64,000 bases of DNA, from assembly GCA_032358255.1 (NCBI GenBank), contig JAULBX010027385.1, positions 1-64,000 on the forward strand, read 5' to 3'. This DNA is from Heterotrichella gracilis (taxonomy: Eukaryota > Sar > Xanthophyceae > Tribonematales > Xanthonemataceae). Positions 1-64,000 of this stretch are shown piece after piece (position 1 is the stretch's first letter; the number at the start of each line of letters is the position of its first letter). The position numbers and the translations under genes are program-made. The notes beneath the pieces are model-generated. The model was not told the DNA's origin. It worked only from the letters and a program-made list of their open reading frames with translations, and made no database searches.

Positions 1-926
1 GCCCAGAAATCGGCATGGTTATGTTACGCATGGGGAGGTGCATCAGCAAAGAATGGGTAGGGAATGGTGTGTGTGTGGTGCAAGGGGAGGACAGTGCACA
101 CCCCTAGTGCCGGACTGGCTGCATCCGGCCTCATGCCCATCAAACCTCAACCCTATACCCTAATCCCTGGATCCAAAACCCTAAACCCCAGCTCCAAGCC
201 GACCTACCTCCCCCACTGCATGTTGCAAAGTACTGGCTGTCTCCCCGCCACGTTAGTGCGGCACCACCCGGCGATGATTCGCATGGGGACGCACCCTGCC
301 CTTCCCCAGGAACCTGCGTCTCGCTTAAAACCTCCCACTCCTGCAGAGGCGCATGCATGGGTGTGGGGGTCGCTGTGCGAGGGCCGCAAGCAGTGGATAA
401 TGATGGCCATGCTGCTGTGCTGCCAGAACGCATGCAACTCACTGCATGTGGTGCCGATGGTGAAGAAGGAAGGAAGAAAGGGAACGCATTGCGGAGAGTA
501 TCAATGGGTGTTGTTGTCATGAGATACAGAAGCAGTGCCACACCATACAACTATTGAATGCAGGGTGCAACCGGGTGCCAATAGCGTGAAATAAAATGAC
601 CTGTAGGGTCATTTGACTGGCCTAACCAAGCCACCCAATGAGCAGCAACGCGGCAAGCGCAGGGTTGGCAGGTTGGCAACTTTCAAATAAAATGCATCAC
701 AAAGTATACCCGGTTTTTCCCCCCATGGCATCCAGTGATATCCATGGGGAGGTTGGTCCCCGCCAGGTAGAACATCGAACTATACCTCGCACGGTCGCGG
801 CATGGCATGACGCAACGTTGTCACGAGGGCACTGTGCGTAGCCATCTCCCCGCCCTCATCCCCCAATCCCACCACCATGCACCTCCCCGTCCTCTCCCGC
901 CCATCCCACCACCAAGCACACCTTAC
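1..926. other. No assignable exon; left flank of ELP1
   Basis: On the minus strand this follows the second ELP1 exon, whose donor GT lies at 926-925. I find no third ELP1 exon here on either strand. The stretch holds a telomere-like AAAACCCTAAACCCC run near 175-189 and several GCATGC palindromes. It may be one long intron. It could also mean that the gene is interrupted here. Confidence 0.4.
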
Positions 927-1521
927 TTAGCAGTAGCACCTGGCCATGGCCAGTGACCACCGCCAGCAGCTCCCCGTCAGGGCTCCAGCCACCTCCCTCC
1001 ACCCCCCCCTCCACCCCGCCCACCTCCTCTCCATCCGCACCACCCCGCACCAGCAGCAGCTCCCCACTGGAGGTGGCTACGCACAGGGCCTCAGACTCCA
1101 GCAGGTATTCAAACACGGGGAGGGAAATGGGGGGAGGAGTGGGGAGGTGGTGCGACCAGAGGACCTGCGGGAGGAGGGTGCGGGGTGAGGGGTGGTGGGG
1201 ATGGCTGGTGCGCACTAACCGAGAAGGATTTACATTGCAAATCCTTTTGAAAGAACGTATGTCTAGTTTTGGACGCCAGTGCGTCGAACCTTGGCACAAG
1301 GCATGACCCTAGCCCTGGGCAACTGCAATGCATGCATGCATGCACATGTCATCTTCTAACAGTACCTTTGTCGCCCCAGGCGACAAGCACACAATGCAGC
1401 CTGCATCGGTCGCCACATATATGTTTCCCGTATCCGCGTCGACGCATAGGTGGCGCACGTCCCCCTCGCTCGCCAAGTCCAGGCGGCGCTGTGCATCGCG
1501 GAGAACGGTCAGGTTGCGCAT
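927..1521 (-). CDS. ELP1: Elongator complex protein 1 (ELP1/IKI3), N-terminal part only
   Basis: Scaffold subunit of the Elongator complex, which installs 5-carbonylmethyl modifications on wobble uridines of tRNA in the cytoplasm. Two exons are seen: 1366-1521 (52 residues starting MRNLTVLRD) and 927-1164. They are joined in phase 0 through a GTACTG donor and a CCCGCAG acceptor. Exon 2 carries the typical first WD40-propeller blades: FEYLLESEALCVATSSGELLL, then GWSPDGELLAVVTG, which match the ELP1 N-terminal pattern of an ATSSG strand followed by SPDGELL. About 130 residues are visible out of roughly 1300 in the family, so the gene is partial. The next exon is not found in the remaining 924 bases to the window edge, so the locus could be intact with a long second intron or disrupted. 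The start is the only ATG before the conserved strand. Confidence 0.78.
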
Positions 1522-1906
1522 GGCGCCCGTACCCACCCCGGTGTAGCGACTCCTCCACCTACAGTTGTCTGGTGTGCTGTTCACGTGAGGAGAAAGCTCC
1601 AAGATGGGCGCAAACAGTGTTTGAGATGCATGCATGCAACTGGTGATCGACGGTTACTGAAGTCTGATCACTTGCTAGATAATTGTCCTTCGATCATGGG
1701 TATGACGTCATGAAGGCAGTGCTCCCTCCTTCTAGAAGCTATTGTCCTTCCGGCTGCATGTGCTCGCCACCTTTTGAGAAGAAAGTGTGCAGATGCCGCC
1801 ACCTTTTCTGGAAGGTGGGGGCCCCTCATGCCACCTTTTATTGAAAGGGGCAATATCTTTTTGCTTTGCAGCACCGGTTTGATAGCAGTACAACCGAGAG
1901 GCTCGC
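1522..1906. other. ELP1 upstream region
   Basis: No coding signal. It contains GCATGCATGC near 1627-1637 and serves as the upstream region of ELP1. The last eight bases, 1899-1906 (AGGCTCGC), are the left target-site duplication of the first MITE. Confidence 0.4.
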
Positions 1907-2334
1907 CAGTGGTGCCATCTTATTTTTATATCTTCGTTTTGGTCACCGAAATTGGGGCCATTTACGGCCCTTTTCCTCGTCATTGGGGGGTCGAAAACAG
2001 GCGTTCGCAATCCCCAAACCTCGTTTCGCCTGCCCGAACATGGCATGTTTTTGCCATGTTTTAGCCAAGTTTCGCAGCCTACCAATGAAAACCGTGCTTC
2101 TGTGCTTGTTTTCGACGACACTAGCCTATGTAGGTGCCCTACTGGCACTGCTAAAAGTACTGAAGTGACCACCATTCGACGAAAATGCTTAATGCCAGCG
2201 TCGCTGGTTCGTTACAAGTGGGACGAAAAGGACCCTGGGGATCCCGTCTTTCTGGCCGAAATGGGCTCGACCAGTTCGTTATTTTCAGAGATTTCGCCAG
2301 ATTTTCGTAAATAACGACGAAGATGGCCACACTG
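1907..2334 (+). mobile_element. hAT-type MITE, copy A (428 bp)
   Basis: The element begins CAGTGGTGCCATCTT (1907-1921) and ends AAGATGGCCACACTG (2320-2334). The ends are inverted repeats matching at 13 of 15 positions. It is flanked by AGGCTCGC (1899-1906) and AAGCTCGC (2335-2342), an 8-bp duplication with one mismatch. CAGTG termini plus 8-bp duplications are the hallmark of hAT-superfamily elements. No transposase is encoded, so it is non-autonomous. It is closely similar along its whole length to copy B at 2376-2812, but its target duplication differs, so the two inserted independently. Confidence 0.85.
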
Positions 2335-2375
2335 AAGCTCGCTACGTCATGCCCGGATTGCCCACCGGATGCGCG

Positions 2376-2812
2376 CAGTGGTGCCATCTTATTTTTAAAT
2401 CTTCGTTGTGGTCACCGAAATTGGGGCCATTTACGGCCCTTTTCCTCGTTATAGTGGAGACGAAAACAGGCGTTCGCAATCCCAAAACCTCGTTTCGCCA
2501 GCCCGAACATGGCGTATTTTCGCCATGTTTTGGCCAAGTTTCGCAGCCTACCAATGAAAACCGTGCTTCTGTGCTTGTTTTCGACGATACTAGCCGATGT
2601 AGGTGCCCTATTGGCACTGCTAAAGGTACTGAAGTGACCACCCTTGGTCGAAAATGCTTCATGCCAGCGTCGCTGGTTCGTGACAGTGGGACGAGAAGGA
2701 CTCTGGGGATCCCAGATTCCTCGTCTTTCTAGCCGAAATGGGCCCCGACCAGGTCGTTATAGTCAGAGATTTCGCCATATTTTCGTAAATAACGACGAAG
2801 ATGGCCACACTG
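2376..2812 (+). mobile_element. hAT-type MITE, copy B (437 bp)
   Basis: Same family as copy A. The left end is CAGTGGTGCCATCTT (2376-2390) and the right end AAGATGGCCACACTG (2798-2812). The flanking 8-bp target duplication GATGCGCG is perfect (2368-2375 and 2813-2820), which suggests a younger insertion than copy A. It sits 42 bp from copy A in the same orientation and does not encode a transposase. Confidence 0.9.
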
Positions 2813-3505
2813 GATGCGCGCAAGAGCCGATTCGCATATATTCGGTGAATCGTATCCAAAATCCCGGGCTTTTTCGACAAAAGTGCACCCTGATTTATCA
2901 CCAAATTTGTGCGGATCGGTACGCTTTTTGTACACGCGGGCCTCTGATGCAGCGTGGAAGCCAGGCCTGGAGCCCAGCCAAAGCTTCCAAAGGTGCAGTT
3001 TTCGTGAGCTCGATGCTTAAACCCACCTGCTTCAAGGCAAAGACGCTCCGTTTATGTTCCACTTCTTGCCAGAATCGTCTGGTCAAAGTTCTTTTAATTA
3101 CTACGGGTTGCAGTTGTTGGTGCTCGGTTGATGCGGTGCAATCCAACGTAAGATATTTTCACTGGTTGCCACTCGATTCGACGTGATCTCTTGGACCGGC
3201 ACAAGTTGAACGTCTAACAGTGCTGCAGTTGCTCTTGCCAGCCTTTTCCTCGTTGTAGCTGGCTATTGCGTCGCTGTGTGCCAGTCCAACCATTTCCACC
3301 GCCACATTTTGGTGGGTGGTAGGAGGTTGCACCCACCTGCAACTTTATCGGGGGTGCTGGAAGCGCTGTAACCACCAACCCTCGTGCTGTCCCTCTACAT
3401 GCCTTATGGTCGTCAGCTTGGTTGAAGCAAGGGCATCGAACCAGATCGACGAGGTTCTATAGCCGGACTTGCTGTCACCGGAGGCCCTCAGCTGTGGTTG
3501 TCGCC
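2813..3505. other. Intergenic, upstream of the 3506 gene
   Basis: Open frames here are short and lack recognisable domains or splice structure. I see nothing functional beyond the likely 5' region of the plus-strand gene at 3506. Confidence 0.35.
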
Positions 3506-4711
3506 ATGGTAGGTGGAGCTCGTTTTGTTAGATACGTTGCACGCCGTTGCACCATCTTCGCACCCTTGTACGTATTCAAAGGGGTGTAGCTCACTCCTTG
3601 TGGCTTGCTTGCTCCGGCGCTCATCCTCTGCCACGGTTGCTGACTTGTTTCTTTTCACCACAGCGCTGCCATCGTCCCACGCTACTGGACTACTTCCTGC
3701 AACCACGCAAGCGGTTGTACTACGAAAACAGGGGGGAGAAGTACAAGCAGCTCACAGCCCGTGTGAGGAGCCTGTCTCTGGCTTGCATCCCTGAAGGTGA
3801 GCAATTTTATATTTGTGAAGCGGCCTTTGTCCAGTGCATCTGCACACTACCTCGTCACCACCGCACACCTGTTCAAACCAGCCAAATTGCGCTTCACTAA
3901 ACCCAACGAACTGTGTCTCGCAGAGGCTGAGTCGGAGTTTATCCACGAAGAAAGTCGACTCCGGTCAGCCGGTTCGACACCCTTCCTCACTGGTGCTTTT
4001 CAGCAGGATGGTGATGTCACCACTGCAGCCCACCATGACGAGAGCACACCCTCACCTTCAGCCGACCTCTCCCTGCACGAAGAAGACGAGGGGCACGTGG
4101 GCCCTTCATACATGCTCCGCGTGCTGGAGCTGACTGCTGGGGAGCGCTCCGCTGCCCTGGACGAGCTACTCAACCTGGTGGAGGAGCCAGCCTCAAGTGG
4201 GCCCCAGGCGGTTGATCACCCTGACCTGGACATGGACACCATCAGGCTGATGTCATACGGGGGCTTTGGTGTGGTGGTCAACCAGCACTTGGAACCGGTT
4301 GCCTCACCAGAGCCCCTGGCAGACGCCGACCCCTCCCCACCGCCACCCTCCCCGCGCGCCCTGCCCGCCTCCACCATCACGGATGTGGTGAGCCTGCTGG
4401 AGGTGATCGCGCACCTGGAGCAGCAGCGGGCGGCACCCACCCCTGCCGAGCAGACCAAGCTGGCGATGCTGGTCAGCACCTTCTTGGCCGGCCCCTGGCG
4501 CAACCTGGGCCACGTGTACAGCAAGGCACTGAAGGAGAAGCCCGCGCTGCGCTCCAGGCTGCTGCACATGCTCAAGCTGCTTGCCTTGCAGCTGCTGCAC
4601 AACCTGGCGGGAGCTGCAGCAACCAGCCTCACCTCGTTCTTGAAGCCAGGCAGCGCCATCCGCAGCCTGTCGCAGCTGCTGGCCACTTCCACCCCACAGC
4701 TGCTGCCTTGA
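3506..4711 (+). CDS. Uncharacterised protein, 328 aa, three exons
   Basis: I do not recognise this protein. Model: exons 3506-3571, 3664-3796 and 3924-4711, all phases consistent. The 3797-3923 intron is the best supported (GTGAGC donor, TGTCTCGCAG acceptor). The first exon is the weakest, because its donor is TAC|GTATTC. The N-terminus (MVGGARFVRYVARR) is basic and could be a targeting peptide. The middle is acidic, proline- and serine-rich and probably disordered. The C-terminal 110 residues look helical and leucine/alanine-rich, for example STITDVVSLLEVIAHLEQQ and SRLLHMLKLLALQLLHNLAG, like a small helical bundle. Exon base composition is GC-rich like neighbouring true genes, and the long open last exon supports coding. 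It could be an algal-specific protein. Confidence 0.5.
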
Positions 4712-6033
4712 ACCCCAGGGCCAGGGCAGGTTAGGGTTACCCTTAGCATTGCCGCAGCGCTGTGCTAGCAACACCATGCACAGGGAGCTGTATCAGACAC
4801 TTCAGTTTTAGAACGCACGCCTATTCTTACCTGCCAGTGCTGTGGTATGTGGTGGAAAACGCAGGCTCTGTAGTCACTACCTTTGTTCTCTGCACAAATA
4901 ATTGCTCTCTTTTCCCTGTTTTTTCCTGTTGAGCTGCCTCGTTTGTCAGCGAGCTGCACAAACTTTCCCACTTTAAACTCTTCCCATAGACACTGGCTGT
5001 GCCCATCTGCAACGCATATTTTAACCAGGTGCATATGCCTGGGAGCTGCAGACACACTAGAGCGCAGCAGCTTGCCTGTCTCTTTTTCTACACTTGTTGT
5101 TGAGTGGTTGAGCTAGAGCTGGCCCAGCAGTTGAACGTCATGAGAGCTCACACCACTGATAAACCCAAGGTTTAGGTGCTTATTCCACTTATTCCACTAT
5201 TTACAACTGGGAATAGACAGATTTTTATGTCAGTAGCTTTGTACCCTGTTTACCCTGGCGTACAACAATAAAAAAGGCACCTGGTTGCCGGTAGTGTAAC
5301 AACAGTCATCCGTCAAGAGTGTGTTGTCACGGACTGAGCCTACTGACAAGCCATTGTTGCCAGTCTTGCCTATGGACCTCGATGTCAATCCTGTAACTGC
5401 AAGATCTGATAAAACGTGCGGTAAGCTTCATTATTACATCGTGACAAACGGTTGGCTGTTGAACTAGACCGCCAGTTGCAAGCCAGGCATGCGTGACCGA
5501 GTTTACAAAGTACGATGACCCCAGTTACTTGGAGACTAGCTGCAGGGGGGCCTATAGTGCAACAAATTGCAGCAGGCAGTTAGAAAGAAAGGATAGCACA
5601 AAGGCAAAGTTAAGGCCGGAGTTAAGGGGCACAAGTGCAAGCCAAAAGTCCCACCAGGCATTGCAAAAAGGGCAGGCAAACTGAATACAGCAACAACCTC
5701 TCCGGCAGGCAAGGGAAAAAATAGCTGAGAGTCGCCAGCGCAGTGGCACCTGAATGACAAGGCTGGGTTCACCAATTAATTAAGGTACTGGGCTGAGACA
5801 CCACCAATTAAGAGTTCATTGGCATGTGCCCTGTCAATAACGCGTATATCCCGCTCGAATGGTGACACAGGGTTGCAAATTATGGTCAAAAACTGTTAGA
5901 AGTAGCCAAGGCATAAACCAAGCTGGACCGGCACTTGTGCCGTTCCCAAACTAGCTCCTGGAATTATACTTGGACACCAACGTGCCACCTCAACCGTACA
6001 CCGGTGCCACTGACTTCGATGCCCTTCGCTGTG
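4712..6033. other. Intergenic between convergent genes
   Basis: This lies between the plus-strand gene ending at 4711 and the minus-strand gene ending at 6034. It presumably holds both 3' UTRs. TGTAA occurs at about 5295 and 5392, the usual green-algal polyadenylation signal, but both sites are far from the stop codon. No coding exons were recognised. Confidence 0.35.
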
Positions 6034-7585
6034 CTAGTGGCCACCAGCAGGCATGCCGTGCTTCCTGATGTAATCATCAATCTCCTCGGGTTCCATTCCC
6101 TGCAGGCCGCAACACCAGGTTGCCTATTGCGCAGCAGGGCCAGGTTGAAGGTGACAACAGGTGAAAAACACACACACACACACTTACCTCGAATGGGTCT
6201 GCTGTTGACGCGCCCTGGGTTGCTGTCTCTACGTACTGCTGTATCTCCTGCGCCATCATACTTTGCTGAGGAATATATCAGGTGCCCAAAGTGCAAGGCT
6301 TGCCACTTGCTATACCAAAGTCCTGGGAGGCACCAGTGTACAGCTCAAATGTCACCAACTACACGGAGGCATTGCATACCACCACTGCAATGAGCCCACA
6401 GTGCAGACTTGGTGTAAGCAGTGGCTACAGTGCTGGTTGCCGCAAGGCATGCAGGGCAGGCTGCTAGCCTGAATGCAAGCTGGAACCCATGTAGCTAATT
6501 ACTTGCCAGTGCTGCAGCGCGCTGGTCCCCATCTGTTAGCTGGCCCTAAACCCTAAACCCTACAAGGGCCTCACCTCCGGCGTGAGCCCCTCAAACAAGT
6601 CGTCATCCCCCTCGATCAGGCTGCGCCCTGCCAGCACCGCACGTGCAAGCTCAGCCTTGCGGGCTTCCTTCTCGTCATCCACCTGCACAAGGGGGGAGTC
6701 GGTGGCGGTGGGTGCGGACAGGGCTACCCCCCATGGCTTGCCACTGCAACAGAGTGCGCTGGTTATTACTGGCCGGGTTGCACCTAATACATAAGCCAGT
6801 GCATGCCTCACACTGTGATGTCTACAAACAGTAGAATGTATGGGTTTCGGCGTTGGACCGCTAAGCGGCATTAACGCTGTGCGGCTGTGCATTGGCACCA
6901 TGGGCATGGGCATGGGCGCGGGTGTTCACAAACCCCTGCCTGGCCAGTGCCTGGAGGGTCCTGTGACGGTGCCACTATGGTATGCATAGTTTGCTGTCCA
7001 TACACTTGCTCCAGCCCCATCTTACCTCTGGTACTTCGACCTCGGTGGGGTTGAGCCGCGTGAACAGGAAATAGGCCATGGCTGTGACAAACACCCCCCA
7101 GTAGTACTTCTCCCACGTCCTCAGGGCACCGCCCTCAATCTGCCGCCGCTCCCAGGGAAACATCATAGCACTAGCTGCACCAGCAAACAGCGGGCTGTTG
7201 AGTCGGGCTGGCAACCACAGCTTGGTGGCATGTCTACCCCAAGGCTGTACATACATGCATGCATATGTTTGCGTTGGGGAGTCGTTGCCCTGGCAATACA
7301 GCTCTACTCTGACAACTCACCTGTCTTTGCAGCTTCAGCTAATACATCGGGGCTGACTCCTGGGGCGCTACTGCTTGCGGTGGGCGCTGGCTGCGGCTCA
7401 GCAGATCGGACCCTTCTCGATGGGAAGGCGTTTTTTGGGATCTGGTAGTCAGATGCTGCTTTGGAAAAGCATCTAGACAAAGAGGTTCTCACATCGGTGG
7501 CCAAGGTGGCTGCTGCTTCGCTAGCAGACGTGGAGCAGGCTGCCTGCAGCAACCTCTGCCCACCACGGCGAAACAAGTGCGTCAT
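6034..7585 (-). CDS. Putative mitochondrial single-pass membrane protein, 221 aa
   Basis: Five exons on the minus strand: 7321-7585, 7026-7174, 6575-6682, 6188-6265 and 6034-6099; 666 nt in total with all phases closing. The N-terminus is rich in Arg, Ser and Ala with almost no acid (MTHLFRRGGQRLLQAACST), as in a mitochondrial presequence. Exon 2 has one membrane span after WEKYYWGVFVTAMAYFLFTRL, followed by a charged helical tail with two related short motifs: DDLFEGLTPE, and DPFEGMEPEEIDDYIRKHG at the C-terminus. Size and topology recall small accessory subunits of complex I (NDUFB11/ESSS type), but I cannot assign it. Alternative: if the GTGAGG donor at 6574 is not used, translation stops at 6560 inside a telomere-like repeat, giving 178 aa. 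The two downstream exons have strong sites and in-phase, family-like sequence, so the longer form is preferred. Confidence 0.6.
6170..6183. repeat. (CA)n microsatellite in an intron
   Basis: A run of about seven CA units directly after the donor of the fourth exon of the minus-strand gene. On that strand it reads GTAAGTGTGTGTG. Confidence 0.8.
6544..6563. repeat. Telomere-like repeat (CCCTAAA)2-3
   Basis: CCCTAAACCCTAAACCCTAC, lying 11 bp inside the intron that follows the third exon of the minus-strand gene at 6034-7585. Confidence 0.85.
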
Positions 7586-8003
7586 GCCGTGCGGGCGAGA
7601 CTCTGACAGGCAACCAGTTGGCGTTCCTACAAAAGGGTTGTGAGTGACTCAGTAATGGTCACAGGAAGGAAGAAGAAGGAAATGGTTTACTTTCCCAGGC
7701 CCAGGCATGATAGGCGGCAGTACGGACGGTGGGCCTTTCCCTCTTGCCGCCGCTCACGCAGCGTTTCTCCGTTGTTACAAAGTTTGAGAAGTCCTACACC
7801 CACTCCGTTGTACCTACCTGTAGGGGTTGCTGCCTTGTGACCGAAGGCATGCATCACCAGGCGTGCTTGCAGGCGCGCTGTGGGACCATGTGAACGCCCG
7901 GGCAAACGCATACACCCCTAGGCCACCAAGCCAAGTTACACGAAGCTTCTGACAGTCTCCGTGCGAGCACCAAAACTAACCAGCCGAGCCGTTTGATTCC
8001 CTT
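7586..8003. other. Divergent promoter region
   Basis: 418 bp separate the ATG of the minus-strand mitochondrial-type gene (7585) from the ATG of the plus-strand GAF gene (8004). This probably carries both promoters. No TATA box or other element is evident. Confidence 0.4.
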
Positions 8004-11000
8004 ATGAAGCAGGCGTGGCTGACCACCGTGGGGCTTCATAGAGCTTTGTTCGTGTGCATGAGCATCGCTTTGCTCTACAACAAAGCCATGGACCAGCCAA
8101 AGCTGGTAGGTCCACATGGAACAGCTGCCTAGCAGATACGTTGCTGCACCACGGCTGATGGAACAGCTGGTTCCACGCCCAAGCTGCTTACATGTCGAAC
8201 AAACTGCTAGATCTGTCTCTGTTTTGCTTGACCTGATGCACGGCGGGAACTCCCACCATTGCTGCCTTGGGTAGGCAGGTGGAGTATGCATCCCAACCCA
8301 GCCTTACACCCTGCCCCCACACCCTAACCCTGTTACCCTTGTTGCAGGATGATGGCAACACTGATGCGCTGGTGGCCAAGCTCCAGGAGGCTGACTCCAA
8401 CGAAACCCTGTTCAAGGTGTTTGCGCAGCATGCACAGGACACAGTGCCAGGGCTCACGCACGTCAGGTAGGCCTTGCTGCACCTCCCAGCACCCATGATC
8501 ACCTTCCTGTTGCAACCTGTGTCCCCACTAGGCCTGCTTGCTGTTCAAGACCTGTTGTTACAAACCTTGTGGTGGTCCACCCCCTGCAGCATCCTGCTGC
8601 TGCCACACCTCCAGCCCCAACCTCCACTGGAGCCTGCCCCGCCAGCGGGACAGGCCTCTGGCAAAGCCGCAGCACGCAGCGCAGCCAATGGCAAATCAAA
8701 GCCTGCTACTAGCACCGCCACTGGCCCCTCCACCAGCGGTCAGTCCGCCCTCTCCCCACCGTTTGTCCTGTCCTTCGACCGCACAGACGTGCAGAGCTGG
8801 ACGCAGATTGAGCACCTGTTGAGCACAGCCGCGGCTTCTGGGCTGGACTGGAACAATTGCTGCATCTTCAATGTATCTGGGGAGAAGGGGGCGGCGCTGC
8901 AGCAGAAGCCCTTTTGGCCGCTGGTGTGCACAGCGGGGTACTATGCTGCCAAGGTCAAGGGGGAGATTGTATCAACAGGGGATTACGCTGCCAGGTGTGT
9001 GAAGCGGGCTGTTACGCAGACACAAACCCTAAATCCTAATCTGCACTTGCACAGGGTTTTATGTGTGCACAGCTGCATGGCGGCAGCCAGCCCCTCACAT
9101 GCATGTGGAGTGTGAGGCTTGCAGTGGGGAATGGCCTGCATGCGCGCACCACTACTAGCAGTTGTGCAGCGTGTATGTGGGGCAACGCTGCGCTGTGGGG
9201 AACAAGGGTGGCCTTGCCATGCACGTGGGTGTGCCATGCTTGATGCATTGCGTGATGCATCGAGACGCATTGGCGCCCAACAGCGCCATGTGCACTATAC
9301 GGCTTGCTTGAAACGTGTGGCGTGAACAAGTGGCCTGTGCTGCTGCACCGCGCAACCAAGCCCCTGACCACCTTACCCCACGCCCGCGCTTGCTGGGCTG
9401 TGGGAATGCCAGGATCGCTTGCGTGAGGCAATTGAAAGCATGGCACACAGCAGTGCCAGTCGCGCTCTCAAGGGTTCCAATGGGACAGCTGCTTGTTTTG
9501 AGCAAGTGGCACGTGCACCATGCGCCGCACACCCACCCTTGCTGGACCCACCCACCCACCCACTCTCGCATATGCAGGGGCCCACACTTTGTGGACTGGA
9601 AGGCGCTGCACCAGGCAGGCGCCCAGTCCATGGTGTCTTCGCCCATGTATGCGCAGAAGCAGATGGTGGGGGTGCTGAACATGGCGTCAACGGAGCGGGA
9701 CGCGTTCGAAGGGTAGGGGGCCTAAACCCTAAACCCTAAACAGCTGCCTTCAGTGCGTTTCATCATCATGTCGGCTGGCCAGCTACTGCTTGCACGTGGG
9801 TGGCCATTACTGTGCACACCATGAGCCGCCTGTGGCTGTGCATACCGCTCCCGCCCAGGTGGGGCACTGTAAATTCTTGCACGCCGCCTGGCGGGATTGC
9901 CACAGCATTCAGGGTTTGGGTTAAGGGTTCACGGTGCTGTAAGTGTAGGATTCATGGTACGCGGCGCGTGACCGGGGCGCCTGTGCTGTGCAGGCTGGGC
10001 AAGGAGGTGCTGCTGATGTCTGTGGTGATGGCGCCGCACGTGCAGCACCTGGAGTACCGCACCATGCGCGCCAACTTTGAGCAGTTTGTAGGCAAGATCG
10101 TGCCGCACCTGCTGGTGTCGCAGAGCGCGAACGGCGTCCCGCAGCCCGCCGCGGGGGCCCCCACAACCCCGGCAACGGACGGGACCTGCAACCTGGTCAC
10201 TCTGGAGGACACTATCTCACCTGCCACCTCAGCTAGCGCCAGCGCACCCCACTCCATCACCGCCACGTCAGCGCTCGTGGGGGCAAAATCGCTCCCGGAG
10301 CTCCAGCGCCGGCCCGGGCCCCAGCAGCGCGGCGCCGCGGCAAAAAACCCTGCCAAAACCCTAGATAGCCGCGGCTCGGCGCCCTCCCGCACCTCCTCCT
10401 GCGACAGCCTGTGCTCCAACCCCAAGTGCCCCGCCTGCAACAGCGGCAGGGGGGGGGGCGGGGAGGGAGACGCGGGGGCGCGCGTGTCGTGGGCGGCCAA
10501 CGGGTCGAGGCCCTCCAGCTCAATAGGTGTGTGTGTAGGAGGGTGGATGATGGGCCTGAGGTGCAATGCATTGGCGCCACCTGCTGGGCCTGTGGGTTGG
10601 ACCCCCTGTGGCACTGTGATGGCAAACAAACGTTGGAGCTCTACAGCGCCGCCTCCGTCGCACATTCCACAGGCTGCTGCATGTGCATCATTATCAGGCA
10701 GGCACCAACCCCACCCCATCTAGGAGGGTGTTACCTACACATTCCTCCCCGCCCACCGCCGCCCACCGCCGCCCGCAGGCATCAACACCCACAACGCCTT
10801 TGAGCTTGAGCCCTACAGCAGCTACGACAGCGACCTGGACTGGGGCGACTTCATCTTCAACCTCATCTCCATGTGCATCGTGTACGCCTACTTCTCGGAG
10901 GCGGCGGTGGCGGGGGAGAGCCAGCTGGCGGTGTTTATTTCAATGGGGATTGCTGCCATCGACATCGTGCTGCTGGCGCTGCGCTGGCTGTGGTACGAGC

Positions 11001-12407
11001 AGTACATCAGCTACGGGTGAGTGGCGTGGACCAGGGGTAGTCAGGTGGTTGCGTGCATGCGTTGAGCATGGGCCGAGCTGTGTATCGATGGCCAATGAGG
11101 GGTGGGTAGCGGCATGGGTGCATGTGTAGGCAGGGGTGGAATTGTGAGTGGAATGCGCTGGCTGTGCTGCAGCAGTACGTCAGCTACGACTGAGTGGCGG
11201 GACCAGGGGAGATGTTTGGGTGGTCACATGCACGCATGAGGGGGCTATGGAGTGACCACAGGAAGGGATGGGCTAGTCAGTGTCATGATGCATGCAAGAG
11301 AGTGGACGGGGTGCTGGCTTGCATGGGGTGTGCGCTGGCAGTTCAAGGGTGCAGCAACCGGTTGAGAACCCTCTCATCGGTTCAGTTGGGGAGATTGTAT
11401 ACGTATGCTGGTACGGGGTAGAGCATCGGCTTGTGAAAGGAGGTGAACAGGGCAAATATCCTTGCCCAGGGAGGATGGAATTTTAAATGGTACATGCACA
11501 CGCATGGTGTGGGGGACCGGAGGGTATTGGGCAGCAGACGGAACAACACGACCTGCTGCATCATCGATCCAGTGGGGATCATCACCAATCCAGTGGGGAT
11601 TGGTGTTGGTGCAAACACAGCCATTCCGCCAGCCTTTCCGCCACTTGACCACCATCCCCCTGACCCCCATCCTTCCCCTCCTCCCCAGCGGCCTTGTGCT
11701 GTACATCTTCCACATGTACCGCCTCATCGTGCTGCCTGTGGCCAACACCTGGATGAGCTGGAGCCTGCTCAACAAGCTGCACTTCACGCCGGGATACGGG
11801 GTGATCAGCGGGCTGGGGGCGGTGCTGCTGGCCTTCATCATACTGGGCACGCAGGTGGGTGGGGTGGGGAGAGGTGATGCGGGTGTATGTGGGGGCCATG
11901 CGGGGGTTTGAAGGTGGGACGGGGAAGGGCTGTGGTGGATGGGTAGGGTGGGTGGGTGCTTGCAGGGCATGCCTGTAAGGGGCAGGGAGGTGGTGGGCCT
12001 GCAGTGGGTGGCCTGTTGCATCAACACCGGGGGTAAGCGGATGGCATCATCCAGCGCTGCTTGTGTCCAGCACCGCACTGCCTGCACCGCCCCATTTGTC
12101 ACGCAGCCGCATCCACGCACCACTCGCCCCCTCACCCACACACCCGCCCTCCTCCCCGCAGATACGTTTCTTCCTGCACGCCCCCCTGCAGCTTGCGTCG
12201 GTGCTGTTTGCCGCCAGCTCCACCACCGATGTGTGCACGCACGTGTTTGAAACCACCTCGGGCCTGGGCTGCATGGGCCTGGTCAGCCTGCTGCAGCTGT
12301 CGCTGGGCGTGCTGCTGCCCTCGGTGCTCATCTTCTTCCTGGAGATGCGCTCGGGAAAGACATTCCTGCCGCACGTCCAGGCAAAGCAGTGGCTGCTGTA
12401 CCCTTGA
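8004..12407 (+). CDS. GAF-domain multipass membrane protein, 647 aa
   Basis: Eight exons: 8004-8105, 8348-8466, 8590-8994, 9578-9712, 9994-10526, 10779-11016, 11689-11854 and 12162-12407; 1944 nt, all phases consistent. A GAF-like sensor domain spans roughly residues 55-290. Its late core reads SMVSSPMYAQKQMVGVLNMAS, the typical switch to a conserved strand with small residues. Residues about 300-430 are a Ser/Ala/Pro-rich linker with a CSNPKCPAC motif. The C-terminal 200 residues hold about five hydrophobic spans, starting with DFIFNLISMCIVYAYF and ending SLGVLLPSVLIFFLEM. A short hydrophobic stretch at residues 10-25 may be a signal anchor. I infer a membrane-bound ligand or light/redox sensor; no output domain (kinase or cyclase) is visible. 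The first exon rests on a good GTAGGT donor and phase match only. Intron 6 carries a duplicated copy of the exon 6 end. Confidence 0.72.
9721..9741. repeat. Telomere-like repeat (CCTAAAC)3
   Basis: Three uninterrupted units beginning 8 bp after the exon 4 donor of the GAF gene. Confidence 0.9.
10983..11250 (+). repeat. Duplicated exon end and 5' splice site, GAF gene intron 6
   Basis: The segment 10983-11037 covers the end of exon 6, its donor and the first intron bases. It recurs at about 11157-11211, a period of about 174 bp, and similarity continues weakly downstream (GGTGGTTGCGTGCATGCG versus GGTGGTCACATGCACGC). In the copy the donor GGGTGAGT has become GACTGAGT, so the decoy splice site is dead. 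Confidence 0.75.
11568..11606. repeat. Short tandem repeat in an intron
   Basis: ATCCAGTGGGGATCATCACC is followed at once by a near copy, AATCCAGTGGGGATTGGTG. It lies in the same intron 6 of the GAF gene. Confidence 0.6.
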
Positions 12408-13226
12408 GAAGGGTTGTTGGCATGTGGGGCTGGTCTTGTAGCGCCCTCTTCAAAATGGCCGCGCAGGGGGTCTGCTGGAGCTACTCATGGGATTGCATGG
12501 AGACTGATTATTTGCTGGATATTGTGGTGTTGGGGACGCCGGTGACGTTGCAGCCGGTGCACGTGTGCTTGGTACGAACCACGTGCTGTGCAAGTGTTAA
12601 ACTTGCTGTGGTGAGCGGTGTATTGGGTTATGCGCACAAAACCTGTGTTACATATAATTGATCCACGCTTGGTATTACGCTTGCAGTTGTGCTCGAGAAC
12701 GTGTTGATGTGCCTGTGTGCCGTCAGGCTACTTGGATGCTCGACTCAGTCTTTTTACACTTTGGCACGTTCATAGTGCTGGATATCTGTAACAAAAGGTG
12801 TCATGATTGGTAATACTACTTGCAATTTCGTAAGGAATCATACTAGGCCTACGACAATCGCAACAACCATTTTGACAGAGGCACCCTGAGACAGCGTCAC
12901 CATGGTGGCCATGTGGAGTGCACTGTAATGGACCACAGCGCACGGCGGTGGCAGCGGCAGTCGCCAAAACAATTTTAAAAAATCAAAGCGATATGTGGTG
13001 CTGAGCAGGTCCTAGGACTGCATATTTAGGTGATCCCATCAAGCCAGCTCCGTGTACTGCTCTAAGGGCATTCTGCAAACTTCACGCTGAGCTGTATGCC
13101 TGCAGCTGCACTTCCACCTCCCGCCACTGACAGCGTGCAAACATATGGCCGCTGCTTAAACAAGGTGTACTGAGGTTGCACATCGGGTGGGCTGGTCAGT
13201 GCGGTCCAGGAATATGTTCCATCTGT
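12408..13226. other. Intergenic between convergent genes
   Basis: Between the GAF gene stop (12407) and the stop of the minus-strand gene (13227). It should contain both 3' UTRs. TGTAA occurs near 12787. No coding signal was seen. Confidence 0.35.
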
Positions 13227-14189
13227 TCAGGTTGGCCGCACCAGCGAGAGCACCGTGTCTGCAAACTCCTTGAAGTAGGGGTTCTGCAGGGCAGCCTGCA
13301 GCGCCTGGGGCCAAACAGTTCAGTCAGTGCCTATAGGCTGGGTGCATTGGAGTATGAAAACTGCGCCATTTACTGGGCGCTGTGCATGTCTTGCAAAGGT
13401 GTTAGCGCAGTCAGGCTCTGCTGCAGTTCAGGAGGTGGCTGGCTGGCATCCGTCATGCAAGGCGCGAGCACATGCATATGGCATGTCATGACAGCTCAGG
13501 TGTCAGGCCAGGTGAAAGCTCTGTTGCACGCCATCCCCACCTTTTCCCGCTTGGGTGCAGCATCTATGCCGGTCACCAGTGTCCGCAGCCGCTTGTCAGC
13601 CAAGTATGGCTTTAGCTCCTGTGCCGCAGCTGCAAGACACCACAGTACAACAGGTCAATACAGCAAGGCTTGCACAAGGCTTACAGGGTTACACGAGGCT
13701 TTTCTCTAACGACTTGCCGAGCTCCTTGTCAGGCTTTTCATCCCAGACATATTTACAGAGGGAAAGCCTCCAGCCTGGAAATGCTTGCAGCACAGGAGGC
13801 GCACCTAGTGCCTTTAGGTCTTCAACCTTCAAGCGTGGAAGTTCCTCATCCTCGTCTTCCTCCTCCCCTTGCACGGGTTGCTGTGTACTTGGCTGCTGTG
13901 GCTGCTGTTGTTGGTCTGCATTCACGCGCAGCAGCAGCTGTACAACGGACTGGCCCCCCCTCTCCTTTCTGACGCTCCTGATAGTGCACTGCAGCGGCTG
14001 TGCGCTGTATGGCAAACAGCTGCGTACAGCTGGACTGATGGTGGCAGCGCCCAATGGTTCGCCAAAAGCGGTGAACACGTTTAAGGGTTCGCTGGTGCTG
14101 GGATCGAGCGTGACGGTGGTCCCCACCCGCACTTCGCTGCTGGCATTGGTCAGCTGCTCTACTTGCAGCTCAACTTTAGGACCTGCCAT
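13227..14189 (-). CDS. Protein with ZNHIT3/Hit1-like C-terminus, 212 aa
   Basis: Exons 13718-14189, 13541-13629 and 13227-13304; 639 nt. The C-terminal third, LKPYLADKRLRTLVTGID followed by ALQAALQNPYFKEFAD, matches the conserved C-terminal region of ZNHIT3/Hit1-type proteins, which act in box C/D snoRNP assembly. The N-terminal zinc-finger HIT domain is not seen. The first exon instead has a beta-rich region ending in SVVQLLLRV, followed by a Gln-rich and acidic linker (EEEDEDEELPR). Joining exon 1 to exon 2 in phase requires a GC-AG intron: the donor CTCG|GCAAGT is a textbook GC donor, while no GT donor gives the right phase. The assignment to the family rests only on the C-terminal pattern. 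It could also be an unrelated protein with a similar helical tail. Confidence 0.6.
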
Positions 14190-14714
14190 GTTGTTCAGTG
14201 GTCAGCGCTGTATGTGACAGGCCAACTGCACGTGAATGAAAAGTGCTGCAAGGTCTTAGGCGTCAAGTAGGCGGTGCATGTACATGTATGCACCGCCATG
14301 GCAACCGAATGCATGCATATCGCCCTCCTCGTGTTCTGGGCATTTTCCTCACCTGGCAATGCATGCAAAGTGTCAGCCAATGTGGGTCCACACCAAAGGC
14401 AACAACGTGTGGCCTTTAAATCGCAAACACTGCCGGAAGTGCGTCTTGAACCCTGCTAAATTGTGAAGCAAGTGCCAAAGGGGGGTGGCAGTGAACGCTT
14501 GCTCGACTTAATCCAAGGGTCGATCCGGGACACCCCTTCACGATAGCCCTCTCCCTACAGGGTTCTAAACGACTTTAGGGACGCCACCTATCTTTATTAG
14601 CCTTGTGGAACTCGTCCTGTATATTCTTACACTTTCTAAAGTGTCACATGCCTGCATGCGGTGCAGACACTAGTCAGGTCCAACGACGTTTAGCACAGCC
14701 AACGAGCAATAAGC
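14190..14714. other. Divergent promoter region
   Basis: 525 bp between the ATG of the ZNHIT3-like gene (minus) and the ATG of the TPR-J gene (plus). It contains several GCATGCAT palindromes (about 14283-14315, 14358-14368, 14648-14660) but no recognised core promoter. Confidence 0.4.
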
Positions 14715-17700
14715 ATGACTTTTGACACGTCGGCCTTCACCAGGGTGAAAAGCCTGCTTGATGACGAGGAGACGTCGTTGGACCTGTTTGGCACAGCACG
14801 GGGGGCTTGCACAGGGGTGAGTGCCAATCACCCACTAGTGAGGCGGGTTGTGTCTTACTGCCCTCACAACCCAGAGGGTTTTCCAGTCATTTCATTCCCT
14901 GTGTGGAGGGTCCTGTATATCTACAATATTTGCACCTCGTGCAGTGCAGCGCATGTGGCAAGTACCTAAAAAAGACTGAAGAGTACGTCATGTCATCAAA
15001 GGTGAGGCTAAGTGTCCCTGCCACTCTGATGGGGTAATGACCTAACAGAAGCACTGGGTTATCCTGCCCTCTGCAAGACACCATCATTTTGCATTTCCAA
15101 TCTGGCAGTTGCAATTGTCTTCATACTGCTCTTTTGTGTCGGTGCAGAACAAAAAGAACCCCTTCAACGATGTGACAGTCATGGACTGCACCCGCTGTGG
15201 GTGCAGCTTTGACAAGCACGTGGTATCGTTTGCTGAGAATGAGAAGGAGCAAGGCAACCGCTCGATGGCAAGAGGTAGCTGCCCTTTACAACGCTTCATA
15301 TACTTGCCCGCTGGTGGCCCATATGCGCCATTGCAGTACTGCCCGATGAACTGTTTTTTCCAAGCGAAGAAATTGCCTGTATTGTTCTTGGCATGTGCAG
15401 GAGTGTATGATACTGCGGTGCACCACTACTCCAAGGCCATTGCCCACTCCGGCACAGATGCAGTGCTGTGGAGCAACCGCTCGGCAGCCTACCTGGCGAA
15501 AGGATGGTGAGCATTGTTTGATGCCTCGTAGGGTTTTGTAGCTAGGTCGTCCCCTGTGCATGCCATCTGCTTGAGCTTGTGGCGTTACCTTTGTGGTGCC
15601 CTCCACCACCCATGCTTTGGATTGGGTCATCACACCATCGGAGCAGCATATATGCTACACAGTGGATTGAAGTCGGAAACACCGCCCTGCATTGCCAAAG
15701 CGGCAACAGCAATGTGTGGCAGTAGCACAGCGCTGGAATGAGTCGCGCAGGCTTGGAGCAAGCACTGTTCTCTCATGCAGGTATTCTCAGGCCCTTCATG
15801 ACGCGGACCGCGCGGTTTCCCTCAGACCCGACTGGGCCAAGGCTTGGACCAGGAAGGCTGCAGCGCACATCGGCCTACACCAACATGCGCAGGCAACAGA
15901 GGCGTACGCAAAGTGAGTGGTGTGGTTGCGCATGACATCAGTTGGGTGACGGTGTGCATTGCGCAGCAATCGATGTATTTGAATAGATGGATTTTCTTTA
16001 CAGTTGGGAGGAGGCTGCCTAAATCTTGCATAATTGCTGTGCACCAGATGTTGTGTCAAGCTGTGAAGGACAGCCCTTCAGGTTGAGTCCCAAACATATG
16101 TGCACATCAGAGGCGTTTTTGGGATCTGACAGGATTTGCTTCTTGACAGGTGTTGTGAGCTTGACCCCGAGAACAAGGAGTATGCCACTGCCCTGCTGGA
16201 TGCAAAGGTGTGTCCATACTTTTTGCGTCCATATATGCATAAACATGGGTTGGTGGGTCAGCCACTATGTTGAGAATAAGTCAACACTGTTCTTGTGTGC
16301 ATGCGTGTGTTGCGTAGCACAACTACTAAGCATGGGTATATCGTACCTGACCAGGTCAAGTCAAAAGGCAGCACCGGCGTGCGCCACCAAGCCAATGCTG
16401 CCCTGGACAGGCGTGACTACCAGGCTGCAGCAACCCTGTTCACTCAGGTTTGTACATTCCCCCTGTTATAAGTGCATCCTATGCAGATTTGTGAACTCTG
16501 GGCAGCAGAGCATCATGAAAATACCCCACACTTTTTCTTCAGGCACAAATCTTGACATGGCAATGCGGTAAAAAATAATGAACATGTTTGCAAAAGCCTG
16601 CGTGGCATTTTCTATGGCACGTTGCAATGCATGTAGCTGTGTTGGCAATCCATCCAATTTGTTGCTCAGGAGTGGCAACTTGATTTATTAGGTGATTTTC
16701 ATCTGCAGGCCCTGGAAGGCCACAGCAATAATTCTGCACTGCTTTTGTCAAGATGCAAGTCCTACATTGGTACCAAGGACTACGCCAAGGCCGTGCAGGA
16801 TGCCAACTCTGTCATTGCCCTTGATGGCAAGAGCGAAGAGGTATGGTGTTTCCTTGTGTTCCATGAGCTTGATTGCTGAATGAAATAAATGTATCAAAGC
16901 TGGGGCACACAGGAAAGTTCTTGACGACACTGTGACGCTGCGCAGTGGAAAGGGACTTGTCTGAGATAGCTTATGATAAGGGGTTTCAATTAAAGGGGCA
17001 GTGATTGACCTAACGCCAGCCTTGGCTGCTAGCGTGGTGGTTCATATTTGAAACAGACATGCACAGATTGTAGTACAGATTGTTGTACTAAATGTAATGG
17101 GGTCTGTATGCAGAACTTACCCTGTTTTATTGCATGCAGGCATATGAGCTAAAATCCACGGCACTTCAAGCTCAACGCTTGCTGCCTGAAGCCAAACAGG
17201 CACTTGAGGCTGCCGTAATTGCCATCCCAAGCAGCCAGCTGCTGAAGCAAGGCTTGGCAGGCGTTCAGCGCCAGCTGCAGCAGTCGATTGCCAGCGTGCA
17301 AGCAGCATCCCTGGGTTCTGCCACTGGCAGGCGCAATCCTTCTCAAGGCCAAGGTTTTACAGCACCCAGTAGACCTGCACAGCCTGCCACCACAAAGAGG
17401 GAAACTGCTTCAACACAGGCAGGTGGCCAGGTCAGCATGGCCACTAATGTCAAGAAAGCCTCGTCTGTTCAACCCGAGCAGCATTTACAAGCAGTGGACA
17501 GCATGGCAGGCAGCAGCGCACCTGCTAGTGAGTTTCCTGCATCCAGCAAGGGCCTCGGGGCTTCTGCATCAGGAGCTAGGGATGGTGGCAAATCGTTTGA
17601 TTCAATCGGTGCACCATGGACAGAAAGCAATGGAGACAAAAAAAACAGAGTTCAGGCGACAAACACCTTGGAAGCAACTGGTGGACAGGCCTCCAAGTTG

Positions 17701-20700
17701 AAGTTCCAATGGAGTGGCTTTTTGCCATCAGACTCTGATGACGAAGGTACATCGCGTGAGGGGACTGGTGAGAGCAGCTTGCTGGATAGGCTTGCTTCCA
17801 ATGGCGCCCTCGACCCTGCAACAGAGGACATTTCACCACCCTCGGGTCCATTTCAAGGGCCTGGGAGGTCTCCGCAAGGGGGCCCTGATGAACACCGCCA
17901 ATCACCTTCACGTAATTCAACTTCAAGTACTGCATCAGCAACCACGAGCAACCATGCTCAACCTGTGACCATGCAACGCGTCATCGAGACCAACCACCAG
18001 CCCACCCCTTCCAAGGCCAGCAGCACTGGGGCAAAAGGCAGGGTCCTAGACATCCATGCCTTGTTCCCATCCGCTCCCAAGACCAATGCCAGGGCATCTC
18101 CTTCCAAGCCATTCCAATCTACTGCCAGCGTGGCTGATGACTCCACCCACAAACCAATTTCTGCAAGCAACCCTTCATCTTCACAGAATCCCATGCATCC
18201 GGGTCAAAGTCAAGGAAATCAACAAGTACGCGCTGCGCAGGAGCGTGCGGTTTCACACGCGCCACCACCACCACCACCTTCCCAAGTCCCAGATTCCCCT
18301 GCTCCACCAGTCAGGCGGCCAACACAGATGAGCCCATCAGGGGGCACAGCTGGCACTCCCACCAGAGTTCCAAATGGTGCAGGCAAGGCGACAGGTGGCA
18401 GTAAGGTGGTGGACCTCAATCAGCTCTTTGCAAAGCTGGGGAATCCAAAGGCATCTGATGATGCAGCCAGTGGACAAGCAGCTCCAAATGCTGATAAGAT
18501 CGACCTGGCAGAGGGTGTGGAGGCATCCGTGGTTGCTGGTGTACATGCATCAGTGGAGGCAAATGGCATCCGCAATGCTGTTGTTGATGGTCGTCATAAT
18601 CGTAATGGACAGCAAAAAGACATCACCCAGCTGTCAGCTCACGAGGAGGCATTGCATCACATTGTGGCCCCACCTGCCGTGGCAGCGGAGGTGGCACCAG
18701 CAGCACTTGATGCAGGTGCTGCTGGAGCTGAGTCATCGCCAGTGGTCGAGGAGTCAACAGATGCGCAACCAATTGCAGCTGCTGCAAGCACCCCGGAAGC
18801 AGCATCAGCGCATGCTGCTGCCGTGGTTGAGGATGACACACATGGCAACAGGGCCACGGGTCAGACCACTGACCAGTCCTTTGCAGATCCATCTAGCCAT
18901 GATGACCTAGTGCAAGTACAGCCGGTGGCTCAACAGGACAGCTCCACAATGACAGACAAGGTGCTTTCTGCTGTACTAATGAGCAACAAGTCCACTGCCA
19001 CAGAGGATCTGGTTGCCAGCAATGGTATCACCATTGGGCAAGTGGAGCTGTCAAACCACCTTTTGGAGATTAAATCAACCATGGCCAGCATCCAGGACCA
19101 CTTCTCCAACCTTCACCAGGACTGGGGCAAGCTGGTGTCCCTGGTACAGCACCTAACTGCGGTCACCACCTGCAAAGCACCAGCAGTTGGCATTTTCACT
19201 GCCACGCCAGCGCTATTGGGCGCCCATCAGGAACTTGCGCACCCCGTTCCTTTTCAAGATAACGCTGGCTTCATGGGGAAGCTTTCAAGAGGTACTGCTG
19301 TTCAGCAGAAGCAAGGAGCAGTGGCTGTGGAGCAGGCGTCAGCAACTGATTCTGCCAGTTCTGAGCCAGGAGGCCTGCTCTCACAGAGCCCAGAGGTGAC
19401 TGACAGTGCCAACGAGGACGACTTGCCAGCAGTGCATGAGGGTTTAAAGCAGGATGCCCGGGAACGGGACGGTATGGTGGAGGATTGGGACTCTCTTGAT
19501 GATGAGCCAATGGCTGAGCCTTACCATGCACCACCAGATGCTTTGAATCATATCGCCACAGCCCCTGACCATCAGGGTTACCAAGCAGATGGTCATGGTA
19601 ATGGCGCTGAGCCAGCAGTCACGGTATTGGATGATGATGATTTGGATGAGATCATGGGGTACCTCTCAGGCGGCCATTCCGTTGAGGAGCATGGGGCAAA
19701 CGCATCTCGCTCGGCACCAAATGCCGAGACAGGTAGGGAAAATAGCGACAGGAGGGAATGCTTACCTCTTTTAATTTCCTCTTTACTGTGATTTGTTTTA
19801 TTTTTGCTGATCATCAGATTTTTACTTCAATTTCTTAAAGTTCATTTGTTCTCACTGTTGCAGGTGTATTGGCAGCAGACGTTGTAGAGGATGCTGTGGA
19901 GGATGAGACCAGCGGTGGAGAAGGGGATGCAGGGGAGGATGATGATAACGATGATGACGGTGAAGGGGAGGAGGAAGAGGAGTGGCTGACACAGCTTGAG
20001 GATATTGAGCGGCTGAGGGCAGAGGCACATGTGCTGAGGCGCCAGATGGAGGTAAGGTTTAACGATGTAGGGTGTTCGGTGTAGGGTTTAGGGTTAAAAG
20101 TCGTTTGCATGCATTTGCCAATCTGCAGCCATGTCATCTCATGTCATGAACTGGTTCAGTGAGCACAAACTGCATTTTTGACAGGTACCTGTGGCTGGAG
20201 TGGGCATATGCAGACAGCAGCATCGCCTGCTGTGTCTTGCCTTGTGCCTGAGCAAACACTTTTACATTATATATGTTCCTGATACAGGCAAAAGAAAGTT
20301 GTATTTCTTTCATCCCACATGCCACACCTCACACCTCATACCTCATACCTCCTGTGTCAACCCCTGCACAGGAGGAGGGGGGCCACGCCCCGCCATTCGA
20401 CCCTCGCCGTCGCCAGCCGCAAAGCAAACTGCCTTCCGACGACCTGTTTGAAGCCAGCAGCGGAGTGTCCACCCCTCAAGGTACCTCACATGCAAGTGAT
20501 TCCCCCTGATAACGAAGTAAAGGGACCATTTAGGTGGCCTTGCATGTAAAATAAACCCTTGTTTAGTTTTAATCATTGCAAATTTTGCCCCAGGCTCGGT
20601 TAACTCAGCTTGCCTTAGTCAAACGAACACTTCGTTGGTGCAATGAGAACTTTACTGCTTACAATGATAACTCGCTTGGAAGCAATATGGTTCCAAGTTG

Positions 20701-23389
20701 CACTGACGACGTATTCATTGATCAATGCCATGTAGTATCCACCGAGGCTGGGGCACTTGTCTGCATGAGAGCTTTTTACAAACGTCCTTACAATTCCAAA
20801 TTGAACTTCAGTTGTTCTGTGCATCGCCAGATCTGCGTCTGCCAGCCACCTTTATACAGTTTTGTCACATCACTAAAAAACTGTTTTTGTTTTAAAGAAA
20901 GCCATACTTCGTATTTTTACAATAATTGTGGTGTGTACATCCCCCAGGTTCCGCACCTGCCAGCCACCTTGGCCTAGATGTGTTCCAGCAGCTGCTAGTG
21001 GCTGCAGACGAGCGCACGCGCCAGGCAGGGGCCACTGACATGACGGGGTGCGCACGCTTTGCCTGCCGGGAGTGCGGGGTGGCGCACTGCCCGGGGTACA
21101 CCCCCATGAAGGTGCACGTGTCGCGGCGCAGCACATTTGCAATCGAGGTGCGGCATGCATATGTGGTCTACTACCTGGTGGACCCTTGGGGCTGTTTCCC
21201 AGCAAAAACCCTAGAAAGTTGGAAGGGTAGGTGATGTGCTTCTGTCAGGCTTGCAAACTTGCCAATCAGTTTGCAGAATGTAGCAGCTGCATTGTCATGG
21301 AAGATGAGGTCTCTTAGAGGATGGTTCTACATACCCTCCATGTGATCCCCTGGGGGATGGCTGTTGGTGCAATCACACAAAATGGGACTGAAAATTACAT
21401 TTTTGCTTCAGACCAAAACCCACAACTTCTGGCTGTTCATTCACTCACTCTTCTTGTGACCCTTGCCCTCCCCGACCTAGGGTAAAAATCTCTCCCTGGA
21501 CCCCTCCTCCCCCGCTGCTTCCTCCTCCTCCTCCACCCCCTGGCTCAACCCCCTACCCGTGCACAATGAGGGTCTGCAGCAGCTGTGCGACCTGTGCGGA
21601 TGTCACGCAGAGACGCACGAGACAAAGGTGAGCCAAAAGAGGGTTTTTCTTGCTCGATTTAAAATCATTCTTTTGTGCGGCTGCCACGCAGAGGGGCACA
21701 AGGCAAAGGTGAGCTAAATGAGGGTTTACCCAATTTTTTGACCGCATAACCCCACATCCTACCACCAGCCTTTCAGGGTGCCCAGAACAATAGACCAATT
21801 TGTGTCAAATTTTAGTATGATATAATTTATTTCAAATGAGTCACTTTGTATATGTCCACTGTGAAAAACTAGTGACAGCAGTGTCCCATGTTGCACCCGA
21901 TCCATCAAAACGCAATGCCAGGTCCAAAATGCTTGGCGCCACGCATGCAAGGCTGGCTGCTGATCCGACATTACTGCTAGATGCATGTCTTACTCACTGT
22001 ACGCATTCTCTTACCTTGCCATCACTGCCCCTCTACAGGAGGAGAGTGACAGCAGGAGGGCAGTGGAGCTTGATGCGCAGCGCAGGGCCACCAGGCGGAG
22101 GGCTGCGGATGCAGTGCGCAGGCAGCAGGACAGGGACTCGGCCGAAGCATGCAGGTGGGGAACAAGACCAGATCAATTGTACTTATTTACGGTAGCATGA
22201 TGTAATAAACATTGGGGATGTAGGCGAGGATTGAGCAATTGTAGGATGTAGGGTGCTTGCTGGTCACGTCATGTCATGTTTTTGGTCAAGGTGATCAGTA
22301 CAGCACCCTTATCAACCAGCATTTGCTACTGTTATTCCTGAATATTGACATAATTTCATCAGCCTTGTATTTATCATGTACGGTACCCCCCTGCACAGGG
22401 CCCGCGTGGCAACCAATGCGCATGTGCCCCCACCCCTGACCGCCATGTGGCACCAATGGTTGTTTTATCAGCCATATATATCATGTACCCCCTGCACAGG
22501 GCCCGCGTGGCAACCAACGCGCGCGTCATCTCCGAGGCCCGCGCAGCAGGCGAGTGGATACAGACCACGCACGCAGACTCGCTCCACCAGGCTGAGCGGG
22601 GGGGCTGCGCGCGCTGCGCCTCCTGCCCCGCCTTCACCGTGCACTTCATCTCCAGCATGGCCATGAACGCAGACATCATGTTCTACTGTTCCGTGTGCGG
22701 CTGCGATGCGCAGCACCATCCAGTCAAACCGGTGAGACAAATCAAAGTAGGCGCAGTTGTGACTTGGTTTGACCAGCTATATGTAGCCGGTGAGACAATT
22801 TCAGGAATTATTGTTTAGGGTCTAGGGGTTAGGGGTTACACCCAATGGGGTTGGGAACCCAATTCCCAAACCCTACCTAAACCTCCCCTTGTGCATTTGT
22901 GTCCACATTGTGCCATGCTTTCCCTCCAGGATTGGGAGGCCCAGGACAGGCAGCGGCGAGAGGAAGAGAGCAGGCACACTGCACAGGCAGCGGGGCGGGG
23001 GGCTCAGCGCAGGGCACAGGTGGGCCGAGACGGGCATGGGGTCAACAGCGCCTCATGTGTAGGAAAGTGTAAAATTTGCGTTCGCCCATCTGTGCTTGGC
23101 ATGCTGCACCTGTAATGAAAAGGCCCCGCTTTTAATTTATCATAAAACCATTTTCATTAAATTTATGTTTGTAAACTCGTGTCCTGCACAGGCTCATGCT
23201 GAGCTGGCAGCGGAGGCGCAGGCGCTGCACGACCTGGGATTGGCCACAGGGGCGGGGCAGCGCCAGGTGGCGCGTGCGTATCGCAAGCTGGCGCTGCGCT
23301 ACCACCCCGACAAAAACACCTCCCCTGGCGCACGCGACACCTTCATCAAGCTCACGCGTGCCTTTGAGTTGCTGAGCAACAGGCAGTGA
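14715..23389 (+). CDS. TPR and J-domain cochaperone with zinc motifs, 1559 aa
   Basis: Seventeen exons, 4680 nt, every phase closing: 14715-14816, 14945-15001, 15148-15274, 15401-15506, 15781-15912, 16150-16207, 16355-16447, 16709-16840, 17140-19732, 19864-20051, 20372-20480, 20948-21147, 21481-21627, 22039-22154, 22500-22731, 22930-23019, 23192-23389. An N-terminal CSAC (residue 35) and CTRC (67) can form a zinc knuckle. TPR units from about residue 85 to 300 keep carboxylate-clamp positions (EQGNRS, LWSNRSAAY, WAKAWTRKAA), as in Hop-type TPRs that bind Hsp70/Hsp90 tails. An 860-residue low-complexity exon follows, then an acidic stretch and three Cys-rich patches (FACRECGVAHC, LCDLCGC, CARC with CSVCGC). 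The extreme C-terminus is a J-domain core with RKLALRYHPDKN, so the HPD motif that stimulates Hsp70 ATPase is intact. The TPR-then-J order recalls DNAJC7, but the size and cysteine patches are unusual. Confidence 0.85.
20082..20096. repeat. Telomere-like repeat
   Basis: TAGGGTTTAGGGTTA, about 30 bp after the exon 10 donor of the TPR-J gene. Confidence 0.8.
21595..21730 (+). repeat. Tandem copy of an exon end with a live second donor, TPR-J exon 13
   Basis: The end of exon 13 (TGTGCGGATGTCACGCAGAG...AAAG|GTGAGC, donor at 21628) is repeated 81 bp downstream with donor AAAG|GTGAGC at 21709. Reading through from 21628 to 21708 is open and in frame. Use of the second donor would therefore add exactly 27 codons and duplicate the Cys-Gly-Cys-His motif (CGCHAEGHKAK). 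Confidence 0.8.
22372..22530 (+). repeat. Duplicated 3' splice site, TPR-J exon 15
   Basis: CCCTGCACAG|GGCCCGCGTGGCAACCAA occurs twice, with exon-start positions 22399 and 22500, a period of 101 bp. The upstream text TATCATGTAC is shared too. Only the downstream acceptor continues into the long open exon. The copy shifts frame. Confidence 0.8.
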
Positions 23390-24296
23390 TGGGGGGTGGC
23401 AAACTCACACAGGGGTTTAAGAGCACATATCAACATAGATTTTTACCTTACTGTGAGATTTGCTCAGCGCAATCATTGCTCCAAAGGGATTGTGGATATG
23501 AGTAGCTTGCATGGTAGGGGGTGACGAGAGTTGCAGATTGCAATATTGAAGGGATGGCGCGAGCGTTGCTTCTTATTGGAAATTATTTCTTTTTTGTGGC
23601 CTAGCTAGTATAGGTGAAGTGTGCAGCTTCACCGCATGCAGCTGCCACGATGTAGCCACCAGTGTCACTGTTGGAATCACTGGTGATTGCATTGTACACC
23701 GTTGCGGCAATGATTGCTTGATTGATTATCATTGATTATGTATACAGTGATGGTATTGAATATACATTGGCGCGTGGCTTAAGAATACAGGGTAATCCTT
23801 GTCCTTGTCAATCATTGACACACCAGCTGGTGAATGTCAAGAAGGTTTGAGACTAGTCTCTGTGAATTCAACATTTGAGGGCCTAGGTTGAATCCTCTGA
23901 GTTCTGTCATACTCGACTGTGAAGGATTGTCTGACCATTGGCAAATTCTTTGATGATCATTATAGACCGTATTGCGGTGGACCACCAGGTGCAATGCAGA
24001 TAAATTTCCCACCAAATGCTGTTCAACGCTAGTCATTACTGTAACTGTTGTGTTCACAGACTGTGCTGAGCATCTTTGGCAGATTCCACTTCAGGACAAA
24101 TTGTTTTCCTGCCAAGTCTTGAAGTGGAATTTTTTAGAAGGCTTGTAGTCTGCAAAACGTTTTCTATTGTGAATTGTACAGGAGTGACTACTAGCTCAGT
24201 GACTGAGCTTTTCTGACAGCTTCATTGCAACAGTGTCATCCATTTTGTGCTGCAGGGTCCAATGGAATAGCCGGCAGCCAGCACCACCAAAGCACG
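23390..24296. other. Intergenic between convergent genes
   Basis: This is the 3' side of the TPR-J gene and of the first secreted protein gene. It is AT-richer than the genes, and I see no open reading frame with coding character. Confidence 0.35.
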
Positions 24297-24926
24297 TCAC
24301 ATATTTCCTCTCGTGGCACTTTGTTTCCTCATTTCCATGGCCTTGACATTGGCTTTGAACCACTTGTTACTGAAAAAGTTGACTCTCTCCTTTTTGACCA
24401 GTTTGGTGTGAATGTTGAATAACAAACCCGCCGGGTCAATAGTGCCATCGTCAGTGGTACGCTGCTGGGCCGGCTGTGAGTACTCGACAGTCTGACTCTC
24501 AGAGTCAGACCTGCGCGTGCTAGTCTGGCTGACAGAGTCTGGCCTGGGCTCGGTAGCCTTGACAATCTGAGACCTGAACGGTGGCATCGCCCCAGGCAGT
24601 GTCATGCACCTTGACAGTGTCATGCCACAGTGGCCACTTGAGCTGTTCCCCAACAGGATAGTGTCATGGCATGGGCAGAAAATGTCCAGATCGCTTGGCC
24701 ACTGATTGCTGCCATTATGTCGCATCTTAGTTCCATGTTCAAGCAGGCTGTGGCATCCCAGATCCAGATCCAAGCCCTTGCACTGGCGGAGGCAGTCCCT
24801 GCGGGCCTTGAGGCACGCCTCAGAGACTGACTCCTCTGCTGCAGCATGCCCTGTCAGCATTAGGCCCACCAGCAGCAGAGAGAAGGTGATTCTAGCAAGG
24901 CGGCGTGGTGCGGTGCAGGCCTTCAT
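24297..24926 (-). CDS. Secreted Cys-motif protein, 209 aa, intronless
   Basis: I do not recognise a named family. A basic N-terminus and a hydrophobic core (ITFSLLLVGLMLTGHAAA) form a clear signal peptide, so the protein should be secreted or enter the secretory pathway. Right after it comes CLKARRDCLRQCKG, that is C-x6-C-x3-C, followed by single cysteines and an FCPCHD motif, likely disulfide-bonded. The tail is Ser/Thr/Gln-rich with DSESQT-type stretches and a basic end. The gene at 26757 has the same layout and the same cysteine spacing, so the pair are paralogues. The start at 24926 (MKACTAPRR) was chosen because it aligns with the MRAWSPTRR start of the paralogue. An ATG eight codons upstream (24950) is also in frame. 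A single exon is unusual among these intron-rich neighbours. Confidence 0.58.
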   Translation of the reverse strand: MKACTAPRRLARITFSLLLVGLMLTGHAAAEESVSEACLKARRDCLRQCKGLDLDLGCHSLLEHGTKMRHNGSNQWPSDLDIFCPCHDTILLGNSSSGHCGMTLSRCMTLPGAMPPFRSQIVKATEPRPDSVSQTSTRRSDSESQTVEYSQPAQQRTTDDGTIDPAGLLFNIHTKLVKKERVNFFSNKWFKANVKAMEMRKQSATRGNM

Positions 24927-26756
24927 GTTGGTCCTTGATGGTGGTTCCATGACACTCCTTGCACCTGCTGGGGAGCGCCAAAATGAGACCTGAGGCTATC
25001 CAGCTATCTCAGGATTGGGTCAGCTTAATATTAAGGTCTGAGATCCTGCTGGTCTCAGGCCTACCCTCATATATTGTAATAGTCAAGTTCCAGTTTACAG
25101 TGTACACAACCGCCCCAATTGTTCCCTACTGGCCCAGGTGACCATTCAACCTACACTCAACAAGTGCCTCAGTGACAGACACTGGAAAACGAGAGGCCTC
25201 GATGGTTGGAAGTGTGCACACCAATTTCACACTATGTAGTGCCAACTGTTTTAACAATCATGTTACGTACGAAGCTGGGTCAAACTTTGCCTGATATCTC
25301 AGTGTGCTGAGCTCTCAGAGGCTTGTCAATGGAAACCCATATGGAGGACACAGTACAGGCATTGCCAATTGAAGTCTCAAGTTGATATGAGTCTTAAGTG
25401 TCTCAGTTGGCGGTACCAAAGTGTTAACTTGGACAACCAACAAGGCGTTTACTGGCCCAGGTGCATCTACCGCAGTGGCACACCCTATGTGGCAGGCTGG
25501 TGCAACATGGTGCAACTACCTGAAGCAAGGTTGATCCAATATCAATACCAAGTACGTCCCAAGCTTGCAAGTTGACTTTCAGCCATCCACAGTGCTCACT
25601 GTGCCTGCCAGTGACAGGAACGGTTGTTCAGTCGTACCTTTCAAGTCGCTACGAAAGCTCTGCCAGATGTATGACACGGTAGAGACTGCAACGTTCGCTG
25701 AACTCCAGGCACTGGTATTCTAAGGCTACCGGGGTTTTCAGGTGTGGCACAACTTGTAGCAGCTTGAAGCTTGAAAGTGTCAATGGTGCAGACAGGTTCA
25801 CATAACGCTTTAAATCCTTGGCAAAAGCATGCATTCCAGCCCCAAATTAGAATACGATTGCGAAGTGGTTGAATTGAAACCCTAGTAGGGTAATGGAACT
25901 GAGCCTTGGATGATAATCAGCTGTTTTCATGCCATGATAATTGCATTGGTCTGGACAGTGAGTGTACTGAAATGAACAGCCAAAGCCGTTCGATTTCCAG
26001 TCACATACAGTGCCACTCGAAAACTTTTGTGACATGGCGCCTGCCTGGCATGGCATGTTGTTTTTGACATTGCGTTGTGCAAAATGCAATGCACCAGTCG
26101 CAGTGCTGCTTTCAGCCTTGCCGCACCATCCTGGCCAGCAAGGACAAACCAGATCCAGATCGAGCAGTCTCTGTGCGCAGGAGGCTCTTGCTGGTAATAC
26201 AGAACTAGAATCCGCAGCAATTTATATTTGACATAGTATTACACATGAATGCATTGCGTCACGCAAGTCCAAATTAGTAAATAAAACAGTGGCTTCAAAG
26301 CAACAATCTTGGCTTAACATTTGGCAAAGACACGTCATCATGAATCCCAGCTTACTAGATTACAATGATTGTGACAGCAATGCATACACATACAAACATG
26401 GAGTTATCAACTGGAGTTTTTAAGCGCAACTTCAATTATAATCAACCCACAATCCTGACAGGTATAGCTTGCCATAACTCTGCTCATTGAGAACAACACC
26501 CCCTATTTCAGCTGTGCAACTCAGTCAATCCAGCCGCAGACTCTTCGAAGCCCTGCCAAGTCTGCATGCTTGCCGCATGCCACGGTACTGCCCCTGTGCG
26601 GGTCAAATTGAATGGTGAAGTCGCATATTGACCTCACTACCTGTCTGCATACAAACCGTGGTGGCAGTACGGTAACACGCTGGAAGTAGTCACTGCCACT
26701 GTCAACACTAACCCCAGGTTGGAACCCAGGCTGGCTGACAGAACCAAATACTTGGT
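24927..26756. other. Intergenic between the two secreted-protein paralogues
   Basis: 1.8 kb without a convincing exon. The first few hundred bases should be the promoter of the gene at 24297. I see no further complete copy of the C-x6-C-x3-C motif. Confidence 0.35.
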
Positions 26757-27212
26757 TCACTTCTCCCCCTGTCCCGCCGCTGGGCGCCCCCCCGTGGGCC
26801 TCCTGGGCACCGCAGTGCGCTCCCTGCCCTTGGACCAGGTCCTGGTGTACGCTGCGCTGCCGATGTCATTCAGGGCATCAGCGGTGAGCGCAGCGGCCTC
26901 CATCTTGCCTGACCTGAACCCAGTGGGGCCAGAGCTTGAGCTATGCCCCGAGGAGCTGCTGGAGCTGCTGGTGCTGCTGCTGGTGCTGCTGCCGCTGGTG
27001 CATGAGCAGGAGATGGCCAGCGCCCCCTGCTTGCTGTCGCAGTGGAAGCTCATCTTCTGGCCCTTGCACTGGCGCTCGCAGTCCCTGCGCGCCTTTGCGC
27101 ACACCTTGGACTCTGACGTGGCGGCGGTGGTGCTGGCCACCGCCACCCCCACCACCAGCGCCACCAGCAGGGTGAGGGTGATTGCGCGACGGGTGGGGCT
27201 CCAGGCCCTCAT
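26757..27212 (-). CDS. Secreted Cys-motif protein paralogue, 151 aa, intronless
   Basis: Paralogue of the gene at 24297-24926. The signal peptide is MRAWSPTRRAITLTLLVALV with an Ala-rich cleavage region. It is followed by CAKARRDCERQCKG, the same C-x6-C-x3-C spacing with an identical KARRDC core, and a later CSC in place of the other copy's CPC. The tail is a serine tract (about 20 Ser/Thr/Gly residues) and then a basic, proline-containing C-terminus. Function is unknown. The serine-rich tail suggests a glycosylated wall or extracellular protein, but that is inference. An upstream in-frame ATG at 27326 would bury the signal peptide, so 27212 is preferred. Confidence 0.55.
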   Translation of the reverse strand: MRAWSPTRRAITLTLLVALVVGVAVASTTAATSESKVCAKARRDCERQCKGQKMSFHCDSKQGALAISCSCTSGSSTSSSTSSSSSSSGHSSSSGPTGFRSGKMEAAALTADALNDIGSAAYTRTWSKGRERTAVPRRPTGGRPAAGQGEK

Positions 27213-28739
27213 GGTGTCTTTGCAGTGCTGGATGACGCTCTCCAGGTGCATATGCAGGGCCAGGGTCAGCTGCAAATGGGGTCCCGGGATGTCAGTGGAA
27301 GGTCGCCACGGTGGGGAATGGCTCATTTAATAGCATGTGCATGGCATTGTCAACGCCCAAGGAACAAAGCAGGCAAGTCACAACGGCGGGGAGAGGTGGG
27401 GGAGGCCACAGGCTTGCGCCAGGACAGAGAGGGTGAGCTTGCAGAGGCAAAACCTTGCATGCAACAGGGTAGAACGCTGAGCTGCTTAGCCCTACCCATT
27501 GCCAAGGCATGAGGGCATGATGGGGCATGCAGGCGCAAGCCATAAGTGAACGGCACTAGGCTAGGCTTGAAGACTCCAACGCAGTCCCATGCTGGTCTGC
27601 TATCGCCAATGCCGTGCTATGGTTGCAGCTACACCCTAATGAGCACTCAGACCTTGAAAGTATTCATCTGAAGTGCATAGTGGCCAGCCATGCAGTGCAG
27701 ATTGTTTGCCGCAATTGCCCAAGGGCCTTAAGGGTCCCTTCTGTCACAGTTACAAGCAATGAGGTTCAGAGAAATGAGACAACCAGCTACTAGCGGAGCA
27801 GCTGCTGAATACACCGTCACTGGGCAGTGACTGTGTACACGGCGGTATTACAACAGCTGTCTATCACATGGCAGCTTTCAAAGCAGTGCTGGGCAGCAAG
27901 GACCCCCGGGCTGTGACTGATATATTCCAAGTTGAACTGAAGGCTCTTGATTTCGTTGCACCTCAGAGGTGCAGGCCAGCCCTGCCCCTGGCAGGCAAAA
28001 GCGCAATCACTCAAGTTCAACACATGCAAGCGTGCTTGGCGGTAGTAGTGGCACTGAGGGTCGTTGGTAGAAACGGCACCTTTTTGAAGTCGTGAGCTCC
28101 AACGTCAGAGCTGCTCCTAGAGTAGTTGGACCCCCGAACTGGAAGTGTTGAAGGCCGAGTGTTACAGGAACAGGAGGTTTTATCAGGTTTCACACAAGAA
28201 GTGGGAGCTGTTTGCGCAGACCAAGGTTTATATGTTCTTCAAGCACGTTGTCGAAAGGGCATTGCGCACAGCGTGTGAACGTTCCCATGCATGCAGGCCG
28301 CGGTCGGGCACAATTCTTGGATTCGAAAGCCCTAGCCTAGGGTAATGCAGGTCTGCGGTCAGAGTGTGAAAGTTTCTATTTGCACTCGGTGCAGTCTGCT
28401 TAGTTGCAGCCACTGACTCATGGCATGCGCAACGCCGCATTGGGGTTTACACTCGCCAGTGATGGTGGATTGCTTGTACAGAGTGATGCACCATTGGTAT
28501 GCTGTTCTCAGATCCAAGCACTAGAAGTACATTGCACACAATGTGGGCACTGTGAAATGCTCTGTCTGTATCCACGACCATCCAACCAATGCCGTTGACG
28601 GAAGCATTGGCAGCCTTCCACCTTGGAGTCCCCCCATCACACCATCTTCCATGTGCTCACCACCCTGGTGCAACCACCCCGCTGCCACCTGCCCGAGTCA
28701 AGGCATCTCCATAACTGGCAGTCCCCCAACCACCGCAGC
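27213..28739. other. Intergenic, 3' side of CCT1
   Basis: The left part is the upstream region of the secreted-protein gene; the right part is the likely 3' UTR of CCT1. No exon was recognised. Confidence 0.35.
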
Positions 28740-31700
28740 CTACCCCTCCTCCTCCTCCTTATCCAACTTGATCATGTCGTCGATCCTGAGGATGGTGATG
28801 GCGGCCTCGGTGGCAAATTGGATCATCTTCACCTTGCTGATGGTAGGCTCCAGCACCCCCCGCTCAATGTTATTCGTCACCACACCCTCAACCAGGTCAA
28901 GCCCAAACTCCTTGTAGTGCGCCTTGTCGGGCTTGGTCTGTGCTGTGTAGTGGTACGCGCGCAGCTTGGCAACCAGGTCGGTGGCGTCTGCAAGGGGGAG
29001 TAAAATGGGTGAGGGGAGGGGAAAGTAGAGGGCACCGCACTCAATGGTATGCTGGGACAGGGGCGCTGCTGGGATTGTGGCCCGGGCCACCGCACACTCA
29101 GCCACCATGGCGGATGCATGCGGATGCATGTGCGAAAGCGTTCTAGGTCCACACAGCAGGGACCTTGACAGCGCCTTTGAATAGACTGGGTGGCAAGCCA
29201 TATGGGGCGAACTGCCAATCTAGCTATGTTGCCAGAATGCATGCAACTACCAAACTGACAAATCCCAACGCCGCTGCCCCCACTCACCCTTGGCCGCGTT
29301 AACCGCCAGCGTCTTTGGTATGACCAGCAGCCCGTCTGCAAACTCAGCGATTGCCAGTTGCTCCCTGGACCCCAGCGTGGTGGCAAAGGTCTCAAGGTAG
29401 ATGGACAGGGCAACCTCCACGGCGCCGCCACCTGGCAAAGGGGGAAAGGGGAATTATTGGTGTCGGCACATGTTGAAGGAAGCCCTTGAGAGGATTAGAT
29501 GGTGGGGGGAAATTTGACAGCCTGGACACCAGAGAGTCGCTTGGCCTGGCCTGATTTAGTAGGATCGTGCAAGATCAACACCTAATATTCACCATGCACT
29601 GTACAGCGCTACAGCGCTGCCCCTTCACCCTTCACCTACCACCACATAGCCTGACTCGAGCACCATGCACAGCTACAAACCTTACTGGTTGACTCCAGCA
29701 CCCATTCCCCGCACGGAAAGATGAAGCATTAGCTCTTAACCAACAACAGACCAGGGTATTGCTCTCCCCTCCCCCTCATCTGGCACCACAATGCCTGACT
29801 CCAGTACCCGCTCGACCGCGCAGAACGATATAGGGTTTATGGATTTACCGACCCTACACCAGGGCAATATTTAGCCCACCCTCACCTGGCACCACACCAG
29901 TTGCAAACCCTACACCAGGGTTTCCCAACCCACCCCCCTCCCTCACCTGGCACCACGCTGCCTGACTCCAGCACCCGCTTGACCGCGCAGAAGGAGTCGT
30001 GCATTGACCGATCCATCTCATCCAGCATGTAGTCGTTTGCCCCCCGCAGCAGCACCGTCACCGCCCGGCTGGCCTTGCACCCCTTGATCATGATCATGTC
30101 GTCATCGGCAACGCGCTCCTCAACAACCTGCGGGGGTGGGGTGGGTGGGTGAGGATATGGGTGGCGGAGTGCGGACGCTTTGCGCTTTTAGTGGGGCTGG
30201 AAAGCATGGTCATGTTTTTACAAGTGATGTATATTATGTGTTGGTGTCTGTTGCCATTGAAAGAGTCCAGTCATCTGCAGGCCGCCCGCACCTCCAGGCG
30301 CAACAGTGCCGAAACCCAACAACCCTGCTGCCCCCGCCAATCAGCCAGGCAAGATGCCAGGCACCACCGCTACCTGCTGGGCTCTAGCCCCTGCCCTCCC
30401 AAACCCCCACCGCCACCTGCTGGGTCCTGTCCCCTTCCCGCATCATGCCCATGCACCCCCCCCCCACCTCCCGCCCGCACCCACCTCCTCTGCGTGCCCC
30501 AGGCAGGCTGGGTCAAACACCTCGTTGCCCTCCATGTCAGCCAGGGTGCCAACCACTGTGGCGCCGGTGGCCTTAGCAAGGCGCCTGCACATGGAGGAGA
30601 GGGGGTGAGCCGGGTGCAGCAATTGTGGTGCATGGAAGGGTGGGGTTTAGTGTGGGTCGCATCCTTGGGAGGCGATGGGAGGAACGAGATGCTCATGTGG
30701 GTGTGGTGCTGGAAGCCATGTTCCAAGTGACCACTCGCCACCTCAGACAATTTCCCTCTCCCAGCACAGCTGAAATTGCCCTTGACCATCCCCTTGCATG
30801 CACTCGCCGCCCTCCCGCCCTCACCACGTCACCCGCACCACAGCACCACCTGAGATCATTCTGATACCGTCTGCATGCCCCCCCACCCCACCCACACACC
30901 CCCACCACACACACACATCACCCACCTGAGGTCATCCTTGGGCACCCGCCGGCAGGCGATGGCCCCCGCCTCCACAAAGTACTTAAGCGCCATGTCATCA
31001 ATCCCCTTGGTGGTGAGGATGACGTTTGCGCCCGAGTCCAGAATCTTCTTGATCCGCTCCTTGGTGATGTCGCTCTCGCGGTCGCGGATGCGCTCAAGCT
31101 CCTTGGGGTCGGTCACAAGAACCTGGGGAAATGGGGGGGTCAGATGGTGAGAATGAGGGAGTTAATATGTTTGGGGCACCGGGGACGCCCATGCAGCCCT
31201 GTGGCCATACAGGTTTGCCGTGCCCTACGCCCTCATGTCTACTAGAGCAACGACCAGGGTGTCCCCAAGCACCCTGCTTGTCAGGGTTTACTTTGGGACC
31301 TCATCAGCTGCACCGCACGGCAATGCAATTTCCCCATGGGTTCGGTTGCTTTTCTCCTGCCCGCACCTGCACCCCCATGGCCATGCGCGCCTTCTGCAGA
31401 TTCATGTCCAGGCAGGCGATGCGCGCGGGGAACACGCGCTTGGGCATGCCCTGGGCCGCGCGGCCAAGGTTGAGCGCATACCTGTGGGGGAACACGGCAG
31501 GGCATCAGTAATCAGCAGGTTGCGAATGGCGGATGACGGGCGGCGCCAACGAATGCGGGTTCATGGATTGTGTGTCGATACATGGGTGCAGCTGGTGCGA
31601 TGTGGGTGGTCGTTGATAAGAAAACTTAAGGGTTGATGAGGAGAGAGACGCCCTGCCGCTGCACCGCCTGACAGTAAGAACAACAGGCGGCAGGTGGGCA

Positions 31701-33091
31701 ATGAGCATGGCGCGGATGCATCCAATGCGGATGTAGCTGACACTGCTGGTGGATGTGGGGTTGCAGACATTTACCCGTTGAGTAGCCTGCTTTCCCGCGC
31801 GCTCTTGCCGTGCGCCTTGAGGATGTTGACCGCCTTGACGGGGTAGATGGCGCTGCCCTCGCTGTTGCTGGTCTTCACCAGCTGCATGGCATCCACCGCC
31901 ATCTGGGCAAAGAACTCGGCATCTGAACCCACGATCTTGGAGGACATGGAGGTCTTTGCGGCGTTGATCAGGCTGAGCTTGCCCAGCTTCTCGGTTCTGA
32001 AGGCCAGGTTCTCCTCGATGTACTTGCATGCCTGGGTGCATGGGAGGGGACATGATGGGTTGGGTGCGTGTACCTTATGGGTGTTCTATACTTAAAGGAA
32101 TGCAGCACCAGATTGCACATTTCAAGCCCTGGCGTCTACCAAGAATATGTCATGGAGGCGTGAACGAAGACTAATGCATGCCTGTGGGAAACCCCATCCC
32201 CCAGGGACTGTAGGAATACATACAGGTGATATACGTGCAACTACTTTGCACTTTACAGCTGAGGGTTCCTGAAGCACTTCTGAAGGGGACATGCACGTTG
32301 CATGCACCCATATGCATGCACAAGCGGGAAACGCCATGGGACACCTCCTGCATATCCCAACTACCCACCTCCCTCATAGCCAGCCGGTACCCGCTGATTA
32401 TTGACGTTGGGTGGATCTTTGCCCTGACCAGGTTGTTAGCGCGCTTGAGCAGCTCGGCTGCAATGATCACCACAGATGTGGTTCCATCGCCAACCTCTTG
32501 GTCTTGCAAGTCAGCAAGCTCGACGAGAATCTGCGCGGATATATGATATATTGAATGAACAACCGCAGCAGCAAGTGTATGTCAGCGCGTGAGTTCTTGC
32601 AGATGCATATGGCCGGTTCAAATGTGGGGGCATTGAGACGGGTCGGCATGCACCAGGATGCTGCGGCTGGCAGGCTCCCCAAGCAAAAACGTTACAATTA
32701 GGAAAGTATTGGGTAAGCAACATAGGTGCGTTACAGGGTTCACTTGGACCCGTGTGGCAGCATGTACATAACTGGATGCATGCCCACCTTTGCAGCCGGA
32801 TGTTCGACTTCCAGCAGTTTCAAGATGGTTGCTCCGTCGTTCGTGACAGTGACGTCGCCGATGTCGTCCACAAGCATCTGCAACAACGAATCGGTCAACC
32901 ATGCGCCCATAACGCAGCGGATTGGGCGTTAATCTGGTGGTTCTGCCACTCACCTTGTCAAGCCCAACAGGCCCCAGCGAAGTTTTCACGATGTTGGCGA
33001 TGGCCGTCACAGCAGTGACGTTCTGCGCCCGTATGTCCTGGCCCGAAGTTCTTTGGCCCATAAGGTTGAGCTGGGGCCCTGCAGCCGCCAT
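28740..33091 (-). CDS. CCT1: T-complex protein 1 subunit alpha (CCT1), 543 aa
   Basis: Subunit of the cytosolic group II chaperonin TRiC/CCT, which folds actin, tubulin and other proteins. Ten exons, 1632 nt: 32954-33091, 32788-32877, 32369-32530, 31775-32031, 31367-31481, 30926-31122, 30485-30584, 29947-30127, 29288-29431, 28740-28987. The alpha-subunit N-terminus [14 protein letters not shown] is present. The ATP-site motifs are NDGAT (residue 59) and GDGTTS (residue 90). [10 protein letters not shown], the apical-domain [12 protein letters not shown], and the C-terminal GGGAVE with [13 protein letters not shown] and IDDMIKL complete a full-length, apparently intact protein matching the usual family length of about 545. 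Intron 8 contains an array of decayed copies of the end of exon 8. Confidence 0.97.
29628..29999 (-). repeat. Array of decayed exon-end copies, CCT1 intron 8
   Basis: The real exon 8 end (29947-29999; minus strand GTGCTGGAGTCAGGCAGC...CCAG|GTGAGG) is echoed four times farther into the intron. The copy at about 29763-29830 is long, and its donor has mutated to ATGAGG. The copy at about 29870-29900 is short and keeps CCAG|GTGAGG. Diverged copies lie at about 29680-29725 and 29628-29665. The copies become more diverged with distance from the exon. Confidence 0.75.
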
Positions 33092-34146
33092 CTTGACGGA
33101 TCAACGGGCGTTTTCCGGCACCAATCAGCAGTCGCTTTTGACACACCAGTGAAGGTTTCAAGTTGGGTGAAGTGGCCGTACACGATGGCAACTGTATTGC
33201 TGCACACTGGTTGCCAACAAGCGTATTACCTATAACACAAGATCGTTCTTACGTTGATGGAAGGCAGTTTTGAGCGAACTACTGCCAGCTTTACCCTGGT
33301 TGCTGTTTGCAGGCATGTTCGAGTGGCTGCAGCAAACAGGGGTCATATTCTATTGTAGCAAGTACGGGGAAATATTGAAGGCCATTAAAAATGAAAATTT
33401 GATTAGGTTCCTATTTTTTGGCTTGCTGTCAATAGTAGATGGAAGAAACGACTAGAATAGACCAACAGTAGATGTAAGATGTTACAAGTGTAAGATGTAA
33501 CACAGCATGAAGCTCAACTGCCCGTCATGCTGTTGGCATGGCGGTGGGCGCCCGTCAGCGCTGGCGCGCGATGCATGCTGCAGCCCCCTTGAGGGAAACG
33601 TTCTGACATCAGCACAATGGTGCATGATTTGACAGAAGTGATGTGCCCAGCCTCGCCGCAACTCAGCACTGTAAGTCCCGAGTCTCGCATCCTCCACGCC
33701 CTACTGGCCACAGCTGGGCACCACACCCCGCCTTGGCATCGAAAAAGGACATAGTCGGTTCCCCCGTCAACCTCCGCGGGTTAGCTAAGGTAGAGGTGAG
33801 CTCAATCAAGCTTTGTCCATCATCCCCAGCTGGCAAACATTGTTCAACACGTAGAAAAGAAAAGAAAACAGACGCCACAGGCGTGCAGAAGCAATATATG
33901 GAGACGCACCCCCCACATCAATACGCTGTGAACAATACCACACTGACCAGGTGCAGCCACTCATGCTGAGAGCTGCACCCTTATTGCAGTCCCCCCCTCC
34001 CCCACTCCACAGCGCCCACCATGGTGCCACCCCCACGCCCCATTTGAGCACCCAGTGCCCAGCCATGCCATTGCCAGGTGTCATCCTCCCAGCACAGCAG
34101 CAGCTTTAAAGCCCAGCAGCCCAAGTGCCCTGTCCCACCCCGCCCC
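33092..34146. other. CCT1 promoter region and 3' flank of the ARM gene
   Basis: 1.05 kb between the CCT1 start and the stop of the next minus-strand gene. No exon recognised. Confidence 0.4.
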
Positions 34147-37100
34147 TCACCGCAGCAGCAGTCCTGCATCCAGCATGGCATTCAGCAGCCTCCACGGCGA
34201 GGTCAGCAGCTGAGCACCCCCATCCCCCTCACCCGCGGCCGCGGCCGCAGCCGCAGCCAGCACCCCCCGCAGGGCTGTGTGGTAGGCCTGCGGCTGGCTG
34301 GCCACCAGGCGCCGGAGCAGCAGCACAGCGGAGAAGTGCCTGGGGAGGGGGAAGGGGCACAGGGTTTAGGGTTTCATCAGGGCACAGGTTAAGGGTTTTC
34401 TGCGGTGTACATCGAGGGCGGAGGGGGTGCACGCACATGGGTCGGTGTGGGCGGTCAGCAGGGGCTGGTGCTGTTGTGGGTGCAATTACAATACCAGGGC
34501 CCACAGGTTGGCTTCCCTAACCCACCTGACCACGGGACTGGTGTCCTCCAACAGCTGCGTGAAGTATCGCACCCCCCCTGCCTCCACCATGGCATCCCCG
34601 CTGGCACAGCATTGCCCAGCCAGAAGCAGCAGGCAGGCAACTCGAGCGCCCTCCTCGGCATCCTGGCCACAGGAAAGACGGGAAGGGAATCAGTCGGGGC
34701 AAGACGTTACCGGTCATTGCATGTTGGATGCATTGATAGGGCTGGATTGGGGCTAGTCTGGGGCCTCATCAATGCCGCCAGTTGCAGATGAACCCATGCG
34801 CAAGCGCACACCTTGGCTGTACCTTCAAACGCGCAATGCCTGGACCAGTACGTAGAGTTTCGGGGGTTTGCATACACACAGGGTTCCTTGGAGGGTTCCA
34901 ACGCAGGCCCCCGAATAGGGTCTTCTGGCCCCCACTGCCCACCTTTGCCCTCTCCCATGCTGCTGACTACGCCCTATGATTAGGCATTGGCTAGAATCTT
35001 GGATTTAGGGTCTAGCAGTTAGGGTGTGGAATTTGAGATCAAGGGTTTCTTGTCCCCACCTGCACACCCTCCCCATTGCCCCTGCCGCCCGCCGCACCCC
35101 TGGTCAGTTGCTGGAACAGCCGCTGGAGCACTGATGGTGGCACCAGGGGGAGTAGCTCACTCGACACACCCGCGTAGCCCGTGAGGAAGGCGGTGGTGGG
35201 TGGCAGCGCTGCGGCAGCTGCTGCTGGTGGGTGGTGGTGGGTGTGGGTGGTGGTGGTGGTGTTGGGTGACTCGCGTGGTGGTGGTAGGGGGTGCGACATC
35301 AGTTTGATGAGGAGGTGGGTCAGGGAGACATAGGCTTTGGTCCTGCAGGCCAGGGTTTTGAGTTCAGAGTTCTCCTGATTTAGGTCGAGGGCATTTGGCT
35401 GGCTGACTTGTATGGCACTGGCAAGGATTATGCAAGTGCAAAGGGCTGAGAAGCACATACAAGTAGTCGTTCATAACGCATAACGCTAAAGTACTCGTCA
35501 TCCACCCAACTACCAAGGACCCCAGTCAATACCCAAAGGGGTGAGAAAGCAGTCATCCCGCTTGCAAGCATAAAGGAATGGCTCCTATTCACAACCCCTT
35601 ACACACCTTGGGTTGCGACAGTACTTTATGATCCACTCCAATGCCAGCCCCAGCGTGGCCAGGATGACACCTGGCACATCCCATTCATGTGGCTGGGGGG
35701 GTTGCTGCCGCCGGTGGGGTGCGGAGCTCCCCCCCGACATGCTGTGCGTGTGGCTGTGGGTGTGGGTGTGGGTGTGGCGGTGGTGCTGGGGGGTGTCGTA
35801 GCCATCGTCGTTGTGCAGCCCTGCACATAGCATGAAAGGTCGTCACAGCAGGCACATGTGGGATAAGGGGTTTTAGATAAGTGAAGGGTTTTCCAAAAAT
35901 TACGCATGACCGTCATGGCTGCTCCATGGGGTAGCACACGGGGGTGTCAAAAGCCAAACTGCACGCCATAGTGGGGTGCTAGCCATGGCACTCAGGTGGG
36001 GCCGGGCTCTTCCGGTATGTACCACAGCAGCGGTGACCACACAGGCCGAAAGGGCAAGCGGCCAAGCAGGTGTGTCACACGCCCCCTTGGGAAATCTAGG
36101 GGTGGTATTCATCCAGGACGTTCAGAATAACAAGGTTCTGCTTTCTAGCACATCCAGAAGACTTGAGAACACATGATGATTGAAACAATGCCTGTCACCC
36201 TAATGACTCTAAAGACTTCCTGCAGACAAAGGGGCACACCGTTAGTTTCACAGCAAGCAAGGTTGCACCCCCCCCCCCTCCTTCCCACCCACCCATGGCG
36301 CTATGCGAATCCTCCTCATCAGCCACATGCTCGTTATTGGCAGGAGGCACGTCCTCAAAAGGGGAGCGGCTGACAGTGGAGTGTGAAGTAGAGGGGGGGA
36401 CATCCTCCTCCTCCTCATGATCATCATGAATCTCATAGGGAACATCCCCATCATCATGATCATCATCATCAAAATCGTCATTATTGGGGATTTCCCAGTT
36501 CTCATCGTCATCACTGGGGATGCGGGAGGCCTGGCGGCTGTGGGTGGCTGCAGAGCCCTGCGTGGTGGCAAGGATTGGGGGTTGAGGAGGGAGGTGTGAG
36601 TGGCTCGTCGGGTGTCAGTGATGCGGTGCAGTGCATGTGTCAGTTTATGTAAGGGGGAGGGCAAATGGTCACGCAAGACCCAGTCGCCATCCTCAACCAC
36701 TTTCCATGTCTCCATCCCAATCCCCGGCTGCTATCCCCAGCCCCTGCCTTGAGTGGGGCCCCATCCCTAGCTGCTATCCCCAACCCTGACTGCTATCCCC
36801 CAGCACCCTCATCCCCAGCCCCAGCACGCTTACCGTTTCTGTGACCGGTGTGCGCACTGGTGTGACTGACGCAAAAGACACCTGCACCCGCTGGGGGGTG
36901 GGCGAGGCCTTCACCCCCTTGACCTTCACTGAACCCTTCAGGGAGTTGGAGGAGGCCGAGCCAGGCAGGGGCGGGGTGGCTGTGGCGGGTGGGGTGGCTG
37001 TGGCTGTGGGGGCGGGGGCGGCGGGTGGTGTGGTGTCGAGTGGGGGATCACCTGCGTGGCACATGGCTGGCTGTGGCTGCATGCACTGGCTGCTTTGATG

Positions 37101-40100
37101 GAATACCGCCGGTGATGGGGATTTGTATTCTGGCGTTTTTGGGTAACATCCGTGATGGGGATGGAACAGGGCATTTGCAAACCGATCAGCCATCCCCAAA
37201 CCTCCTTTTTTAACGTAGCCAAGCCAACCGCATTTCCACCGCCATTTTTATCCCCCACCCACCTGTTGGATCCTCCTCCTCCTCTTCCTCCCCCTCTGAC
37301 ACCACTCCATTCTCCGCCCAGCCCCCCACCCCCCACCCCTGCACCTTGATGTGCAGCACCAGCTGCTCCACCACCCCCACAAAGGTGGCGCCTCCATCCA
37401 CGCCACCCCGCACACCACCCCCTTCCCCACCAGCCAGCAGGGCGGCAATGGCGTCTGCCAACCGGGGCTGATCGCTGTACCCAGGGGCATCTGTGGAAGC
37501 ACAAATATAGAATAATTCTTTGACCATAGTTTGGAACATTTAGAGTTCGATACAGACACTGTTCAGGGATGTGGGATCTGAGATTTTCCCTGGATGGTTC
37601 ACTACTATCCGCTGTATGGTCAATTTACTTGTTGCTATTATCAGTGGAGTACGTGGGATGGCATCCTGCAGCCTGTCCGCCTCATATGAAAGATATGCGA
37701 TAGCAACAGCGGCACCCACCTGGTCCACTCCCGGGCACCTGCGGCAGCATGGCCGCCACGCCCCCCACCCTTGGCCCCCGCATCACCCCCTCAGCAGCCG
37801 CCAGCAGCAGCCGCAGCAGCCAGTTGGCACCCAGGGTGTGGGGCCAGGCAGGGGTGGTGGTGAGGAGGGTGGACAGGCTGTCCCACAGGGGCTGGGAGGC
37901 GCCACTGCGGGGTGTAGGGTGTGGGGTCAGGGGAGGGGAGGGAGATGCATGGGGGTGAGAATCGTGGAATCTTGTTCGTGTCATGTAATTGTTCATATAA
38001 CTTAGATCTCCCCCACCTGTCTACCTACCTACTGTGTGCATGTACACTGCCCCCTTGCAATGTAATCAATAGTTATGTTCATGTAGCACTGGTGTGAATG
38101 TAATTATACCTGTCTTCCTCCGCTGTGTGCAAGTACACCGCCCCACTAAAACGTTATGATAAATGTAATCGTCATCGTCATTGCAATCGTATCCGTCTAC
38201 CTCCGCTGTGTGCAGGTAGATCCCCCCCTCCCAAAGTAATCATTGTGATTGTCATTGTTGTTATGATCGCACCTGTCTTCCTCCGCTGTGTGCATGTACA
38301 CCGCCCCCTGTGTGGCAGCAACCGCCTGCTGCAGCGCAGGCGGCACCTCCTGGTCCCCCCACCGCTCCATGGTGCGCCTCAGCTGGTGCAGCACCTGGAG
38401 GGTGACGTCATCGCTCAGGGGAGACTCCTGGGCCTGCGGTGGGCACGACGGGGGTCGAAATCTACTTAGACGCGTTCCAGCAGGGGGTCATAATTTACTT
38501 GATTGCAGACGTTCCCGCTTGGGGTCAGGATAAGGCAGTATACTGGAGAGGACCAAGGTGGGTGTTTCCGGGGTATGGTGAGGGAGACTGCAGTCCTCAT
38601 GTGGTGGATGTTGGGCATGGTTTTGCAGGGGATGAATCGAACATGGGTGTTGCTCTCCTACTAGAGCTTTATTTACAGGAGGGCTAATGATCTCCGATGA
38701 GGTGTGTCACACCCACACACTGCATGGCTGACGTGAACCGCCTTGCGGCGACCCACACATGTACGTAACTCCCGTGCCCTCCCTACCTGCATGGCCGCCA
38801 CCTGACGCCCCATGTGCTCCGCCACCCTGTCGGGCCAATCAGGCGACCCGCTCACCACCGCCAGCTGGATCACATCCGCCAGGTCAGAGCGGGCGGCGGC
38901 GGCGGCAAATGCGCGCATTGCGGCGGGGGGCGGGGGTGCCAGGGCGCTGCGTGAGGCGGAGCTGCCGTTTGCAATAGGCCCCTCGTCATCCTCACTGTCA
39001 GAATGTGCCTGTGGTTTTTGGGGGGGAGGAGGTTATGTAAGGGTTGGTTTGCGGGCAGAGCAGCGGGGGGTATGATTGATTGATGCTGAATTTTGGAACG
39101 GTCACTCTCAATTTACTTTGGGTCTCATTCATGTTCATAATCAGATGCATGCATTCTAGATGGTGAGATAATCCTTGAACACCACCTCCCGACAGCTTAA
39201 GAACCCCAAGTTGGCTCCCACGTGACTGACACTAATCCTATAACCTCCATATTCTCAAAACAAATCCTTGACAGCCACTGCCCAGCACGCTCACATGCAA
39301 GGTAGCAAAACACGAGAAAAAAAGGGGTGTCAACACTCACATGTGCATCCTTGGTTGCCTGCACCTCCATGTAGTCCACCACCACACACAGCAGGCTCCT
39401 CCTGGCCTCAACACTGGCTGCCCCCCTAAAGGCCTCAACCACCTCAACCATGCCCCCATATTGCTCCAATTTGGCGAAATCCAGGGTGGCGGTGCGGGGG
39501 TCGAATGGGCCTGGGCGGGCCTTGATGGGGGGTTGGGGGGAGCGGATGGTGCCGTTGGTGCTGGTGCGGGGGCTGGTACCGGCGCCGAATGTGGGTGGGG
39601 TGTGGGGTGTGTAGAGGAGGGTGGTGGCGCAGCGCAGCAGCTGGCAGTGGACGTGGGAGGACCTGCAACGGGAAGGGGGTGAGTGCAAATGAGGGGTGTG
39701 CGTAACGGGAGGGGAGGGAATGCAGCAGAGGTTCGATCCAGGACCTGCAAGGGTCGTGGATGCATAATGAAATGGTGACGGAATGAAACGCCACCCACCC
39801 ACCCATCTGCAGGATCGTGGGGATAGCATGGAGCACAAACCAGCATCTCACAACACGCACAGAGACAAGTTCTCTGGAGCGGCAACACTGTAGCACGCAT
39901 GATAATGGAGTGCAGGTGTGCGCCCATTACAGTGAGATCGTGCACACACAACTAGCCAATATGTGCACGCATGGCATCGCCGCTGTGCGCTTGCATGTGC
40001 CTTACCAGCCCAGTGCCTTGCTCTGTTGCAGCAGCGCGCGCATGGCCTTGAGCGGCATCCCCTCTGCATACGCGTGCACCACCTCCCCCTGCCACGTCAC

Positions 40101-43100
40101 CAGCTGCAGCAGGCAGGTGAGTGCCCCCCGCCACACAGCGGGGTCATCCTCAGGTTGCTGCAGGCGGGAGGGCATTGTTTAGGGTTTTGCGCAGGGCAGT
40201 TGGTGGGGTCTTGTGCAGGCCATTTGGTAGGGATTTGCGCAGGGTACGACACACGCAGGGCATGCAATTGCGCTTGCAAGAAGACAAATCCAGCAGAATT
40301 TGTTGAGGCACCAACGCTCACCTCAGCGACGGACTGTGGCATGTATTGAGGATATCTATATTTCTTCTATATCTCTAAAAAAAAATTGTTTGACAGAAGG
40401 AATGCATTTGAGTACAAATCCTCGCCTCAGCGATGAAGTGCAGCATATATCCATTTAATATTCATTCGAAAAAAGGAGTGCATTTGAGTATAAAGTCCCA
40501 CCTCAGCGATGAACTGCAGCAGGTGCGCCAGCAATCTCCGCAGCCAGGTCATGAACGCTTCAGTCCCTGGGAACAGCTGCCTGCCGGTGGGTCCCTGGGG
40601 CTGCCAGTGCACCACGTCGCTGGCCATGTGGGGCTGGAGGGGGGGACAGGAGGAGGAACCTGCATCGGAGGGGAGGGGCTGTGTGAGGAGGGGAGGTTGG
40701 CGATGAGATTTGGGCCTCCACATGTGGCCCAACCCTCAACCCTAAGCCCTCAACCTCAGAGTGGTGTGTCCAGAATGGCGCTATGGCACACCTGGCCTCG
40801 TGCGGCTTTGCACCAATGCTACGATGCACAAGATTACATGGAAAATGAAAAATGATAATTTGACACCGAATGCACAATTCCTGACACCTTTCCCAGAAAT
40901 ATGTTAGGATGCAGCACCCATACATGACACGGCGACGAGCTACGTTTAAGTGCAGCACCTACCTCCCAGGGCGGTTCCAGGGAACAGCAAATCCCCATGC
41001 AGCGCCAGGTTATACACAAGGTCAAAGGCGCGCCCCCGCACACGCGCCTCCCCACTTCCCAACGCCCGCCTCAGCAGCAGAAGCGCCAGGGGGAAAGCAG
41101 CGGTGGGCCCCAGGCGCAGCCACATGTCAATCACCATTTTGATGAGCAGCGATGCGCACACCTCGCCCATGCTGCACTCCACGGTGGGGAACTGCTTGGA
41201 GGGGTTGGGTGGGGACCACAACTGGGGGGTGTTCTGCAGGGGAGCAGAGGATGGTTTGGAGTGAGGAGGGGGCGTGGGTGCGTTTGTGTCAAGGGTGAGG
41301 TGGACTTCGTATAAAAAAGGGGTCGTGCATTGATGGGGTGGATGTACAAGGATATATTTAGCTGCAGCAGCCGTCCATGCCCTCCAATGTGGAATTGTTA
41401 AGACGAAGCCTACTCCCTCCCTACCTGCCAAAACGCGTGGCTCCCCCCCTCCGGCCCGCACACCGCCTCCACCACCGCCGCCACCTCCCTGTCGCTCATT
41501 GCCAGCGGCTCCTGCTCAAGGTAGGTGCGGTAGCTGAACAAAACCCGCTTCCTGTTGCATGAGAAAGGGAAGGGTTCGGCGCCGACTTCATACGTACAGT
41601 GACTGGACAGTCCACGCGTCCTGCTGCAGATAGGTTTGGGTGCTGCCACAGGGGTTTAAGCTTCCGCAGCTGGACTATGTATGCTTACAACAATGGTTGG
41701 TGCCAGCTCTAGCATTGCATGTGTCACAATAGAATGCAGGTGCACCACCATGAAGACTGTATCGATGGATCCATACCTGCTCCCCTTTCCTTGCCCATTA
41801 TCATTTCCCCCTTGCCCCTCCCCCCAACTGCTTGCGCCAGCCACTGCTGCCAGCTGCTCCTGAAGCGCCTGGTCAGCATCGAGGGAGGTAGCAGTAATGG
41901 AGCTTCCCGCAAGGTCGTCGCTACCTGTGGTGGATGGAGGTGCTTGCCACATCAGCCCTTGAACTTTTGCTCCTAAATATCAAACCCTTGCATATTGCTA
42001 AAAGCTGAGCATCATACATATTGTAGAGTTATGCCGGGGCCTAAAATGATTATAATCCAGGGCAAGGGTGGAAGGCAATTTTTAACCAGAAAATTGCACA
42101 TGCAAGCACTGGCACCCCTAGTTAAGATGCAGCGTAGGATTTTGCACGCCCCATTGTGGCGGTTGTTTAGGGTTTTGTGCGCACTTGTGGCTCGCAGCGT
42201 GAAGCACAGTTTATCTGGTGGCGGGATGGAGGCGGTGGCTGCTTCACCCCCATCTTCCTCCCCCTCCGCCTCCCCCTCCCCCACCTCCGGCCCCCATCTG
42301 GCTGACAGCATGTCTGCCACCACTGCCCACTCGTGCACAGGCGCGCTCTGCAACGGTGGTACACGCGCTTGAATGAGCAGGCTTTAGAGGCGCAACCCAG
42401 TATATTATTGATGGTGTGGCTGCGCTAGTGATGCACGCTGCTGCACGAGACTGATGCGAAATGGTTGGTGTATGCATGATGCTTGCTGATGCTACGATGG
42501 CTGTGCTGTCTGAATGCACGTATCTAGGTACTGATGATGCACACCTGTGCACGCAGACCAATAGATTCTTCTGATGGTTGTCATGAGTGCCCGCTGACAC
42601 TGGCAGTGGAGAAGCTTAAATGCTGTTATTATTGCAACAATTATCATGAAGAATAATATTTCTGTCTATCGTGTTTTGCATTTTGGGCACGACCTCTCTA
42701 TTGCCAGCGGCCAACCACGCATGGTACGGGAAATGGATGCAGAGCACACCACGCTGGATGCAGGGCTTGCCATGGTGGGTGTGCGCCATACCTGCTCGTC
42801 GGCAGGTGCCCGAGGTGGGCGGGGTGGTGGTGGCACAGGGTGAGGCTCCTCGGTGGGGCTTGGAGTGCCCCATCGCCCCACACCCGCCTTGCCTGCAGGG
42901 GGAGGAAAGGGGCGGTGGTGCTGCGGGAGGGTGACTGGGGAGGGACCCTACCGTAGGGTGTGACAGTGCCAATGGGCAAGCCACACCCCAGTGCACACCC
43001 ATGCAGAGTCATTCAAGCACCACGCCTGAAACACCGACCCTAACGGCCCAGGTGGTGCAGTGATCAGGACACATACTGTAGTTCACATACGCAAGGCCCT

Positions 43101-43229
43101 TGTGACTCTGCTTACGGCTAGAGTTGGCTACATGCTTCACGTGGATTTACCTGTGGGTGTGGCTGATGGCAAGGGGGAGGAGAGAGGCACCTCCAGGGGA
43201 GTGAGGAGCCTGGGCTTGGGAGTAGTCAT
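34147..43229 (-). CDS. ARM/HEAT-repeat protein conserved with land plants, 1224 aa
   Basis: Nineteen exons: 43151-43229, 42792-42892, 42185-42347, 41777-41972, 41425-41551, 40963-41233, 40502-40659, 40006-40157, 39341-39662, 38787-39008, 38273-38433, 37720-37904, 37263-37490, 36834-37051, 36293-36557, 35607-35820, 35060-35342, 34526-34662, 34147-34339; 3675 nt with all phases closing. From memory, several blocks follow in order the plant ARM-repeat proteins of the Arabidopsis At3g12590 type, whose function is unknown: FSYRTYLEQEPLAMSDREVA, LLIKMVIDMW, RGRAFDLVYNLALHGDLL, EAFMTWLRRLLAHLLQFIAE, and C-terminal GGVRYFTQLLEDTSPVVR and HFSAVLLLRRLVASQPQAY. Low-complexity inserts (Ala/Pro/Thr, acidic Asp, His-Thr) lie between helical blocks. 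The first three exons are the least certain, and the N-terminal helical block of the plant proteins is not found. Introns after 40502 and 38273 hold exon-end arrays. Confidence 0.78.
34361..34374. repeat. Telomere-like repeat beside a 3' splice site
   Basis: AGGGTTTAGGGTTT. On the coding (minus) strand it reads CCCTAAACCCT, about 20 bp upstream of the acceptor of the last exon of the ARM gene. Confidence 0.8.
36719..36810. repeat. Minisatellite in an ARM gene intron
   Basis: Imperfect units of GCTGCTATCCCCAGCCCC are repeated about four times, just downstream on the minus strand of the exon ending at 36834. Confidence 0.65.
38003..38315 (-). repeat. Four-unit exon-end array, ARM gene intron after 38273
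   Basis: The true exon end (minus strand GTGTACATGCACACAGCGGA...GACAG|GTGCGA) ends at 38273. It is followed by copies whose equivalent ends lie at 38194 (donor lost), 38110 (GACAG|GTATAA kept) and 38017 (GACAG|GTGGGG kept). Spacings are 79, 84 and 93 bp. Confidence 0.85.
40178..40188. repeat. Telomere-like motif beside a 3' splice site
   Basis: TTTAGGGTTTT, reading AAAACCCTAAA on the coding strand, about 20 bp upstream of the acceptor of the exon starting at 40157. Confidence 0.7.
40316..40525 (-). repeat. Three-unit exon-end array, ARM gene intron after 40502
   Basis: The exon end CAGTTCATCGCTGAG|GTGGGA (end 40502) is repeated as CACTTCATCGCTGAG|GCGAGG (end 40426) and AGTCCGTCGCTGAG|GTGAGC (end 40322). 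The following intron text, ACTCAAATGCA(C/T)TCCTT, is repeated between the first two copies, so the unit spans both sides of the splice site. Confidence 0.85.
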
Positions 43230-44207
43230 AGGGGCTAGTACACCTCAGCCATGGGGTGTGTGCGGTGTGGGGTGTTGCTCAGAAGCTGCGCCACTGCCAG
43301 GGCTATCCTGGTGGGTTTAAAGGCAGCACGAGTGAGATGCTGCTAGCACTTGAGTGGTTGGATTGTGCGTCTCAGACAGAATAAAAGGGTCTTCCAAGGG
43401 CTGTTGAGGGCTACGTAAAGTCCAGTGCATGCATGACTCAGTGATGGTCCCTCGCAATCAATGGATACCCCAGTACATGCATGCATATAGAAGTTGCTGG
43501 CCAAGTTGGGCTGGCAACTTGGTTGTCCTGCAGACGTTCAAAACATGGAACGGGCAGCTGTCAAGCTGCAAGGTCAACTATGAGGAGAACAGCAGAAACG
43601 TACGCTGTGCATGCAAGACATGGGTGACCTTGTACAGTGGAGACGCCTACCCTCAACGTCCAGAAGTTGAAGACTGGCCTACCTGGGTTCCTACCAATAA
43701 CAGCTTCAAACTGTATCCTTTGCACCAGTCCTGACGCCCAGCTGCAAACCAGTTTCCACGCCCACTTCCTTAGCGCCAAATCGTTATTCAATCTGATCCG
43801 GACTGACGCCTAGCAAGAATTTCACTGCAAAGGCCGAGCAGTAAACGCTGACGGTGGCGAAACTGTACTAAGTTCAGCACTCGTGTGCGCCACCTGCAAG
43901 GATACGTGAATAGAACCAGTCGCCGAGAGTCCTCCCCTTTTCTGGTGACTAGGACTGAGTTTTATTCAAACTTTTCGAAGTGTATATGGTATCACGACAA
44001 GCAAAGCCTTTACGCACTGGTGCCAGCAGCAGCTTGTTCACGGGTATAATGACCACGTCCACGTCTCCAAGACTTGCTGAGACTTGCTATGATCACTTCA
44101 CCCTCAACTTTTGAGATGTGTATGGCATGCAAAAACGCTGCGGAGCATTAGACTGACCACCTGCGCCACCTCGGTCGTGAAAGAACACGCTTCAGTGAAG
44201 TAACAGG
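43230..44207. other. Divergent promoter region, ARM gene and Golgin-84 gene
   Basis: 978 bp between the proposed ARM gene start (minus) and the golgin start (plus). A further 5' exon of the ARM gene could lie here, but I cannot identify one. It contains GCATGCAT near 43424-43433 and 43478-43487. Confidence 0.4.
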
Positions 44208-47200
44208 ATGTCAGGCTGGATCCAGAACCAGCTCAAGGCAGCAGAGGGCTTGTTGGAAGCCGTTGACCGCATCGCGCACCCTGGCGCAGATGGCAAGTGT
44301 TGCACAGTCCAACAGATTATGCGGTTGCACAAGACTTCGGTGCAACGTGGCTGGTTGTCTGACAGCTGTCTTTTCGCTTTTGCAGACGCAGATATGGCTT
44401 TCCAGCCGAGTTTGGACGGGGTGGTCGCGTTTGATGGACCCATCCTTCCAAGGAAACAGGTGGGGACAGAGCCACATGGTGACCCCATGCCACCAGTCCA
44501 ACGAACGCGCAGAAGCTGAAACTGGTCCTAGCCACCGTTAAGCTCACAGTTCACTGTTCTAGCACTGCTATCCCTGCTCAGGGCACAATAATCCATATGC
44601 ATGCATTGTGCCACTGCAGGCCCCCAGCACCAGCCAGTCCTCTTCCCCTAGAAAGGCGGAGGTCCAGCCGGCAGCCAGGCCACGAACCACCTCCCAAAGC
44701 AGCGACGATAGCACCACCAGCAGTTCCACGTCAGCACTAAAGCAGCCAGAAAAAGCTCCCGCTCCACACCTCCCTGCCCCACCTAGTGAACCCAGCACAG
44801 CACCGGATCCCATGCTAGAAGCAGGGCGGCCCTCGTCAGCTAGCAGTGAACCAGCGGCTCCCGCGGTGCCTCGATCAGGTATGCCAACTGGGAGACAGAC
44901 AGTCCTACTAACAAGCAGGGTCCCATACACCCTATTCTATATCCTAGCCATCGCAGAGCACCCTGCACATAAGCTGGCTAGTGCTGGAATGCATGTCAAA
45001 AGGGAGGGGGGGAAATACAAACACGTATCAACTGGCCATGGCAACTTACAGACAACAAGGAGGTTGTGCACTGAACATGAACCCATCACCCTCACCATGG
45101 GTTGATGGTGATGACCATGGGTCACCAACCTGCCAAACCAGCGCTTCATTGGCACCCCCTTGAACACCCCATTCTACAATACATGTAACCTGCATTCCCG
45201 CTCGAAAGCAAGACCAGCCTTGAACACCCCATAAGTTCCCGTTTCACACCCCTGCAGCTGCCGCAGACCGGCGCCTGGTGGGCCAGGTGTCTCGCTTGCG
45301 CCTCGAGCAGGAGCTGAACGAGGCCAGGGAGCTGGCGAGGTCTGCCTCATCTGCCGGTGGTACCACCAGCAGCCGCGAGCAGCGCCTAGTGAAGATGGTG
45401 GAGCGGCTCAAGGCGCGGCTGGAGCAGTACAAGGATGAGAACGCGCAGCTGGAGGAGATGCTGCACCACGCGGACGCGCGCGCCTCGGGTGGGTGGTGTG
45501 GGGGGGGGGAGGTGGGGGAAGAGGGGGGCGTGGGCTGATGAGCGGAAGGGTGCAAGGGCATGGGAGGGCATATTGGCAACGGTGTTTGCGCGGCATGCTG
45601 TTGCGGGCGCATCTGGAGCAGTTTTTGGCTGAGCAGGGATCGATGGGGGGGTAGCTGCAACATATGGACGGGTGGGCGCCTGGAGGGAGGGGTTTTGGTG
45701 GTGTGGCGTGGGAGGGAGAGGGTTTGTTGCTGATTGGGGAGAAAATTTGCATCGAATGACACCACATGGGTCGTGGAAGGGCGATTCAAGGATGGGATTG
45801 CTGCTGCATGGGGCATGGAGGCTGGATTTTTTGGGGATACTCTGCGGTGTTTTGCAAGATCGTGACTGCGGCATATTTTCCCCTTTTGTTGGCATGCCGC
45901 TCCCTTCATGCCAGAGCTCATATGATTCAGGTGGTGCTCCACGCTGACGAAGTTAGTGCTAGAAGGTTTGGGCTGTACAGTCATTGATAGGATAGTGTGT
46001 CATTGCACAGCTCACTGAATAGGGCAGTGCCCCATGCAGGTGGGGCGGGTGACGTTGAGCACCTGGAAGACGAGCTGGCAGTCAGTGAGGTGGCGCGAGT
46101 ATCTGCAGAGGCGGCGCTGGCACAGGCGCTGGCGGGACGGGATGGCGAGGTGGCTCGGGTGCGCCAGGAGGCGTCGGCTGCGGCGGAGCGGGCGGCTGCG
46201 CTGCAAGGGCAGCTGACCGCGCTGCAGGAGAGCCATGAAATGCTGATTGCGGAGCGCAAGGTGGGGTGGTGATGGGGCTGCTGGTTGCTGCACGAAGTCG
46301 GGGGCAGGGGAGCACAAAGGGGCGGGGTTGGCATTTTTGGCGTATTCAGGATATGCGCCTCTGGGCAAGGAGCCACATCAACGTTTACCGCATGCATGCT
46401 CCCACTGCCCTCTAATGCGGCATATTTCCCACTCTAGGTTGCATCAACAATCACCCATCCCCCATATTCCTCATGTGCGCCTCCACCCGCCCCTTTCCCT
46501 CACCCACGTCCGCCTACCCCCCGCAGATGAGCGAGGGCCGAGTGTTCCAAACCCTGCGCGAGGAGCTGCAGCAAATGGAGCGGCGCCTGGACGAGGAGCG
46601 CGCCGCACACGCCGCCACGCGCCGCGCCTTCAGCCAGCGGGAGCAGGAGTTGGAGGCTGCCATGTCTGACAGTGGGGCGGCCCTGTCCGCCATGCAGCGC
46701 ACGGTGGACGAGCGGGTGGCCACGGCCGCGGCGGCGGTGGAGCGGGCGGAGAGGGCTGACGGGGAGGTGGCGGGGCTGAGGGAGCGGGTGGAGCGGCTGG
46801 AGGGGGAGCTGCGCAGGTGGGCGGGTGGGGTGTGGGGTGTGGGTAGCTCGGGGGGTGCAACCTGCTTCTTGTTGGGCATTGGTTTCTTGGCATGGGTTTG
46901 TTCTCGTGTGTTAAATCATGCATTCGGCCCCGCTCTCGTGTGTTAAATCATGCATTCGGCGCCGCTGGGGATATGGGCGTGGCTGTGGGTGGTGGCGGGG
47001 ATTGCAGAGTGCGGCGTGATCTTCATGCATATGGTTCATCATCCAAACATCGTGATCCGCAGCCCAGCAAACCCGGGATTGTGACGCCCCCTTTTTGTCC
47101 CGCCCCGCAGCAAAACCCAGGAGGCGTCCTCATCCACCTCCCAGCAGCAGCAGCACGCTGACCTGGCGGCTGACCTGGCGCGCACCCGCCAGCTGCTGCA

Positions 47201-48737
47201 GCAGACAGAGGCCTCCCGCCAGGCACTGGAGGCAGAGGTGGTTCGGGTGCGAGGGGAGGCGGAGGGGGCAAGGCGCGCCGTGGCGGACGCCGACGACGTC
47301 CCCGAGCTCCACCGAAGGTTGAAGGAGGTGACTGAGCTACTGTACATCAAGCAGACGCAGCTGGAGAGGTGCGCTGGCCACCATCAGAAACCCTAGGCAA
47401 GGGTTCAGGGTTCAGGATTTGCGCCGCAGGCTGAAGGGGGTGACTGAGCTGCTGTACATCAAGCAGACGCAGCTGGAGAGGTGGGTTGGTTGCCATCACA
47501 AACCCTTGGCGAGGGTTTAGGGTTCAGGGTTTGCACCGCTGGCTGAAGTAGGTGACTGAGCTGCTGTGCATAAAGCAGTCGCAGCTGGAGAGGTGGGTTG
47601 GCCGCCATCAACACCCTAGGCGAGGGTTTTGAGTTGAGGGTTTGGTTGCACAGCTGTGTTTGCCACGTGGGTACGTCGTCCCCGTGGTGCTCGGGGATGG
47701 CAGTGGTGTGGGGAAATCGCCACTCGTGTGTGCATTTCCTTGGGTGAACCTGTATTGTTTCTTGGCACGCTGTGCAAAGGCTGCAGTTATTGCATGGCAA
47801 TGCTGCCAGATTGGCCCCGGCGGCTGTAATTGCCAACCGCCCCATGTCGCCCTGCAGGCTTGCTTCTGACAAGGCGGCGCAGCAGATGGCGCTTGAGCGT
47901 GAGATCAGCAGCGTGAGGGAGGAGGCGGAGCGGTCGCGGCGGCGTGCAAACACGGAGCGCGCGCAGGCACCCTCGCTCATGTCTGAGGGGGTCATACCCA
48001 TGGACGCAATAGGGGAGTCGTACTACAGGTGGGGCTGGAAGCTGGCGGTCACAGCATACAATATAAAATATTTATTTCATATCTGAAATTGAAAGGTGTC
48101 TGATCTACTGATTTTGCTTTTCTTTCTTATAACCCTATATATTAGAATTATAAAGTGGATTTCTAAACATAATTATACGCTGACTGACATGGAGCTTTCG
48201 TTGATTGAAGAAGAGGATTAAACAAAGGGGACGATCCTGCAGTAGCTGCATGCATCGATCCATGTGCTGACATGCCTGGTTGGGAGGTTAGTTGGCTGCC
48301 GTGAGTGGCCGCATGATGCGTCTGTGCGGTTATGATTGTTTCACTGTATTTGATGTACCGGGTCCATTCACTGGGTACATGTACTTGTGGCAAGTCCACA
48401 TGCGGTGGGCTTGGCGTGTTGGGGCAACGGCACGGCAGGGTCATTGCTGTATCCTCACACATCCTCACACGATGCCCTCCCCATGCGCAGGCTAGCCAAC
48501 CACAACAGGGTGGGCGTGGCTGTCAAAGCGGGCGCCCAGTTCCTAGACGCCACCGCTGCCCAGGCTGTGCGGCTCATCAAGCTGTACCCCCTGGCTCGCC
48601 TGCTCATGTTCCTGTACGTCATCTTCATCCACCTGTTTGTGTACCTGCTGCTCCACCGCCTGCAGCACCGCGCGCTGCGGGCAGATGTGGCGGGGATGGG
48701 CCACATAGGGTCGCGCATGATCGACGCGGGGGAGTGA
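44208..48737 (+). CDS. Golgin-84-like Golgi tethering protein, 611 aa
   Basis: Golgin-84/golgin candidate 1 family: a tail-anchored coiled-coil tether on Golgi cisternae. Nine exons: 44208-44292, 44386-44459, 44620-44878, 45258-45488, 46040-46260, 46527-46816, 47111-47368, 47858-48028, 48491-48737; 1836 nt, all phases closing. The N-terminus SGWIQNQLKAAEGLLEAVDR matches the family start. It is followed by a Ser/Pro-rich linker, then about 350 residues of heptad coiled coil. The C-terminal signature ELLYIKQTQLE, ANHNRVGVAVKAG and LYPLARLLMFLYVIFIHLFV gives the single transmembrane anchor, with a short lumenal tail. Exon 1 to 2 needs a GC-AG intron (GATG|GCAAGTG), since the only phase-correct site is GC. 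A duplicate of the end of exon 7 at 47430-47480 is a possible extra 51-nt exon, which would give 628 aa. Confidence 0.9.
46905..46957. repeat. 25-bp direct repeat in a golgin intron
   Basis: CTCGTGTGTTAAATCATGCA followed by TTCGG occurs at 46905-46929 and again at 46933-46957, identical in both copies. Confidence 0.85.
47318..47600 (+). repeat. 112-bp tandem array of an exon end, golgin exon 7
   Basis: Three units with ends at 47368 (real exon), 47480 and 47592, exactly 112 bp apart. Copy 2 has its own acceptor (GCGCCGCAG|GCTGAAG, exon start 47430) and donor (GAGAG|GTGGGT). It spans 51 nt, starts and ends in phase 2, and is open. Copy 3 has lost the acceptor (ACCGCTGG) and carries an in-frame TAG. 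Telomere-like AGGGTTTAGGGTTCAGGGTTT lies between copies. Confidence 0.9.
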
Positions 48738-49688
48738 TGGGGCTGCGTTTGAATGGCGCGTGATCACATGGTGGTTAGGTTTGTGACAGGGAGTGGTGTT
48801 TGGCGCTGGGGGGTGCCTGTTGGGCACCACCCCTGACAGCCATGTGGTCCCTGGTGCCGCCCACTGGGAGGAAATGGAAATGGGAAAGACGTTGTTCACC
48901 CGGTATTCGAACCTGAGATGGGAGTGGGGTATGTGGCATTGTAGTACAATATAAGGCAGAGCCTGTACAGCTGTTGTGAAATGCAGGTTGAGGAGGACTG
49001 TAACATATGGTATTGTTGGCACCTTTCCGTGGGGGCGTGACAGGGATGCCTGCCGAGGGCTGTCTCCTGTGGGCGTTTTCTTTCTTTCTTTCTTTCTTCC
49101 CACAAACTTAGCAAGGGCCGTGGTTCTCTTTGATGACGGCCTTATTCCCAGGCATCGTGTAACTTACAGCAGTGCTGGCCCTGGCCCTGGCCCCAAGCTT
49201 GGCCATATATATAATATATTGCCAGTGTTGTTGCAACCCTAAACTAGGGTTCAGTTCGGGGCCTGCCCACTTCTGCGCATCATTGGGAACAAAACGTTCT
49301 TCAAGCTGCGGACACTTTCCTCGGCGTGCCTATCTTTCGTTGAATGTTTGCATAACTGCTTGCTCTACGTCCTTCCTTTTGTCTGCCAAGACGAGGTCCG
49401 CAGTTGTATATGATCCAACTCGCCTCCTGTACGGTAGTCACGCTTGTTTTCACTGTTCAATAATCCTCGTGCTCGCAGTTTCTCCTTCTCTCCTTTCTTT
49501 GCACCCTTCTCTTTCGCTAAATATCCGCCTGCAATCAAAGTCTTGTATTTCCCAAGCCGGATCCTCCGGGTGTGTTCAAGGCTAGAACTAGTACGGCGAT
49601 AATCATCAGCCAGAACACTTCAAAGGTTCAGAACCCATCAAGCACAGGCACTTCACCATGGACTGGTAGTGGGAGGGAGCGGCCTTTC
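48738..49688. other. Intergenic, golgin 3' side and GT61 promoter
   Basis: Holds a (CTTT)n microsatellite at about 49077-49098 and a TGTAA at about 48998 that could be the golgin polyadenylation signal. No exon recognised, though a non-coding or short first exon of the GT61 gene may lie near 49300-49600. Confidence 0.4.
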
Positions 49689-52637
49689 ATGGAGTCTTCG
49701 TCCCAAATAACGCCTGGTAAGAAACCAGTGCCATATGCATGCATGGCACCTCCATTATGTTGCACAACCCAATGTTGGTCTGCTGGACAAAACCACACGG
49801 GAAGACACCAGCAAGCAATTGTTGCATCTTTGGCACAGGTTGAGGTCAGGATGAGGGTTCAGCAGCGCAAGCAAGGGGCTTGGTCCCCGGGCGTCTCCCC
49901 TAGGCACCCTGATCGCTCCCATGCCACAAGCCCAAGGGAGAGGCAGAGCCTCCGCAGGCAGCGTGACCAAAAAGCAGCCTCCACAAAACGCCTGCCCCAC
50001 GCCTTTCTCCTTTTCACGCTCTTCATAGTCTCAATAGCAATCTACCTGTACCTCCACCAAACAGCCCACGTGACCGCACAAGGAGGGGCAGACAACAGCT
50101 TCTTTTCGGCCTCCCTCAGCTCTCTCACAGCCAGCCAAGAACCCGACAACTCCACCTACTACCACAACCTCGTGGGCAAGAATTCCTCCATTTCCTGCAC
50201 CCGGCCAACAGACGCGGAGCACCCAGATCACAAAGTGTGCATGTTTGAAAACCTGCTGCTATGGAATGGCCTGGTGTGGTACCTCAAGGCAGACGAGAAG
50301 CCCGACCCCCTGCCAGCCATAAACATTGACTGGACGGCACCTGGGACCCTCTCTAACAGCAGCAGCAGCTATCAAACCACCGACCCGGGTGAGGCCGCCA
50401 GGCGGGGGCTCATCTACATCCAGCAAGTCCTCCCAGAGAAGCTGCCCTTTACGGAAAACACGGTGATCATAGACGTGCCAGACGCGGTCCTCAGCTACTG
50501 GAACCACTACTCCAGCCCCTTCCACATAGCTGCCGAGTACCTCCCAGCGCTGCACAACCTGCTGTGCAAGTATCTGGACCAGTGTGAGTACAGTCCCCAG
50601 CAGCTGGTGCGGCTCTTCTTCCTCAACTCAGTGCACCCAGACCACGACGCAGACGCCATCACGGGCCCCGCCTCGCAGCTGTCAAAGTGCATCGCCAACA
50701 GGAGGGTGATGCCCACCAGCTCGGGGCTGATGAGGGGCAAGCCGGTGCTGCTGCATCGAGCGGTGGTGGGGTGGGGGCCCGAGTGCATGGCGGAGGAGTG
50801 CGGGCCCAGGTGCGTGTAGGGTCTAGGGTTATGCATTGCCGAGGAGCATGAGAGGGTTGTTGCGGATATATGCATTAGCGTTGCAAAAGTCGGCGTCCCA
50901 TGAATGCCCATGTGCTGGTTTGTGCTGTTGACGCAACACCACCACTTAAAATCTCTGATGATACAACATGCAAGGCCTTTGCTACTCATACATTGCATTC
51001 CTCTCGATGATGGCGAGGCCAACGCTGCGCAGCAAAGGGAGCAGATCAGATGCACGTTCAACGCATATATCCCATTACACCATCCGCATGTTCCATGCAT
51101 GTATCCCATTCTATCTATCATCTGCATATTCCACCCATGTTCCCATATCATCTGCATGCTGACCCTCATCACTCTTGCAGGCAATACCGGCGGCTCATCC
51201 CGCCGCCTGCCATGCAATCCTACCGCTCGCGCATGGCGTCATGCCTGGGTGTGATGATGAACATGGATGTGCCCGTCAAGCCAACCCCATTGGACATCCG
51301 GGTGGTTGACCAGCTGTACTCCAGTGGGGGCAAAATCCTTAACGTGGAGGATTTGGTCACCAGGATTCAGCTGCGGTATGGGGACCTGGTCAAGGTCTCG
51401 CTGCATTACCTGGAGTACCTCTCAGGTGGGCAGCCCTTCTGCACCATATGGTGCACTTCCCGCCCAGCACCATCCAACCTCATGTACCACAGCGTGCATC
51501 ACCATCAATGCATGATCAATGTTCACCAAGAGCGGCATCACTGGACTGCCGCGCCCTGGGCACCTGCACACTGTGCGCCATGTCACACCTGCTTGGGCAC
51601 AGCGAGCATGGTAACTCGCATGAGTGCACTGTGGCAACCCCCCACACCTACAGCATGCTACCATAAGACCATGCCCCCTGTCCTTCATGATTGATGCATG
51701 GGTGCCCCTGGTGGGATGTATTAACCAATAGCAGCCATACGATATGCATTCCTGCCTTTTGACCAGACACCGTCAAACGCCAGCCCCACATCCATCCCTG
51801 TCACCCTCCTCGCCTTGCCCTGAGCCAACCCTAAACCCTAAACCCTGATCCCTTCCCTGTGCAGCTCGGCAGCAGGCGGAGCTGTTTGCGGGCGCCAGCG
51901 TGCTGGTGGGGGCCCACGGCGCGGCCCTGACCAACCTGCTGTTTGCGCGCAACGGCACGCGCGTGGTGCAGGTGGGCATGTGGCCCGACCAGGTCAAGGC
52001 GCTGGCGCTCATGGAGAGCTGGGCGGGCAGCGTGGCCAATGTGACGTTCAGGAGCTACACCAACACGTGAGTGATGAAATAGAAATAGTATGTGGGTCTG
52101 AACGTTCATCTGAGTTTTATAACATAATGTGCACATGGGGGATCGGACAGCTGACAGCATATCAGCATGATGATCCAGCCCAGTGTGGATACTACTGGCA
52201 TGGCTGCTTGCATGCACCACAGACTCCTGGCACCCACCACTCCCATGCTCCCTGCTACTTGCAGGGACCTGTGGCGCCTGCCCGTGCACACCAACAGGGC
52301 CATGCGCAGCGGCCTGTACCACACCTTCTCGCCGGAAGAGAAGATGGCGTACTGGCAGCAGCGCACCTGCCCCGCGCGGCTTGACCCGGGCGCCCTGCGC
52401 GCCTGCCGGGAGCAGTTGCTGGGTCAGGCGGTGAGTGTGGAGCTTGACCTTGGCCCTGTGCTATCCCACCTGGATGCGCTTGTGCACCCCACGTGGTCGG
52501 CGGTGGATGTGGAGGGGCTGCGGGAGGGGCTGCAGGCGCTGCCGCGGGTGGAGCAGGCGTTGCTAGGGGAGGGGGGTGGGGGCGGGGGACAAGGGGGGGA
52601 AGGGGGGGAGCTGCCAGCTGTGGAGGTTGTGTTTTAG
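49689..52637 (+). CDS. GT61-family (DUF563) glycosyltransferase, 646 aa
   Basis: Type II Golgi-type membrane glycosyltransferase of family GT61, whose plant members transfer xylose or arabinose to glycans. Exons 49689-50809, 51181-51425, 51865-52066 and 52265-52637; 1941 nt, phases consistent. A basic cytosolic tail precedes one membrane span, LPHAFLLFTLFIVSIAIYLY (about residues 100-120), then a lumenal stem with N-glycosylation sequons (NST, NSS). Family motifs: FHIAAEYLPALHNLL in the first half, and GAHGAALTNLLFARNGTRVVQV in exon 3, the GT61 signature. The frame is open upstream to 49572 without an ATG. ATG choices are 49689 and 49851; both keep the anchor, and I chose the first. The acceptor of exon 3 lies next to a telomere-like run. 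Exact sugar specificity cannot be told. The C-terminus is glycine-rich. Confidence 0.85.
51827..51846. repeat. Telomere-like repeat beside a 3' splice site
   Basis: AACCCTAAACCCTAAACCCT, ending 18 bp before the acceptor CAG of GT61 exon 3. It may supply both the branch-site CTAAA and the pyrimidine tract. Confidence 0.85.
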
Positions 52638-54369
52638 GGCCAGGCTGGAGGGGATACCTGTGTAGGTGTGCAATGCTGGTCAAGCAGCTTTGTTGGGGTT
52701 TTCTCTATGTGTGTTGGGCAAAGTCAGTCGAGGCGGGTGCATCACTGTGCACAGCAGCAAGGCCTCTGCACGAGGATGGCTCTTTTGCATGTGCTGGTTA
52801 CACTCTTTATGAGCGAGCCTGATACGTCTTCAGCCAGTAGCGGCTCACTTGGGGAGCTTTTTTTTCCTTCTGTGTTTCATTTTCCTTGGTTTATTGACAC
52901 GACAAATTCACGGTGGTTTACCTGCAGGTGCATGTGACGTGGCACGACCCACATTGCACAGATCTGTAGAGGAAGTTGTACAGGCCATGATTTTCCTCTG
53001 CTTCTATCGGGCAATGGCATTGTTGCACCGCTGTGCGCACCTGATTCTGGATGGAACGTTACATCTCAGCGCCTACTGATCAACAAGCAGAGCACCAGTG
53101 GCCACTGCTGTCAACTTGTGCATGATCATATGACAACTTCATGTTCAGCTGTTGCGTGCAGCTTGGAGACTGAGTTACTGTATGCTGACCAGTCTTGCAG
53201 GTCCTGATAACTAACAGCCTGGTTCTCAATGGGCCCGTGATAAACGCGTCCACATTTCCCAGGCAGCTTCCAGAGCGAAATTATTTTCAATGTTGCCATT
53301 ACACAAATCAACACTCTTTAATAAGAGACTCCCAGCCCGTGACACTGACAGTGTCTAGAAGTACTGTATACACCAATTGGCTGCAACGCAGCCTGTCAAC
53401 ATGCATGCTAAATAATGCACGGCGTGATGACCTCCTGAACCTCCATGACTGTTCTTCACTGCCACATAGTATGATGAGCACACTCATAATGCACGCTAGT
53501 AGCAACCAATAAACATTGACATCGATGATCAACGGTGTCATATATGTTTTCTCAGCAATCTTCCAGGTTGGGCTGACCCATTGATGACATGTGCAGCCTA
53601 AGGCTAAAATTCAAGCCCAGAGGTCAACCCAGTCAATGACTGATTCCACCACACTACTGAGGCAATGTTATGGAAGAAATGTCATACAAACCAAACCGTT
53701 TGGCAATCAAATTGAACTCATTTCATAGGCGATGCCAACCGCACTACCAAAAAATGGATGGCAAACGACAATACCGCATCAATTGCCCAATAGCAATCTG
53801 CAACCTTTAAAGGCAAATTTGGCTATGAGGAAATGACCCCGCTGGACAAAATGCAGGGAGGTTGCTGCAAACACTGCAATATCACTGAGCGCAGTGTCTC
53901 GTTGCTGGTGCAAACAGTGCGCCAGAGCTGCAACGGGCGCTACCAGTGGTTGCCTTATGGGGAACACATGGCATGACTACAACTAACAGCATCAAGATTG
54001 TAAGCAAAACTTTGCAGGTCCTGGTACCGTTTTGACTCAGTATTGATAGTATGATGAGACTACAATGTCCCATGGAGCTGGATACAAAGAAGCAAACAAA
54101 CAAAAGGCCGTTGAACTTCCAAGCCGTCATCAGGGCTGGATACTACATCACATATGGATGGGGATACGGGTAACATGCATTGGTGCACAAGGTGATACCG
54201 TAGATATAGTATGTCGTACTATTTGCACTGCCAGTAAGTCTGGCATCTCAGATATTGCGGTACAGGCCAGGGCTTCCCGGTTGCTCCAAGCCAGACCATG
54301 TACTTGAGGGGTAGCAACCGTGACACCTGCTTGCCTCAAGTTGCTGCTAGTCAGTGATGACCCACCAGC
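52638..54369. other. Intergenic between convergent genes
   Basis: From the GT61 stop to the stop of the phosphate transporter. The right part, from about 53140, is the downstream flank that is duplicated at 62018-62916. Confidence 0.4.
53140..54369. repeat. Downstream flank copy of the transporter duplication (left)
   Basis: Diverged but colinear with 62018-62916: for example, GACAAAATGCAGGGAGGTTGC near 53845 against GTCAAAATGCAGGGAGGTTGC near 62440, and TTTCCCAGGCAGCTTCCAG near 53256 against TTTCCCGGGCAGCTCCCAG near 62130. The duplication therefore includes about 1.2 kb beyond the stop codon. Confidence 0.8.
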
Positions 54370-57300
54370 TTACTGCGACAGGCTGGAAGCGCCGCTGTAC
54401 TGGTCGAACACTGACACCTCCAGGTTGGTGGCTCCCACGGGGTCAGCATGCCCCAGCGTCTGGATGCTGGTCCATGTGGAGTTGTAGCTCTGGATTGCCG
54501 AGGTGGACAGCACATTTCCAGTTCCAAGGGCCTGCACAAAGAGCCCTTGAGATCAGTTTGTGCAGCATATTATTAATGCTGGGCAAAGTTGTCAAAGGCC
54601 AAGTTGGTTTAAGCACCACTTTGCACATCTGCAACCCGAGTGAGGCCTCATAAACCTCCTTTTGCCAACACTCAAGAAATTATTCAATAATTTTGAGTAA
54701 TAAATGAAGTAAATGAAGCCATTCGATGACAAGTGAGACACAGATAATGTATGGGTATTCACTGTAGACGAATTTTACAACTGCTGGTCGATGAATTGCG
54801 CATGTTCAAACCTCTACCCACCATAGCGCACAGTTCTTGCAGATGCACATTGCTGGTAGATTACAAAGTAGGACAAAGGAAATGCACATGCACACCGTAT
54901 GGCATTGCTGTACTTACCTTGAGCATGTCCTGCGTCTGATTCTGCAGTGTGGTTGTGACATACACATCATCCTGGCTTCCCGGGCGGTTGGGTGAGAAGA
55001 TTGTGAAGGCGTTGATCCCAGCACACACCAAACCAGCAACCACCACAGTCAGCACCCATCCAAAAAAGGTCTGCATCAGAGAGCATCCTCCCAATTAAAT
55101 GAAGGGACTGCTAGACTAGGTGCACCAATCATGCTCTACCTGATCAGCTTTTTTTTCTCTGACAGTGAGAGAATTTTGCAAAATGCAATGGCGCAACACG
55201 CCTGATGTTCAGCCTGCTATCAAGTTGCAGAGGTTGCGCAAGTACAGAGTACATCACACAGTGTCACTGTAAAACTTGTACAAGTCCCACCTTGATAACC
55301 ATCCGCCAGTTGACTCCCTTCATTCCCTCAAAGAGGCCAACAGAAAAGATGGCACCAGTGATGACCTGGAAGGCAGGGGGGCACACATTTTTCAAGAGCG
55401 TGTGGAGATCCTCTTTTGCATTCTGTCAAGACAGGTTATTTGCCTTTTGGCTGTTTGTGCAGGAAACTGGGCAAGCCAACCCACATGGCTTAGTCCTTTA
55501 CCTTATACAGTGCCCACTGAGGCGCAAACTTTTCAAAAGTGTACGCAAACCAGTACCCTGCAGCACTGGCTTGATGCAAACCCGCGATTCCCCTCGCATG
55601 AGCCCCACTAGGTGGGAAAAAATATCTTCATTGCAAGCGGGAATGAAAAAATACTGGATGCATCTCATATCATCTCATATGATACTATTATGGAACAGAA
55701 TGACTCAACACCGATTCGCAAAGTACCTGGGTGGTGGAGATTGGCAGGCCATAGCGGGAGGCAATCACGACCACGGTTGCTGTGGAGAGCTCGGCCACAA
55801 AGCCACGTGAGTTGGTCAGCTTGACGATTTTGACTCCCAGCACCCGGGTGATCAAGTGGCCATAGGTTGCGAGGCCGACAGCGATACCACCGCCACCTGT
55901 AAGGAGGACACCAGTAATGTTATAGTAAAACTAAAGGAAGCATGCTCTCGAAATAAGCAGGTCATGACAGGGCTTGCCAGCAAAATAATAATAACTTGTT
56001 ATAATCATAATACAATATTTATTACTGTAGGACATTAAATGTTGGCAAATGGCCTACAGTCTTAGGAAGGCCACAGCACCAGCCTGAGGCTAGTTGTTCA
56101 CAACAACGTGGTACCACAGCCCAATGGGCATAGTTTCCAGCAAACCCTGTAACAGTTGTGGTCATGTGATTCCTTTTCCGTGACCCACAATTTTGACAAC
56201 TGACTTACCAAATGCCAATATCCACTCAGGCACAGTAGAATTCTTCCCAGGTGTTTTCCCTGTCTGCCAGATCTGGTAGACAACTGAGAAGGGACCCATT
56301 GCATTGGCCACGTCGTTGGACCCATGGGCAAAGGACATGACCATGGCAGAAAACACCTGAAGTAAGTTTCAGCCAAGGGTTCAACACAGGTTCACTTGTG
56401 ACAAAAGTGGAGGCTTGCATAACAAGTTTAAGGTGGTGTGCACTGGCATTGAAGGATCCACCTTAGAGGGATCAAACTTTGTCTGAACAGGCCTGCAAAA
56501 TCGTGACACTAATCATTAACCATGCCCCATGCCACTACAAGGATATTTGACTTTGCTTTGCTGCAAATGCCTCAGGGAATAACTTGTGCAAGCCTGCACA
56601 GCATGTGGCTCACCTGAAGGTACCTGAAGAGCCTCTCAGTCCTAAAGTCAAACACCTCTGCATTGGCCCAGACATTCTGCACGTACACGTTTGTCTTGAC
56701 AACGTCATGCACGTCTGCAAACATACCCTGCACACATCGGCGCGGTGTCAGCATTGGCTGTTTTGAACAGTAATAACATAGCTCAGCTGTACTGGCCAGC
56801 AGGCAACAGACTGGGTGCACAGTGCGTGGATCATATCTGCCTAGTTGCCAGTGCACTATCGCATCTACTTGGCTTTGCAATCATTCACTGCGTCCGATGC
56901 TTGTCTGTTTACTATCTGGTCATCCTCACCAAGTGACCTCAAGTTAGCATTTTAATGACAAAAGGCAGTCGTTAGTTTAGCCGGTTGCATTCTGCTTAAT
57001 TTGATAGCAACCTGCGGCATGCTGGATCAAGCAGTACTTGTAATATGCATAGAAGATACTTGTTTGGATACCCTACCGTGGTCACAGTCCTAATGATGAT
57101 GTTTTGCAGCAAGATCTTGCCAGCACGGCTGTTATAGAAAACCATCCACTTATTGTACATCCGGTCGGCAAAACCTCCTGCACGCTCTGTCAAAAGTACA
57201 GAGAATGTCAGAAATGGCGCCATTGCAGCTCAAACAAGGTAAGTTGATTCCCTTTGTCCTGGTTGGTAACCGATGTACATCTCCATCATAAAGTGCACAT

Positions 57301-60080
57301 AGCAGTGAGCAGTTGTGCTGCACCCTGGGTGCTCCTGTACCCTCTCAGAGTACTACCTTGGCCCTCTGCAGGTTTTGCCCAGCACGGCACTGACATTGTA
57401 GCATGGGGCATTAAACAGCATCGACTCTTCAGGCATTTTCTTTACTGCGTGATTTTTTTAAATGCAAATTTTTTCCTTTTATCATCCGAATGATTGCAAT
57501 TCAGACTTCAAGTCACCACCACCACTAATGCCACTAGTGAAATTGGAGTGCCCCGTGCTGTTTTATAAAAGGAGGAGAAGAACCTGTGACCACACAGCAC
57601 TTCACCATTTTAAACATGCAGTGCATGTGACATTACCGCAACCTGAGAGCCGATCAATAAGCCCATAACGCACCACTTTTTATTACCCGACGGTCACCTC
57701 ACCTGCTTTGTTGGCAGCCTCGACATCTGCCATGGCCTTCTCATACGCATCTGCAGCTGCCTTCTTCTGTGCATCCACGTCCCCAGCCATCTCAGCTGAC
57801 TCGGCACCAGCTGCAGCAGCGGCGGAAGTTGCTGCCTCGGTTCTGCACACACAGGAATGTTATCTCGACGTGACCAAGGCTCAACATAATATGCCAACAA
57901 ATTTTAAGAAGCGGTGTCAGACTCTTTGCAAAACAGCGGTAATAGCCAATCGTGAATGCACTCCTGATGATCAGAATAATCTTTAATAAATATCCATTAT
58001 GATCCTGCAGGGCCTGGCTAAAACTATTACCCAATGGCAGGCAAAACGATACGGCAAATCACTGGATGCACACTAAGAGCCCTCTCACAAGACAACAAAC
58101 TCTGCAGAGCTAGCACACTTTGAAAATTCCTTACGCTTTGTCGTGTCTGTCCCCAGCTGCCATTGCGCGCTTCCTGAGGTGAGGCATGACAAAGATGGCT
58201 GATGCAACGCCCATGCCCACACCAACAGTCACTGTGATCCATGCAATTTTGCTATCCGCGACAGGTGGTGTCCAGGTCTTGTTGGTGTTGCCCACTTGGA
58301 TGATGAAGCAAGTGATGATTGCTGCAGTGGCGGCAATGAACAGCGGCAACGCCTGCACAAGTACAGCACATTTGTGTTCAGGAGGTGGAGGCTGTTACAG
58401 CATTAGAAACTTATAGCAGGCAGAAAGTGATTGTGGGTTGACTTCAGTTGTAACACCAAAATTTGAATGCTTCATGCTTTGCCGCAATCGGTGATCTGCA
58501 AAACAGCTATGCAGCTGTATGGTGCAAGCACACACTCAGCTCAACTTGACAGTGTTACGGGCATATGGTATACGCTGTCATGGTGTAGAAGCCTTATGCC
58601 TACTCAATTAGTGCCATGGGGCAACAAGAGTACTCACATACAGCGCCCGCTGAAACGAGTTCTTGGAGCGCAGCACGATTGCCCTCAGGAGGAAGAAGAG
58701 GATGCCAACCAAGAGCCCTGATGCAATGGGACTGATGACCCAGCTCAGCACAATCACGACAAAGCCCTGCATTTTAACATGATGTGTCAGCTCAAATAAA
58801 TAACTGCGCAGCCTGTTCTAGAAGAGGAGTGGTGACAAAGGGCCAGCAACAGTGGTTACGAGGTACTGTTCAAGGGTAGCACTTGTCTGAGGGGATGACA
58901 ATGACAAACCTCCCAGAATGGCTCATACTATCACTTCCTCAAGCAGTGCACTCATAATTGCGTACGCAATTACTTATTTTCTTTATATTTCTCACCTGGA
59001 TGTACGGGAACCCGTGCTTGCTCTCGCACCAGATCACGTCGCTGGCCCCCTTGCTCACCATGGTCATCCCAATGATTGCGCCGACAGTGGTGTGGGTGGT
59101 GGACACTGGCAGCTCCAGATGGCATGCGAGGTTGTCCCAGAAGGCCGCAGTCATCATCACGTTGAACATGCCCCACATCAGCAGATCTGGAAATGTATAC
59201 AAATATTATTTAGTAATGAGTTTAGAAGTGACAGTACGCTTCTGTAAACAAGCCACACACTCTGCATAGCACTTCAACATATGTAGCTGATGCATCAATA
59301 AGCATATATCAGAAGCCTGTGTGAGCAGTGAGCAGCCCCTTCACCATGACACAAGTACTTGGCAGTGGAGGTACTAAGATTTTCCAATCATTCCTCTACT
59401 TATAAGCAATTGCGGTAGTGCGAACCCGCATCAGCACAAAATACCTCAGGAGAGCTTATCGCACTCACTGGTGCCTGTGACTGCTGTGCCTGTGACCCAG
59501 TGACCACTGTGCAGCCCCTGGGTGTTGCAACATTGTGTACATGCAGCGCCTAAGGTCAAACCCTTCCTCCCTGTCTCACAATCTAGATTGCACCCACCTG
59601 GTGTTGTCTTAAACGCATTTACGTTGGCAATGCCCGACTTGATGGTGGAGGTGACACTGGCCCCCAGCAGCACCGCTCCTCCCACTTCGCAGAACACTGC
59701 GATCAAGGCAGCCTGCCACATCTTGAGGGCCTTGGTACCCACTGAAGATCCAAAGGAGTTTGCCTGCAAAAAGGGGCAACTAAATATGGGGACCAGCATT
59801 AGCAGTGCTAGGGATTGTGTTGCTTCCACTGCCAATAGCAAGGAGCTTTGAAGATTGCACATGATAGGGGAGTGCCTTCAAGAGAGGTGGGACAAAACTG
59901 CAGTGCATTGGCAGACAGGGATAGTAAAAACTTCAGCAAAATCAAGTGCAACCACAAGCACAGCCGAATACGAAAGTGCGTTGAGTCGCTCACCAGGTCA
60001 TTGGCGCCAATACCGAAGGCGCTCGCAAAACCCACAATCACTGACAGGGCAAACACCCAGGTGTACTGTGAGTACTCCAT
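54370..60080 (-). CDS. PiT-family (PHO4) phosphate transporter, 620 aa
   Basis: Plasma-membrane Na+- or H+-coupled inorganic phosphate symporter; it resembles the algal PTB group. Thirteen exons: 59994-60080, 59598-59763, 58996-59186, 58638-58766, 58135-58352, 57703-57842, 57077-57186, 56614-56727, 56209-56356, 55727-55896, 55291-55365, 54918-55070, 54370-54531; 1863 nt, all phases closing. Both PiT signature repeats are present: GANDLANSFGSSVG with VSTTHTTVGAIIGM in the N-terminal half, and AHGSNDVANAMGPFS with PISTTQVITGAIF in the C-terminal half. Roughly ten to twelve hydrophobic spans surround a central Ala/Glu-rich hydrophilic loop (residues about 255-390). A 100-residue hydrophilic tail follows the last span. 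The start is ATG at 60080, directly before the first span; a TTG nine bases upstream is not a eukaryotic start. A paralogue lies at 62917 and beyond. Confidence 0.95.
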
Positions 60081-62916
60081 GGTGCCCAATGATGATGGGG
60101 CTGGTGAAGGGCTGCTATCTGGTCTTCACCACTTTAGTTGAAAGTTTCCTGCTGGGAATGGCACACTCGACTGAGACACAGATGATCGGAGGCTCTGCGC
60201 ATTGTATGCCCATCTTCACAGGTCATTAAACAGGTCTAGCGCACCCAACATGCTGTAGATACCACCTTTATATGTTACAAGGTGTTTGGATAACGAAAGG
60301 AACACACAGCCAGACATGTATGGCAATAAGCGTTGCAACTAGATAACAGTTTTGGCAAGGTTGGCATTTCGTTCCCGCCACCCCGACAGTCATGTCTAAA
60401 AAGTGCTTGACAAAGCAGTTCGGCCAAGCGTGGAGCAAGCTACCAAGTGACGAAGGGCTATTGCGGCACTTGAGCGAGAAGCGTTTGGCAGGCAATAATA
60501 CCTTTGACTTTCAATGCGCGCCGCGCTCGCGATTGATATTTGTCAAGGCTAATCTCGAGGTTGGTGGCCACTTGCGATATCTTTGGGCATTCACTGCACA
60601 GCGTTGTTGTTGTCAGTTATACACTCACAAGGGCTCAAGCAGTGTCGATACAAGTGGCGGCGCGGCAGTGTGACATAAGTGCAACCCAGCTAAGCAACGG
60701 TCACGACCACACGAGCAAAGGCGGAATGGAGGGAAATAGATCCCGCGCGGCGCCCGGCGGACTGGTAGGTCAATGTTATAATCACTCTGGTACTCGTTAC
60801 GAGCTTCTAGCGGTAGTGGGATTTCCCCGGGATGGGCCTATACGTTGCAACTGAAAAGGGCATCTGGTTTACACGGTTGTTGGTGCCGTTCAACAAGCTC
60901 TCCACTATACAGGACTCCAATTTGCCTGCCTAGGACAAACAATAGACTCTATGGGTTACCCGTGTGTATGTTGACCTGCTAGCAGAGCTGTACCTCAAAG
61001 GATGTAGGCTGGCATGGTGCACACTTGGCCTGGCATGTCATGAGTCTTTCTCCTCGCCAGCTGACTTGTACAGGACGCCCTGACTCGTGTCACCTGGCAA
61101 AGCTTGTAAAAGCAAGAATATCAACGCACATATGCTGCTCTGTATATGGCTGCGTGCCCACCTCATCGCCTTGTATTGTGTTTTGTGTGGCACGCTTCTT
61201 GGTTAATGGCTATTTTCCAGTCAGGGTCTGCTTCGAAGGTCTAAATCCACGGGGCCGATTTTGGGTTCATGCAGAATTTTGACACAGTGACCCTAAAATG
61301 TGGCTGTGGATTGCCATATTTACAGCCTCCCAGTCAGCTGCACAGCAGCTGCAGTCAAAAGCATGAATCGGAGCCTTATTCCTCCGTGAAAACCCAACTG
61401 GAGGCGATGCGTCACTCGCATGCAACACGACTGATGCTGCCAGAGCTGACTCACTCAGCCCATCCCATGGGAAATGGCGGCGGCAGCATCACCAAGCAAC
61501 AAAAAGACCAGCACAAAAAGACACTAGCCTGATTTTAGTGCTGCCAGCTGAATAGTTAAAATTAGGTACTGCATGGGTACTTGCCGGAGCTGACGTTAGC
61601 AGCAACTTGCCTGATGCATGGCAGGACAACACTGGGGCCACACTGGGCCACAGTTGTGACGGTCTGCCAAACTACACATAGCCCAGGAGCAGGAGGGGGC
61701 TTTGCTGCAGCCTAAGCATAGGAGTAGGGTTTAGGATTAATCACAGCATGCTGGGATATTGCAGACACACCAGCTGACACCTGGCAGGGTGCCCAGCCCG
61801 CCTGCGTGTGTGACAGTGGAAAGCAGTACCAAGCTTTGCAATATCCCAGCCACCACCACTCGTTTCAACTACATTTGTTCAATGATTTCCTGCCAATGCA
61901 AGAAGCATGCCATATGCACGTGAACAGAGCAGACAGCTAAAATCCACGTAAACTGCGACAACCTAGCTAGGGTTTAGGGCTTCAATGCATTGCAATGCAT
62001 ATTCACATGACATCATGCTCAGCTCGTGCATGCAGCCTCTGTAGCTTGCAGGCACTGGAGACTGAGTAAGCTGACCACATTATTTACAAAGTCCTGGTTG
62101 GGCCTGTGATGTATGCGTTACTATACATTTCCCGGGCAGCTCCCAGCGCACAATGATCATCATTGGAATTTTGGAAACGGGTTGCATGATGGGCGCAGTC
62201 ACATTATACGCAAAGCAATCACTCCACCCCAAACCTCCCAACCCGCATCTGATAGTCACTATAGTATGCACCTAACTCGGCCCTAACAGTGTTCAACATA
62301 CTATGTAAAATGGCACAATCGGACATACCTCATTGACAATGCCAACTGCGCAAGCAAAAATGGACGGCAAACAACAAATATTGCTTTCATTGCTCAAATG
62401 CAACCTGCAGCCTTGGCAAATGAGCCAAGTACCCCCGCTGGTCAAAATGCAGGGAGGTTGCAGTGCTGCTCAGCTGGCAAGCACTGCTACAATGCTCACT
62501 GTTTGCTGGTGCAGACAGTCCAGGCAAGAGCTATAGCTAGCTGCAACAGACGACACCAGTGGTTACCTTCTGGGTAGCATGTCCACGACTAACAGGCTGA
62601 GCATCAGGATTGTAACAAGCAATACATCTGTTATCCGTTTTGACTACATATACTACATCACATATGGATATCTTATACAGCTCTTATAAGACCTGTGGCT
62701 TGGAAGGATAACACATACGGACGGGGACATTGGTAACATGCATACAGTACTGGTGCAAATTTGCAATCTGATGTTGTATGTACTACACTCCCGCACGCGC
62801 CGAATCCAGGCCCTGGCTTCCCCATTGCCCCAAGCTGCGCCGTTACTCAAGGGGTGGCAATCTTGTCACATGTTTTCCATGACACTGGTGACTGCCGACC
62901 CTGGGTGAGCAGCTTA
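60081..62916. other. Intergenic between tandem transporter genes
   Basis: The left part is the promoter side of the transporter at 54370-60080. The right part (from 62018) is the duplicated 3' flank of the next copy. Telomere-like AGGGTTTAGG motifs occur near 61726 and 61969. No exon was recognised in the open frames here. Confidence 0.4.
62018..62916. repeat. Downstream flank copy of the transporter duplication (right)
   Basis: Colinear partner of 53140-54369, with the offset varying from about 8.5 to 8.9 kb through small indels. Confidence 0.8.
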
Positions 62917-63905
62917 CTAAAGGCTGGAAGCACCGCTGTATTGGTCAAACACTGATACCTCCAGGTTGGTGGCTCCCACAGTGTCAGCTTGCCCCAGGCT
63001 CTGGATGCTGCTGTATGTGGAGTTGTAGCCCTGGATTGCCGATGCCGACAGCGCATTTGCAGCTCCAAGGGCCTGCGAGTACACAAAACCCCTTATTAAG
63101 TGCAGTTATACTTTGTGCAACATCGGCATTGTTGCCCCTGTCAAAAGTGGAACGTGTCTTGAGCACCACTTTGCACATAGATAACAGATCTGCAAGTCAA
63201 ATTTAGGTTTATTTTCACAAACCTATAAATCACCTTCAATTATGTCAATGCTCAATCACCGCAGCCATCAAATGGCACATGAGACACAGATAGCATGTAA
63301 ATCATCAATTTTACCTACAATTCGTGGTCATGCGCACGCGCAACCCTCTACCCACCATATCATTCAAATCCCCCTGATAGGACAAGTTAAAGGAGGCAAA
63401 TGCATGCGTTGTTGCCGTTTACCTGGAGCATGCCCTGCGTCTGATTCTGGAGTGTGTTTGTGACATACACATCATCCTGGCTTCCCGGGCGGTTGGGTGA
63501 GAAGATTGTGAAGGCATTGATCCCAGCACACAACAGGGCCGCAACCACCACCGTCAACACCCATCCAAAGAAGGTCTGCATCAGGGAGCAATGTTCAATC
63601 AATTGAAGAGACAGATTTACAGTAGCACTAAATTTGCTCCAAGGGCCATACTGTCAGACAGACATCCCAATTCTCCATTTCCATTGTCAGCAATGTCATC
63701 ATCATATTCTTTGCAAGACGCAGTGGACCAATAGGCCTGAAATTCAGCTTTTGCTACCATACCAGCGTTGAAAATGTTGCGGCACACATATGGAATATAG
63801 CACACGCTGTTTTACTTCGTCATGTCCCACCTTGATGAGCATCCTCCAGTTGACTCCCTTCCTTCCCTCAAAGAGGCCAACAGCAAAGATGGCACCAGTG
63901 ATGAC
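62917..63905 (-). CDS. Second PiT-family phosphate transporter, C-terminal exons only
   Basis: Tandem paralogue of the transporter at 54370-60080, cut by the right window edge. The last three exons are seen: 63831-63905, 63423-63575 and 62917-63072. They have the same sizes (75 and 153 nt) and phases as the corresponding exons of the first copy; the last exon is 6 nt shorter and stops after SGASSL. Motifs: VITGAIFAVGLFEG, the span FFGWVLTVVVAALLCAGINA, and NRPGSQDDVYVT. Near identity of exons and recognisable introns point to a fairly recent segmental duplication. Reading frames are intact in the visible part, so it is probably functional. Confidence 0.92.
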
Positions 63906-64000
63906 CTGGGCAGCAATGTGTGTACACATGATTCAAGAGCGTGGGGAGGTTCCCTATTGCATTCTGTCAGACAGGCTTTTATTTGGGTCTTCATACCCCG

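Follow-up and report, generated by a model that had tools for sequence, protein, structure and literature searches.

Why should the end of an exon, together with its 5' splice site, recur inside the intron that follows it in several unrelated genes of one genomic region? The question is raised by a 64,000-nucleotide stretch of a Heterotrichella gracilis contig (JAULBX010027385.1; hereafter the window), in which a sequence-only reading had described such arrays in the GAF, TPR-J, CCT1, ARM (two introns) and Golgin-84 genes. We recovered all of them. The six arrays, spread over five genes, each span a donor and lie far beyond chance expectation, with the periods (about 76-175 bp) and the range of donors, from intact to mutated, that had been reported. 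With the exception of golgin, each pair was realigned and its score compared with those from 500 dinucleotide shuffles of its copy region; 0/500 shuffles reached the real score for the significant pairs listed, hence p <= 0.002 for each. The features are:

10980-11066, + strand: GAF gene, original exon end, donor and intron start (shuffle realignment, p <= 0.002)
11154-11240, + strand: GAF gene, intron copy of the exon-end/donor unit (70/84 identical; GT changed to CT, donor lost)
21593-21646, + strand: TPR-J gene, original exon end and donor (shuffle realignment)
21674-21727, + strand: TPR-J gene, intron copy of exon end and donor (46/54 identical; GT intact)
22463-22522, + strand: TPR-J gene, original intron end, acceptor and exon start (self-BLAST, shuffle realignment)
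22354-22421, + strand: TPR-J gene, copy spanning the acceptor, farther upstream within that intron (56/60 identical)
29914-29995, - strand: CCT1, original exon end and donor (shuffle realignment; protein continuity)
29750-29828, - strand: CCT1, first intron copy (66/79 identical; GT changed to AT; unit at its own locus only)
29621-29664, - strand: CCT1, second, shorter copy (34/43 identical)
38259-38309, - strand: ARM gene, first intron, original exon end and donor (shuffle realignment)
38186-38229, 38099-38144 and 38014-38055, - strand: ARM gene, first intron, three copies (self-BLAST, shuffle realignment)
40476-40524, - strand: ARM gene, second intron, original exon end and donor (shuffle realignment)
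40400-40445 and 40303-40344, - strand: ARM gene, second intron, two copies (shuffle realignment)
45412-45525 and 45606-45722, + strand: gene model preceding golgin, weaker donor-spanning pair, shift 194 (65.8% identity; score 34)
47310-47421, 47422-47533 and 47534-47644, + strand: golgin-84, three 112-bp units (Tandem Repeats Finder; self-BLAST E 1.6e-61)

CCT1 and golgin fall into the Pfam families PF00118 and PF09787, and a Pfam search with the 'GAF' gene model gave zero hits at E 0.001. The CCT1 protein aligns to CCT1 of PDB 3iyg ungapped across the exon junction (a 13-residue stretch), indicating that the normal protein comes from the exon-side donor. The first golgin-84 unit contains the exon end and donor and the unit terminates in telomere-like sequence; it has no match elsewhere in the genome. 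Golgin exons are placed at 47111-47368 and 47858-48028. The golgin and CCT1 units, the two that were searched, are both locus-specific, and a mobile intron element was rejected on this ground. A putative third GAF copy was also rejected, as not significant (p 0.07 and 0.36). The acceptor-spanning copy in TPR-J, absent from the earlier description, is as clear as the donor arrays.

Copies also recur outside the window. There, exon ends were found in their own downstream intron in 12/168 cases (unrelated pairs 0%), against 1/133 and 1/140 for internal exon segments; judged by the refutation criterion that came with the original reading, the link to exon borders does not stem from misreading. Our first sample comprised 18 loci of the same genome, chosen by coordinate, with exon borders from a home-made gene finder and a copy counted at an alignment score of at least 18. 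Donor borders were copied in 16/127 cases, acceptor borders in 13/126 and intron middles in 12/105 (unrelated pairs 0-0.6%); at the same threshold, far exon ends recurred in the intron in 0/148 and 0/153 cases. In this sample, approximately one in ten introns of at least 150 bp contains a duplicate of one of its own borders, donor or acceptor, and such copies offer a countable source of intron growth. A copy of 97% identity lies in locus L014, in the intron at 2018-2406.

Tiles bearing a copy outside the window numbered 79/689 in introns, 54/386 at borders and 15/941 in intergenic DNA, and a 40-kb hold-out reproduced this general duplication rate (18/156, 8/63 and 3/323, respectively). Copies centred on junctions were found there at 0/18 donors and 1/21 acceptors, approximately p 0.05 against the first-sample rate. 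Within the window, introns were not richer in copies than intergenic DNA (7/243 vs 19/408), partly owing to a dispersed repeat. Duplication density is highly uneven across loci, and to call the process a genome-wide habit, as had been done, overstates it.

The duplications are nearly uniform in orientation: direct copies outnumber inverted ones 46:1 within introns, and at borders the ratio is 39:0. An approximate extension test finds the copies contiguous in 70/86 non-coding or mixed events, matching the direct, head-to-tail and contiguous form of fill-in small tandem duplications; of the 16 events with a spacer, 6 have one that is itself homologous. The shift is 60-240 bp in 113/140 events, and these shifts are too broadly spread for a nucleosome-like period, which was rejected. 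The reading frame is kept in 20/29 exon-exon events and in 14/36 intron-intron events.

We therefore favour, as the probable explanation, that the arrays are small-unit tandem duplications that arise by fill-in along gene bodies, are not aimed at 5' splice sites, and are spared by splicing. Units of mostly about 60 to 240 bp would be duplicated head-to-tail along gene bodies. A unit internal to an intron or straddling its border would leave a spare copy, which would survive because splicing excises it, and a unit internal to an exon would be tolerated mainly when it preserves the frame. Exon ends with their donors or acceptors would consequently accumulate as decaying intron copies. A doubled gene piece that straddles a border leaves a fading copy of that border inside the intron, at either intron end. 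The units themselves may come from staggered breaks with 3' overhangs that are filled in and rejoined, through CST-Pol alpha with end joining or through Pol theta.

Capture of nearby DNA, of the synthesis-dependent (SDSA) type seen in vertebrate repair-mediated duplications, would instead insert the copy at a break away from its source. The same approximate extension test found at least 25 bp of spacer in 16/86 events, and the sizes agree with those of the vertebrate duplications, which reach 619 bp (PMC2671141). However, most events are contiguous and inverted copies are almost absent, so that, those 16 events aside, the collection does not show the separated copies in either orientation that define proximal capture, and we regard this origin as unlikely.

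The original interpretation was a process anchored on the 5' splice site, in which tandem duplication is a live route to intron gain and supplies seeds for new exons and alternative donors. All six arrays first described span donors, donors exceed acceptors and middles within the window (7/47 vs 1/48 and 1/44), and one golgin copy is in frame, a possible exon in the gene model. The donor excess is nevertheless confined to the window: outside it acceptors and intron middles are affected equally, a control on which a donor-specific mechanism was rejected, and the tempting donor-anchoring story appears only if donors alone are examined. Nor is intron gain supported. Judged by copy position only, 25/28 donor-side alignments lie within the existing intron and 3/28 reach its end, of which at least one is doubtful, as the alignment in locus L016 looks like a wrong gene model; by this measure the copies do not, as a set, abut the acceptor with a copied exon end as intron gain by tandem duplication entails, and no new intron was demonstrated. 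Together with the neutral decay of the copied donors, these results make a splice-site-anchored origin decidedly improbable.

That decay is visible in the splice-site bases themselves. Copied donors retain identity at GT in 35/42 positions vs 601/736 nearby, and copied acceptors at AG in 24/26 vs 367/452, with no sign of either functional retention or active removal; splice sites in copies decay neutrally, and the proposed seeding of exons and alternative donors draws no support from this. Retention of the copies as regulated alternative splice sites or decoy exons could draw on the intact GT in 14/21 donor copies and intact AG in 11/13 acceptor copies, but these bases are conserved no better than their flanks, and intron middles, which have no splice sites to keep, are copied at an equal rate, leaving this idea with very little to recommend it.

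That the arrays are artefactual, produced by faulty gene models, by the assembly or by a mixture of organisms, is scarcely credible. Bacterial contigs in the assembly (L004, L005), the home-made gene finder and differences between copy-rich and copy-free loci might point that way, but many substitutions separate the copies, unrelated pairs score approximately zero, and borders are backed by CCT1 and isopropylmalate synthase homologues. The differences concern donor +3 (A in 32% of copy-free and 16% of copy-rich loci) and the second axis of a tetramer signature computed with repeats unmasked, which tracks telomere density and has the 2.1-kb L017 as an outlier. Codon usage and GC3 are similar between the two sets, and telomere 20-mers occur on contig C10, the source of the copy-free L002; two organisms behind the two sets thus appear unlikely.

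We additionally identified an enrichment of telomere repeats in introns. Heptamers occur at 13.07 per kb in introns, 1.97 in intergenic DNA and 0.92 in exons, a 6.6-fold excess of introns over intergenic DNA. Contigs C70 and C140 carry TTTAGGG at their starts, and a telomere 20-mer gave 1178 internal or terminal matches against 0 for its backward control; the internal runs are interstitial telomeric sequence, composed of the organism's own telomere repeat. Intron heptamers are biased on the sense strand (CCCTAAA 739, TTTAGGG 193), which may merely reflect selection against TTTAG|G decoy acceptors.

Splice-junction copies are more frequent where introns are littered with these repeats (17/53 introns with two or more heptamers vs 9/123 others, p 9e-5). 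The association is mainly a between-locus correlation: it is weak within loci (p 0.03 and 0.13) and not significant in the window (3/10 vs 4/35). Two attempts to prove the link at breakpoints were both marginal (10/45, where 5.3 would be expected, p 0.02, with p 0.03 to 0.11 at other thresholds), several telomere-rich introns lack copies (L006, L021, L023, L025), and heptamer number could itself rise through duplication. Under the fill-in explanation, interstitial telomere repeats may be break sites or repair scars that favour duplication. More speculatively, and with considerable doubt, intron telomere repeats might draw telomerase and CST-Pol alpha to breaks in transcribed genes, with fill-in serially lengthening introns and scattering spare splice sites in a self-reinforcing manner, in some genes and hardly in neighbouring intergenic DNA. 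The sharp, testable question is why telomere repeats and tandem duplications gather together in the introns of certain genes while adjacent intergenic DNA stays almost free of both. Among the literature matches listed, no title or abstract described an alga with introns rich in telomere repeats or with duplications that span borders.

Several known systems invite comparison. Introners (PMC9860276) are dispersed copies of a single element, and both they and the arrays alter introns across many genes; the arrays differ in that the golgin and CCT1 units, the two searched, are confined to their own loci rather than being one sequence at many loci. In mammalian cells, fill-in of 3' overhangs by CST-guided Pol alpha yields small tandem duplications (Schimmel 2021, PMC8355091), which are likewise direct, contiguous, short, sequence-independent and genome-enlarging. 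Those follow induced breaks, whereas here we see only old scars; our units often exceed 100 bp, and their association with telomere-like repeats is not one that the paper claims. Proximal-DNA capture (Pace 2009, PMC2671141) also yields nearby copies in a comparable size range, some of them taking in exon/intron borders, with 4/824 donors listed as partial exon/intron. Its copies are inserted and can be inverted, whereas ours are direct, lie in tandem and reach a far higher density per kb, albeit by different detection methods. Intron gain by tandem duplication (Rogers 1989 and Hellsten 2011, per Ma 2016, PMC4974935), including the duplicated unit crossing an intron-exon border described by Ma 2016, shares with the window arrays a duplication involving splice-site sequence; it makes a new intron, whereas here existing introns lengthen. 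Finally, the interstitial telomeric sequences that Nergadze 2007 (PMC2246262) describes as insertions at double-strand breaks are, as here, short telomere repeats at internal sites, but in Heterotrichella they cluster in introns and show a correlation with tandem duplications.

The window forms the initial 64 kb of contig C487, which is 218,033 bases long within an assembly of 68.5 Mb and 903 contigs, and it carries intron-rich eukaryotic genes. Every tandem array that the sequence-only reading had named in five of these genes (GAF, TPR-J, CCT1, ARM and golgin-84) proved to be real, by one-by-one realignment of the pairs other than golgin, which scored above all 500 shuffles, and by BLAST and Tandem Repeats Finder for golgin, where the array was evident with both programs. 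Self-BLAST additionally identified an acceptor-spanning copy in the TPR-J gene that was absent from that reading. CCT1 aligned without gaps to CCT1 in PDB 3iyg across the duplicated border, indicating that the exon-side donor yields the normal protein and that the copies within the intron are surplus. Two units were searched for across the genome, those of golgin and CCT1, and each matched only at its own locus.

Repeat features of the window
1893-2821, intergenic: two tandem copies of a repeat (shift 471 bp, 90% identity) that is dispersed on at least 10 other contigs and distinct from the intron arrays
22463-22522, TPR-J gene: acceptor-spanning segment, with its copy at 22354-22421
40180-40244, ARM-gene intron: 24-bp minisatellite containing TAGGGTTTTG, telomere-like
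47430-47480, second golgin copy: a putative in-frame exon (LKGVTELLYIKQTQLER) in the gene-finder model, which also gives it an acceptor

Beyond the window, we sampled 20 stretches by coordinate from the same genome (184.6 kb in total). Two of these, L004 (contig C100) and L005 (contig C145), had 35% GC and dense bacterial open reading frames, and were excluded, leaving 18 loci; judged from their proteins these contigs look like Bacteroidota, and the assembly is therefore not pure. A purpose-written hidden-Markov gene finder, trained on the sample and the window, returned 295 introns with a median length of 211 bp. All but one were no longer than 1200 bp, and these 294, including 75 from the window, were used. 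The predictions for CCT1 and isopropylmalate synthase were checked against solved structures, and both fit. The isopropylmalate synthase prediction contained two short repeated peptides as insertions relative to the known enzyme, which we take to be intronic exon copies called as exons, such that our scan would under-count copies. Codon usage and GC3 did not separate copy-rich from copy-free loci; some difference between them was seen at donor position +3 and in the tetramer signature computed without masking, so a single organism probably lies behind both.

We compared the parts of genes that are copied, at a score of at least 18 and outside the window. A copy of an exon's final 40 bases was found in its downstream intron in 12/168 cases, and a copy of the following exon's initial 40 bases in the intron before it in 7/174, against 1/133 and 1/140 for internal exon segments, 0/148 and 0/153 for far exon ends, and, in the same 40-base test, 0% for unrelated exon-intron pairs. 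Exon borders are therefore copied into introns and internal segments hardly at all, so the recurrence at exon ends is not an artefact of reading. In 60-base windows centred on the border, donors (16/127), acceptors (13/126) and intron middles (12/105) were alike, with 0 to 0.6% for unrelated pairs. A donor excess was limited to the window (donor 7/47, acceptor 1/48, intron middle 1/44), the same sample that had prompted the claim of an event specific to 5' splice sites. The duplications are not a 5'-splice-site phenomenon; the earlier observation of real and recurrent copies above chance stands, and its interpretation was half right.

Scanning 60-base tiles for a copy at most 450 bases away (score at least 20) identified, outside the window, copies in 79/689 intron, 54/386 border, 47/588 exon and 15/941 intergenic tiles, with 15 of the 47 exon tiles contributed by a repetitive protein at L021. 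In ten copy-rich loci, picked after the result was seen, the counts were 76/450 for introns and 14/363 for intergenic DNA (odds ratio 5.1). This contrast was missing from the window (intron 7/243, intergenic 19/408), in part because of the dispersed intergenic repeat at 1893-2821. Copy density was very uneven: L002, L010, L012 and L019 had no tile at this score, although L019 contained one junction copy.

The copies were direct rather than inverted, with ratios of 46:1 within introns, 39:0 at borders and 17:4 for intergenic DNA. Of 86 non-coding or mixed events, an approximate extension test showed 70 to be contiguous and 16 to have a spacer, homologous in six of them. Shifts ranged from 29 to 471 bp and fell within 60 to 240 bp for 113 of the 140 events. 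Reading frame was kept in 20/29 exon-exon events and 14/36 intron-intron events, about one third being expected by chance. Copy identities were 68% to 97%; the 21 donor-spanning copies kept 35/42 GT bases against 601/736 neighbours, and the 13 acceptor-spanning copies 24/26 splice bases against 367/452, indicating that copies decay without visible selection. The pattern matches the residue of a general small-duplication process once protein-harming events are purged, and needs no donor recognition.

Copy-rich introns were packed with AAACCCTAAACCC-like sequence. Heptamers of TTTAGGG, fourteen in all, reached a density of 13.07 per kb in introns, compared with 0.92 for exons and 1.97 for intergenic DNA, against 1.56, 1.01 and 0.58 for the heptamers read backward, and AAACCCTAAACCCTAAACCC had 1178 matches against 0 for its backward control. 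No heptamer was present in 181 of the 294 introns, and six or more in 57. Contigs C70 and C140 begin at their first bases with TTTAGGG, as expected of a terminal repeat, and telomerase exons are present in the genome:
C626:23723-24513, minus strand: two exons of the telomerase RNA-binding domain PF12009

On the sense strand of introns, CCCTAAA (739) outnumbered TTTAGGG (193), which was commonest in the first fifth of introns; TTTAG/G within an intron would be a decoy acceptor. Gene-bearing loci fell into two classes, with introns free of heptamers (L007, L010, L012 and L015; 0 per kb) or full of them (L009, L011, L016, L020 and L021; 22 to 33 per kb). The most over-represented intergenic 7-mers in window and sample were GCATGCA and ATGCATG.

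Four further stretches (40 kb), with the gene model fixed beforehand, served as a hold-out. They reproduced the telomere pattern (7.4 to 19.4 heptamers per kb in introns, 0.3 to 3.4 in intergenic DNA) and, summed, the tile pattern (copies in 18/156 intron, 8/63 border, 3/90 exon and 3/323 intergenic tiles), with 24 of these 32 tiles from one stretch, L022, where the gene finder calls just 10% exon. The junction-centred rate was not reproduced in the hold-out (donor 0/18, acceptor 1/21; p about 0.05 when compared with the initial sample), nor were 40-base exon ends found in its introns (0/25 and 0/27).

When telomere-like bases were masked ahead of scoring, 17/47 introns having at least two heptamers contained a junction copy (score at least 16), as did 8/112 others (p 1.6e-5). 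Outside the window alone the counts were 14/37 and 4/77; within it they were 3/10 and 4/35, not significant. Adding the hold-out gave 17/53 and 9/123 (p 9e-5), or 18/68 and 8/108 for at least one heptamer (p 8e-4). Differences between loci account for most of the link (Spearman 0.53 across 22 loci, p 0.011); within loci it is weak (p 0.03 for at least two heptamers, 0.13 for at least one). Enrichment of heptamers at breakpoints was marginal (10/45 against 5.3 expected, p 0.02; p 0.03 to 0.11 at other thresholds; 17/45 against 24% in a looser test). The relation between telomere repeats and junction copies is a correlation.

The anatomy, frequency and neutrality of the duplications, and their correlation with telomere repeats, are direct observations, and the copies could have arisen through a staggered break followed by fill-in. 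As described in PMC8355091, small direct tandem duplications form at staggered breaks with 3' overhangs by CST-guided Pol alpha fill-in and NHEJ joining, with Pol theta partly responsible; the same paper describes CST as recruiting Pol alpha to telomeres too, and its action at both telomeres and breaks would tie the duplications to telomere repeats. Interstitial telomere repeats are described as inserted at breaks in mammals (PMC2246262) and as promoting rearrangements in yeast (PMC11626172).

Nothing so far indicates that the copies are used. Intron gain, which had been proposed for the arrays, does not agree with copy position, since 25 of 28 donor-side copies sit within an existing intron; in the cases described in PMC4974935 a new intron arises, whereas the copies here, judged by position, lie inside introns. 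They resemble the vertebrate repair duplications of PMC2671141, where partial exon/intron sequence is reported in 4/824 donors, but are tandem, direct and, with detection methods differing, much denser.
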